From the NCBI RefSeq assembly GCF_002161675.1, contig NZ_NFIH01000015.1, positions 1 to 64,000 of the forward strand: a stretch of 64,000 bases of DNA. Direction: 5' to 3'. Source of the stretch: Pseudoflavonifractor sp. An44. GTDB taxonomy: Bacteria > Bacillota > Clostridia > Oscillospirales > Oscillospiraceae. The position numbers and the translations under genes are program-made. Under the pieces are notes generated by a model, which saw only the letters and a list, made by a program, of their open reading frames with translations, did not search any database and had not been told where the DNA came from. Below are positions 1 through 64,000 of this stretch, one piece after another (position 1 is the stretch's first letter; the number at the start of each line of letters is the position of its first letter).

Positions 1-214
1 CCCACCCGGGCCAGCGCCCAGGCTGATGTATTCGCCTATATGGAGGCCTTCTACAACACTGTCCGGCCACATTCTGCACTGGGTTGGCTGTCTCCAACGC
101 AGTTTGAGGCAAGCCTCCTCGCCTCAGGCAGCATAAACGAGTATCCCGCAGAAACTCAGAGATTCATTCTGTTTTTTCTGGTATTTTCCTGTCCGTTTTT
201 TCGGGAAGGGCTCA
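1..214 (+). mobile_element. Partial IS3-family insertion sequence, right end
   Basis: The window opens inside an IS3-type transposase. Frame 1 reads the familiar C-terminal end of the DDE domain, with a VFAYMEAFYN block followed by RPHSALGWLSP at about 34-100. No stop follows; the frame runs on to 414, past the end of the element, so the 3' end of the transposase frame is probably mutated. The element appears to end at 190-214, where TGTCCG, a T run, CGGG and AGGGCTCA look like a terminal inverted repeat. The left end and most of the transposase lie outside the window, so group and completeness cannot be told. Confidence 0.75.
190..214. repeat. Probable terminal inverted repeat of the IS3-type element
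   Basis: A 25-bp end-like sequence begins TGTCCG and finishes GGGCTCA, exactly where the transposase-side sequence stops and the Nudix reading frame is cut. The partner repeat and the target-site duplication are outside the window. Confidence 0.5.
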
Positions 215-505
215 ATTCACTCGATTTTTGCCGATTACCGAATACACACAGACAGGGTGTAAGGAAAACTCGATGGCTCCCGTCTCCTCCTGCAACTCTC
301 TTCTGGCAGTGTCCAGAATTTGCTCTCCCGGTTCTCGGTGGCCACCAGGAAGTTCATAGGTGTCTCTCTCCCGGTGTTTACAAAACACCCACTTCCCGTT
401 GTGTCGGGCTATGATCACCGCAAACCGTAGCAGTTCGTCATCGACTTGTTCATAGAAATTTACTTTCACATGGGGTACCTCGCAATTTATTTTTGAGTAT
501 CTCAT
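212..505 (-). pseudogene. Nudix hydrolase gene, truncated by the IS element
   Basis: The 97 residues left contain a complete Nudix box at residues 55-77 (GHREPGE, then RRELQEETG), which binds Mg and the diphosphate of nucleoside-diphosphate substrates. The protein stops after GKNRVN, where related hydrolases continue for about 50 more residues. The stop codon is made by the first bases of the IS end at 214, so the insertion removed the C-terminal part of the Nudix fold. The start at 505 has GAGAG 6-7 bases upstream. The product is probably inactive. The substrate is unknown; members of this group act on oxidised nucleotides or other diphosphates. Confidence 0.75.
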
Positions 506-645
506 AGTCTCTCAATTTAATCTTTATTGTACCAAAGTCTCGGGGCCCCAGCAAGCGAATTGATTGTATCTAACTACGAATCTATTCCCCATGCAGTAAG
601 GCAGTTCGCCTCCTCTTGCTGTCATTTCGTGTCAAAACCATTTGA

Positions 646-1249
646 TGGATATGGCAAAAGAAATACATGACAGACACCTTTCCTCCCGTGGTAGTACGAA
701 ATCACGGAGAAAAAGATATGTACTATGCAGAGTCCACACACCCCGCAATCATTGCAAAGGAAGTTTTTCACGCAGCTCAGGCACTCCTTCAACAGCGGGC
801 CAAACGAGAAGCTCTGCCCCGCAATACTTCCCCCTTTGATCAAAAGATCTTCTGTGGCCTATGCGGAACATCCTTCCGGAAAAAGGTCAGCCATGGGAAA
901 CTATTTTGGACATGCAGAAAGCATAGCAGGGATGCCCAGAGCTGTCCGGTAACACAGGTTCCTGATACGGAAATCCGTGAAGCATTTCTCCGGTTCTACT
1001 ACAAGCTGAACCATCACAGAGATATCATCCTTACGCCGATGCTCAACTCCCTCCAGTCTATCCTCCAGCGTCGTATGCTCTGGAGTGAAAATATCATGGA
1101 ACTTAACCATCAAATATCCGAACTTTCCAGTCAGAATCAAATGTTGGCCACGCTGAAGGAACAGGGCCTCATTGATCCTGACATTTTTATATCCCAGAGT
1201 AACGAGTTGACCCAAGAACTCCGTGCCGCAAAGCAAATGCTGGCCGGGT
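646..1249 (+). pseudogene. Large serine recombinase, C-terminal remnant
   Basis: The frame is open from 646 and lacks the catalytic N-terminal resolvase domain. What remains is the end of the recombinase domain (QKKYMTDTF, then NHGEKDMYYAESTHPAI), a zinc-ribbon motif (CGLCG, then WTCRKH and C), and a long helical coiled-coil stretch up to about 1245. This is the usual C-terminal layout of the site-specific integrases of clostridial conjugative elements. A stop lies just upstream in the same frame (643-645). At about 1249 the homology passes to a helix-turn-helix fragment in another frame, and this frame then runs on to 1311 as nonsense. The remnant is not functional. Confidence 0.75.
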
Positions 1250-1396
1250 ATCAACACCCTTGCTTCGGACATGAAGCTGTCCCGCTCCACGGTGAAGCGG
1301 GCGCTTCATGATTTGGAGCAGCACGGATATCTGGAGAAGACGCCTAGGCATCGAGCCAACGGTAGCTCTACCTCCAATCTATACACCGTCCGATAA
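1250..1396 (+). pseudogene. Helix-turn-helix protein fragment of a mobile element
   Basis: Frame 2 reads INTLASDMKLSRSTVKRAL and then HDLEQHGYLEK, ending NLYTVR at a TAA. This is a winged-helix segment of the kind found in replication or plasmid-type proteins of integrative elements. It has no start of its own and joins the recombinase remnant directly, so an old deletion or recombination fused pieces of two element genes. A further short open stretch to 1505 ends MVDRPEELILTEY and may be a tail of the same gene family. Not functional. Confidence 0.55.
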
Positions 1397-1406
1397 GGCC
1401 GCAAAA

Positions 1407-1438
1407 AGCGCAGCTCTCCACCAAGGGGGAGCTGCGCT
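1407..1438. terminator. Stem-loop after the mobile-element remnants
   Basis: AGCGCAGCTC and GAGCTGCGCT form a strong stem around a short loop. On the minus strand five T residues follow (TTTTTGC), so it could end minus-strand transcription; it may simply be a leftover of the element. Confidence 0.4.
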
Positions 1439-1557
1439 CATCTGCTGGACCCAGGGGTGGTTCATGGTGGACCGCCCAGAAGAACTCATTCTAACTGAGT
1501 ATTAGTTCAGAGGATGCATTTACACGGTACACGTCTACGCATCAACCCATTTCAAGC

Positions 1558-2325
1558 TCACCGTTTGGGTGCATCCTGGTATTCTCTCACATGCAAAAGT
1601 TCCTCAGCGGCCTGAATTTCTTCTTCAGTTGGGACCCGGACACCATCCAAAGAATATGGGATGTTTAGGTTCTGCCATTTAAACGTACCCAAGGTGTGGT
1701 AAGGCAAAATTTCTACCCGTCGCACGGTAGGCAATGCCCTGATAAACGCATTCAGACGACGAAGGCCTTCGGTATCATCTGTCAGGCCGGGAACCAGTAC
1801 ATGGCGAATCCAAAGGGGAATTCCTTTTCTGGCAATGTATTGTGCCATTTCCAGAATATTCGTGTTGTCGTGACCGGTCAGGGCACGATGCTTTTGGTTG
1901 TCCATTTCCTTCAAATCCAAAATCACCAGGCTTGTATGCTCCAACAATGCATCGAACCGGGCCATCCAACGGGCATTGTCAGGAGAAAACGGCTGTCCGC
2001 TGGTGTCCAGTGCCGTGTGAATCCCTTTGTCATGGGCTAAACGGAACACCTCGCTGACAAAGTCCATCTGCAAGAGAGGTTCACCTCCGCTGATAGTCAG
2101 GCCACCGTTGTTACGCCAGTAATTCCGATAACGGTATGCCGCATCAAAGGCTTCCTGGGGCGTTTTCCCATTGCTTTGGGTAAAGGTCCAGGTTTCAGGA
2201 TTATGACAGTATTGGCAGCGCATGGCACATCCTTGCATAAAAATCACATATCGAACTCCTGGCCCATCCACCAAACCAAATGTTTCAACAGAATGGACAT
2301 ATCCAATCCGTTCATCTTGTGCCAT
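1558..2325 (-). CDS. pflA: Pyruvate formate-lyase-activating enzyme
   Basis: This radical SAM enzyme reduces its 4Fe-4S cluster, splits S-adenosylmethionine and places the glycyl radical on PflB. The cluster motif C-x3-C-x2-C is at Cys33, Cys37 and Cys40 (GCAMRCQYCHNP), followed by the GGEP motif (LTISGGEPLL). The 255-residue length is normal. I chose the ATG at 2325 because AAGGAGTG lies 7 bases before it; the frame is open for 17 more codons upstream without a better site. It follows pflB on the same strand, after a terminator-like hairpin, so it may be expressed at a lower level by read-through. Confidence 0.95.
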   Translation of the reverse strand: MAQDERIGYVHSVETFGLVDGPGVRYVIFMQGCAMRCQYCHNPETWTFTQSNGKTPQEAFDAAYRYRNYWRNNGGLTISGGEPLLQMDFVSEVFRLAHDKGIHTALDTSGQPFSPDNARWMARFDALLEHTSLVILDLKEMDNQKHRALTGHDNTNILEMAQYIARKGIPLWIRHVLVPGLTDDTEGLRRLNAFIRALPTVRRVEILPYHTLGTFKWQNLNIPYSLDGVRVPTEEEIQAAEELLHVREYQDAPKR

Positions 2326-2360
2326 AGTAGTCCACTCCTTCCTATACATCGTTGTGTGAA

Positions 2361-2392
2361 AAACCCGCGGCCGCACAAGCAGCCGCGGGTTT
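2361..2392 (-). terminator. Terminator-like hairpin between pflB and pflA
   Basis: AAACCCGCGGC pairs with GCCGCGGGTTT, and on the minus strand the stem is followed by a run of T. It lies just after the pflB stop and just before pflA, so it probably sets the ratio of lyase to activating enzyme. Confidence 0.7.
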
Positions 2393-2410
2393 CAAAATCA
2401 TTTTATCAGA

Positions 2411-4663
2411 TTACATGACCTTGTGGCAAGTGCGGGCAATCACATCCATCTGTTGCTCACGGGTCAGATCGATGAACTTGACTGCATATCCCGATACCCG
2501 GATGGTGAAGTTGCTGTACTCTTCCTTCTCAGGATGCTCCATGGCATCCATCAGCTTTTCCACACCGAACACATTGACGTTCAAGTGATGGGCACCTTGG
2601 TCAAAATATCCATCCATGACCTGAACCAGATTCTCCACCCGCTCCTGCTCACTGTGACCCAGCGCCTCAGGGCTGATGGTCTGGGTGTTGGAGATTCCAT
2701 CCAACGCCCAGTGGTAGGGCAGCTTAGCCACCGAGTTCAAGGAGGCCAGCAGGCCATTGGTTTCAGCCCCATAGCTGGGGTTGCCTCCGGGAGCAAAGGG
2801 CGTGTAGGCCTTGCGTCCGTCCGGCATGGCACCGGTAGCTTTGCCGTACACCACATTGGAGGTGATGGTCAGAATGGAGGTAGTTGCCTCAGAATTGCGA
2901 TAGGTGTGGCGGCGCTTGATCTTCTCCAGGAAGCTACGCAGCAGCTCAACGGCAATGTCATCCGCACGGTCATCGTCGTTGCCGTACTTGGGGAAGTCAC
3001 CCTCCACCTCGTAGTCGGTCACCAATCCCTTTTCATTGCGGATACACTTGACCTTGGCATACTTAATCGCACTCAGGGAATCAACCACATGACTGAAACC
3101 AGCAATGCCCGTGGCAAAGGTACGGCGCACTTCTGTGTCAATGAGGGCCATCTCAGCCGCTTCATAGTAATACTTATCATGCATGTACTGAATGAGATTG
3201 AGAATGTTGACGTACAGACCAGCCAACCAGTCCATCATCACGTCGTATTTCTGCATGACCTCTTGATAGTCCAGATACTCACTGGTGATGGGGGCGTAGG
3301 CCGGGCCCACCTGTTCCTCCAGCTTTTCGTCCATGCCACCGTTGATGGCGTACAGCAGGCACTTGGCCAAGTTGGCACGAGCCCCAAAGAACTGCATCTC
3401 CTTGCCAGTCTGCGTGGCAGACACACAGCAGCAGATGGAGTAGTCGTCTCCCCAAACCGGCTTCATCACGTCGTCATTCTCGTACTGGACCGAGGAGGTA
3501 TCAATGGAGACACGAGCAGCATAATCTTTGAATGCTTTGGGCAATGCAGAAGAGTACAGGACCGTCATGTTGGGCTCGGGAGCAGGCCCCATGTTTTCCA
3601 GCGTATGCAGGAAACGGAAGTCTGTCTTGGTGACCATGGAACGGCCATCCATGCCAATGCCACCCACTTCCAGAGTGGCCCACACCGGATCACCACTAAA
3701 CAGCTGATTGTAGCTGGGAATCCGTGCAAACTTGACCATACGGAACTTCATAACCAGATGATCAATGAGTTCCTGGGCCTCACGTTCCGTGAGAACGCCC
3801 CGCTCCATGTCCCGCTGAATGTAAATATCCAAGAACGTAGAGATACGGCCCACACTCATAGCCGCACCATTCTGCGTTTTGATTGCGGCCAGATAGCCGA
3901 AATACAGCCATTGGACGGCCTCTTTGGCATTGGCGGCAGGCTGGGAGATGTCATAGCCGTATGCGGCGGCCATGTCTTTCATACCCTTCAGCGCATGGAT
4001 TTGCAGTGCAATCTCCTCACGCTGCCGGATCACGTCATCCAACATCGTGCCGTCGCCGCAGTTGGCCAGATCTTTTTGCTTTTCCTGGACCAAGAAATCA
4101 ATGCCATACAGCGCCACACGGCGGTAATCTCCCACAATACGGCCACGGCCGTAGGTGTCAGGCAAACCCGTGACGATGTGGCTATGCCGGGCCTTCTTCA
4201 TTTCAGGGGTATATGCATCAAACACCGCCTGGTTATGGGTACGGGCATACTGGGTGAAAATCTCATGCAGCTTTTCGCTGGGGGTATAGCCGTAGGTGGT
4301 ACAAGCCTGTTCTGCCATCTTGATGCCACCATAAGGCATAAATGCACGCTTGAGTGGTTTGTCAGTTTGCAAACCAACCACCTGCTCCAAGTCCTTGAGT
4401 TCAGGATCAATGTACCCGGGGCCATATGCAGTCAGGCCAGAGACAACCTCGGTCTCCATATCCAGCACGCCACCCTTGGCTCGCTCTTGTTTCTGCAAGG
4501 CCTGCAAGGCATCCCACAACTTGTTTGTCGCCTCAGTAGGGCCAACAAGAAAAGCCTCGTCCCCATCATAAGGCTTATAGTTTTTCTGGATAAAGTCACG
4601 GGTATTGACCTCTTCCTTCCAGATACGGCCTTCAAAACCTTCCCACTGCTTATAATTTGTCAT
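2411..4663 (-). CDS. pflB: Formate C-acetyltransferase (pyruvate formate-lyase)
   Basis: The 750-residue glycyl-radical enzyme converts pyruvate and CoA into acetyl-CoA and formate in anaerobic metabolism. The catalytic cysteines are in ICCCVSA near residue 410. The radical Gly is Gly725 in RVSGYAV, 26 residues from the end, as in E. coli. Start: ATG 4663 with AAAGGAG 7 bases upstream. It has its own promoter (-35 TTGACA, -10 TAATGT) in the upstream gap, and a GTTAGC-N4-GCTAAC palindrome lies just after the -10. pflB therefore looks co-regulated with the haem and metal genes further on, which is unusual for this gene. Confidence 0.97.
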
Positions 4664-4756
4664 GACGTTCTCCTTTCACAAAATGCGGACTACATCAAAG
4701 CGGAAAAGAATCTATATGAATCCGCTGTACGGTGTAACGCTATTGCCTGCAAGTGG

Positions 4757-4772
4757 GTTAGCCACCGCTAAC
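4757..4772. promoter_or_regulatory. Palindromic operator upstream of pflB
   Basis: GTTAGC-CACC-GCTAAC is a perfect 6+4+6 palindrome. It lies 10 bp downstream of the pflB -10 element, over the likely start of transcription, a place typical of repressor sites. Identical half sites recur in front of four other genes in the window. The binding protein is inferred to be the DtxR-like regulator encoded at 16878-17717. Confidence 0.75.
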
Positions 4773-4782
4773 CACAGGAAAT

Positions 4783-4812
4783 ACATTACCACATCGCATT
4801 ATAGATTGTCAA
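4783..4812 (-). promoter_or_regulatory. pflB promoter
   Basis: On the minus strand TTGACA (4807-4812) and TAATGT (4783-4788) are 18 bp apart. No other promoter-like pair is as good in the gap between pflB and the DUF454 gene. Confidence 0.6.
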
Positions 4813-4830
4813 GGCGTTGCACAGATGAAT

Positions 4831-5232
4831 TCATTTGACCCTACTATCTGATTTTGACACGATGGTTTTCACTCCAAAGACAAAGTAGATAACATGGCAC
4901 ACCCAGACAATGGCCAAAATAATACTGGGAATCACAATTCCACCTCGTAGCATCATAAAGATACCAACCCCCATCAGCAGGGTCACAGGCACCATGATGC
5001 CAACCTTTGTCTGTACTGTCATGCCCTTTTTCTTCACAAAGGAGTCCAGATGCTTTTGATAAAGCTGCGTCCCCACAAACCAGCTATGAAGTCTCTGGGA
5101 GCTTTTTGCAAAGCAGAATACGGTGACCAGGAAAAACGGCACTGTGGGCAGTATGGGCAGCACAACGCCAATGCACCCCAGCCCCAGACAGACACAGCCC
5201 AGCACCAGAAAAAACAGTCGTTTCACTTTCAT
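4831..5232 (-). CDS. DUF454 (YbaN-type) small membrane protein
   Basis: The 133-residue protein has about four hydrophobic segments and the family pattern GxxLPILPTVPFFL near residue 30, followed by CFAKSSQRLHSWF. The biochemical role of YbaN/DUF454 proteins is not known. The start at 5232 has GGGGAGG 6 bases upstream. It follows the haem ABC ATPase gene by only 21 bp and is the last gene of that operon before the pflB promoter, which suggests a part in haem or iron use. That link is inferred from position only. Confidence 0.85.
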   Translation of the reverse strand: MKVKRLFFLVLGCVCLGLGCIGVVLPILPTVPFFLVTVFCFAKSSQRLHSWFVGTQLYQKHLDSFVKKKGMTVQTKVGIMVPVTLLMGVGIFMMLRGGIVIPSIILAIVWVCHVIYFVFGVKTIVSKSDSRVK

Positions 5233-5253
5233 AGAAGGCCTCCCCTTTCCTCC

Positions 5254-6030
5254 CTACACCGGAATCACAAAGGGCTTTCCGTCCACGCTCTGGATGGTCA
5301 AGTCCACGTCATACACCTCTTTGACCAGTTCTCCGGTCAAAATGCACTCCGGTACCCCCTGAGCCATGATTTTTCCGCCCTTCATGGCCACAATTTCATC
5401 GCTGTAATAGAGGGACTGGTTGATGTCGTGGAGCACCATCACAATGGTAATGCCGTACTCCCGATTTAATTTTTGAATCAGTTTGAGGATTTGGAGCTGG
5501 TAGCGCACATCCAGATAGGTGGTGGGCTCGTCCAAAAAAAGCACCTTGGTATCCTGGGCCAGGGCCATGGCAATCCACACCCGCTGCTTCTGGCCGCCGG
5601 ACAGCTCTGCCACCGGCTTGTCCTTGTGTTTGACCGTGTGGGTGATCTCCAGAGCCCAGCGGATCTTCTCCTCGTCCTGCTGGGGGTCGCCGGACAGACC
5701 CAGGGTATGATAGGGGGTGCGACCATACCCCACCAGCTTCTCCACAGTCAGGTCTGGGGGTGCGGTGTTGTACTGGTGGACGATGGCCACCTCTTTGGCA
5801 AAGTCCTTCAGACGAAGATGGGCGATGTCCTGCCCCCGGAACTGGATTTCCCCCTGGTCTGGTTTCAGATTTTTGGTCATCAGGTTGAACAGGGTGGATT
5901 TGCCACAGCCATTAGCGCCAATCAGAGTGGTAATTTTCCCCTCACGGAGGGAAATGTCCAGTCCCTGGAGCACTTGGTGCTTTCCGTATGCAAAGGATAG
6001 GTTTTTGACGGTAAAAATATCACTGACCAT
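5254..6030 (-). CDS. Haem/iron ABC transporter ATP-binding protein
   Basis: This 258-residue ATPase of the FecE/HmuV type powers import through the FecCD-type permease next to it. Walker A is GANGCGKST near residue 37, the signature is LSGGQKQRVWIAMAL, and Walker B is LFLDEPTTYLD with the H-loop in VLHDINQS. It starts inside the end of the permease gene (11-bp overlap), which indicates translational coupling. The substrate is inferred to be haem from the IsdE-like, NEAT and Shp proteins in the same operon; an iron-siderophore substrate cannot be excluded. Confidence 0.92.
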   Translation of the reverse strand: MVSDIFTVKNLSFAYGKHQVLQGLDISLREGKITTLIGANGCGKSTLFNLMTKNLKPDQGEIQFRGQDIAHLRLKDFAKEVAIVHQYNTAPPDLTVEKLVGYGRTPYHTLGLSGDPQQDEEKIRWALEITHTVKHKDKPVAELSGGQKQRVWIAMALAQDTKVLFLDEPTTYLDVRYQLQILKLIQKLNREYGITIVMVLHDINQSLYYSDEIVAMKGGKIMAQGVPECILTGELVKEVYDVDLTIQSVDGKPFVIPV

Positions 6031-7012
6031 AGCTCTGTCTGGACCTCCTCAGCAAAATGATAAAGAACGGGCCACCCACCACAGACATGATCACCGATGC
6101 ACTGATCTCATAGGGTGCGGCAATGGTACGCCCCACCGTGTCAGCCAGCAGCAGGGTGAATGCTCCCAACAGGATGGTGTAGGGCACCAGAATTTTATGG
6201 TTGCTGCCCACCAGAAGCCGGGCAATGTGGGGGACAATCAAACCCAGGAAGCTGATGGGGCCGATGACAGCGGTAGCAATCCCCGCCAGCAACACGGCAA
6301 TGACTGAGATCATGATTCGGCTCCGATTCACATTGACCCCCAGGCTTCGGGCGGTTTTATCTTCCAGGGCCAGCAGGTTGCACTGCCCCAGCACAAAGAA
6401 CGAGGCAATCAGCCCCACCAACCCGTAGAGGAGCAGGGTTTGCAGGTCGCTCCATGTCTTCATGGTAATATTGGCGTTGACAATGCTGGCCACCCCGGAA
6501 TAGTTGCTTCCGGTGCCGGAGTTGAAGGCACTCATGAGGCCGGAGAACATGGCATTCACCGCCACGCCCACCAAAATGATACGCAGCGGGGACAGCCCGC
6601 CCTTCCAGGACAGGGAGTACACCAGGAAAAAGGCAAGCATCCCCCCCAGAAAGGCAAACAGCGGAGTAAAAAAGTAGAGTGCGGGGAAAAAGGCGGTGAT
6701 GAGCACCGCCACCAGGCTGGCACCGGAGCTGATGCCAATGATGCCGGGGTCCGCCAGCGGGTTTTTCAGCACCGCCTGCAGCAGCACGCCGGACACCGCC
6801 ATAACAGCTCCGCCGAACATGGCAATGAAAATACGGGGAAATCGCAAGTCAAAAATGGTGGCCACGTTTTCATTGTAGGCCACAAAGAGTCCTCGGAACA
6901 GCTCCACAGGGGTGACCTTCAAGCTGCCGGTGTTGACTGCAAAGAGAAACAGCCCAACCAGCAGCACAGCCGTTCCCACAAAAGAGCCGATGATCTTTTT
7001 TCGGCTGATCAA
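6020..7012 (-). CDS. FecCD-family haem/iron ABC transporter permease
   Basis: The protein has about nine or ten membrane helices and FecCD/BtuC hallmarks, including GGAVMAVSGVLLQAVLKNPLADP near residue 70 and a late LGLIVPHIARLL. It forms the membrane channel with the ATPase at 5254-6030. The frame opens with ATG 7033, but that codon lies within the AAGGAGGT ribosome site. I therefore prefer TTG 7012 as the start, 9 bases after the site, giving 330 residues. A strong stem-loop at 7050-7080 separates it from the giant surface-protein gene upstream. Confidence 0.92.
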   Translation of the reverse strand: MISRKKIIGSFVGTAVLLVGLFLFAVNTGSLKVTPVELFRGLFVAYNENVATIFDLRFPRIFIAMFGGAVMAVSGVLLQAVLKNPLADPGIIGISSGASLVAVLITAFFPALYFFTPLFAFLGGMLAFFLVYSLSWKGGLSPLRIILVGVAVNAMFSGLMSAFNSGTGSNYSGVASIVNANITMKTWSDLQTLLLYGLVGLIASFFVLGQCNLLALEDKTARSLGVNVNRSRIMISVIAVLLAGIATAVIGPISFLGLIVPHIARLLVGSNHKILVPYTILLGAFTLLLADTVGRTIAAPYEISASVIMSVVGGPFFIILLRRSRQSYGQ

Positions 7013-7049
7013 GACGAGTAGACCTCCTTCCATGAGATAAAGCAGGCAG

Positions 7050-7080
7050 GGCCGGGATGTCGAAGTACGGCATCCCGGCC
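7050..7080 (-). other. Stem-loop inside the haem operon
   Basis: GGCCGGGATG pairs perfectly with CATCCCGGCC. On the minus strand no T run follows, so it is more likely an mRNA-stabilising or processing element than a terminator. It may let the surface-protein message outlast the permease message. Confidence 0.55.
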
Positions 7081-7092
7081 TTTACTGTGGTA

Positions 7093-10000
7093 TCAGCCCT
7101 TGCGTTTACGGGCAGCGTATACGGTGCATCCTGCCAGAGCTAGGCCGCAGCTCATCATCACTCCCACCAGAGGAAGCAACTGGGCGGAATCTCCGGTCTG
7201 GGGGACGTCACCCACCTGAGCAGTGTTTTCCGCATCGGTGATGGTGCTGCCTTTTTCCACCAGTGCATAGGCTCCGGCAGATTTGGTTATGACCGTATAA
7301 TAGTCATCTCTCAAACTACCACGAACCAGCACTTTATTGTCCGTTGCCATGCGATACACAGCTACTTGTTGGTCCGCATATCCATTCGGAATGGGGAAAC
7401 CAATGGAGACCGTTCCATTGGGTACCACCTGCTCCCCATTGGCATCCACAAATTTCACCTGGTAGAGCTTGAACTTCTTCCCAACCTCCTGGAGAGCGTA
7501 GGCAGCGGAAGAATACTCGCTGCCGGAGGTTATGGGCGTAATCTCAAAGCCCACGCCTGCAGGGAACACTCCCTTGTCAGCCCAGACGGTGACACCGGTC
7601 TTCTCATCCGTATAATTCACAGCAGGAGACTGCTCCACCGGCTCTTCCGGCTGGAAGTCAGGGTCATCCTCCGTGGTCTTCTCCAGACTAGACCAGTCAA
7701 CTTTCATCAACACATCCTGATCACCAGTACCGGCGCTGATGGCCTCCATAATGGGCACGAAGACATGCAGGGGCACAAAGCCGTCCCGGTCAGCAATGGC
7801 GGTGGACACCAGGCGAATGCGCACCTGGTCGGGATATAGGTGGTTGGCATCGTTGTATTGGTCGATGACATCACTGCCGTCGGCATTCTTCTGTGTGGAG
7901 AGCACCTCGGCCAACACCAGATCTCCCTGGGGTCTGCCATACTGGCTGTACACATAGCCCTCATCGTAGTAGGACAGGGTGGACAGGTAGCCAAAGCGAT
8001 TATCAATGGCCATGCCCTTGAAGTCCAGGGTCACATAATAGACACCGTCTACCACTTCCAGCTTTACAGTGTGGTTGATGGCATTGTTGGACATGGACAG
8101 CTTGCTGCGGTCAGTCTGGTACATGTCCACCTTTACAGAATAGATGCCATCCTCCAGCACATCCTGATCCGGAGTTTCCCCGGTTCCGGTGCCGGAATAA
8201 ACCACAATGCGATGTTCTGCCTTGGTGCCAGTCACTGTCTTGACCAAACGGTAACGGCCTTCAGGGGTAATTCCCTCCTGCTGGAAGGTGCCGGAGCAAG
8301 CATCCTCATCCTGGCTGACCTGTGTGGTGCTGAGGGTGTACCAGGTGCCGTTGCGAAGCTCCTGTACATCGGTGCGCACGGTGAAGGCATCCACAGTACC
8401 GGTCTTATCTGTGAGAATGGAGCCCTTGATAGACTCTTGAGAGAAGTCGGGCAAATCCACAGCCTGGAACTTTAGCAGCTCCTCCACGGTGTCAATGGAG
8501 GTTTTGCCCAACACTTCTTGCAGCTTGTCTTCGATTTCCCAAGACACATAGCCGCCCTTGCACAAAGCCCAATAGTAATAATCGAAGGCGGACAACTGAG
8601 ACTGATAGCTCAAGGTGCCCTCCCCCACCTCCAGGGTGAGCCCCAGGTGATGCTTGGAGGGATATTCTCCTGCGGCCTCTTGAATGGTTGCAATCTGCTC
8701 CTGGGTAAAGCCGCTGAGATCACAGGTAGACAGGTCCACAGAGTTGTACTCAAAGGCGCTGGCAAATCCATAGCCTCCTTCCGCTACCTTGGCCAGCAAC
8801 GGAGTAGGCAGGGTACGCAAACTATTCTTAGACAGATCCAGAGAGGAGAGGGCGGGATTGGTCTCTACCAGACTGGCCGGGACCTCCTCCAGCAGGTTAT
8901 CGCTGAGATTCAGGGTCTCCAGGGCAAGCATCCCATCCAAATCGCTGCCCAACTGAGCAATATCATTTTGGTTGAGGTACAAGTCGGTAATGCCAGACAT
9001 CTGGTTGATCCCCTCAGGAACCTGGATGAGTTGGTTGTCGGTGAGAGACAGCCAGGTAAAGGTCTCCCGCTGAGGCAGTGCATTGGCGTTGAGCTTCACC
9101 AGCTGGTTGCGAGCCAGATACAGACCAGTGACATGTTCCATATCATCAAAGGCACCGGCAGCAATGGAGGAGATCCGGTTATTCTCCAAATCCAGAATGT
9201 ACTCGTCTTCCCCGGCACCTACCTGGCTGAGGCCGTCAAATAGTTTGTCGTTGATGACAGTAAGCAGGTTGCTGGCCAGCTTCATATCCTTCAGGGAGGA
9301 AAGCTGGGAGAAGGCATCGTCATCAATGGTGGAAATACAGTTGGCGGACAGGTTTAGGCTGGTGAGCTGGGTAAAGCCCAGGAACTCATCATGAATTTCA
9401 GAAATGCTGTTGCCGTTAAAGTTAATGCTTTCCAGGGACTTGTCCCCCAAATCAGCAAGCCATGAAATATCTTGAATCTTGAACGGATCAAAGACGCCGT
9501 AGGCGTTCATCAGGGTGCTGGAACTCAAATCCAGGCTCTTCCTACCTTCCGCAAATCGGAAGTCGTTGAGCTCTTGCGTGGTGACATAGCCATCTCCGTC
9601 CATGTCCAGACCAGTCACGGTCATCAGCGCCCGGTTGATAAGCTTAGCCTGGGTGAAGCCGGAGTTTTTGATCTGGAAGCCCTCAAAGCCCTCGGTGACG
9701 GTGGTGTCAAATACCAGCTTCACCTGGGTGTATCGATCATACATGCCGTTCATAGCCTCAGAGCCGCCCATAGCCTGTACATTGACTGCACCCACCATAT
9801 AACCACTGTCCAATGCGGAGATGGGCAAGGTGTACACAGCGGCTACCACTTTCCCGGAAGCGTCCGTCTCAGGGACACGGGAGCCGTCGGTGATGGCGCC
9901 CTTCCAGGTGCCATCACTGCTCTGAATGGCAAAGTCCAGCATGGAGTGAGCGAACACGGTGTTGTAAAAGGAGGCGGTGAGAGTACCGTCCTGGGCCACC

Positions 10001-11967
10001 TTGATTTCCACATAGGGATCAAAGAAGCCAGCCAGCATGGACTCAGTGACCCCATCGTCAATGCGGAAGGCTTGGAAGGTGGCGGTGTACGTCTGCCCCG
10101 GCTTCATTTCACTGGCAGAAATTTGCGCACCACCAGTTGCATCGGCAGACTGATCCTCTTGAGTCAAGGTAACTTCGTCGAGGTTGCTGGCATCCAGCAC
10201 CACGTGCTTGGTGCTGGAACCCTCCATCACTACGTCCAGGGCAATGGGCTGGGAAAGATCCCAAGTCTCAGAATCGAAGTTGAGCAGCATCTGCACGCCA
10301 TCATCAACCCGCTTGAGGGCAAAGCCGCCCACGCCGCCGTTATAGACAAACTTCTCCTCCCGGTCCCCCTGGGTAACCCGGACAAAATACTGAGGGCTGG
10401 ACATCTGGTCACTCCAAATGGCATCACCGTAACGGGTATCCTCAGTATTCAGGGTGAGGGTGGTGTATCCATCCTTGGGCTGGATCTCGGCACCGGTGAA
10501 CTGGCCCAGCAAACTCCAGGTGTAGGTAGCAGTAGCCTCAAAGCTACTTCCCATACCATCTTTTACTGCAATGGCTTTGACCGTGGTCGTCTGGTTAATG
10601 GTAAAGGGGCCAGTGTACTGGGTGCTCTCCTGGGTGGGTGTGGTGCCGTCCAGGGTGTAGTAGATGGTGGCATCCGGGGTATCACAGGTGATGGTCACCT
10701 CTGTCTCCTCATAAATAGAGCCTTCGTTGGGGGAGATGACCGGTGTGGCCACAGAGGCAGTCTGTTGGTGGGCAGTGTCCCACTGCACAGACAATGTGTA
10801 TGTGCCGTAAGTTCCATTACTCAGCTGATAAGTTCCGGAATAGTTCTGCTTTACACCATAATAGGGCAGTACAATGTTGGAAATGCCGCTGATGGTTTTA
10901 TATCCCACTTCTCCAGACGCGGGAACAATCTCCAAAGCTGTTAGGTCTTGTGGGTCGTCCGAATTCTCTACCTGATACATGCTCAGAGCAGAGACCTTGT
11001 TCCCCTGCCAATCCTGGAGATAGGTCAGTTTCATGGTCAGACTTCCATTCTGGTCTGCAGTGACCACAGCCTGAGTGTGTACATAGCTGGTCAGCTCCCA
11101 TTGAGGGTCGTCCACCGAGATGGTTACCGCATACTCTTGGCCAGGCACCAGTTCAGGCATGGTGGTACGGGTAAAGGTGGCAGAAGCTACAGCGCTGGGA
11201 TCATATTCACCCGGAACGTAGGCAATCGCCTTGACGGTGGTGGTTCTGGTTACTGTAAAGGGCTCGCTGTACACCTCTCCCGTCTGATAGCCGGAAGAAT
11301 AGGACGGGTCACTGCCGTCGGTGGTGTAGAGAATGGTTGCCCCCGGAGTGTCACAGGTAATGGTGACCTCCTGGGAGGTTTCAAAATCTGCTCCACTGGG
11401 GGTGATCTCCGGAACTGCTGCCTCAGGCAGCACCTGCTCCAGCGTGGACCAGTCCACCGTGAGCACCATGTCACTCTGGGTCTCGTTGTTGAGGGTCACA
11501 GTACCTGTGTACTCATTACTGTCCCAGTAGGGCAGCACAAATGTGGCTTCGCCACGAATGGTATAATATCCTTCCGTGAAGGACACCTCATTAAATTCCA
11601 GTGCAACAGGGTCGGTGCTATCCTTTTCATAAACCTGCACGCCAGTAACCCACTGGGTCTCCGATGTCTCATAGTCGTCTGCCCAGACGACCACTTCAGG
11701 GAACCGGAGCTCCAAGGTGGGATTGCCATCGGAATCTGTGGTCACAGTGGCCGTGCGCTGAAGATGGCTGTAGAAACTGCTGTTCCATCCGCCTTCCTCG
11801 TCAGGCTTGCGCATCTGGACATCCACCTGGTAAGTGGCATTGGTTTCAAATTCTGGAGTGGACGGAGAAGCCGCCCACACCGGAGGTGTGGCCAGGCCCA
11901 ACGTGAGGGCCGAAGCCAAGGACATGGCCAAGCCACGCTTGAACCACGTCTGTTTGGTTGTTGTCAT
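7093..11967 (-). CDS. Giant cell-wall NEAT-domain protein with leucine-rich repeats
   Basis: The 1624-residue surface protein probably captures haem or haemoproteins. A signal peptide occupies residues 1-33. A NEAT-like region (about 40-180) is followed by a chitobiase-C-terminal-like domain with repeated TPGATILYTTDGSDP, then a second NEAT-like and chitobiase-like pair to about 480 (TPDATIYYTLDGTTP). Further NEAT-like sequence runs to about 770, then a calcium-loop motif (DMDGDGYVTTQEL) and about ten leucine-rich repeats (roughly 800-1050). The best NEAT domain is at about 1250-1410, with SMSNNA where the haem-binding short helix lies. A sortase signal VPQTG (1588-1592), membrane helix and RKRKG tail end the protein. 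RBS GGGAGG precedes ATG 11967. Domain edges are by eye. Confidence 0.88.
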   Translation of the reverse strand: MTTTKQTWFKRGLAMSLASALTLGLATPPVWAASPSTPEFETNATYQVDVQMRKPDEEGGWNSSFYSHLQRTATVTTDSDGNPTLELRFPEVVVWADDYETSETQWVTGVQVYEKDSTDPVALEFNEVSFTEGYYTIRGEATFVLPYWDSNEYTGTVTLNNETQSDMVLTVDWSTLEQVLPEAAVPEITPSGADFETSQEVTITCDTPGATILYTTDGSDPSYSSGYQTGEVYSEPFTVTRTTTVKAIAYVPGEYDPSAVASATFTRTTMPELVPGQEYAVTISVDDPQWELTSYVHTQAVVTADQNGSLTMKLTYLQDWQGNKVSALSMYQVENSDDPQDLTALEIVPASGEVGYKTISGISNIVLPYYGVKQNYSGTYQLSNGTYGTYTLSVQWDTAHQQTASVATPVISPNEGSIYEETEVTITCDTPDATIYYTLDGTTPTQESTQYTGPFTINQTTTVKAIAVKDGMGSSFEATATYTWSLLGQFTGAEIQPKDGYTTLTLNTEDTRYGDAIWSDQMSSPQYFVRVTQGDREEKFVYNGGVGGFALKRVDDGVQMLLNFDSETWDLSQPIALDVVMEGSSTKHVVLDASNLDEVTLTQEDQSADATGGAQISASEMKPGQTYTATFQAFRIDDGVTESMLAGFFDPYVEIKVAQDGTLTASFYNTVFAHSMLDFAIQSSDGTWKGAITDGSRVPETDASGKVVAAVYTLPISALDSGYMVGAVNVQAMGGSEAMNGMYDRYTQVKLVFDTTVTEGFEGFQIKNSGFTQAKLINRALMTVTGLDMDGDGYVTTQELNDFRFAEGRKSLDLSSSTLMNAYGVFDPFKIQDISWLADLGDKSLESINFNGNSISEIHDEFLGFTQLTSLNLSANCISTIDDDAFSQLSSLKDMKLASNLLTVINDKLFDGLSQVGAGEDEYILDLENNRISSIAAGAFDDMEHVTGLYLARNQLVKLNANALPQRETFTWLSLTDNQLIQVPEGINQMSGITDLYLNQNDIAQLGSDLDGMLALETLNLSDNLLEEVPASLVETNPALSSLDLSKNSLRTLPTPLLAKVAEGGYGFASAFEYNSVDLSTCDLSGFTQEQIATIQEAAGEYPSKHHLGLTLEVGEGTLSYQSQLSAFDYYYWALCKGGYVSWEIEDKLQEVLGKTSIDTVEELLKFQAVDLPDFSQESIKGSILTDKTGTVDAFTVRTDVQELRNGTWYTLSTTQVSQDEDACSGTFQQEGITPEGRYRLVKTVTGTKAEHRIVVYSGTGTGETPDQDVLEDGIYSVKVDMYQTDRSKLSMSNNAINHTVKLEVVDGVYYVTLDFKGMAIDNRFGYLSTLSYYDEGYVYSQYGRPQGDLVLAEVLSTQKNADGSDVIDQYNDANHLYPDQVRIRLVSTAIADRDGFVPLHVFVPIMEAISAGTGDQDVLMKVDWSSLEKTTEDDPDFQPEEPVEQSPAVNYTDEKTGVTVWADKGVFPAGVGFEITPITSGSEYSSAAYALQEVGKKFKLYQVKFVDANGEQVVPNGTVSIGFPIPNGYADQQVAVYRMATDNKVLVRGSLRDDYYTVITKSAGAYALVEKGSTITDAENTAQVGDVPQTGDSAQLLPLVGVMMSCGLALAGCTVYAARKRKG

Positions 11968-11980
11968 GATCTTGCCTCCC

Positions 11981-12886
11981 TTATGGATTTTGCTTTATTC
12001 CCTCGCCGTAGAGCAGCGGCTGCAGCTCTTCCAGCGCATCGGGGTAGTTGAACTTGGCACTCATGCCGAACAGGTCATAGGGCAAGTCGTAGACACGCCC
12101 CTCCTGCACCGCCTCAAAGTGCTTCCAGATATCGTTGGTTTCAAATTCATCCTGGAACATCTCCACCACGTCTTCGGGCAGAGCATGGGCTGCCCGGAGA
12201 ATGATATCTGGTTCCTTGGTCTTCATGTCCTCGGTGTTGGCGGTGAGGAATTCCTGGCCGTCCCCATCTCCATAGACGTTGACCCCACCGGCCAGTTTGA
12301 CCAGGTTGCCCACATAGCTACTTTCCGTGGCCACAATGTAGGAGCCAGGCAGACCCATGAGCACCAGCACCGTGGGGGATTCTTTCCCCTCATTTTGGCT
12401 TCGGTACTCCTCCATAAACTGCTGGTATTCCTCCACCAGAGCCTGGGCCTGTTCCTCCCGGTCAAACTTCTCCCCCAGTCCCTCGATGGAGGCATACATT
12501 CCCTCCACGCTGCGCAGATTGAGAAACAGGGAGTTGACTTCAATGGAGGCATATTTGGGCTGCAAATCGCTTTGCAGGCTGTTGGGGGAAATCACATAGT
12601 CCGGGTTCAAAGATTTGAGAATTTCCAAATCCGGACTCATAGCCGTCCCTACAGTGGTCACATCCTGATATCGTTCGGGAATGGTACTCAGAGTGGAGGA
12701 GCACACACCCACCAGATCCAGTTCCAGCTTGTCGCAGATGTCCACCGCAGCGGGTGAGGTTGCTACAATACGTACCTGGTCTGAACCGTCATCTGCAGTC
12801 TGCTCCGGATGTTGGTTGACACAGCCGATGGCGGACAGGGCCAGCATTCCCGCCAAGCAGAGAGACAGAAGTCTTCTTGGTTTCAT
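11981..12886 (-). CDS. Haem ABC transporter substrate-binding lipoprotein (IsdE-like)
   Basis: The 301-residue protein has a lipoprotein signal with the lipid-bearing Cys22 in SAIGC. It shows the two-lobed fold of class III binding proteins (VRIVATSPAAVDICDKLEL, later LVLMGLPGSYIVATESSYVGNLVKLAGG). That second block resembles IsdE of the Staphylococcus haem system, so it likely receives haem from the NEAT and Shp proteins and delivers it to the permease. RBS GGAAGGAG precedes ATG 12886. It sits between the Shp-type gene and the giant NEAT gene. Haem specificity is inferred from similarity and neighbours. Confidence 0.9.
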   Translation of the reverse strand: MKPRRLLSLCLAGMLALSAIGCVNQHPEQTADDGSDQVRIVATSPAAVDICDKLELDLVGVCSSTLSTIPERYQDVTTVGTAMSPDLEILKSLNPDYVISPNSLQSDLQPKYASIEVNSLFLNLRSVEGMYASIEGLGEKFDREEQAQALVEEYQQFMEEYRSQNEGKESPTVLVLMGLPGSYIVATESSYVGNLVKLAGGVNVYGDGDGQEFLTANTEDMKTKEPDIILRAAHALPEDVVEMFQDEFETNDIWKHFEAVQEGRVYDLPYDLFGMSAKFNYPDALEELQPLLYGEGIKQNP

Positions 12887-12901
12887 ACTCGGCTCCTTCC
12901 C

Positions 12902-13804
12902 TCACTTCTTACCAAAGGGATGCTTGCCCTTTCTTACAAAGAAGACGTACCACACGCCGCCGCCCACAGCTGCGATGACCACCAGCCCTCCAATGACCCA
13001 CCAGAGAACGGGAGAGCCGGAGGAGGAGTCGGTGTTTTCAGGAGCCTGGGTTTCCTCCACAGCGTTGCCCGAGGCGTCAAATTCCTCCAGGCCGCTGGCA
13101 CTGGACTGGGCCTCTGGGTCTGTAGTGGGAGACGGCTCCGGGGTAGCGGAAGGTACAGCTGTAGCCTCAGACGCAGGCGATTGTGTCGTCACCGGGGTCT
13201 TGGCGGGCGCAGGCGTGGATGCCACCGGAGCCTTGGTGGGCACCGGGGTTGCTGCAGGGGCAGGGGTCGGTTTGGGCTGTTCCACCGAGATGCTGGTAAC
13301 AAAATCCCCAGAACCGGACTTCAGATTGCCCACGGTAATGTAAAAGATGACCTCACGGCCCATGGGGGTCACATACATATTGCAGCGGATGATAGATTTC
13401 TCGCTGTTGGCTCTCAAGCGAAAATCTGCAGTATTGCTGCCATAGTCTTCTTGCATCAGACTGGCAGAAACGGAATGTCCATCCACCTGAAACTTGGGTG
13501 ATTGAATGTTGTCCATTAGATTTAAGCGAACGGTGATCCATGTGTTACCACTTGCATCTACCTCTACCAGAGCCTTTTTATTGGTAGCACTTTCTGTCAT
13601 GGACTGACCTAGTACTGCAGAATTCTCTCCGCCAGAGTCTTCGATGACTCCTGTGGTTGGATGCCGGTAGTGGGCGGTAGCGGTGGCAGTATATATGCCG
13701 TGGGAAGCTGCCGATGCAGGCATGGAAACAATGCTCGCCGCAAGGGCGAGCATTGCCACCATACCGCAAAGCCCTCGAACAGCTTTTCTCGCGGTATTCT
13801 TCAT
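12902..13804 (-). CDS. Shp-type haem-binding surface protein
   Basis: The 300-residue protein has a signal peptide (about 1-33), then one beta-rich domain of about 140 residues. It begins YTATATAHYRHPTTG and contains LVEVDASGNTWITVRL, resembling the haem-binding domain of streptococcal Shp, a NEAT-related fold. A Pro/Thr/Ala-rich linker (about 175-255) spans the wall, and a single membrane helix near 265-290 is followed by a basic tail. There is no sortase motif, so it is membrane-anchored. In Streptococcus, Shp passes haem to the ABC lipoprotein; here the IsdE-like gene follows by 15 bp, fitting that relay. Confidence 0.82.
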   Translation of the reverse strand: MKNTARKAVRGLCGMVAMLALAASIVSMPASAASHGIYTATATAHYRHPTTGVIEDSGGENSAVLGQSMTESATNKKALVEVDASGNTWITVRLNLMDNIQSPKFQVDGHSVSASLMQEDYGSNTADFRLRANSEKSIIRCNMYVTPMGREVIFYITVGNLKSGSGDFVTSISVEQPKPTPAPAATPVPTKAPVASTPAPAKTPVTTQSPASEATAVPSATPEPSPTTDPEAQSSASGLEEFDASGNAVEETQAPENTDSSSGSPVLWWVIGGLVVIAAVGGGVWYVFFVRKGKHPFGKK

Positions 13805-13822
13805 AACATCAATCTCCCTATA

Positions 13823-16414
13823 TCATTGTTCTTTTTTTCTGGCAAGCAGAATCCCCATCAGTCCGACACAGGACAGAGTCAACACTACAAAGGGAGCTAC
13901 GTTTGCACGATCACCGGTGTCGGGATTGCCATTCACATTTGCGCTGTTTTCCGCATCCGTGATGGTGCTGCCCTGCTCCACCAGCGCGTAGGTGATGAAG
14001 GTCTTGGTCAGCACCTTATAGTAGCCATTCTCCACAGTACCCTTAACCAGGGTCTTGGTTCCGTCCTCATTGATTCGATACAAAACCACCTTGTCAGCAT
14101 CATATCCTTCGGGAATGGGGTAGTACACGGTGACCACACCGTTGGGCTGAACCTCAACACCATTCAGCTCAAAATGGATCTCGAACAGGCGGAACTTCTT
14201 GCCCACATCGGCAAGCAGCTCAGCAGCCTTTTCGTAGACTTCCCCGGAGGTAATCTGGGTCACCACCTGCTGGACGCCCTCAGGAAACACACCTTTGTCA
14301 GCCTCTACCTTGATGCCGGTGGTGGTGTCGGTGACGTTGACGGCGGGGGACTGTTCCACAGGTTCTTCCGGCTGGAAGTTAGGATCATCCTCGGTGGTCT
14401 TTTTCAAGGTAGACCAGTCCAACTTCAGTAATACATCCTGAGTACCAGATCCAGCGGAGATGTCCTCCATGACCGGAACAAATACCTGAAGCGGCACGAA
14501 TCCCTGCTCATCCTCCAGAGCATCCGATACCAGGGGGAATTTGATTTGATCTGGATAAAGTTTTCCAGCATAAATCCCACCCGCCTGATTGAATTCATCC
14601 ACAATATCCGTTCCATCTGGATTTTTCTGTGTGGACAACACGGTTGCAGGCACCACAGTTCCCTGCAAATCACCATAAGCGCCGTATTGATAGCCATTTT
14701 CATAATAGGCCAGTTCCGCCAGATACCCATATTGATTCAGATAAGAAAGACCTTGAAAATCCATTGTCAGATAGTACTTACCGTCTTCCACGGTGAGCTT
14801 CAAGGTATGGTGGATGGCATCATTGGACATGGAGTAATCCGTTTGGTTTGTCTTGAACATTTCACCGTAAACAGAGTAGACCCCATCCTCCAGGGTATGT
14901 CGATCCAACTCCCCCTCTTTTCTCAGGTTATCCATAGCGGTTTGCAGTGCCTGAACTTGGGCATCCACCTCACTTTGTGTGGCATTGGCGTTGTCCAGCA
15001 CACGCTGAGCGTGGTCAATGGCCTGTTGCAATGCGCTCCAAGTAGCCTGCGTATATCCTTCATTCTTCAGAACACTCGCCTGTTCCAGAATAGTTTTCAA
15101 CTCGTCAGTATTGGCGCGCTTCACCAAAGCCTCCAACGCGTTTCCTAGCTCACTCACAGCACGCGTAACTTCGGAGACACCTGCATTGTCGTCCCGCTCC
15201 ACTTGTTTTGCTGCAGCCAGCGCAACCTGGAAGGGTTCCCATGTTTCAGGGGTATATTGAGACTCTTGGCAAACATCCGCTTTCTCGATGAGGGCACGGA
15301 GGGATGTCTTATCTCCTTTTTCTTCCAATTCGCTTATAGCAGCAGCAATAGCAGAGGCCATGTCCTGCTGCTCCTGAACCGTAAATTCCTTCTGATTCAG
15401 CACAGGAACTGCCTGGAAGCCAGCTCCCGACATCTCCAGCGTGGAATCGGGCCATATATTGGTGAGTTTACCACTCACATCTTCGATGGTTTCCTGCAAA
15501 GCCTGATAGGAGCTTTCCGTATAATTCCCTTTGGCAATATTCTTAGCCTTCCAAAGCTGATAACTTACATTTTCCTGAGCATTTTCCACCTCAGTAAGAC
15601 TGCTCCAATCCACTTGTAGTCTGGCATACTGGTCTCCAGATGTGGGACTGATAGAGAACATAATGGGAACAAATACGTGCACATAGGCTGCATTGTTGAC
15701 TGTGAACTCGCTGCTAGTCTGCGGAATGTCAAACTCACCGGACTGATTGGCCACCACAACGGGAGTCACATCCAAGGCCATCATATGCTGATAGGGCAGG
15801 TTGTCAATGTCAATCAATCGAGGTTCATCATGCCCAAATCCAGCCGGTCGTGTCATGGTATCAGGATTAGACCCATCATACACCATTTCAGATTCTGGAT
15901 TGTTATAGGCATCATACACGACGCTCCCATCTTGTGTTCGGTGTTGGGTCAACAGCTCTGCAGAAGTGTATGTACAGAAATTGTCGTCGGGATACCCGTA
16001 TTTCGTTAAAACTTCTGCCTGGACAGATTCCAACTCCATCATAAAGCCATACTGCCCAATATACCCCATAGGCATAAACTCTACGATTGCAGTGGCTGTA
16101 CCCTGCTCCACTACCAAGAGCGCCTGGTATTGGGTGTCGTCGGGATGTTTTTGCAGAAACGATTCACTGCCTCGAAGTGCTGCGTTTCCCATCGAGTACT
16201 GTCCACTACTGTTTGCATTCATTAAGTTCAAGGAAGCGGTGTATACCCCGTCTTCCACAGGCGCATCCAGTCGCTGAACAACTCTGGAGCCTTCTGGGTA
16301 GGTTATCTCATGGACAGTGTCCGCAAATCCATAATTGCTACCCAGGCTGGCTACCATAGCTGCTGCCAAAACGGCAGATGTGCCCTGCTTGGCCATACGC
16401 ATTCCAATCCACAT
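13823..16414 (-). CDS. NEAT-domain cell-wall protein with FIVAR-like repeats
   Basis: This 863-residue surface protein is the first gene of the haem operon. After a signal peptide (about 1-32) comes a NEAT-like domain (about 48-275) with YSMGNAAL, then three FIVAR-like helical repeats (about 285-500). A clear NEAT domain (about 505-670) follows, with DYSMSNDAI and two Tyr-rich strands. The C-terminal module (about 690-815) is closely shared with the giant protein at 7093-11967. The sortase-type signal is NPDTG (830-834), then a helix and an RKKEQ tail. Start ATG 16414 has AGAGGGG upstream. A TATAGT -10 and a GTTAGC-N4-GCTAAC operator lie 45-67 bp before it. Confidence 0.87.
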   Translation of the reverse strand: MWIGMRMAKQGTSAVLAAAMVASLGSNYGFADTVHEITYPEGSRVVQRLDAPVEDGVYTASLNLMNANSSGQYSMGNAALRGSESFLQKHPDDTQYQALLVVEQGTATAIVEFMPMGYIGQYGFMMELESVQAEVLTKYGYPDDNFCTYTSAELLTQHRTQDGSVVYDAYNNPESEMVYDGSNPDTMTRPAGFGHDEPRLIDIDNLPYQHMMALDVTPVVVANQSGEFDIPQTSSEFTVNNAAYVHVFVPIMFSISPTSGDQYARLQVDWSSLTEVENAQENVSYQLWKAKNIAKGNYTESSYQALQETIEDVSGKLTNIWPDSTLEMSGAGFQAVPVLNQKEFTVQEQQDMASAIAAAISELEEKGDKTSLRALIEKADVCQESQYTPETWEPFQVALAAAKQVERDDNAGVSEVTRAVSELGNALEALVKRANTDELKTILEQASVLKNEGYTQATWSALQQAIDHAQRVLDNANATQSEVDAQVQALQTAMDNLRKEGELDRHTLEDGVYSVYGEMFKTNQTDYSMSNDAIHHTLKLTVEDGKYYLTMDFQGLSYLNQYGYLAELAYYENGYQYGAYGDLQGTVVPATVLSTQKNPDGTDIVDEFNQAGGIYAGKLYPDQIKFPLVSDALEDEQGFVPLQVFVPVMEDISAGSGTQDVLLKLDWSTLKKTTEDDPNFQPEEPVEQSPAVNVTDTTTGIKVEADKGVFPEGVQQVVTQITSGEVYEKAAELLADVGKKFRLFEIHFELNGVEVQPNGVVTVYYPIPEGYDADKVVLYRINEDGTKTLVKGTVENGYYKVLTKTFITYALVEQGSTITDAENSANVNGNPDTGDRANVAPFVVLTLSCVGLMGILLARKKEQ

Positions 16415-16458
16415 AGAAGCAACCCCTCTCTTTCCTAAGAAAAAACTGACGATCTCTT

Positions 16459-16481
16459 GTTAGCAATCGCTAACCACTATA
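16459..16481 (-). promoter_or_regulatory. Haem operon -10 element and palindromic operator
   Basis: The palindrome GTTAGC-AATC-GCTAAC is at 16459-16474, and a TATAGT -10 on the minus strand is at 16476-16481, one base upstream. No good -35 is visible. A weaker copy, ATTAGC-CGAA-ACTAAC, lies at 16593-16608. The rest of 16482-16877 holds no gene that I can support. Confidence 0.7.
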
Positions 16482-16877
16482 CAAAAAGAAAGCCGCTGAC
16501 ACGGCAATTCGGGATCAAACCACCTCCTATTTCTATTCACATGATACAGCACCTTCCACCTTAGGTATGTTAGACTGTTCACCAGGCAATCGATTAGCCG
16601 AAACTAACTGCCAGGCCAAAAAATAACTCCACAAGGAGCCGGATTTCGTCGATCTGTAAATCGCCATATATATTCTTCTCTTTGGACCTCAAACATTTCC
16701 TAAAGCACGCATAGTATATCCATTGTTTCCAGTGTAGTCAATGAATATTTTGTTGCACTTCTGCTACAAACCTATCTTTTCCCCATTAGAAAACGCCTGA
16801 AATCCTTTAGCCACAAAGAAATCAAGATTGGAGCAACTGTGCAACAGAAAATTTCTATCTTTCGGGCAACACCGTGT

Positions 16878-17717
16878 TTAATGGATGAACACAGTGAATA
16901 CTGCTGTACTCTCTGGCATATGCATTTCCCCCACACTGCACTGCATCTTCAGGCACACGCTCCCATGAAGCAACGTGTCACGACCTTTCCCCATAGAGAT
17001 AAACTGTAGCGCAGTTGCTGGGAAATATATGTAGCGTCCGTCCATTCCACCGTCCCGAAATTCCCCGTCGCATAGATATTGCAGCTTCTGAATCCGTCCC
17101 TCCATCTGTTTCCCGCTGGATATAGACTGAGCGGACACCGTTTTGATGGTCAGATATACCAATCCCTGGTGATCCTTTACCATCAGCTCGCAGGGATGCT
17201 CGAAACCTTGATTTGCCATAGAGATATTGCTGTGATTTTTCATCTGCTCTCGATAGATGATAAACGGAAAGTGGTAGCTTCCGTCTTCCAGAAGGTCACA
17301 AATTTCGCCGCCATGAAATCGTTGACGGCCTGTAAAGTGTTCTTTGATTTCCATACGGCTCTCCTGTTCGGAGAGCCGATCCATAAATGCGTCAGAAAAC
17401 CCCGCTGCCAGCCCCTGCAGCGCATTTTCTCGAATTTGACTTAATGGGACATCTAGGTACTGCATATATCGATGAAAAACACAGAATTTACGTCTGTATT
17501 GCTCCGCCAGCTTGATTCCAGGTACGGTGAGGGCCGTTTTGCGGTGTTCCAGCCGTTCTACAATTCCCTGTTTCTCCATGGCATCCATGGCACGGGTAAT
17601 GGCCCATTTCCCTACCCCCAGGCTTCTGGCAGAATCGGTGACCGTACGCTTGGACGGCTCTGCCTCCAGATAGTACAGCAACAGCTGAATTTGAAATGGC
17701 GTCAATGCTTCTGACAT
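16878..17717 (-). CDS. DtxR-like winged-helix regulator with a novel C-terminal domain
   Basis: Residues 1-70 form a winged helix (recognition helix near 36-47, SLGVGKWAITRAMD; wing near 58-66). Residues 75-115 (RRKFCVFHRYMQYL, then AGFSDAFMDRL) have the spacing of the DtxR/MntR dimerisation helices. Residues normally used as metal ligands seem replaced: the ACRWEH region of DtxR reads ALQGLA. The C-terminal 160 residues match no domain I recognise. The gene has its own TTGACA/TATAGT promoter with the GTTAGC-N4-GCTAAC palindrome 10 bp downstream, so it probably represses itself. It lies beside the haem operon and is the best candidate regulator for all copies of that palindrome. Family placement is by eye. 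Confidence 0.7.
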   Translation of the reverse strand: MSEALTPFQIQLLLYYLEAEPSKRTVTDSARSLGVGKWAITRAMDAMEKQGIVERLEHRKTALTVPGIKLAEQYRRKFCVFHRYMQYLDVPLSQIRENALQGLAAGFSDAFMDRLSEQESRMEIKEHFTGRQRFHGGEICDLLEDGSYHFPFIIYREQMKNHSNISMANQGFEHPCELMVKDHQGLVYLTIKTVSAQSISSGKQMEGRIQKLQYLCDGEFRDGGMDGRYIYFPATALQFISMGKGRDTLLHGSVCLKMQCSVGEMHMPESTAVFTVFIH

Positions 17718-17798
17718 ACCAATCTTCCCTTCTCTCTCATCCCTTCATGCTGCAAAAACGGAATGCGCATGGGCGAATAACTTAGGCTTTCAACCGAG

Positions 17799-17814
17799 GT
17801 TAGCTTATGCTAAC
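17799..17814. promoter_or_regulatory. Palindromic operator upstream of the DtxR-like gene
   Basis: GTTAGC-TTAT-GCTAAC, perfect half sites, lies 10 bp after the -10 element of the regulator promoter. This fits autoregulation. Confidence 0.75.
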
Positions 17815-17824
17815 TTTCGAGTTA

Positions 17825-17853
17825 ACTATACGCCTGTTTTTCCCACTTGTCAA
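17825..17853 (-). promoter_or_regulatory. Promoter of the DtxR-like regulator gene
   Basis: On the minus strand TTGACA (17848-17853) and TATAGT (17825-17830) are 17 bp apart, an almost ideal vegetative promoter. Confidence 0.75.
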
Positions 17854-17923
17854 GGAAGTGCTTTCTGTATGTACGCAGAAACAGGCTTTGGATCTACCGG
17901 ACAACAGAATTGCTGCAAGAGAG

Positions 17924-17965
17924 AGAGACCCACAGCTCCTTTCGAACTGTGGGCTTCTCTCATTT
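17924..17965 (-). terminator. Hairpin after the ABC transporter pair
   Basis: GAGAGA-GACCCACAG pairs with CTGTGGGCTTCTCTC across a 12-base loop, just after the stop of the second ABC gene. The T tract is weak on both strands. Confidence 0.5.
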
Positions 17966-17982
17966 CCTGATTGCACAAAGAA

Positions 17983-19737
17983 TTATGAGCCTGCCCGATT
18001 CAACTGCCACAGAGCACTTTCGTTCTGAAGCTCCACCATGTGTCGGAACAGGCCACCTTCTTCCATCAGCTCTTGCGGGGTTCCCTGTTGGTCCACACAA
18101 CCGTCTTTCAGAACAACAATATGGTCTGCCCCGGCCACAGTACGCATCCGGTGGGCGATGACCAGTACCGTCTTTCCGGTGAGAAGCTTCGAGAGCGCCC
18201 CCTGTACCTTGGTCTCATTTTCCACGTCCAGAGAGGCGGTGGCTTCGTCCAGCAATACGATGGGCGCGTCTTTGAGCAGCGCACGGGCGATGGAGATGCG
18301 CTGTCGCTCGCCGCCGGATAGCTTTGCGCCGTTTTCTCCGATGGGCGTTTGGTAGCTCTGGGGCAGTTTGCTGACAAACTCCTCGCAATTGGCGGCTTTG
18401 GCTGCGGCCATCACCTCCGCGTCAGAGGCGCCGCGCCTGCCCAGGCGGATGTTTTCCATCACCGTGTCGTCAAACAGCACCACATCCTGAAAAACCATGG
18501 AATAATCGGTCAGCAGCACCTCTGGGTCCACCGTGGCAATATCCACCCCGCCCACTTTGATGGCGCCCCCGGTGACATCCCACAGACGCGCCGCAAGCCG
18601 GGCGCAGGTACTTTTACCGGAGCCAGAAGGACCGACCAGTGCAGTGATCTCGCCTTCTTTGGCGGTAAAACTGACATCGTGCAGGACGCCCTTTTGGTCA
18701 TAGGCAAACTCCACATGGTCAAAGACGATGTCGTGTCCCTTGGGCTGAAAAACTTCCGCCCCCTCTGCGATAGGCGTGTCGAACAGAGCGTTCATCCGGT
18801 CTGCCGACACCTGGGAGACAAATAGCTCGGCGATCAGAGCAAGGCTCTGGTCAAAGGGGGCATAGATACGGGTAATGACCATGAGGAACAGGAACAGCAG
18901 CATGAAGTCGATCTGTCCGGACAGGATCAGCCCCGCGCCCGTAAGGATCGTGGTCGCCACGCCCAGCCGCATGATGACGCTGGCTCCGTTGACGAACAGG
19001 CCGGTAACCAGCTCGCCGCGGATCATGATCCGTTCATGGTCGTCGATCTTCCGGTACAGCCCCGCAAGATAACGCTCCTCCTGATTGGTGGCACGGATCT
19101 CCCGCACATGTTCCAGCGCCTCCTGCATCCCATCTGAAACCCGCACGGCGGCGTGCTTGGTCTGCTCAGCCCGGCGCTCGGTGAGCTTCCGGCTTCCAAA
19201 CAGCAGGCCAAACGCGACCGGAACTCCCCAAAGACAGGCAATGGTCAGCCGCCAGTCATACCAGAGCAGGCAGACCGCAATCACGGCGGTGGAAATGTAG
19301 GAGCCGTACAGGTAGCCCAGCACATGGCTCCAGACATGTTCCATGCGGTTGACATCACCCATCAGGGTCTCCGTCAGGTCGGCCAGATCCCGCTTACCGA
19401 AAAAGCCGAGGGGCAGCTTGCGCAGCCGTTCCGCCAAACCCAGCCGGGTGGCTTTGACTTCGCCGTACACAAGACCGTAAGTGGCCTTATACTGCTGGAA
19501 ATGGGTGAGAAAAGAGAGAAGCGCAAACACCACAAGACCGGCCAGTACAGGCAGAGAGGCGGTCAAGGAGGCACTGTCGGTCAGAGATGCCATCAGGCCG
19601 GACATCACAAGGTACAGGATGCTGACCCCGCCCATGACCACCAGATTGACGACCACCGTCCAAAAGGTGCCCTTTTTGGTATTCTGTACGCCCTGATCCG
19701 TCAGGGCATATTTCCGTTGAAATTTTGCTCCGAACAT
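17983..19737 (-). CDS. ABC transporter, fused permease/ATPase (IrtB/YbtQ-like)
   Basis: The 584-residue half-transporter has an N-terminal six-helix membrane domain (about 1-320) and a C-terminal ATPase with GPSGSGKST, LSGGERQRISIARAL and VLLDEATASLD. It directly follows the upstream ABC gene (next base), so the two likely form a heterodimer. Fused pairs of this kind include IrtAB and YbtPQ, which import metal-siderophore complexes although built like exporters. The operator before the pair and the nearby ZIP and haem genes favour metal import, but drug or peptide export remains possible. Confidence 0.88.
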   Translation of the reverse strand: MFGAKFQRKYALTDQGVQNTKKGTFWTVVVNLVVMGGVSILYLVMSGLMASLTDSASLTASLPVLAGLVVFALLSFLTHFQQYKATYGLVYGEVKATRLGLAERLRKLPLGFFGKRDLADLTETLMGDVNRMEHVWSHVLGYLYGSYISTAVIAVCLLWYDWRLTIACLWGVPVAFGLLFGSRKLTERRAEQTKHAAVRVSDGMQEALEHVREIRATNQEERYLAGLYRKIDDHERIMIRGELVTGLFVNGASVIMRLGVATTILTGAGLILSGQIDFMLLFLFLMVITRIYAPFDQSLALIAELFVSQVSADRMNALFDTPIAEGAEVFQPKGHDIVFDHVEFAYDQKGVLHDVSFTAKEGEITALVGPSGSGKSTCARLAARLWDVTGGAIKVGGVDIATVDPEVLLTDYSMVFQDVVLFDDTVMENIRLGRRGASDAEVMAAAKAANCEEFVSKLPQSYQTPIGENGAKLSGGERQRISIARALLKDAPIVLLDEATASLDVENETKVQGALSKLLTGKTVLVIAHRMRTVAGADHIVVLKDGCVDQQGTPQELMEEGGLFRHMVELQNESALWQLNRAGS

Positions 19738-21540
19738 TTATTTTCCCTCCTTGCCGCTTTCCATTTTCCATTGGATCGCCCGATTGTAGTCGGCCCACAT
19801 CCGGGTGTACAATCCGCCTGCCGCAATCAGCTCCCCGTGGGCGCCCTGCTCTGTCACCCGGCCACCCTCCAGCACCAGGATCTTATCCGCGCCCACCACG
19901 GTGGAGAGTCGGTGGGCGATCATAATGACGGTGCGGTCCTTTGTCAGCCGAGCGAAGGCTTTCTGGATCAAGGCTTCATTTTCCGGATCCGCGAAAGCGG
20001 TGGCTTCATCCAGCACCACAATAGAGGCATCCTTCAAAATGGCCCGTGCCAGCGCAATGCGCTGCGCCTCGCCGCCGGAAAGATAGGTCCCCTCGGTTCC
20101 GATCACAGTATCCAGCCCTTGAGGCAGCTTTTCCAGAATGTCGCCGCACTGGGCGGCCTCCAGGGCGGCCAGCACCTGCTCCCGGCTGGCATTGGGACGG
20201 GCCGCCCGAACATTTTCCAGAATGCTGGCCTTGAACAGGCGGTTGTTTTGAAACACAAAAGCGACCTGATCCATCAGCACATGGGGATCGATCTGGCGTA
20301 CATCCACGCCGCCCACTTCCACGGCACCGGTGTCCACGTCCCAAAACCGGGGAATTAGACTGGCGGCGGTGGTCTTGCCCCCGCCTGAAGGCCCCACTAG
20401 CGCCACGGTCTCTCCGGGCTCGGCGGTGAAGGAGACCTGGGACAGGGCGGGAGACTGCGCGCCGTCGTAGGTAAAGCTCACATCCCGGAATACCACCCGG
20501 TTGTCCCTGGGAGTCTGGGGATGATTCGGCACCGGCAGCATCGGTGCGTCCATGACCGGCTGGATACGCCCCAGAGCGGTGTTGGCCAGCATCATACCGG
20601 AAGCCGCAAACATAATCTTGGCCAGTGCCGTGGAAATGATGGCAGAGAATACGGCGTAGAAGGCGAAGTTTGTGACAAGTCCCGCAAAATCACCCGAAGC
20701 CAGTGCGCCGGGAGCCAGGAACAGCACCACCGGAACCAGAAACAGAAAGGCGCCCTCGGTGAAGGTCAGATTGATGGACTGCGGAACGCGGCACACATCA
20801 CCTTGATAGTACTCCGCCTTAGCGCTGTACTCCTCAATGGCCTGCTGAAAGGCCTTGAAGGAGTAGACGGTCTGCTGAAAAATTTTGACCACCGGGATGC
20901 CGCGCACATACTCGGTGCCGGATTTGGTCATGCGGTCCTGAGCCGCCTGGTATTCCGCCATAAGCTCGGCGTTTTTGCCGCCCATCATACTGAACATGGC
21001 AAGGATGGAGATCACCGCTGACAGCAGGCATGCCGCACCCATACGCCAATCAAACACGAACATCAGCACCAGCATGGCAAGAAACAGGGTGATTGTGCCC
21101 ACGATGTCCGCCAGATTGTGAGCCAGCAGGGTTTCTGTATCGGCGGCCGCTGCGTCCAGGCGGCTGCGGATCAAACCGGAAGCATTGGCATCAAAATAGC
21201 CCAACGGAGCCTGCATCACATGTGCCATGCCCTGTTTGCGGATGTTGGACGCCGTGCGGAACGCCGCCAGATGGGTGCACATCAGACCCAGGAAGTAGAT
21301 GAGGATGCCGCCCACCGCGAAAGCAAAGGCGATCCAGCCATAGCGCGTCACGCTCTGGGCCTGCGTCCAATCCGGCGCCACGGCAATCAAATCTCGGGCC
21401 GCCAGCCAGATACAGAGATAGGGAATCATACTGCACACCATGGATATTGCTGACAGTCCCAGCCCCAGGAAGGTAAGCCGCCTGTGGCTGCCCGCATATC
21501 CCAGCAGAACGGTCAGAGCGTTTTGCTTCTTTTCCTTCAC
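19738..21540 (-). CDS. ABC transporter, fused permease/ATPase (IrtA/YbtP-like)
   Basis: The 600-residue partner of the next gene has a six-helix domain (about 20-310) and an ATPase with GPSGGGKTT, LSGGEAQRIALARAI and VLDEATAFADPEN. The start is GTG 21540 with AAGGAGG 8 bases upstream. A perfect GTTAGC-N4-GCTAAC palindrome lies 20 bp before the start, between the ribosome site and the TetR terminator. This places the pair in the same regulon as the haem genes. No siderophore synthetase is present in the window, so the ligand is unknown. Confidence 0.88.
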   Translation of the reverse strand: MKEKKQNALTVLLGYAGSHRRLTFLGLGLSAISMVCSMIPYLCIWLAARDLIAVAPDWTQAQSVTRYGWIAFAFAVGGILIYFLGLMCTHLAAFRTASNIRKQGMAHVMQAPLGYFDANASGLIRSRLDAAAADTETLLAHNLADIVGTITLFLAMLVLMFVFDWRMGAACLLSAVISILAMFSMMGGKNAELMAEYQAAQDRMTKSGTEYVRGIPVVKIFQQTVYSFKAFQQAIEEYSAKAEYYQGDVCRVPQSINLTFTEGAFLFLVPVVLFLAPGALASGDFAGLVTNFAFYAVFSAIISTALAKIMFAASGMMLANTALGRIQPVMDAPMLPVPNHPQTPRDNRVVFRDVSFTYDGAQSPALSQVSFTAEPGETVALVGPSGGGKTTAASLIPRFWDVDTGAVEVGGVDVRQIDPHVLMDQVAFVFQNNRLFKASILENVRAARPNASREQVLAALEAAQCGDILEKLPQGLDTVIGTEGTYLSGGEAQRIALARAILKDASIVVLDEATAFADPENEALIQKAFARLTKDRTVIMIAHRLSTVVGADKILVLEGGRVTEQGAHGELIAAGGLYTRMWADYNRAIQWKMESGKEGK

Positions 21541-21559
21541 AAATATTCCTCCTTTTATG

Positions 21560-21575
21560 GTTAGCTATCGCTAAC
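21560..21575. promoter_or_regulatory. Palindromic operator upstream of the ABC pair
   Basis: GTTAGC-TATC-GCTAAC with perfect half sites. No strong promoter is visible between the TetR terminator and this site; TACACA just upstream is a poor -10 candidate. Confidence 0.7.
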
Positions 21576-21585
21576 CTTTTGTGTA

Positions 21586-21606
21586 AAAAGAAAGGGGCAA
21601 AGCCCC
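21586..21606 (-). terminator. Terminator after the TetR gene
   Basis: GGGGCTTTGCCCC on the minus strand forms a short stem followed by TTTCTTTTT, just after the TetR stop codon. Confidence 0.6.
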
Positions 21607-21633
21607 GATCTTACGAAAAAGATTGGCGGTATG

Positions 21634-22251
21634 TTACTGGCCGATCAGCTGCAACCACCCGGCAGTGTAGAAATCCCGCAGCTGGTCCACATACCGCATG
21701 GCCTGCTCCTTGGGCATGTCGTGGACGACGATCTCGAAAATGCCGTTAAACATTCCGCTGGCAATGATGTGGCATAGCTGTGCATCCAGCTGGGGGCATT
21801 CATGCCCCAGACGGTGGAGTACCTCCAGGTATTGGAGGGTGTATTCCACTTCGACCTCCACCATATTATGGACGAAATGCTCATAGCTGGTGCCCTCGGC
21901 CTTGCACAGCAGCAGCTTCACCGGCTCTCGGTGGTCGCAGATGTAGTCCACCATCCAATGGACGCATTGGCTGGACTCCAGTCCCATGTGTTCCGGCTGT
22001 TCCTGCTCCGGCAGCTCGGCAAAGGAGGTCTGGGCTTCCATGAACCGGCCCATCAGCGCAGCGGCGTGGGGCTCCACGATGGATGCAAAGAGCGCCTCTT
22101 TGCTGGAGAAATAGCCGTAAAATGCGCCGGTGGTGACACCAGCCTGCTTCACAATCTGCCGCAGAGAGGCACCCTGAAAGCCCTTCTCTGTAAATTCCTC
22201 CATAGCGGCCTGCTGGATTCTCTCCAGCGTGGCAGTCGATTTTTCTTCCAT
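21634..22251 (-). CDS. TetR-family transcriptional regulator
   Basis: The 205-residue protein has a TetR DNA-binding domain at about residues 8-55 (AAMEEFTEKGFQGASLRQIV, then GAFYGYFSSKEALF) and an all-helical ligand domain. I prefer ATG 22251 because GAGGT lies 5 bases upstream; the earlier ATG at 22263 overlaps that site and the operator. A long inverted repeat sits immediately upstream, so the gene is probably self-regulated. It lies between the methyltransferase and the ABC pair and may control either. Its ligand is unknown. Confidence 0.9.
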   Translation of the reverse strand: MEEKSTATLERIQQAAMEEFTEKGFQGASLRQIVKQAGVTTGAFYGYFSSKEALFASIVEPHAAALMGRFMEAQTSFAELPEQEQPEHMGLESSQCVHWMVDYICDHREPVKLLLCKAEGTSYEHFVHNMVEVEVEYTLQYLEVLHRLGHECPQLDAQLCHIIASGMFNGIFEIVVHDMPKEQAMRYVDQLRDFYTAGWLQLIGQ

Positions 22252-22262
22252 ATACAACCTCA

Positions 22263-22290
22263 TATAACAGTGACATATAACACTGTTATA
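22263..22290. promoter_or_regulatory. Probable TetR operator
   Basis: TATAACAGTG and CACTGTTATA are a perfect 10-bp inverted repeat separated by 8 bp, directly before the TetR start. The size and place suit a TetR dimer site. Confidence 0.7.
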
Positions 22291-22339
22291 ATAAAGCGGT
22301 GAGCATTTTTTGTCAAGAGGCAGTGGAAGAAATATTGCA

Positions 22340-22378
22340 AAAGGGATTGCTGTATAAAATTAACACAGCAATCCCTTT
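22340..22378 (-). terminator. Terminator after the methyltransferase gene
   Basis: AAGGGATTGCTGT pairs with ACAGCAATCCCTT; the minus strand then reads TTTTGC. It ends transcription from the methyltransferase side before the TetR gene. Confidence 0.65.
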
Positions 22379-22509
22379 ATATCATACCGAACGTAGTTTC
22401 TATCCTTTTGTATAAACTTCTACCACTCCGTGTCCACCAAAACATAGTATACTGCTCACCTATACGCTACCAGAAAGTTCTGCGATAAAATATAGGCAAA
22501 ATGGTCGTT

Positions 22510-23316
22510 TTATAACTTCAGATGTATCATCTTCACCATGCACCATCGATCAGAAACTGCCATACTGACCTTTGTGGAGAATCGCAAACCATCTCTGGGG
22601 ATATGGCGATAATAAGCTTCCTGGGCAAGAATCTCGACCCCGCCGCCGATTTTCCCGGTCAGTTCCGAGGCTTCATCCACATAGAAAAACATCCGGGCAT
22701 CGCCGTGGCCTACCTGCCTCATGTACTTTTTCCGCATCATGGCCATGCCGCTTTTGCTCACAGCATCAAAGACAAGTTCTATCTCTCCGAATTGCTGCAG
22801 CATTCGAAGCAGCCCCATAACCTTGGCTTCCTCAAAATAGTGGAACAGCCCACCAGCGGTGACCAAGATGGGAGCATCCGGCACATTGGCACGGATCCGC
22901 CTGATCCAGTCGTCATCAAAGGCATCGGCAGCAACATAGGTTTCCCGCTCCGGCTCCGGCAGCAACTCCCGCCGATACTCCACCACATGAGGCAAATCCA
23001 CAGCATACCAGCGAGTGCAGCCGTTGTCGCAGCGATGATATGTGGTTTCCAGACCGCATCCAAGCTGGACGATGACCCCGTCCCGCCTGCGTCCCAGAAA
23101 TGACCGGATGAACCGATCCATATTGGCTGACCGAACGGCGGAGGCCAGCAAGGTGTACTGGTTCTGGTCACCCGGCTTCCGCAGACCAGCCGGCAGCTTC
23201 TCCTTCAACTCCAGCGCCTTTTTATCATATAAGATTTGCGGGCAATGTTCGCTGGCATAGAGCCTACCCAGCATAGGGACAAACAGCGTATCTTCCACAA
23301 CGCCTAAATGAGACAT
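22510..23316 (-). CDS. SAM-dependent methyltransferase, TcmP/LCM-like
   Basis: The 268-residue protein resembles the leucine-carboxyl-methyltransferase/TcmP group. It has an SAM loop VIVQLGCGLETTYHR near residue 82, followed by WYAVDLPHVVEYRRELLP and ILVTAGGLFHYF. Members methylate carboxyl or hydroxyl groups of proteins or small molecules; the substrate here is unknown. It follows the ZIP transporter gene by 28 bp and is close to the IrtAB-like pair, an arrangement seen in anaerobe loci thought to handle metals. It could modify a metallophore or the Cys/His peptide encoded upstream, but that is speculation. Confidence 0.82.
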   Translation of the reverse strand: MSHLGVVEDTLFVPMLGRLYASEHCPQILYDKKALELKEKLPAGLRKPGDQNQYTLLASAVRSANMDRFIRSFLGRRRDGVIVQLGCGLETTYHRCDNGCTRWYAVDLPHVVEYRRELLPEPERETYVAADAFDDDWIRRIRANVPDAPILVTAGGLFHYFEEAKVMGLLRMLQQFGEIELVFDAVSKSGMAMMRKKYMRQVGHGDARMFFYVDEASELTGKIGGGVEILAQEAYYRHIPRDGLRFSTKVSMAVSDRWCMVKMIHLKL

Positions 23317-23344
23317 TCGTTATCCTCCTTCCAAGCAACCAGCC

Positions 23345-24127
23345 TCAGCCCAGCGCCACATCCAGTGTCATCATGAGTGTAAATCCAACTGCAAACAGAA
23401 TGGTTCCCACATTAGAGTGCTTTCCCACTGACATTTCCGGGATCAATTCCTCCACCACCACATAGATCATCGCTCCTGCGGCAAAGCTCAGGGCGTAGGG
23501 CAGTACCGGGACTAAAATTCCAGCCAGAAGGATGGTCAGGATGGCGCCTAACGGCTCCACCGCACCGGACAACGCCCCATACAGGAAGGAGCGGAATTTT
23601 GAGAACCCTTCCGCCTTCAAAGGCATGGATATGATAGCGCCTTCCGGGAAGTTCTGAATGGCGATTCCCAAAGAAAGAGCTAACGCCCCCGCCAGCGTGA
23701 TCCCACTGTCTCCATAAAGCCACCCGGCGTAGACCGCGCCTACTGCCATTCCTTCTGGGATATTGTGCAGTGCCACGGCCAAAGTGAGCATGGTTGTCCT
23801 TCCAAGACTGCTTTTGAGCCCTTCTGCCTCCGAACTGCCGCGGTGCAGATGAGGAATCAGCCGATCCAGCCCCAGCAGAAATAGAACACCAAGCCAGAAA
23901 CCCGCAACGGCAGGTACAAAGGACCATCGGCCCATATCTGCTGCCTGCTCCATCGCAGGTAACAGCAGACTCCAGATGGAAGCGGCCACCATCACTCCTG
24001 CCGCAAAGCCGGTAAGCGCACGCTGTACCAGCTCGCTCAAATTGTTTCGCATAAAAAAGACACAGGCCGCACCCAGCGTTGTCCCAACAAAAGGAATCAG
24101 CAGGCCTTGCCATAGTTCCATTGACAT
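23345..24127 (-). CDS. ZIP-family divalent metal transporter
   Basis: The 260-residue protein has about eight membrane helices. The family metal-site helices read HNIPEGMAVG (helix 4) and NFPEGAIISMPL (helix 5), close to ZupT and human ZIP11-type members that move zinc, iron or manganese into the cytoplasm. I chose ATG 24127 because GGAGG is 5 bases upstream; the frame is open for 12 codons more. It is in the cluster downstream of a Cys/His-rich peptide gene and upstream of the methyltransferase. Confidence 0.92.
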   Translation of the reverse strand: MSMELWQGLLIPFVGTTLGAACVFFMRNNLSELVQRALTGFAAGVMVAASIWSLLLPAMEQAADMGRWSFVPAVAGFWLGVLFLLGLDRLIPHLHRGSSEAEGLKSSLGRTTMLTLAVALHNIPEGMAVGAVYAGWLYGDSGITLAGALALSLGIAIQNFPEGAIISMPLKAEGFSKFRSFLYGALSGAVEPLGAILTILLAGILVPVLPYALSFAAGAMIYVVVEELIPEMSVGKHSNVGTILFAVGFTLMMTLDVALG

Positions 24128-24273
24128 ACGATCCTCCAATCTGGTCATGGTATTTGTTCGCAAAGTTTACCTGGACAATCTGGATATGCATGGACACCTC
24201 CAGTGCGCCGAGCGTCAGCAACAGGCTGCTTACCTGCCGCTCCAAAAGTGCTCTAACTGTTCGAAGGTAAAAC

Positions 24274-24313
24274 GGGAGCGTCCCCATCGGACAGCTCTGA
24301 TGAGTACGCTCCC
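24274..24313 (-). terminator. Hairpin between the Cys/His peptide gene and the ZIP gene
   Basis: GGGAGCGT and ACGCTCCC pair across 24 bases; TTTTACC follows on the minus strand. It would end the short peptide transcript, or attenuate transcription into the ZIP gene. Confidence 0.55.
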
Positions 24314-24390
24314 ATTTTCACTTTTACTTGCGCTTATATGACTCATGTATCATCAAAAAACGACCCATCAAGAAAAGTCGAGCGTAAAAA

Positions 24391-24603
24391 TCATGAATCA
24401 GTAATAGCATCCATTCGGCATAAATCAGATATTTCATCCGGTCTGTTGTCATGATTTTGATGATGTTTTCCGCAACAGTGGTGCCCACCGTGCCCGCCGC
24501 AGCAACAATGGCCATTGGGGTTGAAGGGATCAAAATGCAGTAAATCAACTTTCTCGACGGAAACCTTAGTATTCATGACGTTGGTATTCTTGTGTTCCAG
24601 CAT
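24391..24603 (-). CDS. Small Cys/His-rich peptide, putative metal binding
   Basis: The 70-residue product has no family I recognise. Residues 32-51 hold five Cys and seven His in a glycine-rich block (HCCCGGHGGHHCCGKHH), a clear metal-ligand cluster. GAAGGAGTG stands 5 bases before ATG 24603. The promoter is near ideal (TTGACA, 17 bp, TAGAAT), with the regulon palindrome 8 bp after it. It could be a metal store or chaperone, or the precursor of a modified peptide, given the methyltransferase and ABC genes downstream. An overlapping frame at 24324-24548 is probably spurious. Confidence 0.72.
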   Translation of the reverse strand: MLEHKNTNVMNTKVSVEKVDLLHFDPFNPNGHCCCGGHGGHHCCGKHHQNHDNRPDEISDLCRMDAITDS

Positions 24604-24669
24604 AAAAACACTCCTTCATTGTAGTTTGTATTATTTGTGTTCCGAGAATGATCAGAACATAGAACGCTT

Positions 24670-24691
24670 GCAGTTAGCTATTGCTAACTGC
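24670..24691. promoter_or_regulatory. Palindromic operator upstream of the Cys/His peptide gene
   Basis: The core GTTAGC-TATT-GCTAAC is at 24673-24688, and the symmetry extends by three bases on each side (GCA and TGC). It lies 8 bp after the -10 element. Confidence 0.75.
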
Positions 24692-24696
24692 ATTGA

Positions 24697-24725
24697 ATTC
24701 TACCACACGACTCTATCCATGTCAA
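24697..24725 (-). promoter_or_regulatory. Promoter of the Cys/His peptide gene
   Basis: Minus strand TTGACA (24720-24725) and TAGAAT (24697-24702) with a 17-bp spacer. Confidence 0.7.
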
Positions 24726-24769
24726 TCATAAGACCATTTGCATAGCGAAATCTTACCTTCTCCATGGGA

Positions 24770-24907
24770 TTAAATTTTTTGGCCACCGTCCTTGCCACCA
24801 CCGATGTATTAAGGCCGGTTGTGGGAGCGCTGGTACATAATGCGGGTTCCGTCCTGGTCATTATCAACTCGGCGCTTCTCCTTGGCTGGAAGCAAAACTC
24901 GCTATGA
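24770..24907 (+). pseudogene. Heavy-metal P-type ATPase, C-terminal remnant
   Basis: About 45 residues in one plus-strand frame read LNFLATVLATTDVLRP, then VVGALVHNAGSVLVIINSALLL, ending at TGA 24907. This is the last membrane helix pair of P1B-type metal ATPases (the HNxxSVLVxxNSxRLL pattern). Everything upstream, including the ATP-binding and phosphorylation domains, is gone. The fragment overlaps the promoter zone of the Cys/His peptide gene. It is probably the relic of a metal pump linked to the AraC and DUF6110 genes that follow. Confidence 0.65.
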
Positions 24908-24951
24908 CAAATATGATTCCATCTCCTCTGTTCCCTGTATTCAGAAAATTC

Positions 24952-24999
24952 TTGCATCTTGTCGTATTATGATGTATCATCCAGTTAGTGTGCGCTAAC
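24952..24999 (+). promoter_or_regulatory. Promoter and operator of the AraC/DUF6110 locus
   Basis: TTGCAT (24952-24957) and TATCAT (24975-24980) are 17 bp apart, and 3 bp later comes GTTAGT-GTGC-GCTAAC (24984-24999), one mismatch from the regulon palindrome. Confidence 0.6.
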
Positions 25000-25035
25000 C
25001 ACTGGCGTTTCCTCTCGGAAAAGGTCTGTTTTATC

Positions 25036-25973
25036 ATGAGGCGGGATGAGAACATGTTGCGAGAATATCTACAAAGTCAACGGATTCACCAAATTTCATG
25101 GAGTGTCAGTATGCCTGGAGTCCAGATCTGTCACTTTCCCCTGACAAGGTCCAGCAGAAATGGACAACTGCCCATTCCGGTGGTGGGAAGCCTCTGCATT
25201 TTGAAGCCTTCTTTTGTTTCGGTGGTCGGCTTTTCCTTCATCCTGATTAGGCAGAGCCCTATACCGTGGAAACGTCAGATATTCTTCTTCTCTCAGACCC
25301 CTCATGGCTTCTCTCCTGCCAGTGTAGCCCAGACCTGTGTGGTGTACTGGTGGCGGTAGATGCAAAGCTGGCAAAGGACAGTTTTTCCTCTATCTGTACC
25401 ACAATGGGAATGGAACTCGACACTAAAATCGTCAGAGAAAAGATGATTTCAAGCAGGGGTCATATGGTCATATCCGGAACCTCCTGGTCCCAAGCACTAT
25501 TTCAGGATCTTCTGAACCTGTCGAAAGAAGCTCAGGATCGGTATTGCGTATTTAAGGCTGTGGAATTGTTATATTTGCTCTGCTCCAAAGTACCAGTTTC
25601 TCATACACCAGGTACCAATGTCCATCGCTATGTCCCCCAGAGCATTTTGGAGGCCACATCGTATATGCAGGCCCATTTGGGGGAGAAACTCACCATCCCC
25701 CACATCTGCAAACAATGCTCTGTTTCCCCCACATTTTTGAAGGAATGGTTTCACCGTGCGTATGGGGTTTCCGTCCATAGCTGGTTGGTAGAACAGCGCA
25801 TGAAACAGGCCAATAAACTGATTTGCACACCCAAACTCCCTATCCACCAAATCGCACAAGCTGTAGGCTACACCGGAATCAGTCAATTCAATGCAACATT
25901 CAAACGATTCTACGGTATGACCCCAAGCCGACTGAGAAAAATGTCAGAAACCGCAATCTCGCGTCCGATTTGA
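25036..25973 (+). pseudogene. AraC-family regulator, frameshifted and with an internal stop
   Basis: The N-terminal part reads in frame 1 from 25036 or 25054 (MLREYLQSQRIHQISWSV, then MPGVQICHF). At about 25180-25190 the homology moves to frame 3 (KPLHFEAFFCFGGRLFLHPD), which meets a TAG at 25248. It then continues AEPYTVETSDILLL to the end. The C-terminal AraC domain is intact: two helix-turn-helix units at SVSPTFLKEWFHRAYG and IAQAVGYTGISQFNATFKRFYG. A 235-residue product from GTG 25266 would keep DNA binding but lose the sensor part. Two separate lesions argue for a dead gene; a sequencing error could explain at most one. Confidence 0.7.
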
Positions 25974-26049
25974 CAACGACAAGTGTCCTACTTTGCTGCT
26001 ATAATGATGAGATATTCCAAAGAAGCCTGGAACAAAAGGAGTGACGCCA

Positions 26050-26130
26050 ATGAAGCAGCATCGATTTTGGGCCTGGGGGGCCGTCATCTGTATGATCATG
26101 GTCATGGTGACAGGCTACAAGAGAAAGTAA
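26050..26130 (+). CDS. 26-residue membrane peptide
   Basis: ATG 26050 follows AAAGGAG by 8 bases. The peptide (MKQHRFWAWG, a hydrophobic stretch rich in Val, Met and Ile, then a GYKRK tail) is one short membrane helix with a basic end. It ends 18 bp before the DUF6110 gene, and I believe a similar tiny frame accompanies DUF6110 genes in related bacteria. Function unknown. Confidence 0.55.
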   Translation: MKQHRFWAWGAVICMIMVMVTGYKRK

Positions 26131-26148
26131 GGGAAAGGATGGGTTACC

Positions 26149-26421
26149 ATGAGTATTTATAGCAAATTGGCCTGCTTTGCAGGCGGAGCCTTGTTTGGAT
26201 CCTTCGGGATCAAACTGCTGTCCAGCAAGGACGCAAAAAAAGCCTACGTTCATGCCACTGCCGTAGGACTGCGCATGAAGGATTCTGTAATGGAGACCGT
26301 AACCACGGTACAGGAGAATGCTGCTGACATTCTTGCCTCTGCCAAAGACTTGAATGAAGCTCGCGCTGCCAAGGAGGCAGAGGAAACTGCTGCCTCCAAG
26401 CTGGACGAGGTGGACGCCTAA
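26149..26421 (+). CDS. DUF6110 family protein
   Basis: The 90-residue protein has a glycine-rich hydrophobic N-terminus (ACFAGGALFGSFGIKLLSSKDAKKAYVHATA) followed by an Ala/Glu-rich helix. I recognise it as DUF6110, a small family usually found next to heavy-metal P-type ATPases in Clostridia. Here the ATPase survives only as a fragment at 24770-24907. RBS GGAAAGGA precedes ATG 26149. Role unknown; perhaps an accessory or regulator of the pump. Confidence 0.72.
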   Translation: MSIYSKLACFAGGALFGSFGIKLLSSKDAKKAYVHATAVGLRMKDSVMETVTTVQENAADILASAKDLNEARAAKEAEETAASKLDEVDA

Positions 26422-26428
26422 GAAAACA

Positions 26429-26460
26429 GCAGAGGGAGCCGCATGGGCGGCTCCCTCTGC
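26429..26460 (+). terminator. Stem-loop after DUF6110
   Basis: GCAGAGGGAGCCGC pairs with GCGGCTCCCTCTGC around a 4-base loop, directly after the DUF6110 stop. It is the first of three back-to-back hairpins between convergent genes. Confidence 0.65.
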
Positions 26461-26532
26461 CTGTCGAAAAAGGTCACCTTTTGGTGGCCTTTTTCGACAG
26501 GCTGCGAGGAGCAAGCGTATGCTTGCTCCTCG
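26460..26532. repeat. Two tandem hairpins between convergent genes
   Basis: CCTGTCGAAAAAGGTCACC pairs with GGTGGCCTTTTTCGACAGG (26460-26501, one mismatch). Directly after it CGAGGAGCAAGC pairs with GCTTGCTCCTCG (26505-26532). The TGTCGAAAAA core returns in the hairpin island near 39510, so this may be a dispersed palindromic repeat; it can also end transcription from both sides. Confidence 0.6.
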
Positions 26533-26543
26533 TTGACTTTTGC

Positions 26544-27443
26544 TCAACCTATGCAGGCATGAACTGCGGCAGTAGCTCCATCTGCCACCGCCGTGGCCAC
26601 CTGACGCACCTGCTTGACGCGAATATCTCCCGCGGCGTAGACACCGGGAATGCTGGTCTCCATCCAGTCGTTGACAGGGATGTAGCCGTCTTGCAGCTCC
26701 AGCTCCGTATACAGCTGGGTATTGGGTACCGTCCCGGCATAGACAAAGATGCCGCACCCGGGATCGTCCACGGTGGTGATGGAGCCGTCCACCTCACTGC
26801 GAAGGTCCAGCTGCTCCACTTGGTTCTCCCCGCGGACGGCGTGCAGGCGTGTGTTGAGCATCAACTGGATGTTGCGGGTCTTCTTCACCTTGTCTCGGAA
26901 CTCCGCAATGCAGCCCAGTTGGGGCTCGAAGTGGATGATGGTCACCTTCTCTGCCAGGCTGGCCAGGTACAGGGCTTCTTTCACAGCGCCGTCAGCACCA
27001 CCGACCACGTACACATGCTTTCCTGCGTAGTTGGCCCCGTGCTTGGCAGCGTTCATGCCCATTCCCTTTCCTGCCAACTCCATTTCTCCGGGAATCCCCA
27101 GCTTGCGCCCAGTGGTACCATTGGCCAGGATGAGCTTCTTGCAGGTATGCTGTCCCTGGTCTGTGACCACCGTCTTCACGTCTCCTTGCATCTGGACCTG
27201 CTCCACCGTCTCCTGGCGGATTTCCACTCCAGCGCTCTCCGCCTGTTCCCGCATCCGGGCGGCAAAGGAGTCTCCCGTCTCTCCAGGGACAATGCCTGCA
27301 TAGTGAGTGACCGTAGAGACCTTCCCGATGAGGCCGCCTACCTCGCCTTTCTCCAGAACCAAAACCTTCTTGCCACGGCTGACACCGTAAATACCAGCAC
27401 TAATCCCAGCGGGGCCAGCGCCCACCACAATGATATCATACAT
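26544..27443 (-). CDS. FAD/NAD(P)-binding oxidoreductase, thioredoxin reductase-like
   Basis: The 299-residue flavoprotein has the FAD motif GAGPAGISAGIY at residue 8 and the NAD(P) motif VVGGADGAVKEA near 148. A C-terminal FAD contact reads GVYAAGDIR. It has the size and layout of thioredoxin reductase. The redox CxxC that should precede the NAD(P) domain reads M-N-A-A-K-H, so it cannot reduce thioredoxin in the usual way. It may be a ferredoxin- or NAD(P)H-dependent reductase or a sulfur-related oxidoreductase. The YeiH-type exporter gene precedes it by 19 bp in the same direction. Confidence 0.85.
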   Translation of the reverse strand: MYDIIVVGAGPAGISAGIYGVSRGKKVLVLEKGEVGGLIGKVSTVTHYAGIVPGETGDSFAARMREQAESAGVEIRQETVEQVQMQGDVKTVVTDQGQHTCKKLILANGTTGRKLGIPGEMELAGKGMGMNAAKHGANYAGKHVYVVGGADGAVKEALYLASLAEKVTIIHFEPQLGCIAEFRDKVKKTRNIQLMLNTRLHAVRGENQVEQLDLRSEVDGSITTVDDPGCGIFVYAGTVPNTQLYTELELQDGYIPVNDWMETSIPGVYAAGDIRVKQVRQVATAVADGATAAVHACIG

Positions 27444-27462
27444 ATCGCATACTCCTCTCTAT

Positions 27463-28494
27463 TTACATCAGGCCCAAGGCAAATTGCAGGACCAAACTCA
27501 CAACGGTAATGGCCACCCAGCAGCAGGCCCCCATGGCAATGGGCTTACCGCCACTTTTGACCAATTGGATGATGTTGGTGTTCAAACCGATGGCAGCCAT
27601 GGCCAACACGATCATGAACTTACTCAGCTCCTTCAGGGGATCAAACACCGCAGCGGGAATCCCATTGCTCACGGACACGGTGGTAATCACCGATGCGGCG
27701 ATGAAAAACAGAATGAAGAAGGGAAAGATTTTAGACATCTGAATTTTGGCCTCGCCGTTGCCCCGCTCCTTCCGGGTGCGCATCAGTGCCAGCACCAAAG
27801 TGATGGGAATGATGGCCAGGGTTCGGGTCAGCTTCACAGTCACCGCCTTGTCCAGAGTCTGGGTACCCAGATTCCACATGCTGTCCCAGGTGGCAGCGGT
27901 GGCCGTGACCGAAGAGGTATCATTCACCGCCGTCCCGGCAAAGATACCGAAGGCCTCGCCGGACGTGGTATCAAAGCCCACCAGCTGGCCCAGCGCAGGG
28001 AAAAGCAAGGCGGCCAAGACATTGAAGAAGAAAATCACGGAGATGGCCTGGGCCACTTCGTTTTCGTCGGCGTCAATGACAGGAGCGGTGGCAGCGATGG
28101 CGGAGCCGCCGCAAATGGAAGACCCCACACCCACCAAGGTGGCCACTTTGCCGGGGATGTTCATCCATCGGCTGAGGAGAACCGCCACCACCAGGGACAC
28201 CGTAATGGTACACACGATGATGGGCAGCGATTGGCGTCCGGTCTGAATGACCACGTTCAGGTCCATTCCAAATCCCAGAAGCACCACCGCCCACTGCAGC
28301 ACTTTCTTAGAGACGAACTTGATGCCGCTGTCCACTGGCTCCCGCCACTTCCAAACTAAGGTGATTACCATGCCGGCCAAAATGGCGATGACCGCCCCAC
28401 CAATAATCGGGAATGCTTTCCCTGCAAACCAAGATGGAACCGCTATGGCCAGGCACAGCAAAATTCCATATCCATTCTTTTTCACGAACTGCAA
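27463..28494 (-). CDS. YeiH-family putative sulfate exporter
   Basis: The 343-residue membrane protein has about ten helices and the YeiH/UPF0324 pattern ([26 protein letters not shown], later [19 protein letters not shown]). The family has been proposed to export sulfate or related anions. I prefer a TTG start at 28494, 6 bases after AAAGGTGG, over ATG 28563, which lacks a ribosome site. It is divergent from a LysR gene, a standard pairing for this family, and is followed by the flavoprotein gene. Confidence 0.85.
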
Positions 28495-28569
28495 CGTTAT
28501 TCCACCTTTCTCTGATTTTGGTCTCTCTTGTTGTTCAAGTGCATTATAATACGGCTCTTCCAAAAAATA

Positions 28570-28600
28570 AAATTATTTATATTGATATATAGATAAATTT
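28570..28600. promoter_or_regulatory. AT-rich inverted repeat between yeiH and lysR genes
   Basis: AAATTATTTATAT and ATATAGATAAATTT form an imperfect dyad in the divergent intergenic region, a plausible LysR binding site. Confidence 0.4.
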
Positions 28601-28641
28601 CCGTTATGATATAGGGGATGATTGACGAGGAGGGTCTCCCC

Positions 28642-29556
28642 ATGCTGGACTTTCGCATTGAAACCTTTTTAAGTGTATGTCGGCATATGAGCTTCACCGC
28701 CGCCTCGGAGGAACTGCACATCACCCAGCCCGCCGTCTCCCAACACATTCGTTTTCTGGAGAAGACCTATGGCTGTCCGCTCTTTCTCCGGGATGGGAAA
28801 CGAATTGCCCTTACTCCGGCCGGTAAGGTGCTGCTGCGCACCATGGGTTCCCTGCGCAACGACGAGAAAGCCCTGGTCCGGCGGATGCAAGAGGCGGGGT
28901 CCCAGGGGAAAACTCTGGTGTTCGGCGCCACCCGTACCATCGGAGAGTACGCCATCCTCCCCGCTCTGTCCCAGTATCTCAAACAGCACCCAGACGTGAA
29001 TGTCCAGGTGCGGTATGGCAACACCCAAATGCTGGTGGACCTGCTCCACGCCGGGGAGATCGACTTCGCCCTGGTGGAGGGCTATGTCTCCCTGGACGAC
29101 TTCGACATTTTGGTAGACCGGGTGGAGCCATATCTTCCGGTATGTGCCAAAGGCCACGTCTTTCAAAAGCCGGTGTCCTCCCTGCGGGATTTGCTGGGGG
29201 AGCGACTGCTCATCCGAGAGAAGGGGTCGGGCACCCGTGAAATTCTGGAGAAATACCTCTCGGCCTTCAACCTGAGTGTGTCAGACTTCTCCCACTATGC
29301 CCAGGTGGAGAACATGCACAGCATTGTGGGGCTGCTGCTCCAGGACTGCGGCATCGCCTTTGTCTACCAGGCCGCTGTGCAAGACCTATTAAAAGAGGGG
29401 AAAGTGAAGGTGATTCCCATCTCCGACTTTCAGATGCACCACGAGTTCACCTTCATCTGGAGCAAAAACAGCTGTTTTGCCCAGGAATACCGGGAGATCT
29501 GCCAGCAACTTCACAGCAACTGTCAACGCCCCCTTGACGAAGTCCCCGTCCAGTGA
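28642..29556 (+). CDS. LysR-family transcriptional regulator
   Basis: The 304-residue protein has the LysR winged helix at residues 1-65 (FTAASEELHITQPAVSQHIRFLE) and a periplasmic-binding-type effector domain beginning ...GATRTIGEYAILPAL. ATG 28642 has GAGGAGG 8 bases upstream and is preferred to ATG 28618. It is divergent from the YeiH gene, which it probably regulates, as CysL/YeiE-type regulators do. The effector is unknown. Confidence 0.92.
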   Translation: MLDFRIETFLSVCRHMSFTAASEELHITQPAVSQHIRFLEKTYGCPLFLRDGKRIALTPAGKVLLRTMGSLRNDEKALVRRMQEAGSQGKTLVFGATRTIGEYAILPALSQYLKQHPDVNVQVRYGNTQMLVDLLHAGEIDFALVEGYVSLDDFDILVDRVEPYLPVCAKGHVFQKPVSSLRDLLGERLLIREKGSGTREILEKYLSAFNLSVSDFSHYAQVENMHSIVGLLLQDCGIAFVYQAAVQDLLKEGKVKVIPISDFQMHHEFTFIWSKNSCFAQEYREICQQLHSNCQRPLDEVPVQ

Positions 29557-29576
29557 TACCATTGGAGTTAGCGCAA

Positions 29577-29592
29577 CCAAACTGCAAAGGAG
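29577..29592. promoter_or_regulatory. Degenerate half-palindrome before the second ZIP gene
   Basis: GTTAGC-GCAA-CCAAAC keeps one perfect half site and two mismatches in the other, overlapping the spacer just upstream of the ZIP ribosome site. It could be a weak member of the regulon or chance. Confidence 0.25.
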
Positions 29593-29599
29593 TTTCACC

Positions 29600-30397
29600 A
29601 TGCATTCCCAACTCATCTATCTCATTCTTCTCTCTGCGGTCACCGGTGTGGGCGGCCTGGCCCTGGGTGGCCTGCTGGCTCTGCTGCTCAAGCGGGAGTC
29701 CCCCAAGGGCACCAGCCTGCTCTTGAGTTTCACTGCCGGGCTGATGCTGTGTATTGTCTGCTTCGACATGATTCCCGAGGCCATGGAGCAGGTGGACCAG
29801 CTCTACCTCCCCCCTGTATGCCTGGTGCTGGGCTTTCTCATTACCTTCGCCCTCAACGCCTGGATTGACAAGAGCATGCACCACGAAGATCACCACCACC
29901 CCCACCACTGTGCCTGTGGCCACCATGACCTGAAGACCGCCGGGTTTGTGCTGGCTGCCGCCGTGGCCCTGCACAACATGCCGGTGGGTATGGCGGTGGG
30001 CACCACCGTGGCGGTACAGGGTATCTGCTATGCCAGCCTGCTCACCGCTGTCACCATCGCCTTTCACAATATCCCCGAGGGCATGAGCATTGCGGTCCCC
30101 CTCCTCCACGATGGCACCAAGCCCTGGTCTGCCATCGGTGTGGCCGCTCTCAGCGGCGCTCCCACGGTGCTGGGCGCTCTGCTGGGCTACTTCATCGGCA
30201 ACCAGACCCCCCTGGCCCTGTCCGTAGCCATGAGCATTGCAGGCGGCGCCATGCTGTATGTAGTGTTCTTTGAACTACTCCCCGAGGCCTATCAGCAGTG
30301 GCGGTCCAAGTGGGCCATTCTGGCCACCATCATTGGCTTTGCCCTGGGTCTGCTCCTCATCTCCAGCCATCTGCACATCCACGTACATCCCCACTAA
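29600..30397 (+). CDS. ZIP-family metal transporter with His-rich loop
   Basis: The 265-residue membrane protein has about eight helices, the ZIP motifs HNMPVGMAVG and HNIPEGMSIAVPL, and a long cytoplasmic loop near residue 93 rich in His (MHHEDHHHPHHCACGHHD). The loop likely binds Zn or a similar metal. It differs from the ZIP at 23345-24127, which lacks this loop. ATG 29600 follows AAAGGAG by 7 bases. It lies just after the LysR gene and is followed by cytidine deaminase. Confidence 0.92.
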   Translation: MHSQLIYLILLSAVTGVGGLALGGLLALLLKRESPKGTSLLLSFTAGLMLCIVCFDMIPEAMEQVDQLYLPPVCLVLGFLITFALNAWIDKSMHHEDHHHPHHCACGHHDLKTAGFVLAAAVALHNMPVGMAVGTTVAVQGICYASLLTAVTIAFHNIPEGMSIAVPLLHDGTKPWSAIGVAALSGAPTVLGALLGYFIGNQTPLALSVAMSIAGGAMLYVVFFELLPEAYQQWRSKWAILATIIGFALGLLLISSHLHIHVHPH

Positions 30398-30414
30398 TGA
30401 AAGGTGGTACAACT

Positions 30415-30816
30415 ATGACAGACCGTGAACTGGTCGCTCTGGCCCACGTCATGCTGGACCGGGCCTATGCCCCCTACTCTCACTTCCCGGTTGGGGCGGC
30501 GCTGCTGTGCTCGGACGGGACGGTATTTACTGGCTGCAACGTGGAAAACGCGGCCTATGGACAGTGCCTATGTGCCGAACGCACGGCGCTAGTTAAGGCG
30601 GTGAGCGAGGGACACACCCACGACTGGGAGACCCTGGCTGTGATCTCCCGGGGAGAAGATTACTGCTGGCCCTGCGGCGCCTGTCGTCAAATGTTGTATG
30701 AATTCAAACCAAATTTACGTATTTTAGTGGCCCGAGGAGACCAAAGCTATCAGGAAGTAACCTTGGAGCAACTGATGCCCCACGGCTTTGGCCCTCAACA
30801 GCTCAACGATGTTTGA
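30415..30816 (+). CDS. cdd: Cytidine deaminase
   Basis: The 133-residue enzyme deaminates cytidine and deoxycytidine in pyrimidine salvage. Zinc is held by Cys in CAERTAL, with the catalytic Glu, and by the two Cys of PCGACRQ. GCNVENAAYG contacts the nucleoside. Length is typical of the tetrameric type. AAAGGTGG precedes ATG 30415. Confidence 0.95.
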   Translation: MTDRELVALAHVMLDRAYAPYSHFPVGAALLCSDGTVFTGCNVENAAYGQCLCAERTALVKAVSEGHTHDWETLAVISRGEDYCWPCGACRQMLYEFKPNLRILVARGDQSYQEVTLEQLMPHGFGPQQLNDV

Positions 30817-30821
30817 TGAAT

Positions 30822-30875
30822 AAACCTCCTTTCCCCTGCCCATACTACCAGTGGCAGAGAAAAGGAGGTTTTTCA
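30822..30875 (+). terminator. Terminator hairpin that also carries the DUF378 ribosome site
   Basis: AAACCTCCTTT (30822-30832) pairs with AAAGGAGGTTT (30861-30871), followed by T residues; an inner CTGCC/GGCAG stem extends it. The 3' arm is also the Shine-Dalgarno sequence of the GTG start at 30877, so the folded hairpin both ends transcription and hides the ribosome site. Confidence 0.7.
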
Positions 30876-30876
30876 C

Positions 30877-31101
30877 GTGTTTTTAGACAAATTAGCCTTG
30901 TCCCTGGCCATTATCGGTGGTCTGAACTGGGGCGCCATCGGTTTGTTCAACTTTGACTTGGTGGCCCTGATCTGTGGTGGATCCGGCAACTGGCTGGCCC
31001 GCACCATCTATGCGCTGGTGGGTCTGGCCGCTGTGTGGTGCATCACCCTGCTGTTCCGTCCCATGGAACACCATGACAACCGACAGACCTATCACGGATA
31101 A
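30877..31101 (+). CDS. DUF378 small membrane protein
   Basis: The 74-residue protein has two membrane helices and the family motif GGLNWGAIGLFNFDLVA. DUF378 proteins have no established function. The start is GTG 30877, 8 bases after AAGGAGG, which is part of the preceding hairpin. A strong terminator follows. Confidence 0.85.
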   Translation: MFLDKLALSLAIIGGLNWGAIGLFNFDLVALICGGSGNWLARTIYALVGLAAVWCITLLFRPMEHHDNRQTYHG

Positions 31102-31108
31102 GTCCGTA

Positions 31109-31141
31109 AAAATCCCCGACTTCTCCAAGTCGGGGATTTTT
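31109..31141. terminator. Bidirectional terminator
   Basis: AAAATCCCCGACTT pairs with AAGTCGGGGATTTTT around a 4-base loop, between the convergent DUF378 and phosphoesterase genes. Confidence 0.85.
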
Positions 31142-31151
31142 TATGGGTATC

Positions 31152-31610
31152 TTATTTTAACAACAAATTCACGGAACCACCCAGGGCTTCGATGACGCCG
31201 TACCCTTCGCGAGCGTGGCAGCCGCCCACAGAGCCGGGATTCATCAGGTAAATCCCATCCCGGTATACCACCTTGGCCAGGTGGGTGTGTCCAAAGCAGG
31301 CCACCTGCACCTGACGGTTTTTTGCCTCCTGGAGCAACTCATCCAGCCCGCTTTTTACGTATTGCAGGTGTCCGTGAGTGAGGAGGAACCGCACTCCTTC
31401 CAGCTCCACCACCCGCAGGTCTGGACCCTTGCCCCAGTCGCAGTTGCCCCGGACAATGTCCATGGGAATATCCGGGTACAGCTGGGACAGCTCGATGCCG
31501 TCCCGGTAGTGGTCGCCCAGAAAGAAGACATGGTGGGGCCGTTCGTGCTCCATGGCCTCCACCATCTTACCCATGGCGCCGTGGGAGTCGGAGAATACAA
31601 GTATTTTCAT
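31152..31610 (-). CDS. YfcE-type metallophosphoesterase
   Basis: The 152-residue protein shows the metal-site motifs of the MJ0936/YfcE phosphodiesterases: DSHG near residue 8, GDH, GNCD, THGH and GHTH. Family members cleave phosphodiester bonds of small molecules with Mn or Ni; the cellular substrate is not known. I chose ATG 31610 because AAAGGTG is 7 bases upstream. It is convergent with DUF378 and divergent from the next gene. Confidence 0.9.
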   Translation of the reverse strand: MKILVFSDSHGAMGKMVEAMEHERPHHVFFLGDHYRDGIELSQLYPDIPMDIVRGNCDWGKGPDLRVVELEGVRFLLTHGHLQYVKSGLDELLQEAKNRQVQVACFGHTHLAKVVYRDGIYLMNPGSVGGCHAREGYGVIEALGGSVNLLLK

Positions 31611-31691
31611 GGTAGTCACCTTTTCTTTGTTTACTCATATAATAGAGCAGGCGAGCCAGAAGGGCTCTCCTGCCGTAGAGGAGGAATTGCC

Positions 31692-31958
31692 ATGGCAAAC
31701 TTGAATGGTCTGCTCCACAATCCGCAGGCCGCACAGCTGCTGTCCGACCAAAAAAAGCTGGAAGAGCTGCGTAACGCCCCGGAGACGCAACAGCTATTCT
31801 CCATGCTGCAAAAGAGCACCAGCGGCGACCTGGAACAGGCGGCCAACCATGCCGCTCAGGGGGATTCCGCTTCCCTGGTCTCTGCCATTCGCAAGCTGAT
31901 GCGGGACCCGGAAGGGGCCAAACTCATGGAGAAGATGAAACAACATCTCAACCAATAG
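31692..31958 (+). CDS. Hypothetical protein, small helical
   Basis: The 88-residue protein has no family I recognise. It begins MANLNGLLHNPQAAQLLSD, is all helical in character and Asn/Gln/Lys-rich, and has no signal or membrane segment. GAGGAATTGCC precedes ATG 31692. The first gene of a three-gene group; the NPQA motif recurs at the start of the next protein (ILSNPQAMEQIMSLAK), so both may share one small helical fold. Confidence 0.7.
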   Translation: MANLNGLLHNPQAAQLLSDQKKLEELRNAPETQQLFSMLQKSTSGDLEQAANHAAQGDSASLVSAIRKLMRDPEGAKLMEKMKQHLNQ

Positions 31959-31980
31959 CCATAAACAGGAGGGGAAGCCA

Positions 31981-32379
31981 ATGGCGGAGTGGGAAGAAAA
32001 ACTGGAGGGGATTTTGTCCAATCCCCAGGCCATGGAACAGATCATGTCTCTGGCCAAATCTCTGGAAGGGGGCGAGAATTCCGCCTCTCCATCCGCTTCC
32101 GCTCCGGCCCCTTCCCCGCCCTCTGCCCCCTCTGACTTGTCCGGGTTCTTGGGGAGTGTGGGGCAGCTGGACCCTAAAATCTTGTCCACAGCCGCCAAAC
32201 TCTTCTCTCAAATGGGTAGACAGGACGATCGGCGCACCGCTCTGCTCCAGGCCCTGCGGCCCTTTGTGAAACCGGAGCGGTACGCCAAGCTGGACAAAGC
32301 CATCCAAATCGCCAAACTCTCGGTGCTCATCCGCAGCGGACTGGAGCTATTCCGGGCAAAGGAGGATGACCATGTATAG
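31981..32379 (+). CDS. Hypothetical protein with Pro/Ser/Ala linker
   Basis: The 132-residue protein has a helical N-terminus with NPQAMEQIMSLAKSL and a Ser/Pro/Ala-rich linker at about 33-50. A helical C-terminal half includes FLGSVGQLDPKIL and KPERYAKLDKAIQIAKL. RBS AGGAGGGG precedes ATG 31981. It is 22 bp after the previous gene and overlaps the next, so the three are probably co-translated. I do not recognise the family. Confidence 0.75.
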   Translation: MAEWEEKLEGILSNPQAMEQIMSLAKSLEGGENSASPSASAPAPSPPSAPSDLSGFLGSVGQLDPKILSTAAKLFSQMGRQDDRRTALLQALRPFVKPERYAKLDKAIQIAKLSVLIRSGLELFRAKEDDHV

Positions 32380-32692
32380 CCACTACTTACACGATGACGA
32401 TTGGATGGTGTTGGACGATCAGCCTGCCCAGGAGCCGCCCCGCCGGGAGCGGCCCCACAGCCAGCCAACGCCCCCGGCCAACAACGCCATCTTTCGGGAG
32501 GTGTCCGGGGGCCTGACACAGCTATTAGACGGGCTTGGAAAGCATTTCTCCCTGGAAAACATCGACACGGGCGACATTCTCCTGGTGCTCATTCTGCTGT
32601 TTCTCTTTTTAGAGGGGGATAACCTGGAACTGGTCATCACCTTAGGACTCATGCTGCTGTTGGGTCTGGGGGGCGACGAAGAAAAAACATAA
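32366..32692 (+). CDS. Hypothetical protein with C-terminal membrane segments
   Basis: The 108-residue protein overlaps the end of the previous gene by 14 bp. It has a polar, Pro-rich N-terminus and, from about residue 68, two hydrophobic stretches (ILLVLILLFLFLEGD, then LVITLGLMLLLGLGG) separated by an acidic turn. This hydrophobic tail resembles those of small proteins found in many sporulating Clostridia, but I cannot name a family. Confidence 0.75.
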   Translation: MTMYSHYLHDDDWMVLDDQPAQEPPRRERPHSQPTPPANNAIFREVSGGLTQLLDGLGKHFSLENIDTGDILLVLILLFLFLEGDNLELVITLGLMLLLGLGGDEEKT

Positions 32693-32696
32693 CCCT

Positions 32697-33710
32697 TTAG
32701 GGGGCCACAAAGCCCACCTTTTTATACACCTTCCGCAGGGTCTTCTGGGCCACGCGGGAGGCTTTTTCTGCGCCGTCACGGTAGACGCTCTCCAGATACG
32801 CCTTGTCCTTCATGATGCGGGAGGCCTCCTCTCGGATGGGACGCAGGCACTCCACCACGGCCTCACCCACGGCGGGTTTAAAGACGCCGTAGCCCTGGCC
32901 GTCAAACTCCTGCTCGATCTCCTGGAAGGTCTTGCCCGTCACGGAGGAGTAAATGGTCATCAGGTTGGCCACACCGGGCTTGTGCTCGGGATCATAGCGC
33001 ACACAGTTCTCCCGGTCGCTGTCGGTGATGGCACGCTTAAACTGCTTCATAATGACGGTGGGGTCATCCATCAGGCACACCCGTCCGGTGTCCTCATTCT
33101 CCGACTTGGACATTTTGGAGTCGGGGTTGGTCAGGGACATGATGCGGGCGCCCACCTTGGGAATATAGGGCTCGGGCATCTTGAACACGTCTCCATAAAT
33201 GCCATTGAAGCGCTGGACGATGTTGCGGGTCAGCTCCACGTGCTGCTTCTGGTCCTCTCCCACGGGCACGTAGTCGGGCTGATAGAGGAGAATGTCCGCA
33301 GCCATGAGAGAGGGATAGGTGAAGAGGCCACCGTTGATATTGTCCGCATTCTTGGCAGACTTATCCTTAAACTGGGTCATGCGGGACAGCTCGCCAAACA
33401 TGGCATAGCAGTTGAGCACCCAGCCCAGCTCGGCATGCTGGTGGACGTGGGACTGGATGAACAGGGTGTTCTTCTCCGGGTCCAGACCACAGGCGATATA
33501 CTGGGCCAGCTGCTCCAGAGTGCGCCGACGCAGATCAGCGGGGTTCTGACGCACGGTGATGGAGTGCAGGTCTGCCATGAAGTAGTAACAATCATATTCT
33601 TCAGCTCTGGCTGCCCAATTCTTAATGGCGCCCAAATAGGAGCCCAGGGTCAAATCCCCGCTGGGCTTAATACCGGAGAGCATGACTTTCTTTTCCGTTT
33701 GCTGTTGCAT
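32697..33710 (-). CDS. trpS: Tryptophan--tRNA ligase
   Basis: The 337-residue class I synthetase charges tRNA-Trp. It has the HIGH-equivalent region (IKPSGDLTLGSYLGAI) at the N-terminus and the KMSKS loop (DSKMSKSEN) near residue 200. I prefer ATG 33710, preceded by AAAGGTTG, over ATG 33740. A promoter with TATAAT lies about 90 bp upstream. No T-box leader is visible. Confidence 0.96.
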   Translation of the reverse strand: MQQQTEKKVMLSGIKPSGDLTLGSYLGAIKNWAARAEEYDCYYFMADLHSITVRQNPADLRRRTLEQLAQYIACGLDPEKNTLFIQSHVHQHAELGWVLNCYAMFGELSRMTQFKDKSAKNADNINGGLFTYPSLMAADILLYQPDYVPVGEDQKQHVELTRNIVQRFNGIYGDVFKMPEPYIPKVGARIMSLTNPDSKMSKSENEDTGRVCLMDDPTVIMKQFKRAITDSDRENCVRYDPEHKPGVANLMTIYSSVTGKTFQEIEQEFDGQGYGVFKPAVGEAVVECLRPIREEASRIMKDKAYLESVYRDGAEKASRVAQKTLRKVYKKVGFVAP

Positions 33711-33799
33711 ATGCTTCACAACCTTTGCTATTTTTCCCAATCAGCCGCCCGTATTGGGCATAAATGGGCCAAATTTCAGCCCTTCGCTGTTTTCCACAC

Positions 33800-33828
33800 A
33801 TTATACCACATCCCTGTAAGGCCTGCAA
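33800..33828 (-). promoter_or_regulatory. trpS promoter
   Basis: On the minus strand TTGCAG (33823-33828) and TATAAT (33800-33805) are 17 bp apart. Confidence 0.75.
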
Positions 33829-33864
33829 CCAGCGGGTGTAATTACTACAATTTGTTTCCACATC

Positions 33865-33905
33865 CTTAAGAATTCTTAAGAAAAGACACATGGCAGTGTT
33901 AAAAT
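33865..33905 (+). promoter_or_regulatory. Response-regulator-type repeat and -10 before the Dlt-like operon
   Basis: TTAAG-AATTC-TTAAG is a direct repeat with 5-bp spacing inside a perfect 16-bp palindrome (33865-33880). TAAAAT (33900-33905) follows 19 bp later, and no normal -35 is present. Tandem 5-bp-spaced repeats in the -35 region are typical sites of OmpR/PhoB-type activators. Confidence 0.5.
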
Positions 33906-33973
33906 TTATCCCCCATACTATGACACATGTAGGGGACTGTTCCCCCTGACACCTCATAGGAGACAGATACGCT

Positions 33974-35488
33974 ATGACGAATATTTTGGAATACCTGGAA
34001 CGCAGCGCACAGCTGTTCCCTGAAAAACCGGCTCTGGTGGACGAGCGGCAGTCGATTACCTTCGCCCAAGCGCTGGAGGACAGCCGACGGGTGGGTTCCT
34101 CCCTGGCCCTCTCCCTGGCCAAAGGACAGCCTGTGGCTGTCTATATGGAAAAGAGCGTGAAAAACCTCTGCGCCTTCTGGGGCATTGTGTATGCCGGCGG
34201 TTTTTACGTATCCTTTAATACCCAGCTTCCCACTTCCCGGCTCCAGCAGATGCAGGCGGTGTTGCAGGCGCCCTTTGTCATCACCGACGAGGAGCACCGG
34301 GCAGCTCTGGAAGAGGTATTTCCGCCTCACCGCATCCTGCTCTATCAGGACCTGGTGAAAAGCGCTGTGGACCGTGCCCTGCTGGCCCAAATCCGGCAGC
34401 GCCACGTGGACACCGCCCCCCTCTACGCCAACTTCACCTCCGGCTCTACCGGGGTGCCCAAGGCTGTGGTGGTGGGCCATCGCTCCACCCTGGATTTCAT
34501 TGACCACTTCTGCCCCATCTTCTCCATTACGCAGAAGGACGTCATTGCAAACCAGGCTCCCTTTGACTTTGACGTATCGGTGAAGGACATCTACTCCGCC
34601 CTGGCCACCGGCGCCACCCTGGTGTTGGTACCCCGCCCCTTGTTCTCCCAGCCCCAGCAGTTGCTGGATTTCCTGTGTGAACACCGGGCCACCACCTTGA
34701 TCTGGGCGGTATCGGCTCTGTGCTTGATCACCACCGTCCACGGTCTGGACTATCGCACACCAGAGACGGTGAACAAGGTGCTGTTCAGCGGCGAGGTGAT
34801 GCCCGCCAAGCACCTAAAGATCTGGATGGAGCACTTGCCCCGCGCCCAATTTGTCAATCTGTACGGCCCCACTGAGATCACCTGCAACTGTACTTACCAC
34901 ATCATCGACCGGGAACGGTCCTATCCCGACGGCATTCCCATGGGACAAGCGTTTCCCAACGAGGATGTGTTCCTGCTGGACGGAGACGACCAGCTGGTCA
35001 CTTCTCCCAACGTAGTGGGCGAGGTGTGTGTGCGAGGCTCGGCCCTGGCCTTGGGCTACTACCGAAACCCGGACCAGACGGCCGCTGCCTTTCCCAACAA
35101 TCCCCTCAACCCATGCTATCCCGAGCGCATCTATCGCACCGGAGACTTGGCCCGATACTCCACCCTGGGAGAGCTGCACTTCTGTGGTCGCAAGGACTTC
35201 CAGATCAAGCACATGGGCCACCGTATTGAGTTGGAGGAAATTGAGCGGGCTGTGTCCAATCTCCCCGGTGTGCATCGGTGCTGCTGCGTGTTCCACAGCG
35301 AAAAACATCGGCTGTATGCCTTCTATCAAGGAGAGCTCACCTCCAAGGAACTGCGCTTGCAGCTGCTCCCCACCCTTCCCCCGTATATGATTCCCAATGT
35401 GTTCCGTCAGGTGGACCAGTTCCCCCTGAACAAGAACGGCAAAATTGACCGCACATTACTGATGAAAGGAGCTGGTAGCCGTGGATGA
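33974..35488 (+). CDS. DltA-like amino-acid adenylating enzyme
   Basis: The 504-residue AMP-forming ligase should activate an amino acid with ATP and load it on the carrier protein encoded downstream. The P-loop-like motif is FTSGSTGVPKA (about 154-164), then NLYGPTEITCNCTYH, the hinge GRKDFQIKHMGHRIEL, and the catalytic Lys in NKNGKIDR near 489. Length and motifs match DltA, which activates D-alanine. The partner gene order differs from dltABCD by the decarboxylase that follows (8-bp overlap), so the amino acid may not be D-alanine. First gene of a five-gene operon. Confidence 0.88.
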   Translation: MTNILEYLERSAQLFPEKPALVDERQSITFAQALEDSRRVGSSLALSLAKGQPVAVYMEKSVKNLCAFWGIVYAGGFYVSFNTQLPTSRLQQMQAVLQAPFVITDEEHRAALEEVFPPHRILLYQDLVKSAVDRALLAQIRQRHVDTAPLYANFTSGSTGVPKAVVVGHRSTLDFIDHFCPIFSITQKDVIANQAPFDFDVSVKDIYSALATGATLVLVPRPLFSQPQQLLDFLCEHRATTLIWAVSALCLITTVHGLDYRTPETVNKVLFSGEVMPAKHLKIWMEHLPRAQFVNLYGPTEITCNCTYHIIDRERSYPDGIPMGQAFPNEDVFLLDGDDQLVTSPNVVGEVCVRGSALALGYYRNPDQTAAAFPNNPLNPCYPERIYRTGDLARYSTLGELHFCGRKDFQIKHMGHRIELEEIERAVSNLPGVHRCCCVFHSEKHRLYAFYQGELTSKELRLQLLPTLPPYMIPNVFRQVDQFPLNKNGKIDRTLLMKGAGSRG

Positions 35489-36659
35489 TATCGCTGTGCA
35501 ATCCCTGCTCACGCAATATGCCACCCCCCTGTACCTGTTTGACGGGGAAACGCTGCAACAGCGGGTTTCCTACCTGCGTTCCAAACTGCCTTCCGGAGTA
35601 GGTCTGTGCTACGCCATCAAGGCAAATCCCTTCCTGGCCGGGTACCTCTCTCCTCTGGTGGAGCGGCTGGAGCTGTGCTCCCCCGGTGAGTACCGCATCT
35701 GTGCCCAACAGGGCCTGCCCCTGTCCCAGTTTGTGGTATCTGGGGTGTACAAGACCCCAGAGTTCATCCAGGAAATCCTGCCCAACTCTCCGGCCATCTT
35801 TACGGTGGAGTCCATGGAGCAGTTTGATCTCATCCACTGCACCGCCCAGGACAGCGGCTCCCCGGTGTCCCTGCTGCTGCGGCTGACCAGTGGAAATCAA
35901 TTTGGTCTGGAAAAGGACGAGATCATCGAGATTCTCACCCAGCACCAGAATGATCCGCTGCTCCACTTTAAGGGTATCCAGTACTTCTCCGGCACCCAGA
36001 AGACCTCGGTGAAGCGTCTGACCCGGGAACTGTCCACGGTGGACGAGTTTTTGCAGACTCTGGAGCAGCTGCTGGGTCACCCCATGGAAGAGTTGGAGTT
36101 TGGCCCCGGCTTCCCGGTGAGCTATTACGCCGAGGATGACTTCCCGGAAGACGAGTACCTGGAGCAATTTGCCCAGCTGCTGCAAAATATGACCTTCTCC
36201 GGCACCATCACCCTGGAGCTGGGCCGGAGCCTGGCCGCCCACTGTGGCACCTACTTCACCCGGGTGGTGGATGCCAAGTGCAACCACAAGCAGAACTATG
36301 CCATTGTAGACGGCGGCATGCACCAACTGGTGTACTACGGCCAGTCCATGGCCATGAAGCTGCCCCCCATCCGCCACTACACCCACCATTCCCCGGGAAA
36401 TGTGGAGCCGTGGAACATCTGTGGCTCTCTATGCACCATCAATGACATTCTGGTCAAGCAGCTGCCCCTCCCCTCTCTCCACGCGGGAGATGTGCTGGCC
36501 TTTGAGCGCACGGGGGCCTACTGCATGACCGAGGGTATTTCCCTATTCCTCAGCCGGGACCTGCCCGCTGTCCTGTACCGCCACCCAGACGGACAGGTGG
36601 ACGAGCTGCGCTCCCACTTTGAAACCTACCATCTCAATACATCAAATCTACAGAAATGA
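35481..36659 (+). CDS. Fold-type III PLP-dependent decarboxylase
   Basis: The 392-residue protein belongs to the ornithine/DAP/arginine decarboxylase group with an alanine-racemase-like barrel. The PLP Lys is Lys47 in YAIKANP. Other hallmarks are GIQYFSGTQ (where BtrK-like enzymes have a similar block), ELGRSLAAHCGTY, and DGGMHQLVYYG. A late GSLCTINDIL carries the conserved catalytic Cys near residue 318, and FERTGAYC supplies the PLP-binding Tyr. GTG 35481 follows AAAGGAG by 9 bases. Its place between adenylase and carrier genes suggests that it acts on the carrier-bound amino acid, as BtrK decarboxylates glutamyl-ACP in butirosin synthesis. This is inference from context. Confidence 0.85.
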   Translation: MDDIAVQSLLTQYATPLYLFDGETLQQRVSYLRSKLPSGVGLCYAIKANPFLAGYLSPLVERLELCSPGEYRICAQQGLPLSQFVVSGVYKTPEFIQEILPNSPAIFTVESMEQFDLIHCTAQDSGSPVSLLLRLTSGNQFGLEKDEIIEILTQHQNDPLLHFKGIQYFSGTQKTSVKRLTRELSTVDEFLQTLEQLLGHPMEELEFGPGFPVSYYAEDDFPEDEYLEQFAQLLQNMTFSGTITLELGRSLAAHCGTYFTRVVDAKCNHKQNYAIVDGGMHQLVYYGQSMAMKLPPIRHYTHHSPGNVEPWNICGSLCTINDILVKQLPLPSLHAGDVLAFERTGAYCMTEGISLFLSRDLPAVLYRHPDGQVDELRSHFETYHLNTSNLQK

Positions 36660-36669
36660 GGTAATCATC

Positions 36670-36900
36670 ATGGAACAACTGCTGGAAATCTTGGAGGAAA
36701 TTCGCCCCGACCTGGACTTTGCTAACTGCCAGGACCTCATTGATGGGCACCACCTGAACTCTCTGGACATTATCTCTATCGTGGCCGAGCTGGAGGACGC
36801 CTTTGATATCACCGTTCCCACCGTGGAAGTCATTCCCCACAACTTCAACTCCGCCCAAAACCTCTGGGCTATGATTCAACGTCTCCAAGAGGAGGGATAA
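36670..36900 (+). CDS. DltC-like acyl/aminoacyl carrier protein
   Basis: The 76-residue acidic four-helix carrier has its phosphopantetheine Ser at Ser31 in HHLNSLDII, followed by AELEDAFDI. Size is that of DltC. ATG 36670 has GAGG 8 bases upstream and starts 10 bp after the decarboxylase stop. It should carry the activated (and perhaps decarboxylated) amino acid to the MBOAT protein. Confidence 0.88.
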   Translation: MEQLLEILEEIRPDLDFANCQDLIDGHHLNSLDIISIVAELEDAFDITVPTVEVIPHNFNSAQNLWAMIQRLQEEG

Positions 36901-36901
36901 C

Positions 36902-38494
36902 ATGGCCTCCTACTTCTCCCCCCAGTACCTGGCCGTCCTGCTCCCTGCTACGGTGGGGCTCTATGCCATCACACCGCAACGGGCGCGCCGCGTGATCCTG
37001 CTGCTGGCCAGCTATGCGTTCTTCTGGGCGGTGAGCGGGTCGCTGATTGTCTACTTACTCTTTTCCACTCTGTCCATTCACCACCTGGGGCTGTGGCTGG
37101 AACTGACCGCACGCAACGGGAAGGAAAGGCTGGCACTGGCGGAGTCGGACCAACGGAAAGCCATCCGTGCTGGCATTCAGCGGCAACAGCGGGGCATCAT
37201 CCTGCTGGCGGTGGTCATTCACATCGGCCTGCTCCTCACCCTCAAGTACAGCCACTTCTTCCTCAGCAACGGAAACGCCCTGCTGCGCTTCCTCCACATG
37301 CCCGCCATTCTTCCGGTGCCCTCCTTCTTGCTCCCCATCGGCATCTCCTTCTACACCCTCCAGGCGGTGTCCTACCTGATTGACGTGTACCGGGGCAAGA
37401 TTCAGGCCGACCACAACCTCTTCCGCCTGGCTCTGTTCCTGGGCTTCTTCCCTCAGATGATGGAGGGCCCCATTTGTCGCTATGAGCAGACCGCCCAGCG
37501 GCTGTGGGAGGCGCCCCCCATGTGCTGGAACAACTTCTTGCTGGGTGGTCAGCGCATCCTGTGGGGCATCATCAAGAAGATGGTGGTGGCGGACCGACTG
37601 AACATCTTCATTCTCAACGTCTTTTCCGACTACGACCAGTACAACGGCTCCATCATCGCCGTGGCCGCCATCTGCTACACCATTCAGCTGTACATGGACT
37701 TCTCCGGCACCATCGACGTGGCTCTGGGCAGCGCCCAGCTCTTCGGGGTCGCCCTGCCGGAAAACTTCCAGCGTCCCTTCTTCTCCCGCACCATCTCGGA
37801 GTTCTGGCAGCGGTGGCACATCACCCTGGGCACCTGGTTCAAGGACTACATCTTCTACCCGGTGAGCATGTCCAAGCCCATGAAGAAGCTCACCTCCAAG
37901 GCCAGAAAGCGCTTCGGCCCCCGTTATGGCCCCATCCTCACCAGCAGCGTGGCGCTGTTGTGTGTCTGGCTGTGTAACGGCCTATGGCACGGTTCGGCCT
38001 GGAACTACATCTTCTTCGGCCTGTACCATTTCGCCCTGATCTTTGCTGGAAATCTGGTGCAACCTCTGGTCCTCACCGTCACCGAGCGGCTCCACATTGA
38101 CCGCAACCACATCGCTTACCGGCTCATGCAGACCCTTAGAACCTGTGTGCTGGTGTGCATCGGTGAGCTGTTCTTCCGGGCGGAGGGCCTGAAGAACGGC
38201 CTGAAAATGGCCTGGCGCATAGTGACCGACTGGTCCTTCTCTCCCATCCTCAAGGGCAACCTCTTTGCCTACGGCATTGACGGCCCCGACACCGTTCTGG
38301 TGGCGCTCTTCCTGGTATTTCTGCTGGTTGTGGGCATCATGCAGGAGCGGGGCGTCAAGTTGGGTGAGACCCTGGTGTCCAAGTCCTGGCCGGTGCGCAT
38401 TGCCGTGTATTATGCGGCCATCTGCTTCCTGGTCATCTTCGGTGCCTACGGTATCGGCTACATCCCTGTTGACCCCATCTATGCAGGCTTTTAA
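36902..38494 (+). CDS. MBOAT-family O-acyltransferase, DltB-like
   Basis: The 530-residue membrane protein has about ten helices and the MBOAT core: HITLGTWFKDYIFYP and the active-site His in NGLWHGSAWNYIFFG near residue 362. DltB-type members take an aminoacyl group from a carrier and pass it across the membrane for transfer to teichoic acids. It starts one base after the carrier stop (TAACATG), so the two are coupled. The length exceeds DltB (about 400), mainly by longer loops and two late helices. Confidence 0.9.
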   Translation: MASYFSPQYLAVLLPATVGLYAITPQRARRVILLLASYAFFWAVSGSLIVYLLFSTLSIHHLGLWLELTARNGKERLALAESDQRKAIRAGIQRQQRGIILLAVVIHIGLLLTLKYSHFFLSNGNALLRFLHMPAILPVPSFLLPIGISFYTLQAVSYLIDVYRGKIQADHNLFRLALFLGFFPQMMEGPICRYEQTAQRLWEAPPMCWNNFLLGGQRILWGIIKKMVVADRLNIFILNVFSDYDQYNGSIIAVAAICYTIQLYMDFSGTIDVALGSAQLFGVALPENFQRPFFSRTISEFWQRWHITLGTWFKDYIFYPVSMSKPMKKLTSKARKRFGPRYGPILTSSVALLCVWLCNGLWHGSAWNYIFFGLYHFALIFAGNLVQPLVLTVTERLHIDRNHIAYRLMQTLRTCVLVCIGELFFRAEGLKNGLKMAWRIVTDWSFSPILKGNLFAYGIDGPDTVLVALFLVFLLVVGIMQERGVKLGETLVSKSWPVRIAVYYAAICFLVIFGAYGIGYIPVDPIYAGF

Positions 38495-38508
38495 TCGGAG
38501 GTAATCTC

Positions 38509-39468
38509 ATGGTAAAAATCGCAAAAACCCTCTTGGGCCTTGCCGCCTTTGCCCTGGGGCTTCTGGTAATCCTCTACGGCCTGTCCTTTCTCTTCATTCC
38601 CAAGAACAACACCAAGGACGCCGGTATGGAAGAGGTCATCGCCAACGGCATTCAGGGAGAACCCGAAAATTCCATTGACGTGGTAGTGGTGGGAGACAGC
38701 GAGTCTTACTTCTCCATCTCCCCCCTGCTCATTTGGAAAGACACCGGATACACCAGCTACGTATGCGGCAGCGGCCGCCAGTATCTCTCCTACAGCAAGA
38801 CCCTGTTGGAGCGTGCTTTTGAGACCCAGTCCCCCAAGCTGGTGATTCTGGAAACCCTGTGTATCTACCGTCAAATTCCGGCTAAAACCGTGGTGATGGA
38901 TGAGGTATCCCGGTACCTGCCCATCCTCCGCTACCACGACCGCTGGAAGACCATGACCCGGGAGGATTTCAGCCCCACCGACGGCAACAGCTACACCACG
39001 CCCTATAAGGGATACCGCCTGAGCAGTGCAGCCAGCAGTGCAGATGCCACCAACTACATGGCCTACACGGATAAAACTGCATCCATTCCCGTGCTCAATC
39101 GGCTGTTGGTGGAGCAGATTCAGGAGCTGTGTGAGGAGCACGGCGCCAAGCTGCTGTTGCTGAGTACCCCAAGCACCGTCAACTGGAACTACCAGCGCCA
39201 CAACGGCATTCAGCAGTTGGCGGACGAGCTGGGCCTGGAATACATCGACCTGAATACCAAGACCCAGGAGGTCCCCATCGACTGGTCCAAGGACACCTTT
39301 GACCGGGGCGATCACTTGAATCACACCGGAACGGTCAAAGTCTCTCAATTCCTGGCCAAATACCTGGAAGGGACCCAGATGTTCTCTGATCGCCGGGGAG
39401 ACAGCAAATATGCCAGCTGGAACACCCTCCTTCAAGATTACGAGGCGGAAGTGGCCAAAGCTTCCTAA
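38509..39468 (+). CDS. Membrane-anchored SGNH-type protein, DltD-position
   Basis: The 319-residue protein has one N-terminal helix (about 8-30) and an outer domain. The SGNH nucleophile is Ser64 in VVGDSESYFS and the Asp/His pair is in DHLNHTG near 268-272. It occupies the place of DltD, which completes D-alanine transfer outside the cell, but the sequence is only distantly alike. Acyltransfer or hydrolysis of a surface polymer substituent is the likely task. RBS GGAGG is in the 15-bp gap after the MBOAT gene. A terminator follows. Confidence 0.82.
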   Translation: MVKIAKTLLGLAAFALGLLVILYGLSFLFIPKNNTKDAGMEEVIANGIQGEPENSIDVVVVGDSESYFSISPLLIWKDTGYTSYVCGSGRQYLSYSKTLLERAFETQSPKLVILETLCIYRQIPAKTVVMDEVSRYLPILRYHDRWKTMTREDFSPTDGNSYTTPYKGYRLSSAASSADATNYMAYTDKTASIPVLNRLLVEQIQELCEEHGAKLLLLSTPSTVNWNYQRHNGIQQLADELGLEYIDLNTKTQEVPIDWSKDTFDRGDHLNHTGTVKVSQFLAKYLEGTQMFSDRRGDSKYASWNTLLQDYEAEVAKAS

Positions 39469-39474
39469 ATACAC

Positions 39475-39506
39475 AAATGTCCTCCTGCATTGGCAGGAGG
39501 ACATTT
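39475..39506 (+). terminator. Terminator of the Dlt-like operon
   Basis: AAATGTCCTCCTGC pairs perfectly with GCAGGAGGACATTT around a 4-base loop. It opens an island of hairpins that fills the gap to 39817. Confidence 0.7.
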
Positions 39507-39507
39507 G

Positions 39508-39624
39508 CGCGTGTCGAAAAAGTTCGACACGCTTCTCGAAAATGCCAGCATTTTCTCGAGAAGTTGCAGCCCGCTGCATGCAGCCTTGGGTCAAAGGGCG
39601 ACCCAAGACCACACTGGCGGGCTG
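39508..39624. repeat. Hairpin island with nested palindromes
   Basis: Three units follow each other: GCGTGTCGAA/TTCGACACGC (39508-39532); CTTCTCGAAAATGC with GCATTTTCTCGAGAAG (39532-39563); and an outer stem CAGCCCGC/GCGGGCTG (39567-39624) enclosing CTTGGGTC/GACCCAAG. No reading frame is supported here. A further palindrome, TTTCCCGC with GCGGGAAA, lies near 39678-39700. The stretch 39625-39784 otherwise shows nothing I can name. Confidence 0.6.
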
Positions 39625-39784
39625 AGAAGTGTTTTTTCCGATGCGCATGTCCCCGAAAAAACAGATTTTGATTTATTTTCCCGCCCCCGGGCGGGAAAAC
39701 TCTGCCGAGGGCTTTTTATGGTGCAAGACGATGTATTTTTCTTGCATGAATATGAGGTTATTGACAGCCTGTCCTTTTTTGCAA

Positions 39785-39813
39785 AAATCCCCTGTCGTTT
39801 TAGACAGGGGATT
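39785..39813 (-). terminator. Terminator of yccA-like gene
   Basis: AAATCCCCTGTC pairs with GACAGGGGATTT across a 6-base loop, just after the stop of the Bax-inhibitor-type gene; both strands have A/T flanks. Confidence 0.75.
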
Positions 39814-39817
39814 TGAA

Positions 39818-40546
39818 TTACCGTCGGCTTCTGGAACCCAGAAAGCGAAGGAGATACAAAAACAGGTTGATGAAATCCAAATACAGTTGGAGGGCGGAGT
39901 AAATCGAGGCCCGCTCCAGCAGCGCCACATCATGGCTGAAATACTCGTAGTTCTTCTTGATCTTCTGGGTGTCATAGGCGGTGGCACACAGGAAAATCAC
40001 AAGCCCCACCATACACACCAGTCGATCCAGCGCACCGATATCAAAGAGCATCAGCACCAAACCGCTGATGACCAGGAAGATGAGCCCGCCAAAAATCAGA
40101 GGGCGCAGTCGGGACAGGTCCGTGTGGGTGAATCGGCCATACAGGGCAAAGCCACCGAAAAACAGGGCGGTCAACCCAAAGACCAAAATCAGCGCCGCCA
40201 CATCAAAGGCCACAAAATAGACGGAGAACACCACACCATTGAGAATGGAGTAGATGAAAAACAGGCCTCTGCTTACAAGCACCGACTGCTTATGCAGGCG
40301 GGCGGAGAAAACCAAAACCACGGCGATTTCCGCCACCAGCAGGATCATCAAAATGGAGGGCGTGGTCATCAGCAGCCGAATCACCAGGCCGCTGGCGGCC
40401 ATGTACCAGGCCAGCGCAAAGGTGACCATAAGCCCCAAGAACATCCATCCAAAGGTGCGGGACATATAGAGATTGAGGGTCACCCCTCCTCCCTTAGCGT
40501 AGCTGCTGTCAAACTCGCCAGGGTTAAAAGAACCATATTGTTGCAT
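39818..40546 (-). CDS. Bax inhibitor-1/YccA family membrane protein
   Basis: The 242-residue protein has seven hydrophobic helices and the family pattern ending CATAYDTQKIKKNYE, with acidic residues in the last part. Bacterial BI-1 proteins such as YetJ act as pH-dependent calcium leak channels; a link to FtsH is known for YccA. Last gene after the his genes on the minus strand, one base after the hisE stop, so it may be co-transcribed, though it has no link to histidine. Confidence 0.9.
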   Translation of the reverse strand: MQQYGSFNPGEFDSSYAKGGGVTLNLYMSRTFGWMFLGLMVTFALAWYMAASGLVIRLLMTTPSILMILLVAEIAVVLVFSARLHKQSVLVSRGLFFIYSILNGVVFSVYFVAFDVAALILVFGLTALFFGGFALYGRFTHTDLSRLRPLIFGGLIFLVISGLVLMLFDIGALDRLVCMVGLVIFLCATAYDTQKIKKNYEYFSHDVALLERASIYSALQLYLDFINLFLYLLRFLGSRSRR

Positions 40547-40547
40547 A

Positions 40548-40877
40548 TCAGGTCTCCCGATCCACTTGTTTCATGGTTTTCAAATTTCCAATTTTCAAAC
40601 TGCGGCGGTCCAGCTCGGCCATCACATCCTCCAGAGGGATGTTCTGCTGGGCCATCATCACCATCAGGTGATAGATGAGGTCGGAAATCTCGCCCACAGT
40701 GTCCTCTTTGGCTCCGTTTTTGGCTGCGATGATGGTCTCCGCACACTCCTCCCCCACCTTTTTGAGAATTTTATCCAGCCCCTTGTCAAACAGGTAGCAG
40801 GTATAGGAGCCCTCCTGGGGATTGGCCTTGCGGTCCAGAACCACCGAGTACAGGCTCTGCATGGTATCGTTCATGGG
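40548..40877 (-). CDS. hisE: Phosphoribosyl-ATP diphosphatase
   Basis: This 109-residue MazG-like helical enzyme removes pyrophosphate from PR-ATP in step 2 of histidine synthesis. GEECAETIIAAK and the EISDLIYHLMV helix carry the Mg ligands. I chose ATG 40877 because AAGGAGAGG is 6 bases upstream. It is separate from hisI here, not fused as in enterobacteria. Confidence 0.95.
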   Translation of the reverse strand, partial: PMNDTMQSLYSVVLDRKANPQEGSYTCYLFDKGLDKILKKVGEECAETIIAAKNGAKEDTVGEISDLIYHLMVMMAQQNIPLEDVMAELDRRSLKIGNLKTMKQVDRET

Positions 40878-40913
40878 AATCCTCTCCTTATCGTATTCCA
40901 TGGTACAGGTTGA

Positions 40914-41234
40914 TTATACTTCGATTTCCCGGAAAAAACAACTAGTGGCCCCGGTGTGACAGGTGGGGCCTTTAGGGGTACACAGATACAGCAGGGTATC
41001 GGTATCGCAGTCGGTAAAAATCTCGTTGACATAGAGGAAGTGCCCGCTGCTCTCCCCCTTATTCCACAGCTTCTGGCGGCTGCGGCTCCAGAACCAGGCG
41101 GTTTTGGTCTCCAAAGTCTTCTCCACCGCCTCCCGGTTGGTAAAGCCCAGCATCAGCACCTGGCGGCTGTCCGAATCCTGGATGATCACCGGAATGAGGT
41201 CTGACTTTTGAAAGAGCAAATCCAGATCAAACAT
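40914..41234 (-). CDS. hisI: Phosphoribosyl-AMP cyclohydrolase
   Basis: The 106-residue Zn enzyme opens the adenine ring of PR-AMP in step 3 of histidine synthesis. [16 protein letters not shown] and the metal Cys residues in [11 protein letters not shown] and CHTG are all present. It overlaps the end of hisF by 8 bp. Confidence 0.96.
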
Positions 41235-42003
41235 GGCCCTCTCCCCTCTCTCGCACCGGGATATTCTGCTCCCGGAGGTATTCTTTCACCTGGGGGACCG
41301 TAAGCTCCCCAAAGTGGAACAGACTGGCGGCCAGAGCGGCGTCACAGCCAGTCTCCTCAAAGACCTGGGCGAAGTGGCTCAGCTCCCCACAGCCCCCCGA
41401 GGCAATCACCGGGATGGTCACAGCGCTGGTCACTGCCCGGGTCAGCTCCAGGTCGAACCCCGCCTTGGTGCCGTCGGCGTCCATGGAGGTGAGGAGGATT
41501 TCTCCCGCCCCCAACTCCTGGCCCCGCTTGGCCCACTCCACGGCGTCCAGCCCGGTGGGAATGCGGCCACCGGCCACCACCACCTCAAACCAGCCCTCTT
41601 CCCGGCGCTTGGCATCAATGGCCAGCACCACGCACTGAGAGCCGAAAAGCTGAGCGGCGTCGGCTATGAGCTGAGGATTCTTCACCGCCGAGGAGTTGAC
41701 GGAAATCTTGTCCGCCCCTGCACGCAGCAGGCGGCGGAAATCCTCCACGGTGCGGATGCCGCCCCCCACAGTGAGGGGGACAAACACCTGGCTGGCGGTG
41801 CGCTCCACCACATCCTCCACGGTGTCCCGGGCGTCGCTGGTGGCGGTGATGTCCAGAAAGACAATCTCATCCGCCCCCTGGTCGGAGTAGTACCGGGCCA
41901 GCTCCACCGGGTCCCCGGCGTCCCGGATGTTGACGAAGTTGACCCCCTTCACCACCCGTCCGTCCCGGACGTCCAGACAGGGGATGATGCGTTTGGCTAG
42001 CAT
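41227..42003 (-). CDS. hisF: Imidazole glycerol phosphate synthase, cyclase subunit
   Basis: The 258-residue barrel takes ammonia from HisH and closes the imidazole ring, giving IGP and AICAR. The catalytic Asp residues are in [15 protein letters not shown] and in [15 protein letters not shown]. Overlaps hisA by 7 bp. Confidence 0.97.
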
Positions 42004-42719
42004 TGGGCTCCACCGTCCTTCACCGCCTGGGCCAGGTCGATGGCCCCAGCGTAGTAGGCTTTTCCAATGATGGCCCCGTATACCCCCATACGCTCCAGGT
42101 CCACGATGTCCTGGTTGCAGGACACCCCACCAGAGGCAATGAGCTTGCAGGACACCGCTTTCTGTAGCTGTTGCAGGCGGCCAAAAGAGGGGCCGGACAG
42201 CATACCATCCGTCTCAATGTCCGTGAAAATGATGATTTTAACCCCCAGGCGCTCCATCTGTCGGGCAAAGTCCAGATAGTCCAGCCCGGAGTCCACCTCC
42301 CAGCCGGCGGTCTTCACCTTGCCGTCCCGGGCGTCAATGCCCACGGCGATGCGATCGGCCCCATAGGTGGCGATGGCCTTGGCCACCAGCTCCGGGTTGG
42401 AGACGGCGGCGGACCCGATCACCGCCCGGGTCACCCCCAGGGCAAACACGGCTTTCAGGTCTTCCATAGAGCGGATGCCGCCCCCCAGCTCCACCTGGAG
42501 CCCCAGGGCTGCCACCGCCTGCACCAGCTGGGCATTGCGGCGCACACCGTCCCGGGCCCCGTCCAGGTCCACCATGTGAATCCAGGTTGCTCCGGCCTCC
42601 TGAAAGGCCCGAGCCACCGTCACCGGGTCGGTGGCCACTTGGTGCACCGTGTCAAAGCTGCCTTTGTAGAGCCGTACCACGGCCCCGTCCTTCAAATCAA
42701 TGGCTGGTAATATGATCAT
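41997..42719 (-). CDS. hisA: ProFAR isomerase
   Basis: The 240-residue barrel isomerises ProFAR to PRFAR in histidine synthesis. The two catalytic Asp residues are in [16 protein letters not shown] and in [12 protein letters not shown]. It overlaps hisH by 4 bp (ATGA type junction). Confidence 0.96.
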
Positions 42720-43324
42720 GGGTTCATCGCTCCAAAATTCTTTAGGATTTCCAGGCCCACATCCCCGCTCTTCTCCGGGTGGAACTGGGTGCCGAAAAAG
42801 TTGCCATTTTGCACGGCGGCCACCACCTCCATGCCGTAGTCCGTGGTGGCAATCACCTGACTGGGATTGGCTGCCCGCCCGGAAAAAGAGTGGACAAAGT
42901 ACACCCAGGCCCCTTCATTCAGCCCTCGGAACAAAGGCGAGGGGTTGGGAAAGGATAAGCTGTTCCAGCCGATGTGGGGCAGCTTGTAGTCGGTTTCCAT
43001 GCGCTGGACCGTGCCGGGGATGACCCCCAGGCCGGAACAGGTCTCCCCTTCCTCTCCCTGGGCAAAGAGCAGCTGCATCCCCAGGCAGATGCCCAGCACC
43101 GGCTTGTCCTGTCCCATGCGAAGGATAGCCTGGTCCAGCCCGGTCTGGCGCAGCTTGCGGGCAGCATCCGGGAAGGCCCCCACGCCGGGGAGCAGGATGG
43201 AATTGGCCCGCTCCAGCTCCTGGGGGTCTCCGGTGATGCGGTTGTCAAGGCCCACGTAGGTCAGGGCGTTGGAGACGCTTTTCAGGTTCCCCACCCCATA
43301 GTCTACAATGGCGGTATAGCTCAT
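42716..43324 (-). CDS. hisH: Imidazole glycerol phosphate synthase, glutaminase subunit
   Basis: The 202-residue class I glutamine amidotransferase supplies ammonia to HisF. The nucleophile Cys is in GICLGMQLL, and the His/Glu pair in GTQFHPEKSG. Confidence 0.96.
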   Translation of the reverse strand: MSYTAIVDYGVGNLKSVSNALTYVGLDNRITGDPQELERANSILLPGVGAFPDAARKLRQTGLDQAILRMGQDKPVLGICLGMQLLFAQGEEGETCSGLGVIPGTVQRMETDYKLPHIGWNSLSFPNPSPLFRGLNEGAWVYFVHSFSGRAANPSQVIATTDYGMEVVAAVQNGNFFGTQFHPEKSGDVGLEILKNFGAMNP

Positions 43325-43341
43325 AACGCTTCCTCGTTTCT

Positions 43342-43917
43342 TTAGAGTACCCCTTTGGTGGAGGTCACACCGCTGCCCACCACCTGGGCGGCCTCCTTCA
43401 GGGCCATTCCCAGGGATTTGTACAAGGCCTCGGTGATGTGATGGGCGTTGTCCCCGTACTCGCAGGTCTGGTGGAGGGTAATGCCGCCGTGGACGGCGAA
43501 GGCCTGCATAAATTCCTTAGTCAGACAGCTGTCATAACCCCCGATCATGGGCTGGGGCATGTTCGCCTGGAACACCAGATAGGGGCGGTTGGAGCAGTCC
43601 AGCACCGTGCGGCACAGAGCCTCGTCCATGGGCACATAGGCGGTGCCGAACCGGCGGATGCCCATCTTATCCCCCAGGGCCTGGCGAAAGGCCTGGCCCA
43701 GCACGATGCCCGTGTCCTCCACGGTGTGGTGGCCGTCCACGTACAGGTCCCCCTCCACCCGGAGGGTGAGCCCCCACCCGGCGTAAAAGGCCAGAGCGGT
43801 GAGCATATGGTCAAAAAATCCGATGCCCGTGGACACGGACACCGCGCCTCCCTCCAGGCAGAGGGAGAGGGAAATGTCCGTCTCCTTGGTCTTTCGGCTG
43901 ATTTCTGCGCATCTCAT
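43342..43917 (-). CDS. hisB: Imidazoleglycerol-phosphate dehydratase
   Basis: The 191-residue Mn enzyme turns IGP into imidazole acetol phosphate. It shows the duplicated half-domain with two metal motifs, DGHHTVEDTGI and YGDNAHHITEALYK. It is the single-function form without the phosphatase domain; no histidinol phosphatase gene is present in the window. Confidence 0.96.
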   Translation of the reverse strand: MRCAEISRKTKETDISLSLCLEGGAVSVSTGIGFFDHMLTALAFYAGWGLTLRVEGDLYVDGHHTVEDTGIVLGQAFRQALGDKMGIRRFGTAYVPMDEALCRTVLDCSNRPYLVFQANMPQPMIGGYDSCLTKEFMQAFAVHGGITLHQTCEYGDNAHHITEALYKSLGMALKEAAQVVGSGVTSTKGVL

Positions 43918-43920
43918 GGG

Positions 43921-45216
43921 TCAGCCCTCCTTTGCAAAGCGCACCTGGATGGAGTTGGCGTGGGCGGTGAGGTGCTCGGACTGGGCCAGAGTGATAATCT
44001 CATCCTTCACCCGCTCCAGGTCCTCCCGGCCATACTCCAGTACGCTGGTCTTTTTCACAAAGGAGTCCACCGACAAGGGGGAGAAGAACCGGGCGGTGCC
44101 GCTGGTGGGTAGCACGTGGTCCGGCCCTGCCATGTAATCCCCCAGAGGCTCCGGGGTATTGCCGCCCAGGAAGATGGCCCCGGCATTATGTATCAGCTCC
44201 AGCACTCGGCGGGGGTCCTCTGTGACGATCTCCATGTGCTCCGGGGCCACCTGATCGGCCAGTCTGGCGCAGGTCTCCAAGTCGGGGCAGATGATGGCGC
44301 AGCCGAAGTCCCGCAGGGACTGCTCCATGATCTCCCGGCGGCTTAAATAGCCCAACTGGCGGGTGATCTCTTTCTGCACCGCCTGAGCCAGCTCCATGCT
44401 GTCGGTGAGGAGCACTGCCGAGGCCAGAGGGTCGTGCTCGGCCTGGCTGAGCAGGTCGGCAGCCATGTGGCAGGGGTTGGCGGTTTCATCGGCGATGACC
44501 AGCACCTCGGAGGGACCCGCCACCATGTCAATGTCCAGGTTGCCGTAGGCCATGCGTTTGGCCTCCGCCACAAACGCGTTGCCCGGGCCCACCAGCTTGT
44601 CCACCCGGGGGATGAAGCCCGCCCCATAGGTGAGGGCGGCCACCGCCTGAGCGCCGCCCACAGCGATGCATCGGTCCACACCTGCCACCCAGGCGGCGGC
44701 CAGCACCACGTCGCTGAGGTTTTCCGTGGGCGGGGTGACCATGATAACCTCTTCCACCCCCGCCACCTTGGCAGGAATCACATTCATGAGCACCGAGCTG
44801 GGGTAGGCGGCACGGCCACCGGGGACGTACACCCCCACCCGCTGCAAGGGGCGGACCAGCCGCCCCACCTTGCCCCCGCTGGGGCTGTCCCACAGACGAA
44901 GGCCCATCTGCACCTCGCTCAACAGCTCCTGCTGATAGGCCCGGATGTGCTGGGCGCTGCGCTGGAGGGCGGCTAGCAGGTCCGGGGCAATCCGCCCCGC
45001 CGCCTGCTCCAGCTCCTCCATGGACACCTCTCGGGGCGGGTTTTGGTCAAATTTCACGGAGTACTCCTCCACCGCCTCGTAGCCCCGGGCCCGCACATCT
45101 TCCATGATGGCCGCCACACTGCGCTGAATCTCCGCCCCGGTCTGGGCGGCACGGGAGCGCATGGACGCCAATTTTTCCTGTTCACGGCCTTCTCCGGCCA
45201 CCACCAATTCCAACAT
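43921..45216 (-). CDS. hisD: Histidinol dehydrogenase
   Basis: The 431-residue Zn enzyme oxidises histidinol to histidine in two NAD-dependent steps. GPSEVLVIADETANP and the active-site stretch VAPEHMEI are present. The gene lies 19 bp after hisG. Confidence 0.96.
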   Translation of the reverse strand: MLELVVAGEGREQEKLASMRSRAAQTGAEIQRSVAAIMEDVRARGYEAVEEYSVKFDQNPPREVSMEELEQAAGRIAPDLLAALQRSAQHIRAYQQELLSEVQMGLRLWDSPSGGKVGRLVRPLQRVGVYVPGGRAAYPSSVLMNVIPAKVAGVEEVIMVTPPTENLSDVVLAAAWVAGVDRCIAVGGAQAVAALTYGAGFIPRVDKLVGPGNAFVAEAKRMAYGNLDIDMVAGPSEVLVIADETANPCHMAADLLSQAEHDPLASAVLLTDSMELAQAVQKEITRQLGYLSRREIMEQSLRDFGCAIICPDLETCARLADQVAPEHMEIVTEDPRRVLELIHNAGAIFLGGNTPEPLGDYMAGPDHVLPTSGTARFFSPLSVDSFVKKTSVLEYGREDLERVKDEIITLAQSEHLTAHANSIQVRFAKEG

Positions 45217-45235
45217 ATCCGTCTCCCCTTTTCTC

Positions 45236-45874
45236 TCAAGTGCCGGACAGGTTGGCCTGGCACTGCTGGATGAAGTCTAAAATCTCCTGTTTGTGTAGCT
45301 TCATGCTGGCGGTATTCACAATGAGCCGGGCAGACACCTGGGCCACATCCTCGATGGGGGTGAGGCCATTCTCTTTCAGGGTGGCCCCCGTCTCCACGAT
45401 ATCCACGATGCCGTCAGCCAGCCCCAAGATGGGAGCCAGCTCCACGCTGCCCTCAATCTTGATCATGTCCACGTCCATTCCCTTGCGCTCAAAGAACGCC
45501 CGGGTGACAGCGGGGTACTTGGAGGCCACTCGGCGGGTCTTATAGGTGGCGTAGAAGTCGGTGCCCTCTTTCACGGCCAGGGCAAACCGACACCGCCCAA
45601 AGCCCAGGTCCAGAACCTCGTAGAAGGCGCCCCCCTTTTCCAGAATGGTGTCCTTGCCCACAATACCCAAATCACACACCCCGTGCTCCACATAGGTGAT
45701 GACATCGGGGGCCTTGGCCAGCACCGCATCCAAGGGGTAGTTGGGTACCGAGTGGATGAGCCGCCGCCCTGGGTGCCGGATGGGGGTGCAGTCCAGCCCC
45801 ATCTTCTCAAATAGCTCCACCGATTTGTCTTGCAGACGCCCCTTGGTCAGGGCGATTCTCAGTCGCTGACTCAT
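45236..45874 (-). CDS. hisG: ATP phosphoribosyltransferase, short form
   Basis: The 212-residue catalytic subunit starts histidine synthesis from ATP and PRPP. It lacks the C-terminal regulatory domain of long HisG and so needs HisZ, encoded just upstream. ALTKGRLQ near the start and a PRPP loop (DIVETGATLKENGL) are visible. The ATG at 45874 overlaps the hisZ stop in ATGA; the frame is open upstream but lies inside hisZ. Confidence 0.95.
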   Translation of the reverse strand: MSQRLRIALTKGRLQDKSVELFEKMGLDCTPIRHPGRRLIHSVPNYPLDAVLAKAPDVITYVEHGVCDLGIVGKDTILEKGGAFYEVLDLGFGRCRFALAVKEGTDFYATYKTRRVASKYPAVTRAFFERKGMDVDMIKIEGSVELAPILGLADGIVDIVETGATLKENGLTPIEDVAQVSARLIVNTASMKLHKQEILDFIQQCQANLSGT

Positions 45875-47037
45875 ACCTCCAACCACCTCTCTCCGGAATT
45901 GTCCAGGCACAGCACTTGCAAGGCACCCTTCTCACTGGCCAAATTCATGGTGCTGGACAGGGTGCGGCAAGGGGACAGCTCACAGGTGCCGGCGGGCAGG
46001 CGGTCCATGACCTCCAGCGCTCGCCCCAGCAGGCCGCTCTCATAGTGGATGACGGTGCGCAGTTGGGGCACCTTCACCTCCAGGCAGCCACCCACAGCGT
46101 CCACGTCCACGGCAAAGCCCGTGGCCTCTGCCCGTCTGCCGAACAGCTCCACCAGGTTGTCGTATCTGCCACCGGACAGCACCGGGGCCCCTGCCCCGTT
46201 GGCATAGCCCCGGAACACCACCCCGGTGTAATAGTCGATCTGGTGGACCAGCCCCAGGTCGAAGCGCACATAGTCGCCATAACCCGCCTGGCACAACTCC
46301 CGGTACAGAAGCTCCAGATAGTCCAGGCTGGTACACGCCCCGGCCAGCGTCCGGGCCTCCTCCAGCACCTCTGCCCCGCCGAACAAGTACGGTAGGCGGC
46401 GGAGGGCGGCACAGTCAGGTTGGGCGGAGTAGGGCTCCAGGAAGTCGTTGAGGACGGCGTAGTTCTTACCCTCAATGAGCAGCCGCATCCGCTCCTGCTC
46501 CTCCTGGGGCATATTCATCCGGCTGGCCAGGTCCTGATAAAAGCCCACGTGGCCCACCTCGATGTGGAACCCGCTGAGGCCACAGGCCCGCAGGGCATCC
46601 ACCGCCAGGGTGATCATCTCCAGGTCCGCTTTCATTCCCGTAGCACCCAGCATCTCCACGCCACACTGGGCAATCTCGCTGCTGCCACCCTCGTGGGCGT
46701 TCCCAGAGCGGAACACGGTCTGATCGTAATACAGCCGCTGAGGCAGCGGCAGGGTTTTCAGTTTGGTAGCCGCCAGCCGGGCGATGGGGGTGGTGGTGTC
46801 CGGGCGCATGACCATGATCTTGCCCGATCGGTCAATGATTTTCAGCATGGTCTCCTGGGGCAACGGGCTCCCCGAGTGGACAAACAGGTCATAAAACTCC
46901 ACCTCGGGAGTGATGACCTCCGCATAGCCCCGGCGGCGGAACAAGTCCACCAGGGCACTCTGCACCTGACGCCGCTCCAGGCACTCAGCAAAGAGCCGGT
47001 CCCGGGTCCCCTCAGGGGTATTGAAGTGTATGTTCAT
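45871..47037 (-). CDS. hisZ: ATP phosphoribosyltransferase regulatory subunit
   Basis: The 388-residue protein is a paralogue of histidyl-tRNA synthetase that lacks aminoacylation and forms a complex with short HisG to give histidine feedback. The class II motif 2 region reads VMRPDTTTPIARL; the anticodon domain is missing. First gene of the operon hisZ-G-D-B-H-A-F-I-E. A good promoter lies 40 bp upstream. hisC and the histidinol phosphatase are not in this window. No T-box or attenuator leader was seen. Confidence 0.94.
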   Translation of the reverse strand: MNIHFNTPEGTRDRLFAECLERRQVQSALVDLFRRRGYAEVITPEVEFYDLFVHSGSPLPQETMLKIIDRSGKIMVMRPDTTTPIARLAATKLKTLPLPQRLYYDQTVFRSGNAHEGGSSEIAQCGVEMLGATGMKADLEMITLAVDALRACGLSGFHIEVGHVGFYQDLASRMNMPQEEQERMRLLIEGKNYAVLNDFLEPYSAQPDCAALRRLPYLFGGAEVLEEARTLAGACTSLDYLELLYRELCQAGYGDYVRFDLGLVHQIDYYTGVVFRGYANGAGAPVLSGGRYDNLVELFGRRAEATGFAVDVDAVGGCLEVKVPQLRTVIHYESGLLGRALEVMDRLPAGTCELSPCRTLSSTMNLASEKGALQVLCLDNSGERWLEV

Positions 47038-47074
47038 GGTGTTTCCAGCCTTTCTTTAGCTCGCTAGTGTAGTA

Positions 47075-47103
47075 AATATACCACAGAATCGACCGATTGT
47101 CAA
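47075..47103 (-). promoter_or_regulatory. his operon promoter
   Basis: On the minus strand TTGACA (47098-47103) and TATATT (47075-47080) are exactly 17 bp apart, 40 bp before the hisZ start. Confidence 0.8.
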
Positions 47104-47118
47104 CGGGGGGTATGACAA

Positions 47119-47139
47119 AGCCCCCTTGTGCAGGGGGCT
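47119..47139 (-). terminator. Terminator after polC
   Basis: AGCCCCC pairs with GGGGGCT around a 7-base loop and is followed on the minus strand by TTGTCAT, just after polC and just before the his promoter. Confidence 0.7.
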
Positions 47140-47150
47140 TATATCATAGA

Positions 47151-50100
47151 TTAAAAGAAAGAAAACTGGCTGCTGTCCGGCAGGTCGCCAAAGGCCCCCG
47201 CCTCTTTCAGCTGTTGCAGATGGGTGTTGGACACCTTGGTACAGGCCAGGGAGAACTCTTCAATGGAGATGAAGGTCTTCCCCTTCCGCTTCTCCATGAT
47301 GTCCCAGCCCACGGTTTCACCCAGGCCAGCCACCGAGGTAAAGGGAGGGATAAGGGCGTTGCGCTCCTCGTCCACCAGGAAGTTGATGGCGTGGGAGCGG
47401 GAGATATCCATGCGGGCGAAGGTGAGGCCACGGAGGTAGAACTCGTAGCACACTTCCAAGGTCACCAGCATGTCCTCTTCCACCGCAGAGGGGCGGTCCG
47501 CCTTATCCTTGGCGTTTTTCTTGGCCTGAATCTCCTTCATCTTCTGCTTGACCACCTCAATGCCCCGACACATGTACTTCTCATCAAAGGCCTTGGCACG
47601 GATGGAAAAGTAGGCGGCGTAGAACGCCAGGGGCCGATGCACCTTATACCAGGCGATGCGGAAGGCCATCATCACGTAGGCCACAGCGTGGGCCTTGGGG
47701 AACAGGTAGGCGATCTTCTTACAGGAGTCAATGTACCACTGGGGCACCCCGTGCTCCTTCATCTCGTCCTCAGCCCCCTCGGGCAGACCTCTGCCCTTTC
47801 GCACCGACTCCATGATCTTAAAGGCCCGGGTGTCCTTAAAGCCCTTGGAGATGAGGAAGATCATAATATCGTCACGACAGCCGATGGCCTCGTTAACCTG
47901 GGCGGTGCCAGACGTAATGAGGTCCTTGGCGTTGCCCAACCACACGTCGGTGCCGTGGGAGAAGCCAGACAGACGCACCAGAATATCGAACTGGTTGGGG
48001 TGTGTGTCCTCCAGCATGCCGCGCACGAAGGAGGTACCGAACTCGGGGATGGCCACCGCTCCGGTGGGGCCCAGGATGGGGTCATCCATGAATCCTAGCT
48101 TCTCAGAAGTAGTGAACAGACTCATGGTGTCCGGGTCGTCCAGAGGAATTTTCTGGGGGTCCACCTTGGTGATATCCTGGAGCATACGAATCATGGACGG
48201 GTCATCGTGGCCCAGCATGTCCAGCTTCAAGAGGTTGGACTCCATGGAGTGATATTCGAAATGGGTGGTGATGATGTCCGAGTCCTTATCGTCTGCCGGA
48301 TGCTGCACCGGGCAGAAGTCGTAAATCTCTTTGTCCTGGGGGATAACCACCATGCCGCCGGGGTGTTGTCCGGTGGTGCGCTTGACCCCCATACAGCCAC
48401 GGGCCAGGCGCAGCACCTCGGCAAAGGGCACGTTGTAGCGGCCCACCCGCTCCAGGTACTTGCGCACATAGCCGATGGCGGTTTTCTCCGCCACCGTGCC
48501 GATGGTGCCGGCTCGGAACACGTGGTTGCTGCCGAAGAGCTCAAAGGTGTACTTGTGGGCGCTGGACTGATACTCACCGGAGAAGTTCAGGTCGATATCC
48601 GGCACCTTGTCGCCGCCGAAGCCCAGGAAGGTCTCGAAGGGGATGTTGAAGCCGTCCTTGGCGTAGTCCGCCCCGCACACCGGGCACTTCATGTCCGGCA
48701 TATCGGCGCCGCAGCCGTAGCCGTGCTCCACGGCGTAGTCGAAGTCGGAGTGCTTGCAGTTGGGGCAGCGGTAGTGGGCGGGCAGCGAGTTTACCTCAGT
48801 GATGCCCGACATGAAGGCCACCAGGGAGGACCCCACCGAACCACGTGAGCCAACCAGGTAGCCGTGCTCCAGGGAGTTCTGCACCAACTTCTGGGCGGAC
48901 ATGTAGATGACGTCGTAGTGACAGCCGATGATATCTTTCAGCTCAGCGTTGATACGGTCCACCACAATCTGAGGCGGGTTCTCCCCATACAGGGCGTGGG
49001 CCTTGCCCCACACCAGGTCCTTCAGCTCGCCCTCGGAGTTTTCCAGCTTGGGGGTAAACAGGCCGTCGGGCAGAGGCCGCACGTTGTCGCACCAGGAGGC
49101 CACCAGAGCCGGGCTCTCTATAACCACCTCATGGGCGGTCTCCACCCCCAGATAGGCAAACTCTTTCAGCATCTCGTCGGTGGTGCGGAAATACAGGGGA
49201 TTCTCGCTGTCGGCGTCGTCAAACTCCTTGGCAGCCAGAAGGATGTGGCGGTAAATTTCCTCCTCCGGGTCGGTAAAGTGGACGTCGCCCGTGGCGCACA
49301 CTGGCTTGCCCAGCTTGTGGCCCAGCTCCACAATCTTCCGGTTAAAGTTGCGCAGGTCCTCCAGGGACTGGGCAATGCGTCGTCCCTCCTTGTCCGGCCG
49401 GAGCATGTAGGCGTTGTTGGACAGGGGCTGAATCTCCAGGTAGTCATACCAGGAGGCAATGCGCTCCAACTCCCGGTCGTCCTTGCCGTCCACCACCGCC
49501 CGGAACAGCTCTCCCGCCTCACAGGCAGAGCCCACAATGAGCCCTTCCCGGTTCTCATTGATGATGGACTTGGGCATGATGGGAAAGCGATTGAAGTGCT
49601 CCAGGTGGGACAGGGACACCAGCTTGTAGAGGTTGCGCAGGCCGGTCTGGTTCTTGGCCAGCAATATGAGGTGGTTGGCGCTGCGGCGGCCCCGTCCGCC
49701 CCGCTTCTTCCCAGCCAAGGCTCCGTTGATCTGGGATACCCGCTCCACCCCTAGTTCCCGGAGCATGGGAATCATAGCGGCGAAGATCTGGCCGCAGATG
49801 GCGGCGTCGTCGTCTGCCCGGTGGTGGTGGAAGGGAGGCAGTCCCAGGTGGGTGGACACGGTGTCCAGCTTGTGGTTGTTTAGCTGGGGGCACAGGTACT
49901 GGGCCAAAATGAGGGTATCAAAATAGAGGGGGTCAAAGTCCCGGCCCGCTCTCTGGCAGTAGGCCCGGACAAAGCCGGTATCAAACTCCGCATTGTGGGC
50001 CACCAGAGGGGTGTCCCCGGCCCAAGCCAGGAAATCCGCCACCGCCTGGGCGGGCTTGGGGGCGCCCCGCACCATCTCGTCGGTGATGCTGGTCAGGGAC

Positions 50101-51269
50101 ACCGTCTTGGGGCTCAAGGGGTGGCCGGGGTCTGCAAAGGTGGAGTAGTGCTCCAGCACCTCTTCCCCCCGCATACGCACAGCGCCAATTTCAATGATGG
50201 CATCCGTGTTGGGGTCCAGTCCGGTGGTCTCCAGGTCAAAGGCGATAAACTCTCCATCCAGAGGCATGTCCCCGGGGCCGTGCACCGACACCCGCTCGTC
50301 CACGTCATTTTGATAGTAGGCCTCCACGCCGTAGAGCACCTTAATTTTCTCCCCTCGGCCCGAGGCGTTGTAGGCATCGGGGAAGGACTGCACCACTCCG
50401 TGGTCGGTGATGGCAATGGCGGGATGTCCCCACTCGATGGCCCGCTTGACAATGGCCTTGCCGTCACACAGGGCGTCCATCATGGACATCTTGGTGTGGA
50501 GGTGGAGCTCAATGCGCTTCTCCTCTGCGGTGTCCTTGCGCCCCTCGGGCATGGGCACCTCGTTGATGCCGTAGGGCTCCAGCACCATGTCGTTTTCAAA
50601 GCGGCTCACATTCAGCCGCCCCTGGACCTGGACCCGCTGGCCCTTTTTGATGCCCTTGACGATGGGGTTGGCCACCTCTCCCTCCAGGAACTGATTGACC
50701 CGGATGGAGCCGGTGTTGTCGGTGATATCAAAGCAGATCACCCACGCCTTGCGCTTGGGCAGTTCCCGGTGCTCTACGTTGAACACGGTGCCCTCCACCA
50801 GCACGCTGCCCATATCCAATTGCAGCTCTCCCAGGGGCACCGGCTTTTTCTTGCCATTGATCTTGCCGTAGAGCTGCTTGACCTTGGGCTTGCCGTGTCC
50901 GCCGCCGGGTATGCTCTGATTGAGCACCTTGCGGCGCATGGCCTCCAGCTGGGCGTACAGGTCCCCACTAGTGGCGGGCTGAGGTGCCACTGGGGGCGTC
51001 TCCACCGCCACCGGGGCAGGCTGCGCCTCCGCCTGTGCGGCATGGAACTCCACCGCCGCCTGGTGCAGGTGGAACGCCCGGGCCAAGCTCTGCTGGACCT
51101 GATCCACCAGGTTGGGGGCCAATTGCTCCCCCTCCAGCTCCACCGTCATGGTGCGGGCCTGGCGATTCACCTTCACCCGGGTGGGGTAGGCTGCAAAAGA
51201 AGTCAATACCCCTTCGGGGAAGGGGTATTGACCAAAGGTCTCTTGAAATGTCACTTGCTTGTCTGACAT
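47151..51269 (-). CDS. polC: DNA polymerase III alpha subunit, PolC type
   Basis: The 1372-residue replicative polymerase of low-GC Gram-positives combines synthesis and proofreading. In order: an N-terminal region and OB domain (to about 250), PHP segments (IELHLHTKMSMMDAL), a DEDDh exonuclease near 342 (FDLETTGLDPNTDAIIEIG, later HNAEFDTGF), the second PHP part, a zinc module (CPNCKHSDF and CPVCG), and the catalytic palm with PDIDLNFSGEYQ. It is about 65 residues shorter than B. subtilis PolC, mainly in the N-terminal region. Last gene of the pyrH-to-polC run. Confidence 0.96.
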   Translation of the reverse strand: MSDKQVTFQETFGQYPFPEGVLTSFAAYPTRVKVNRQARTMTVELEGEQLAPNLVDQVQQSLARAFHLHQAAVEFHAAQAEAQPAPVAVETPPVAPQPATSGDLYAQLEAMRRKVLNQSIPGGGHGKPKVKQLYGKINGKKKPVPLGELQLDMGSVLVEGTVFNVEHRELPKRKAWVICFDITDNTGSIRVNQFLEGEVANPIVKGIKKGQRVQVQGRLNVSRFENDMVLEPYGINEVPMPEGRKDTAEEKRIELHLHTKMSMMDALCDGKAIVKRAIEWGHPAIAITDHGVVQSFPDAYNASGRGEKIKVLYGVEAYYQNDVDERVSVHGPGDMPLDGEFIAFDLETTGLDPNTDAIIEIGAVRMRGEEVLEHYSTFADPGHPLSPKTVSLTSITDEMVRGAPKPAQAVADFLAWAGDTPLVAHNAEFDTGFVRAYCQRAGRDFDPLYFDTLILAQYLCPQLNNHKLDTVSTHLGLPPFHHHRADDDAAICGQIFAAMIPMLRELGVERVSQINGALAGKKRGGRGRRSANHLILLAKNQTGLRNLYKLVSLSHLEHFNRFPIMPKSIINENREGLIVGSACEAGELFRAVVDGKDDRELERIASWYDYLEIQPLSNNAYMLRPDKEGRRIAQSLEDLRNFNRKIVELGHKLGKPVCATGDVHFTDPEEEIYRHILLAAKEFDDADSENPLYFRTTDEMLKEFAYLGVETAHEVVIESPALVASWCDNVRPLPDGLFTPKLENSEGELKDLVWGKAHALYGENPPQIVVDRINAELKDIIGCHYDVIYMSAQKLVQNSLEHGYLVGSRGSVGSSLVAFMSGITEVNSLPAHYRCPNCKHSDFDYAVEHGYGCGADMPDMKCPVCGADYAKDGFNIPFETFLGFGGDKVPDIDLNFSGEYQSSAHKYTFELFGSNHVFRAGTIGTVAEKTAIGYVRKYLERVGRYNVPFAEVLRLARGCMGVKRTTGQHPGGMVVIPQDKEIYDFCPVQHPADDKDSDIITTHFEYHSMESNLLKLDMLGHDDPSMIRMLQDITKVDPQKIPLDDPDTMSLFTTSEKLGFMDDPILGPTGAVAIPEFGTSFVRGMLEDTHPNQFDILVRLSGFSHGTDVWLGNAKDLITSGTAQVNEAIGCRDDIMIFLISKGFKDTRAFKIMESVRKGRGLPEGAEDEMKEHGVPQWYIDSCKKIAYLFPKAHAVAYVMMAFRIAWYKVHRPLAFYAAYFSIRAKAFDEKYMCRGIEVVKQKMKEIQAKKNAKDKADRPSAVEEDMLVTLEVCYEFYLRGLTFARMDISRSHAINFLVDEERNALIPPFTSVAGLGETVGWDIMEKRKGKTFISIEEFSLACTKVSNTHLQQLKEAGAFGDLPDSSQFSFF

Positions 51270-51284
51270 GAAATGTACTCCTTG

Positions 51285-52322
51285 TCACAGGGTATCAATA
51301 AGGGCCATGAGACGGGGAATGAGCTGGTCCTCCGGGACCTTGTCCACAATCTCCCCATGGAGGAAGAGCACGCCCTCCCCCTTGCCTCCGGCGATGCCCA
51401 CGTCGGCGTGGCGGGCCTCTCCAGGTCCGTTGACCACACACCCCATCACAGCCACGGTGATGGGCTTGTCCACGCCCTTCAAAAGCTCCTCCACCTTGTG
51501 GGCCATGGGGATGAGGTCAATCTGGGTCCGGCCACAGGTAGGACAGGAGATGAGCTCCGGGCCGTCCTTACGCAGGCCCACCGCCTTGAGAATCTTCTTG
51601 GCCAGCACGATCTCCTCCACCGGGTCGGCGGTGAGGGTGACCCGAAAGGTGTCACCGATGCCCAGGCCCAGCAGGCCGCCAATGCCAGCGGCGGACTTGA
51701 TGGAGCCAATGTCGGCAGTGCCCGCCTCGGTGACGCCCAGGTGCAGGGGGAAGTCATACTTCTGGGCCATGAGCTGATAGGCCCGCATGGTGGTGGGCAC
51801 CGAGGAGGACTTCATGGAGATGCAGATGTCCTCAAAGCCGTACTTCTCCAGCAGGGCCACGTGGCCCAGGGCACTCTCCACCAGGGCCTCTGGGGTGGGG
51901 CCGCCGTATTTCTCCAGCAGGGGCTTCTCCAGAGAGCCGCCGTTGACGCCGATGCGGATGGGGATGCCCCGCTCCTTGCAGGCTTTGGCCACCGCTTCCA
52001 CCCGGTCTTCCCCGCCAATGTTGCCGGGGTTGATGCGGATTTTATCAATGCCCCCCTCCACAGCGGTGAGGGCCAGCCGATAGTCGAAGTGGATGTCCGC
52101 CACCAGGGGCAGCGGGCTGCCCGCCTTCAAAGCGGCCACCGCCTGGGCGGCCCGCTCATCGGGGACGGCCACCCGGACGATCTCACAGCCAGCTGCCGCC
52201 AGGGCCCGAATCTGGGCCAGGGTGGCCTCCACGTCATGGGTGGGGGTGTTGGTCATGGATTGAATGGAGACGGGGGCGCCGCCTCCGATGGCGACGTTCC
52301 CCACATGAATTTGTCGAGTCAT
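51285..52322 (-). CDS. ispG: 4-hydroxy-3-methylbut-2-enyl diphosphate synthase
   Basis: The 345-residue 4Fe-4S enzyme makes HMBPP from MEcPP in the MEP isoprenoid pathway. Cluster Cys residues are in SCPTCGRTQ and in [15 protein letters not shown]. dxr, two genes earlier in this run, encodes another step of the same pathway. Confidence 0.97.
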
Positions 52323-52346
52323 GCAAGGTCACTTCCTTTCCAGTAT

Positions 52347-53417
52347 TTACACCACAATTTTCCACACATCCTGGAAGGCGATGAGAAGCATCACCACCAG
52401 CAGCAGCACCAGGGCCACAGCGTGGATATACCCCTCCAGCCGCTGGGGGATATGCCGCCGGAAAAAGAGGTACGAGATGGCGTTGAGCAGCACAAACAGC
52501 ACTCGCCCGCCATCCAGAGCGGGAATAGGCAGCATGTTCATCACGGCCAGGTTTACAGCGATTAGAGCCATGATATAGAACACATTCTGGACGCCTACCA
52601 AAATGGAGTCGGACTGGGTGCCTACCTCAGACACCACGTCCACCACGCCGATAACGCCGGACATCTGGTCCACGCCCACGCGGCCGGTGACCAAGTCGCC
52701 CAGGCTCATCCAGACGATGCGCACAAAGTCAAAGGTCTGGGCGGTGGCCAGTTTCACCCTGCCCCAGATGGACAGATCGTCTACCTGCTCAAAGATCAGG
52801 CCAAACCCATAGGCGTCTTGACCGTCGTACTGGTATTCAAAGCGCTCCATGGGCAGGTCCTTGAGTACCACCTTCTCCCCGTCTCGCCGTACCGTCAGAT
52901 CGATGCCATTGCCGTCGTTGCGGGAGAGGAACGTGAGCACATCCTCATAGACCCAGATACCGTGGCCATCCACGGAGAGGATTTCATCCCCCACCATAAG
53001 CCCCGACTCCCCTTCCAGCTGGAATCCGTCGGCCAGCTGGGTAATGACAGGCACCCGCACTTGGGTCACTCCCATATACAGCACCAGGACGATGACCAGG
53101 CCCATGAGAAAGTGCATGAACGAGCCCGCGCACAGGACAATGATCTTTTTCCAGGCGGGCTGGATGCTGAAGGCCCGCTCGTCCCCGGTGGCCTCGTCCT
53201 CCCCTTCCATGGCGCAGTAGCCGCCGACGGGGAAGGCCCGCAGGGAGTACTGAGTCTCGCCACGGGTACGGCTCCACAGCGCCGGACCCATACCGATGGC
53301 AAATTCATTCACTCGGATTCCCAACAGCTTGGCAGTGATAAAGTGCCCGAACTCGTGAATGGCAATCATCACGCCGAAGATGAGAATTGCCAAGAGAATA
53401 AAGAAGATTCGCTCCAA
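52347..53417 (-). CDS. rseP: Site-2 membrane metalloprotease
   Basis: The 356-residue M50 protease cuts membrane proteins inside the bilayer, in Gram-positives typically anti-sigma factors or remnant signal peptides. The zinc motif HEFGH is near residue 22, a PDZ domain lies in the middle (MVGDEILSVDGHGI), and the third ligand is in NMLPIPALDGGR. It sits between dxr and ispG, the usual place in Clostridia. Confidence 0.93.
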   Translation of the reverse strand: MERIFFILLAILIFGVMIAIHEFGHFITAKLLGIRVNEFAIGMGPALWSRTRGETQYSLRAFPVGGYCAMEGEDEATGDERAFSIQPAWKKIIVLCAGSFMHFLMGLVIVLVLYMGVTQVRVPVITQLADGFQLEGESGLMVGDEILSVDGHGIWVYEDVLTFLSRNDGNGIDLTVRRDGEKVVLKDLPMERFEYQYDGQDAYGFGLIFEQVDDLSIWGRVKLATAQTFDFVRIVWMSLGDLVTGRVGVDQMSGVIGVVDVVSEVGTQSDSILVGVQNVFYIMALIAVNLAVMNMLPIPALDGGRVLFVLLNAISYLFFRRHIPQRLEGYIHAVALVLLLVVMLLIAFQDVWKIVV

Positions 53418-53428
53418 AGATATTCACC

Positions 53429-54577
53429 TCAAATTAACAAGTCACGGACTGCCTGCCGGGCGGCACGGTCTGCCTCCAGCACGTCCTCCAGGGTGTCGGC
53501 GGGTTTGGACGCCACCCGCTCCAACGCGCCCTCTACCAGCCGGGCAATGTCCAGGAAGGAGATCTTCTCCTCCAGGAACAGCTCCACTGCCACCTCGTTG
53601 GCCCCGTTGAGAATGGCCGTCGAGGTGCCGCCCTTCTGGGCGCACTCCAGAGCCAATCCCAGGCACCGGAAGGTGTCCGGGTCGGGCTTGGCGAAGGTCA
53701 GGGGCGGACAGGTAAGCAGGTCCAGCGGGGTGGCAGGGCCGGGGGTGCGCTCCGGCCAGGTCAAAGCGTACTGGATGGGCACCCGCATGTCTGCTGTGCC
53801 CAGCTGGGCCAGAATAGCACCGTCGTTGAACTCCACCAGAGAGTGGATGATGCTCTCCCGATGCACCACCACCTGAATCTGCTGGGGTGGCATGTGGTAG
53901 AGCCGCATGGCCTCGATAAACTCCAATCCCTTGTTCATCAACGTGGCGGAGTCGATGGTGATCTTAGCACCCATGGCCCAGTTGGGGTGGCGCAGCGCCT
54001 GGGCCCGGGTCACATGCTCCAGTTCCTCTCGTGTTTTTCCAAAGAAGGGGCCGCCGGAAGCGGTGATGATGAGGCGCTTCACCTCGCCCCGGTCCTTGCA
54101 GCCCTGGAGGCACTGGAAGATGGCGGAGTGCTCCGAGTCCACAGGGACGATCTCCGCCCCCTTCTCCTCTGCCCGGCGCATCACCAGGTCCCCGGCGCAC
54201 ACCAAGGTCTCCTTATTGGCCAGGGCAATGCGTTTGCCCTGGTCAATGGCCGCCAGAGTGGGCTCCAATCCGGCGATCCCCACCACGGCAGTGACCACGG
54301 TGTCCGCCTGGGGCAGCGTGGCAGCCTCCATCAGGCCCTCCCGGCCTCCCACCACCCGGATGGAGGTATCGGCAAGGCGCTGTTTCAAATCCTGAGCGGC
54401 GGATTCGTCCACCGCCGCCACCAGCTGGGGTTGGAACTGCCGGGCCTGCTGCTCGGCCAGCTCCACGCTGCGATTCACCGTCAGGGCCGCCACCTGGTGG
54501 CCGCAGACCTGGGCCACGTCCAGGGTCTGCCGACCGATGGAGCCGGTGGAGCCTAAAATGGATAAGGTTCGTTTCAT
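53429..54577 (-). CDS. dxr: 1-deoxy-D-xylulose-5-phosphate reductoisomerase
   Basis: The 382-residue NADPH enzyme makes MEP from DXP, the second step of the MEP pathway. The nucleotide loop GSTGSIGRQTLDV is at the N-terminus; metal and substrate motifs VDSEHSAIFQ and ASGGPFF are present. Confidence 0.97.
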   Translation of the reverse strand: MKRTLSILGSTGSIGRQTLDVAQVCGHQVAALTVNRSVELAEQQARQFQPQLVAAVDESAAQDLKQRLADTSIRVVGGREGLMEAATLPQADTVVTAVVGIAGLEPTLAAIDQGKRIALANKETLVCAGDLVMRRAEEKGAEIVPVDSEHSAIFQCLQGCKDRGEVKRLIITASGGPFFGKTREELEHVTRAQALRHPNWAMGAKITIDSATLMNKGLEFIEAMRLYHMPPQQIQVVVHRESIIHSLVEFNDGAILAQLGTADMRVPIQYALTWPERTPGPATPLDLLTCPPLTFAKPDPDTFRCLGLALECAQKGGTSTAILNGANEVAVELFLEEKISFLDIARLVEGALERVASKPADTLEDVLEADRAARQAVRDLLI

Positions 54578-54614
54578 GTTATCCCTCGATTTCTATATCT
54601 GGTCCAGGCCATGG

Positions 54615-55439
54615 TCACAGCACGGGGATGGCCTGGAGGATGAAGAGCACCACAGGGGCACAGAAAATCATACTGTCAAACCGGTCCAGCATTCCCCCAT
54701 GTCCAGGGAGCAGGTGCCCATAGTCCTTGACCCCGAATTCCCGCTTGATGAAGGAGAAGGACAGGTCGCCCAGCTCGGTGGCCAGAGCGCCCACCAGTCC
54801 AGAGAGCACCAAGGGCAGGAAGTTGACCGGATTGTGGCTGATGGCCTGAATGACACCGCCATAGGCCAGCGCATAGAGCACACCAAAGACGAACCCCCCG
54901 ATGTAGCCCTCCAGACTCTTGTTGGGGCTGACCTTGGTGATGCCCCGGTGTTTGCCAAAAAACACGCCCACAAAGTAGGCCCCTGCATCGGTGACAAAGG
55001 CCATAAGCACCGCAAAGAGCACCCAATACTCTCCATGGTCCATCATTTTCAGCAAGACCAGAGCGGACAGGCCCAGAGGAATGAGGACACCGGAGAACAG
55101 GGTGAGCATCACATGGTAAAAGCCAATGGGTGCCGTCCCCTCGTCATAGGCCCGAATGGCGCACCAAAAGGACACGGCCATCACCACAAAGGTACACACG
55201 CTTACTGTGGTGGTTCCCTTCCCCATCCAGCAACCCAGGGGGATCAGAGCGGCAGAGAGCACCGCAACACAGGTCATCCAGGGGGAGACTTTATCCTCCC
55301 CGGCCGCCCGCAGCAGCTCAAAAGAAGCAGCGGCGGCAATGGCTGCCACCACAATGGACCAAATCAGGGGCGAGCTGGGCAGCATGGCCAGCAACAGCAG
55401 AGGGACCAACACCACTGCAACCGCAATTCGTACCAGCAT
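54615..55439 (-). CDS. cdsA: Phosphatidate cytidylyltransferase
   Basis: The 274-residue membrane enzyme makes CDP-diacylglycerol from phosphatidate and CTP. It has about eight helices and the C-terminal family signature (SFIKREFGVKDYG, then GHGGMLDRFDS). Three bases separate it from uppS. Confidence 0.95.
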   Translation of the reverse strand: MLVRIAVAVVLVPLLLLAMLPSSPLIWSIVVAAIAAAASFELLRAAGEDKVSPWMTCVAVLSAALIPLGCWMGKGTTTVSVCTFVVMAVSFWCAIRAYDEGTAPIGFYHVMLTLFSGVLIPLGLSALVLLKMMDHGEYWVLFAVLMAFVTDAGAYFVGVFFGKHRGITKVSPNKSLEGYIGGFVFGVLYALAYGGVIQAISHNPVNFLPLVLSGLVGALATELGDLSFSFIKREFGVKDYGHLLPGHGGMLDRFDSMIFCAPVVLFILQAIPVL

Positions 55440-55442
55440 CCC

Positions 55443-56192
55443 TTACACCCCTCCAAATCGCCGGGAGCGATTCTGAAAATCGGCAATTGCCCGCAGCAAC
55501 TCCTCTTTGGTGAAGTCGGGCCACAGCACGTCGGTAAAGTAAAACTCAGAGTAGGCGGACTGCCACAGCAGGAAGTTGGAAATGCGCACCTCGCCGCTGG
55601 GACGAATCACAAGGTCCGGGTCGGGCACGCCAGCCGAATAGAGCAGATCGCCCAGAGCATCCTCGGTGAGATCCTCAGGATTCGCCTGCCCCTGCTGGCA
55701 CCGACGGGCAAACTCCGTCGCCGCCCGGATGATCTCCGCCCGGCCGCCGTAGTTGAAGCAGATGTTCACCTGGCAGCCGTCATAGCCCTTGGAAATCTCC
55801 TCCGTCTGATGACACAGCTCTTGGAGTTTCGGACTCAGCGGGGACAGGTCTCCGAAAAAGGCCATTTTCACCTTGTCCTTGGCCATGGTCTCAATGGCCT
55901 CTTTGAGATACCGCTCCAACAGGCCCATGATGGAGGACACCTCATCCTCCGGCCGCTTCCAGTTCTCCGTGGAAAAGGCATACACCGTCAGGTACTCCAG
56001 CCCCAGCTCCTTGGCATAGGTGGCAATGGTGCGGAAGGTCTCCGCCCCGGCGGCGTGTCCCGCCTTGCGGGGCAGGCCCCGCTTTTTGGCCCAACGGCCG
56101 TTGCCGTCCATGATGATGGCAATATGCCTGGGCAAATGGCTCATATCTACCTGGGGCGCCTGGGTTTTACGATTAAATAACGCCATATTCAC
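55443..56192 (-). CDS. uppS: Undecaprenyl diphosphate synthase
   Basis: The 249-residue cis-prenyltransferase makes the C55 lipid carrier for peptidoglycan and wall polymers. IIMDGNGRWAKKRG carries the catalytic Asp; VIRPSGEVRISNF is the distal substrate motif. The start is GTG 56192 or the ATG two codons later (56186); TTAGGA precedes both. Confidence 0.96.
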   Translation of the reverse strand: MNMALFNRKTQAPQVDMSHLPRHIAIIMDGNGRWAKKRGLPRKAGHAAGAETFRTIATYAKELGLEYLTVYAFSTENWKRPEDEVSSIMGLLERYLKEAIETMAKDKVKMAFFGDLSPLSPKLQELCHQTEEISKGYDGCQVNICFNYGGRAEIIRAATEFARRCQQGQANPEDLTEDALGDLLYSAGVPDPDLVIRPSGEVRISNFLLWQSAYSEFYFTDVLWPDFTKEELLRAIADFQNRSRRFGGV

Positions 56193-56244
56193 GCATCCTA
56201 ATCTATTTCAAAGTATGGACATTCCATCCCAAAAATACAACACA

Positions 56245-56268
56245 AGCGGGGCGTACCTTCGCCCCGCT
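56245..56268 (-). terminator. Hairpin between frr and uppS
   Basis: AGCGGGGCG pairs with CGCCCCGCT around a 6-base loop; TGTGTTGTATTTTT follows on the minus strand. It may be a partial terminator separating pyrH-frr from the lipid genes. Confidence 0.6.
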
Positions 56269-56294
56269 GGTATTGTATGGTACAACGGTGTCAA

Positions 56295-56849
56295 TTACAC
56301 CGCCATGAGCTCCTTTTCCTTCTCTGCGGTGAGAGCGTCGATCTCCTTGCACCGCTTGTCGGTGATGGTCTGAATCTCATCCTCGTAGTCCTTGTACTGG
56401 TCCTCGGTGATCTCAGACTTCTTCTTCAAATCCTTGAAGTGCTCCATGGCGTCCCGGCGGATGTTGCGGATGGCAACCTTACCGCTCTCGCCATACTTGC
56501 GCACCTGGCGGGTCAACTCCATACGGCGCTCCTCGGTAAGCTGGGGGAAGGACAGGCGGATGACACGGCCGTCGTTCTGGGGGTTGATGCCCAGATCGGA
56601 GCACAGAATGGCCCGCTCAATCTCCTTAAGCAGGGAGCCGTCCCAGGGCTGGATGGCCAGGGTGCGGGGGTCCGGGGTGGAAATGCTGGCCACCTGCTGA
56701 ATGGGGGTGGGAGTACCATAGTATTCCACCTGGATGCGGTCCAGAACACCCGCGTTGGCACGGCCAGCGCGGACACCGGCGAAATCGCTCTTGACCACCT
56801 CAATGGTCTTGACCATCTTTCCGTCAAAGGGCTTGCACAGTTCCGTCAT
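56295..56849 (-). CDS. frr: Ribosome recycling factor
   Basis: The 184-residue protein splits post-termination ribosomes together with EF-G. The family pattern VRAGRANAGVLDRIQVEYYG is near residue 28 (shown in part), with QPWDGSLLKEIERAI and NDGRVIRL. Normal length. It follows pyrH by 12 bp. Confidence 0.97.
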   Translation of the reverse strand: MTELCKPFDGKMVKTIEVVKSDFAGVRAGRANAGVLDRIQVEYYGTPTPIQQVASISTPDPRTLAIQPWDGSLLKEIERAILCSDLGINPQNDGRVIRLSFPQLTEERRMELTRQVRKYGESGKVAIRNIRRDAMEHFKDLKKKSEITEDQYKDYEDEIQTITDKRCKEIDALTAEKEKELMAV

Positions 56850-56861
56850 GGTTCTTCCTCC

Positions 56862-57578
56862 TTAATCCTTTACAATGGTACCAATCTTCTCACCACGGGC
56901 CACGCGGAGAATGTTCTCCGGGTCCTTCAGGGCAAACAGGACCACGGGGATCTTGTTGTCCATGGACAGAGAGGTGGCTGTGGAGTCCATCACCTGCAGG
57001 TGCTGGGCCAGAATATCGTCATAGGTAATGGTGTCGTACTTCACCGCATTGGGGTCCAGATTGGGGTCGGCGGAGTACACACCGTCCACGTTCTTAGCCA
57101 GCAGGATGACGTCGGCGTCAATTTCAGCGGCCCGCAGCACAGCGGCAGTGTCGGTGGAGAAGAAGGGGTTGCCGGTACCACAGCCGAAAATCACCACGCG
57201 GCCCTTCTCCAGGTGCCGGATGGCACGGGAGCGGATGTAGGGCTCGGCCATGGCCCGCATCTCAATGGCGGTCTGCACCCGCACGTCCACCCCCTTCTGC
57301 TCCAGGATATCCGCCAGGGCCAGACAATTAATGGTGGTGGCCAGCATACCCATGTGGTCGGCACGGGTGCGCTCCCGCATGCCCTTGCCGTCCTTCAGGC
57401 CGCGCCAGAAGTTGCCGCCGCCCACCACGACGCCGATCTCAATCCCAGCCTTGTTGCACCGGGCGATGGCATCGCACACGCTGTCAATCACATCAAAATC
57501 CAGCCCACGGCCAGCATCCCCGGCCAGAGCTTCACCACTGACCTTCAGCAGGACTCGTTTATACTTCCATTCATTCAT
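56862..57578 (-). CDS. pyrH: UMP kinase
   Basis: The 238-residue hexameric kinase converts UMP to UDP and belongs to the amino-acid kinase fold. [12 protein letters not shown] at the start and [10 protein letters not shown] are visible. It heads the minus-strand run pyrH-frr-uppS-cdsA-dxr-rseP-ispG-polC. ATG 57578 follows CGGAGG by 9 bases. A good promoter was not identified in the 155-bp gap to ylmC, though TAAAAT near 57615 could be a -10. Confidence 0.97.
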
Positions 57579-57733
57579 GGGGTGATACCTCCGAATTTTG
57601 TTATCAGCCCTATTTTAATACAGAATCTCCTTCTTGCCTAGTGGGAAAATTAATTTTTTCCCAAATCTCCTGGTCTCTCCCCTGCATACCGCAAAACCCG
57701 GGGGGATACATATAGAATATAGGAGGGAATACT

Positions 57734-58015
57734 ATGATCTGCAACATTTCTGACCTACAATATAAGGAAGTCATTGATATTGCCGACGGGACGCGGTACG
57801 GATACATCGGGGATGTGGAGATCGATGCCCAAAATGGCACCATTGAAAGCGTCATCATCTCGGGAAAACCCCGGTGGTTTGGCCTTCTGGGCCGGGAACC
57901 GGATACCGTGTTCCCCTGGTCCTCCATCACCCGATTCGGCGAGGACCTCATTTTGGTGGACGGTCGGCAGCGCCGTCAGGAGGCTAAACCGGATACCAAG
58001 CCCCGGCATCCATAA
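57734..58015 (+). CDS. YlmC/YmxH family PRC-barrel protein
   Basis: The 93-residue protein is a small PRC-barrel (DLQYKEVIDIADGTRYGYIGDVEID is its opening region). It contains the family phrase FGLLGREPDTVFPWSSITRFGEDLI. Members are common in spore formers and some are linked to sporulation, but their role is not settled. RBS AGGAGGG precedes ATG 57734. It lies between the divergent pyrH and rpsB units. Confidence 0.9.
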   Translation: MICNISDLQYKEVIDIADGTRYGYIGDVEIDAQNGTIESVIISGKPRWFGLLGREPDTVFPWSSITRFGEDLILVDGRQRRQEAKPDTKPRHP

Positions 58016-58043
58016 ATTTATCGCAAAAAGAAGAAAAAACCAC

Positions 58044-58072
58044 TTGCATATCCCGGGATTCTATGGTAGAAT
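58044..58072 (+). promoter_or_regulatory. rpsB promoter
   Basis: TTGCAT (58044-58049) and TAGAAT (58067-58072) are 17 bp apart. The leader of about 105 bases before the rpsB start contains short dyads and may carry S2 autoregulation, which I cannot confirm. Confidence 0.75.
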
Positions 58073-58185
58073 TTCAGGGCATTCCGCACGGGGGCGGATT
58101 TTTCGTCATGTGCTTTCCTTTGGAAGGTTGGCGCAAGAGATGAGGCTCCCGGAGGTAGTAACTAAATTTTAGGAGGAACTAAACA

Positions 58186-58917
58186 ATGGCAGTCGTATCT
58201 ATGAAGCAGCTGCTGGAGGCCGGCGTGCACTTCGGCCACCAGACCCGTCGGTGGAACCCCAAGATGGCCACCTACATCTACACCGAGCGCAATGGTATCT
58301 ATATCATTGACCTGCAGAAGACCGTGAAGAAGCTGGAGGAGGCCTACTCCTTCGTGCGTGACATCGCCGCCAACGGCCAGTCCCTGCTCTTCGTGGGCAC
58401 CAAGAAGCAGGCTCAGGAGGCCATCAAGGAAGAGGCTTCCCGCTGCGGTATGTACTACGTCAACGCCCGTTGGCTGGGCGGCATGATGACCAACTTCAAG
58501 ACCATGCGCACCCGCGTGGACCGTCTGAACCAGCTCAAGAAGATGCAGGAGGACGGCACCTTCGACATGCTCCCCAAGAAGGAAGTCATGAAGCTGCTGG
58601 GCGAGATCGAGAAGCTGGAGAAGTACCTGGGCGGCGTCGTGGAGATGAAGAAGCTCCCCGGTGCTCTGTTCGTGGTTGACCCCCGCAAGGAGCGCAACGC
58701 CATCAACGAGGCCCGCAAGCTGAACATCCCCATCGTGGCTATCGTGGACACCAACTGCGATCCCGACGAGATCGACTACGTGATTCCCGGCAACGATGAC
58801 GCTATCCGCGCCATCAAGCTCATCTCCTCTGTCATGGCCAACGCCGTGCAGGAGGGCCGCCAGGGTGTGGACGCTGCTCCCGCCGCTGAGGCTGCTGAGG
58901 CTCCCGCTGCTGAGTAA
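58186..58917 (+). CDS. rpsB: 30S ribosomal protein S2
   Basis: The 243-residue protein has [22 protein letters not shown] at the start and [20 protein letters not shown] near the end, and an Ala/Glu tail. AGGAGG lies 9 bases before ATG 58186. Codon use is strongly biased, as expected for a highly expressed gene. Confidence 0.98.
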
Positions 58918-58928
58918 TCAGTGATTGG

Positions 58929-58958
58929 TTGGCGCCCGTCCCGTCGGGCGGGCGCCAA
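58929..58958 (+). terminator. Hairpin between rpsB and tsf
   Basis: TTGGCGCCC pairs with GGGCGCCAA, with extra GC pairs inside. It lacks a long T run and may attenuate or stabilise rather than end transcription. Confidence 0.55.
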
Positions 58959-58991
58959 TTCGTTTATTTACAAATTTGGAGGGAATATACT

Positions 58992-59906
58992 ATGGGTATT
59001 ACCGCTAAGGACGTACAGAAGCTGCGCGAAATGACCGGCGTCGGCATGATGGACTGCAAGAAGGCTCTCACCGAGGCCGAGGGCGACATGGACAAGGCCA
59101 TCGAGATTCTGCGTGAGAAGGGTCTGGCTGCTTCCGCCAAGAAGGCTGGCCGTATTGCCGCCGAGGGTATGGCTTACGCCGCTGTCATCGACGGCGTGGG
59201 CGTGGTGGTCGAGGTCAACGCCGAGACCGACTTCGTGGGCAAGAACGAGAAGTTCGTCAACTTCGTCAAGGGCGTGGCCGCCACTGTGGCTGCCTGCAAC
59301 CCCGCCGACCTGGACGCTCTGATGGCCTGCAAGTACGACGGCACCGACCTGACCGTCCAGGAGCAGCAGCAGGAGATGGTTCTGGTCATCGGTGAGAACA
59401 TCAAGGTCCGCCGCTTTGCCCGCTTCGCTGAGGGCTTCTGCGTGCCCTACATCCACGCTGGCGGCAAGATCGGCGTGCTGGTCTCCCTGAACGTGGAGGG
59501 CGACATCGACGCCACCGAGATTGGCAAGGACGTGGCCATGCAGATCGCTGCTCTGAACCCCCGCTTCTGGGACAAGAGCCAGGTCACCGAGGACGTGCTG
59601 GCTGAGGAGAAGAAGATCATGCTGGTGCAGATGGCCAACGATCCCAAGATGGCCAACAAGCCCGACCAGGTCAAGGAGAAGATCGTGGACGGCAAGCTCA
59701 ACAAGTTCTACTCCGAGAACTGCCTGCTCCAGCAGGAGTTCGTCAAGGACGGCGACATGACTGTGGAGAAGTATATCGCTTCCGCTGCCAAGGCTCTGGG
59801 CGGCACTGTCACCTTCCGTGACGCCGTGCGCTTCGAGAAGGGCGAGGGCATCGAGAAGAAGCAGGAGAACTTCGCTGAGGAGATCGCCAAGCAGCTGGCT
59901 AAGTAA
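58992..59906 (+). CDS. tsf: Elongation factor Ts
   Basis: The 304-residue factor exchanges GDP for GTP on EF-Tu. The N-terminal UBA-like domain holds LREMTGVGMMDCKKAL and the core NAETDFVGKN. ATG 58992 is preceded by GGAGGG. It is paired with rpsB as usual. The bias toward a few codons again marks high expression. Confidence 0.98.
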   Translation: MGITAKDVQKLREMTGVGMMDCKKALTEAEGDMDKAIEILREKGLAASAKKAGRIAAEGMAYAAVIDGVGVVVEVNAETDFVGKNEKFVNFVKGVAATVAACNPADLDALMACKYDGTDLTVQEQQQEMVLVIGENIKVRRFARFAEGFCVPYIHAGGKIGVLVSLNVEGDIDATEIGKDVAMQIAALNPRFWDKSQVTEDVLAEEKKIMLVQMANDPKMANKPDQVKEKIVDGKLNKFYSENCLLQQEFVKDGDMTVEKYIASAAKALGGTVTFRDAVRFEKGEGIEKKQENFAEEIAKQLAK

Positions 59907-59927
59907 TTTTATTTGCCAACCTTTTTC

Positions 59928-59962
59928 GGGGATGCAGGTTTCACCGCCTGCATCCCCTTTTC
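59928..59962 (+). terminator. Terminator of rpsB-tsf
   Basis: GGGGATGCAGG pairs with CCTGCATCCCC, followed by TTTTCTTTT. Confidence 0.88.
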
Positions 59963-59975
59963 TTTTGTGCACTTC

Positions 59976-60004
59976 TTTACAAACCAGCGGGAATGGATTA
60001 CAAT
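59976..60004 (+). promoter_or_regulatory. Promoter of the beta-CASP nuclease gene
   Basis: TTTACA (59976-59981) and TACAAT (59999-60004) are 17 bp apart, 33 bp before the start codon. Confidence 0.7.
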
Positions 60005-60037
60005 GCTATTAGAAGTATTGCATAGGAGGTGCTCTGG

Positions 60038-61639
60038 ATGAAGCTCACATTTTTCGGTGCAGCCAAGGCCGTCACCGGCAGCTGCCACTGTGTGGAGTGC
60101 AACGGATACAAGGTGCTCATTGACTGCGGCTTGCAGCAGGGGCGGGATGAGATCGACAACACCCAGCTGGACTTCATGCCCAGCTACATTCAGGATGTCA
60201 TTGTCACCCACGCCCACATTGACCACTCCGGCCGCATTCCCCTGCTCATCAAGCAGGGATTTGGCGGAAACATCTACTGCACCCGCCTCACCGCCCAACT
60301 GCTGGACATTATGCTGCGGGACTCCGCCCACATCCAAGAGAGTGACGCCAAGTGGGAAAACCAGAAGGGCCAGCGGGCCGGACGTCCCCCGGTGGAGCCC
60401 CTGTACACGCTGGCCGATGTGGAGCGCACCCTCCGCCACCTGGTGGTGTGCGAATACGGCCAAGAGATCCAGGTCAATGACGACATCAAGCTCCGCTTCA
60501 CCGACGCCGGGCACCTGCTGGGCTCGGCCAGCGCCGAGCTGTGGCTGACCGAGAACGGCGAGACCAAAAAGATCGTCTTCTCCGGGGACATTGGCAACCG
60601 GGAGCAGCCCATCATCCGGGACCCCCAGTTCATCTCGGAAGCGGACTATGTGGTCACGGAGAGCACCTACGGGGACCGTCTCCACGACATGGACGTAGAC
60701 CCGGACTACACCGGAGATTTGGCCGCCCTCATTGACGAGACCCTCTCCAAAGGCGGAAATGTGATCATCCCCTCCTTTGCGGTGGGCCGCACCCAGGAGC
60801 TTCTGTACTTTATGCGTGAGATGAAGGAGCAGGGCCTGGTGCGCAGCGTTCCCGATTTTCAGGTGTATGTGGACTCCCCCCTGGCTGGCGCCGCCACCCG
60901 GATTTTCTCCGGCGATCTCCACGGCTATCTGGACGAAGAGGCCATTGAGGCCCTGAAGGGCGGCGCTCTGTTCCAATTTTCCGGCCTCAACATCACCGAG
61001 TCCACTCAGGAGTCCATGGCCCTGAACTCGGACCCCAACCCCAAGGTCATCATCTCTGCCTCGGGCATGTGTGATGCCGGGCGTATCCGCCACCACCTCA
61101 AGCACAACCTGTGGCGGGAGGAGTGCGCTGTGGTGTTTGTGGGCTATCAGGCTGAGGGCAGCTTGGGTCGGCGGCTTCTGGACGGGGTAACACACGTCAA
61201 GCTCTTCGGTGAGGAGATCTCGGTGCGGGCCCGCATCGTCAACTTCCCCGGTCTCTCCTCCCATGCCGATAAAAACGGCCTCATCGCCTGGATTCAGGCC
61301 TATCACCCCCTGCCCCAGCACGTCTTTGTGGTCCACGGCGAGAGCAGCGTCACCGAGCACTACGCCCAGACCCTCCGGGACCTGGGCTTCCAGGCCCACT
61401 CCCCCAACTACGAGGAGGTCTACGACCTGCTCCAGAATCGGATGCTGGCCCCCGGTGTCATTCTGGAGCGGAAGCCCGCCACGGCGCTGCCCGCCCCCGG
61501 CTCTCCTGCCTACCGCCGTCTGGAGGATGTGGGCAAGCGGCTGATGGAGGTCATCGCCCACAACAAGGGCGGCTCCAACAAGGATTTGGGCAAGTTCGCC
61601 GACCAGATTCGGGCCCTCATCGACAAATGGGATCGTTGA
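60038..61639 (+). CDS. Metallo-beta-lactamase/beta-CASP ribonuclease
   Basis: The 533-residue protein is of the CPSF73/Ysh1 type: a metallo-beta-lactamase core with THAHIDHSGRIPLL near 59, a beta-CASP insert, and the late motifs SASGMCDAGRIRHHL and SSHADKNGL. Such enzymes cleave RNA; the bacterial members of this subgroup are poorly characterised and are distinct from RNase J. It carries an extra C-terminal part of about 70 residues (TALPAPGSPAYRRLEDVGKRL, shown in part). ATG 60038 has AGGAGG 8 bases upstream. Confidence 0.9.
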   Translation: MKLTFFGAAKAVTGSCHCVECNGYKVLIDCGLQQGRDEIDNTQLDFMPSYIQDVIVTHAHIDHSGRIPLLIKQGFGGNIYCTRLTAQLLDIMLRDSAHIQESDAKWENQKGQRAGRPPVEPLYTLADVERTLRHLVVCEYGQEIQVNDDIKLRFTDAGHLLGSASAELWLTENGETKKIVFSGDIGNREQPIIRDPQFISEADYVVTESTYGDRLHDMDVDPDYTGDLAALIDETLSKGGNVIIPSFAVGRTQELLYFMREMKEQGLVRSVPDFQVYVDSPLAGAATRIFSGDLHGYLDEEAIEALKGGALFQFSGLNITESTQESMALNSDPNPKVIISASGMCDAGRIRHHLKHNLWREECAVVFVGYQAEGSLGRRLLDGVTHVKLFGEEISVRARIVNFPGLSSHADKNGLIAWIQAYHPLPQHVFVVHGESSVTEHYAQTLRDLGFQAHSPNYEEVYDLLQNRMLAPGVILERKPATALPAPGSPAYRRLEDVGKRLMEVIAHNKGGSNKDLGKFADQIRALIDKWDR

Positions 61640-61672
61640 TGCACTCCAATAGGTAAGGAGACGAAACACTCT

Positions 61673-63013
61673 ATGCACGTACCCCACGTACACCGCCGAA
61701 ACGCCGCCCTGCTCCCAGCTGCCGCTGGATTTGGCGCACTTCTGCTGGTGTTTGGCCTATTTCATTCACAAAATCTTTTTCAGGGTCTATGGACCATGCT
61801 TAGCCATGAGGACGTACTCATCACCGACTATGTAGCTCTGTGCGGAACCGGCCCTGCGTTTGTCAACGCAGGGCTGGTCACCCTCATTGCCGTGGCCATC
61901 TTCTATCTGGTGGGCGAGACGCCCAACGGCTCCACCCTGGTCACCATCAGCCTCATGGCGGGCTTTTCCCTGTTTGGCAAAAATATTCTCAACATCTGGC
62001 CCATTCTCTTTGGCACCGCCCTCTATGCCCTCTGGCGGAAAGAGCCCTTTTCCAAGTACGTCAACGTGGCCATGTTGGGCACTTCCCTGGCCCCCATGGT
62101 CAGCTTCATGGGCTGTGACGTGTCCCCCTGGCTGGGGGCCGTGGTGGGCTTGCTCATCGGCTTTCTCATTGCCCCGGTATCCGAGTACGCCTTCCGCATC
62201 CAAAATGGCATGAATCTGTACTCCACCGGCTTTGCCTGCGGACTGGTGGCCATGATCTTTGTTCCCATCTTCAAAGCCTTAGGCCTGAATCCCGCCTCCC
62301 ACCTGATCTGGTCCACGGGGAACAATCTCACCTTCGGCATCTTTCTAGCTGTGGTGTGTATCATCCTCATTGTGGCTGGGCTCATCCCCACCCCCAGCGC
62401 CACCTTGCGGGGCTACTGGCGGCTGCTCCACACCTCTGGCCGTGCCCCCAGCGACTACCTGCGTGTGTTCGGCCACGGGCCCGTTCTGGTGAACATCGGC
62501 GTCAATGGACTGTTTGCCATGGTATACATTCTGGTCACGGGCGGAGACTTGAACGGACCCACCCTAGGCGGAATTTTCACCATCATGGGCTTTTCCGCCT
62601 ACGGAAAGCACCTGCGCAACATCGCCCCAGTGATGATTGGAGTACTGCTGGGCAGCACCTTCCTCCACGTCTCCGCCAGCCACGAGTCGCTCCAGCTGGC
62701 CTCCCTGTTTGGCACCGCCCTGGCCCCCTTCTCCGGGGTGTTCGGCTGGCCCTTTGGGGTGGTGGCCGGACTCATCCACTCGGCGGTGGTGCTCCAGGCC
62801 GGGCTGCCCCTGGAAGGCATGAACCTGTATAACAACGGCTTTTCTGCAGGCTTGGTGGCCCTGGTGCTCTATCCGGTGATCACATCCCTGTTCCGCCACC
62901 GCCGTCCCACCCTCCAGGACGAGGACCTGTTTGAAATTTACGAGGACGACACGCCTCAATCCCAGGAGTTGCTGGCCGCCCATGCCCATGACGGCATGGA
63001 AGACCCTCTGTGA
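61673..63013 (+). CDS. DUF1576 membrane protein
   Basis: The 446-residue protein has about ten to twelve helices in two similar halves (GTGPAFVNAGLVTLIAVAIFYL and GHGPVLVNIGVNGLFAMVYIL start each repeat; shown in part), which I recognise as DUF1576. The internal repeat suggests a transporter-like inverted or tandem fold. The function is unknown. The start at 61673 has AAGGAG 12 bases upstream, a rather long spacing. Confidence 0.85.
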   Translation: MHVPHVHRRNAALLPAAAGFGALLLVFGLFHSQNLFQGLWTMLSHEDVLITDYVALCGTGPAFVNAGLVTLIAVAIFYLVGETPNGSTLVTISLMAGFSLFGKNILNIWPILFGTALYALWRKEPFSKYVNVAMLGTSLAPMVSFMGCDVSPWLGAVVGLLIGFLIAPVSEYAFRIQNGMNLYSTGFACGLVAMIFVPIFKALGLNPASHLIWSTGNNLTFGIFLAVVCIILIVAGLIPTPSATLRGYWRLLHTSGRAPSDYLRVFGHGPVLVNIGVNGLFAMVYILVTGGDLNGPTLGGIFTIMGFSAYGKHLRNIAPVMIGVLLGSTFLHVSASHESLQLASLFGTALAPFSGVFGWPFGVVAGLIHSAVVLQAGLPLEGMNLYNNGFSAGLVALVLYPVITSLFRHRRPTLQDEDLFEIYEDDTPQSQELLAAHAHDGMEDPL

Positions 63014-63015
63014 CG

Positions 63016-63044
63016 TTGACATGGGACGCCCAATCTGATAAAAT
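63016..63044 (+). promoter_or_regulatory. Promoter of the solute-binding protein gene
   Basis: TTGACA (63016-63021) and TAAAAT (63039-63044) are 17 bp apart. Confidence 0.75.
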
Positions 63045-63132
63045 AATCCTCAGATTGTCGAAGCAATCCTCTGGGCTGTCAGAAGACGGCCGTTGCCATA
63101 TCCCCGCCACACCACAAGATTGGATGAATGAG

Positions 63133-63177
63133 AAGTTCATCAGGAGCACCAGGAGGTGTTCTTGATGAACTTTTTTA
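63133..63177 (+). terminator. Leader terminator/attenuator before the solute-binding gene
   Basis: AAGTTCATCAGGAGCACC pairs with GGTGTTCTTGATGAACTT (one G-T pair and small mismatch allowed), followed by a run of T. It lies between the promoter and the start codon, so about 90 bases of leader precede it. Confidence 0.65.
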
Positions 63178-63197
63178 TTGTTCTAGGAGGACCAACC

Positions 63198-64000
63198 ATG
63201 CACACAAAACCCATCATCGCCCTCACCTGTGCCGCCGCCTTAGCCCTGTGCGCCGGATGTACGGCCTCTCCCCCCTCGTCCACACCTGCCAACTCCCAGT
63301 ATTCCGTGTCTACCCTCAAACTGGAGGGAGGCACCGACTGGGGCGCTCCCAACCCGTTCCTCTGCCAGTCTCGAGGCCCCGGCACCGCTAAAATGAAGCT
63401 GGTCTACGGCAGCCTGCTGGAAAAAGACGAGGAGGGGGACGTGTCCTGGCTGGCCGAGAGCTGGACGGTGGACGGCAGCGACTACACCTTCACCCTCTTT
63501 GAAACCGCCACCTTCCAGGATGGGGAGCCCCTCACCGCCCAGGACGTGGCCTTTACCCTGGACTACTACCGAGAGCACCCCCCAGTCTCCAATCCCCTGG
63601 GCGTAGGCGAGGACTTCCTGGTGGACCACTACACGGTGGTGGACGACCACACCATTACCCTGACGGTGGACGAGCCCGACGCCGACACCCTGTCCAATCT
63701 GGGCAGCTTTGTCATCCTCCCCCAGCACATCTGGTCCGAGGTAGAGGACCCCTACTCCTACACCGGGGATGGCTATCTGGTGGGCAGCGGAGCCTTCTCC
63801 TGTACCCAATACGACGGAGCCACCGGGCTATATGAGTTCACCGCCTACGAGGGGTGGTGCAATGGAACACAGGGGGCGGAGAAAATCCAGTTTATCCCCG
63901 TCAGCGACCCTCTGCTGGCCTTTGACGCCGGGGAGCTGGACATCACCTCCCTGCCCGCCGACTTGAAAGACAGCTACCTCAGTGACCCCAACATCTCGCT
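63198..64000 (+). CDS. Family 5 extracellular solute-binding lipoprotein (partial)
   Basis: The frame runs to the window end, giving 267 residues of a protein normally near 500. A lipoprotein signal ends at Cys21 (ALCAGC). The peptide/nickel-binding family pattern follows: AESWTVDGSDYTFTLFE, then DGEPLTAQDVAFTLDYY and VGSGAFSCTQYD. Such proteins capture oligopeptides or nickel complexes for an ABC importer, whose genes should lie beyond 64000. AGGAGG precedes ATG 63198 by 7 bases. Confidence 0.88.
   Translation, partial: MHTKPIIALTCAAALALCAGCTASPPSSTPANSQYSVSTLKLEGGTDWGAPNPFLCQSRGPGTAKMKLVYGSLLEKDEEGDVSWLAESWTVDGSDYTFTLFETATFQDGEPLTAQDVAFTLDYYREHPPVSNPLGVGEDFLVDHYTVVDDHTITLTVDEPDADTLSNLGSFVILPQHIWSEVEDPYSYTGDGYLVGSGAFSCTQYDGATGLYEFTAYEGWCNGTQGAEKIQFIPVSDPLLAFDAGELDITSLPADLKDSYLSDPNIS

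Follow-up and report, generated by a model that had tools for sequence, protein, structure and literature searches.

Genes and palindromes in the window

The window, here the whole stretch of 64,000 nucleotides from Pseudoflavonifractor sp. An44, carries pflB, a haem operon, a gene for a DtxR-NEAT protein, a pair of ABC genes and several smaller genes, beside which copies of the palindrome GTTAGC-N4-GCTAAC (the box) are found. The target genes named in the initial annotation (pflB, haem operon, ABC pair, Cys/His peptide and DUF6110) agree with the annotation made here. The features are as follows; the boxes carry no strand.

1558..2376, minus strand: radical SAM protein, probable PFL-activating enzyme (role inferred from position)
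2411..4663, minus strand: pflB, formate C-acetyltransferase (TIGR01255 above the curated cut-off)
4757..4772: perfect box 5' of pflB; also 5' of pflB in the same-genus genome G145 (L094)
4831..5232, minus strand: DUF454 protein
5254..6030, minus strand: ABC ATPase
6020..7033, minus strand: FecCD-type permease
7093..11967, minus strand: 1624-aa protein with LRR and NEAT domains
11981..12886, minus strand: Peripla_BP_2 binding protein, probably for haem (judged from its neighbours)
12902..13804, minus strand: Shp-type haem-binding protein
13823..16414, minus strand: NEAT/FIVAR protein, whose gene opens the haem operon
16459..16474: perfect box, proximal site of the haem operon; GTTAG...CTAAC core in 5/5 sequences of alignment A3
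16593..16608: distal counterpart of the 16459 box at the haem operon, with two mismatches; GTTAG...TAA core in 5/5 sequences of alignment A3
16878..17717, minus strand: DtxR-NEAT protein (P0001), candidate haem sensor; DtxR-like winged helix and dimerisation helices, C-terminal NEAT-like domain
17799..17814: perfect box 5' of the DtxR-NEAT gene; also in G145 (L095)
17983..19737, minus strand: ABC exporter-like half-transporter
19738..21540, minus strand: ABC exporter-like half-transporter; a relative in G104 is 79% identical
21560..21575: perfect box 5' of the ABC pair; also in G145 (L095)
24391..24603, minus strand: 70-aa Cys/His-rich peptide (no NCBIfam family matched)
24673..24688: perfect box 5' of the Cys/His peptide gene; also in G145 (L095)
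24984..24999: one-mismatch box 5' of the AraC/DUF6110 genes; likewise one-mismatch in G145 (L095)
25036..25973, plus strand: AraC-type regulator, open frames in two registers
26149..26421, plus strand: DUF6110 protein

The five perfect sites claimed initially (4757, 16459, 17799, 21560, and 24673) and the one-mismatch copy at 24984 were all found again by pattern scan, together with the conserved two-mismatch palindrome at 16593, which had not been listed before. When up to three mismatches were allowed, the window gave 12 palindrome matches against a shuffle mean of 15.66; because there is no excess at this level, the signal resides in the near-perfect copies.

A -10 element had been reported just before the site in five cases. 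A simple scoring of our own for -35 and -10 elements before boxes supported this at two genes, that at 17799 and that of the Cys/His peptide, where a perfect TTGACA is separated by 17 bp from a 5-of-6 -10 element that ends 8-10 bp before the box. Neither the haem operon nor the ABC pair showed a convincing promoter adjoining the box. The pflB promoter has a TTGACA, but its -10 element matches at 3 or 4 of 6 positions; at the AraC gene a 5-of-6 -10 element is paired with a -35 element that matches at 3 or 4 of 6. Overall, 15 gene rows were scored, and only 5 had a recognizable promoter directly before the box.

Recurrence of the box in the home genome, family and class

With at most one mismatch, the home genome contains 18 palindromes (13 perfect and 5 one-mismatch) compared with one match to the control pattern; with none, the counts are 13 and 0. 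The genes behind these boxes include feoA/dtxR, FecBCD-type genes, CydDC, DUF3793, and haem uptake genes. Conservation in relatives, whose absence had been named as evidence against a regulon, was seen at both levels sampled: perfect boxes were present in 91/200 family genomes (209 sites versus 9 control sites) and in 81/291 class genomes (184 versus 14). Some boxes stand alone and others form tandem pairs with a distance of about 34 bp; one sits between the divergent feoA and dtxR genes.

The loci behind the boxes were compared with 38 reference genes, which had been chosen beside home-genome sites and among their neighbors; rpoC and genes for common ABC proteins are part of this set. The best-listed loci, 29 from the family and 30 from the class, were fetched by the motif only. 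A reference gene started within 400 bp downstream of the box at 15/29 family and 11/30 class loci, whereas the same test at 3690 positions between 27000 and 63900 of the window, a control drawn from one stretch of one genome, gave 0. No such start was seen at 14/29 family and 19/30 class loci. Copies inside coding regions had been named as evidence against a regulon; within the 38 reference genes, which is the extent of this check, none of the loci fell inside a gene (0/29 and 0/30). Among the reference genes, those standing behind the box most often elsewhere were not haem genes but those for DUF3793, DtxR, and Feo. For the gene on contig C49, which we take to be ferric-reductase-like, the ATG at L021:5477 was assumed as the start and a TTG start was set aside; it gave no Pfam match, and its MamZ match reached 25.4 bits where the cut-off is 650. 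Alignment A2 left out L277 (a 97% copy), L284 (the same record as L150), and L285 (frame broken).

The proposal of a metal/haem regulon is well supported by the recurrence of the sites and by their iron and haem targets, also outside the home genome. No description of the motif was found among the titles and abstract starts listed from open-licence papers; eight of these papers contain GTTAGC together with DtxR and iron, several of them on Corynebacterium.

A FeoAB-linked DtxR protein as the likeliest reader

As judged from sequence, the likeliest reader of the box is a FeoAB-linked, 131-aa protein of the DtxR superfamily (P0002) on contig C9; a paralogue on C51 possibly reads it in addition. 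P0002 matched PF01325 with 48.1 bits (cut-off 26) and PF02742 with 51 bits (cut-off 27). In the alignment it has the iron-type site-2 ligands Met, Cys, Glu, and His, and carries M-E-H-C-E-H at MntR positions 8, 11, 77, 99, 102, and 103, with Met and Cys in place of the MntR residues Asp8 and Glu99. The available part of PMC2628430 gives DtxR site 2 as M10/C102/E105/H106. P0002 stayed below the cut-offs of the NCBIfam MntR models (78.8 versus 153 and 70.3 versus 138 bits), and its best match among solved structures was MntR 1on2, titled as a D8M mutant. P0002 lacks the SH3-like C-terminal domain of actinobacterial IdeR/DtxR, its Pfam matches ending at residue 123 of 131.

The box is linked to DtxR genes. 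With at most one mismatch it lay within 400 bp upstream of 33/94 DtxR genes, compared with 0/94 for the control pattern; these genes were taken one each from 94 genomes, mostly from the top of the match list (177/200 genomes matched), so that the sample leans to relatives of the C9 protein. An upstream box was present in 26/57 genes encoding M-E-H-C-E-H and in 7/37 genes without it (p=0.009). At the class level, perfect boxes were found in 63/171 genomes with a DtxR-like match (here, any hit of the DtxR-NEAT profile with E<=1e-10) and in 18/120 without one (p=3.5e-5), a comparison in which the control pattern also favored DtxR-positive genomes (11/171 versus 3/120). Splitting the DtxR genes by the recognition-helix sequence PSVSRA failed to separate them by upstream box (19/53 versus 14/41).

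Several box-bearing genomes do not follow this pattern. At least 5 of the 91 in the family gave no DtxR match (G060, G072, G124, G144, and G149); in G060, G072, and G144, which have perfect boxes, PF02742 was not matched, and PF01325 gave matches only below the cut-off in the first two and none in the third. In G065, with six perfect sites, the sole DtxR match is divergent and lacks the ligands. The same-genus genome G145 has nine perfect sites and three DtxR proteins, two of them Asp-type and one Asn-type, indicating that the Met-type protein is not the sole reader unless the G145 assembly misses it. G145 and the boxes upstream of 7/37 non-Met DtxR genes are what would be expected if the box were read by a DtxR-family protein, but mainly by the Asn-type paralogue (C51 in the home genome) or by several paralogues together. 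We regard this as unlikely, though worth keeping in mind: the box precedes 2/20 Asn-type genes versus 26/57 Met-type genes, and the 20 Asn-type genomes hold 12 perfect sites versus 116 in the 57 Met-type genomes.

The DtxR-NEAT protein

Sequence and fold comparisons indicate that P0001, encoded at 16878-17717, is a DtxR-like fold without the metal ligand set, fused to a NEAT-like domain. A profile of P0001 and eight relatives matched MntR (3.7e-13) and IdeR/DtxR (2e-10 to 1e-8) over positions 13-120, and Foldseek matched the P0001 model to DtxR/MntR. The metal ligand set is kept in 0/9 of these sequences, two of which retain the Glu11 position only. The C-terminus scored 22.4 bits against Pfam NEAT, below the gathering score of 32.8; at E<=0.1, 8/9 members matched, P0001 best. 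The NEAT fold was matched both by profile (4myp, 3.7e-6) and by Foldseek (IsdX2 NEAT5 4h8q, 3.6e-6, TM 0.67 by target length).

Met167 and Met267 are invariant in 9/9 sequences. In the model used, which was built from nine sequences (mean pLDDT 82.4), Met167 lies in the helix 167-170 and Met267 in the loop before the last strand, and the model is weak at or beside both methionines (pLDDT <50 at 160-165 and 263-267). A first model from four sequences was poor (mean pLDDT 65.2) and was set aside. Because the two methionines recall bis-methionine NEAT domains, P0001 is a candidate haem sensor; since no signal peptide was seen by eye, it is probably cytoplasmic. Having lost the metal ligand set and carrying a NEAT domain, it probably tunes haem uptake by haem. 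The chances seem to us evenly balanced that P0001 is a one-component haem sensor, in which a metal-blind DtxR fold and a cytoplasmic bis-Met NEAT domain, itself under DtxR iron control, would set haem uptake by haem supply; two proteins sharing this fold would then layer the iron and haem signals. No NEAT-type or NEAT-DtxR regulator is described in the titles and abstract starts listed from open-licence papers, and PMC4143258, on NEAT domains, does not mention transcription, regulator, cytoplasm, intracellular, winged helix, or DNA-binding.

The initial annotation had proposed P0001 as the nearby regulator. Its DtxR-like nature stands, but P0001 is unlikely to be the reader, as it went undetected in most box-bearing genomes. 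A haem regulon read by P0001 itself would agree with its DtxR fold, with the boxes at its own promoter and at the haem operon, and with a box (at most one mismatch) in 5/9 loci of relatives. However, a search with P0001 at E<=0.001 gave matches in 10/200 family genomes, with matches over most of the length only in G000, G145, G047, and G015; only the first three are among the 91 box-bearing genomes, and G015 has no perfect box. The same-genus G066 has four perfect boxes and no match to the protein, the recognition-helix stretch looks unlike that of DtxR proteins by eye, and the boxed reference genes elsewhere are mostly DUF3793, DtxR, and Feo rather than haem genes. P0001 as sole reader was therefore rejected for its few matches in box-bearing genomes, and a P0001-read haem regulon is in our view quite unlikely.

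Improbable readings: an unrelated regulator or RNA

It is very improbable that the box serves an unrelated regulator (Fur, TetR, or CRP/FNR type) whose control of iron genes is coincidental. One Fur-family protein scored above the cut-off in the home genome and TetR genes adjoin some ABC pairs, but the half site resembles the DtxR-type TTAG/CTAA at the same spacing, boxes cluster 5' of DtxR genes, and Fur was not found in box-bearing G060, G144, and G065. Scarcely credible, and rejected, is an RNA hairpin with a 6-bp stem and 4-nt loop in leaders: the stem appears in the predicted fold of some leaders and positions -1/+16 are complementary in 77/157 sites (expected 57, 95% range 46-68, related sites included), but 57/82 oriented one-mismatch sites, many from loci fetched for their DtxR genes, break the pair in the transcription sense, C.A mismatches occur as often as G.U wobbles (29 and 25), the feoA-dtxR box lies between divergent genes, and no Rfam family reached the gathering score in window positions 1-30000.

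Proposed mechanism and implications

We propose, with a probability of roughly 75%, that an iron repressor of the DtxR superfamily, widespread in Clostridia, has GTTAGC-N4-GCTAAC as its operator. When ferrous iron is plentiful, a metal-bound dimer, most likely of the C9 protein and possibly of the C51 paralogue too, would bind the boxes, which start 8-10 bp after the -10 element where a good promoter is visible, and block initiation. When iron is scarce, the boxes would be vacated, and the ferrous-iron, haem, and siderophore-type uptake systems and ABC transporters would be made, together with pyruvate formate-lyase as a presumed iron-sparing enzyme. P0001, a regulon member and second regulator on the same fold, would probably adjust haem uptake to haem.

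If this is true, a 16-bp word marks iron promoters in many Clostridia, and iron regulons could therefore be read from sequence; genes of unknown function (DUF3793, DUF6110, DUF454, and the Cys/His peptide) would be placed in them. The pflB site suggests that pyruvate breakdown shifts with iron supply in these fermenters. If the DtxR-NEAT protein binds haem, a haem-carrier domain known from the cell surface would have found a second use as a sensor inside the cell. Loss of one site and acquisition of a further domain would then have made a haem sensor out of a metal sensor.

Comparison with known systems

The box shares with DtxR/IdeR iron regulons (TTAGGTTAGSCTAACCTAA) the TTAG/CTAA half sites and the 4-bp one-dimer spacer. 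The half-site likeness had been noticed initially along with a supposedly different spacing; the latter does not hold, since N4 is the geometry of one-dimer DtxR-family sites in the available parts of PMC10317159 and PMC9861239. Also common to both are the Met/Cys/Glu/His metal site, iron and haem uptake targets, and a box near the promoter. In contrast, the halves are TTAGG there and GTTAGC here, within a simple 16-bp palindrome, and the Clostridia regulator is a 131-aa protein without the SH3-like domain. MntR of B. subtilis resembles it in being a short two-domain protein with 6-bp halves and, at mntH, N4 spacing; the mntH oligonucleotide in the available part of PMC9861239 contains TTTGCC-TTAA-GGAAAC, the division into halves being ours. 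MntR has Asp8 and Glu99 where the C9 protein has Met and Cys, and the targets here are of the iron type.

For P0001 the closest comparison is with the Shr NEAT domains, which ligate haem by bis-methionine, a mode that the authors extend to Shp (available part of PMC12796733). NEAT domains are described as surface-displayed or secreted in the available part of PMC7815599. P0001 differs in its fusion to a DtxR-like DNA-binding part and in its probably cytoplasmic location, but has, like Shr NEAT, a NEAT-like sandwich, with one invariant Met placed in the SM helix and another ahead of the last strand.

Distribution of the palindrome

The palindrome GTTAGC-N4-GCTAAC (the box) was searched in the window, the home genome, and related genomes, with the reversed pattern as a control. 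All copies reported in the initial annotation were recovered in the window: perfect ones at 4757 (pflB), 16459 (haem operon), 17799 (DtxR-NEAT gene), 21560 (ABC pair), and 24673 (Cys/His peptide), and a one-mismatch copy at 24984 (AraC/DUF6110). When three mismatches were allowed, matches in the window were no more numerous than in shuffles, indicating that the signal resides only in near-perfect copies. The 2.75-Mb home genome contained 13 perfect and 5 one-mismatch boxes, against 0 perfect and 1 at up to one mismatch for the control. Perfect boxes were present in 91 of 200 family genomes (209 sites versus 9 control sites) and in 81 of 291 class genomes (184 versus 14). In the wider search suggested by the annotation, boxes outnumbered the control in the home, family, and class sets.

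Genes behind the boxes

Boxes on other contigs (C) of the home genome, and related features
C9:2930, one mismatch, between feoA and dtxR
C9:4816, one mismatch, upstream of a methyltransferase gene
C9 contig end, two perfect boxes with no assigned gene
C10, pair of perfect boxes at a distance of 25 bp, upstream of DUF3793, which follows rpoC
C13, a perfect box and a one-mismatch box at a distance of 33 bp, upstream of a CydD/CydC pair with DUF454
C32, upstream of an operon FecCD, FecCD, ATPase, binding protein
C49, upstream of a membrane-protein gene, product without Pfam match
C1, about 200 bp upstream of an ABC pair
C4, one mismatch, upstream of a second feoA gene and one encoding a FeoB G-domain protein
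L022:3959-4573, FeoB protein with G domain only and a Cys-rich tail at its end, downstream of the second feoA (one-mismatch box)
Window 24391-24603, 70-aa peptide with an upstream box and a CCCGGHGGHHCCGKHH stretch, without NCBIfam family, possibly metal-binding
Window 25036-25973, plus strand, AraC-type regulator read as two ORFs in different registers (24988-25359 and 25266-25973), reflecting either decay or sequencing error
L020:8142-9059, C32 paralogue of this regulator, single 306-aa frame

The C13 CydC scored above its NCBIfam cut-off and CydD slightly under (418 versus 435 bits); the C49 protein is presumably ferric-reductase-like. A pair resembling the C9-end boxes lay between DUF3793 and dtxR in sampled genomes G022, G143, and G182. 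Among loci selected by the motif alone, 15 of 29 in the family and 11 of 30 in the class had the start of a reference gene (38 home-genome genes) within 400 bp downstream, chiefly of DUF3793, DtxR, and Feo genes; the corresponding figure for control positions elsewhere in the window was 0 of 3690. The annotation's refuting condition of many copies inside coding regions was checked against the reference genes, and none of the 29 family or 30 class motif loci lay within one.

Box shape and promoter context

Among 94 distinct perfect sites, the consensus gained one purine/pyrimidine per side, with a purine at -1 in 83%. When sites with no more than one mismatch were paired over distances of up to 120 bp, 22 of the 47 pairs were spaced 33-36 bp start to start. 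Of the 15 gene rows scored, five showed a promoter ahead of the box: those of feoA, the 17799 gene, the Cys/His peptide, C49, and C1. Each had TTGACA, a 5-of-6 -10 element, and a 17- or 18-bp gap; the -10 ended 8-10 bp ahead of the box, which is a location suited to a repressor. Promoters of the other ten rows were weaker or absent. The boxes at window 21541-21640 and 16415-16540 and at L020:5317-5450 stood behind a hairpin and U-run, 17-53 nt ahead of the start codon, with no promoter visible between box and start codon; the hairpin may represent either attenuation or the terminator of the preceding gene.

The palindrome was also predicted to fold as an RNA leader hairpin, and complementarity of the -1/+16 flanking pair was commoner than expected. 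This reading was rejected: the RNA pair was broken in 57 of 82 one-mismatch sites oriented by the downstream gene, and C.A mismatches (29) were about as common as G.U wobbles (25). Recognition of the box as DNA stands. In one-mismatch sites of the sampled loci, the inner base was altered 40 times in the gene-proximal half and 12 times in the distal half.

Candidate readers of the box

One DtxR gene per genome was scored. Perfect or one-mismatch boxes lay within 400 bp upstream of 33 of 94 genes, and the control upstream of none.

Upstream boxes by ligand class of the DtxR protein
M-E-H-C-E-H, 26 of 57
N-E-H-C-E-H, 2 of 20
D-E-H-C-E-H, 4 of 15
D-V-H-C-E-H, 1 of 1
Ligands unaligned, 0 of 1

Against a reader like the C9 protein (the FeoAB-linked 131-aa DtxR), G145 had 9 perfect boxes without a Met-type DtxR protein, and G060, G072, G144, and G065 carried boxes and lacked a normal DtxR; a DtxR match was missing in at least 5 of the 91 box-bearing family genomes (G060, G072, G124, G144, and G149). 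Assignment of the reader to the DtxR family is therefore on firmer ground than the choice of one particular protein. In G065, which has six perfect boxes, a DtxR-like protein without metal ligands (L199:4070-4396) adjoins feoB.

The DtxR-NEAT protein

Features of the haem region
Window 16878-17717, minus strand, DtxR-NEAT gene
Window 16415-16877, haem promoter region

Pfam matches of the DtxR-NEAT protein to MarR-like and NEAT families were weak, both under cut-off. A profile built from it and eight relatives matched MntR (3.7e-13) and IdeR and DtxR (2e-10 to 1e-8) within positions 13-120, and NEAT domains (best 3.7e-6) within 135-218. Foldseek matches of the predicted structure (mean pLDDT 82.4) were the NEAT domains of IsdX2, Hbp2, and IsdX1, and also DtxR/MntR. 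None of these nine proteins retained the metal ligand set, and all nine had Met167 and Met267. In NEAT domains, pocket residues lie in a short helix and in the loop preceding the last strand. The structure model places Met167 within such a helix and Met267 within such a loop, so that both would be positioned as pocket residues are, with low-confidence stretches at or beside each.

Full-length matches occurred in 4 of 291 class genomes, the home genome included. By record names, the nine loci belong to Pseudoflavonifractor, Eubacterium, Ruminiclostridium, Lachnospiraceae, Ruminococcaceae, Egerieimonas, and Oscillospiraceae. Six had neighbouring NEAT, Shp, or haem-binding-protein genes, two had CydDC-like genes without these, and one (L279) had none of these neighbours within 0.7 kb of downstream DNA. 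By eye, the interval between the DtxR-NEAT and haem genes was kept in five genomes (window, G145, G481, G385, and UBA1375), in the order terminator-like hairpin, distal GTTAG...TAA site, proximal site; two sites leave room for two regulators.

Proposed model and comparison with known systems

We propose that iron-loaded DtxR would bind the boxes and keep the regulon closed. Iron shortage would switch on the uptake genes and pyruvate formate-lyase and release the DtxR-NEAT gene itself, whose product may then report haem. PMC12796733 describes bis-methionine ligation of haem in Shr NEAT1 and NEAT2, which its authors also state for Shp. PMC2628430 gives M10 and C102 as iron-type ligands of DtxR. 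The C9 protein, aligned as M-E-H-C-E-H, differs from MntR in having Met for Asp8 and Cys for Glu99, as in those iron-type ligands.
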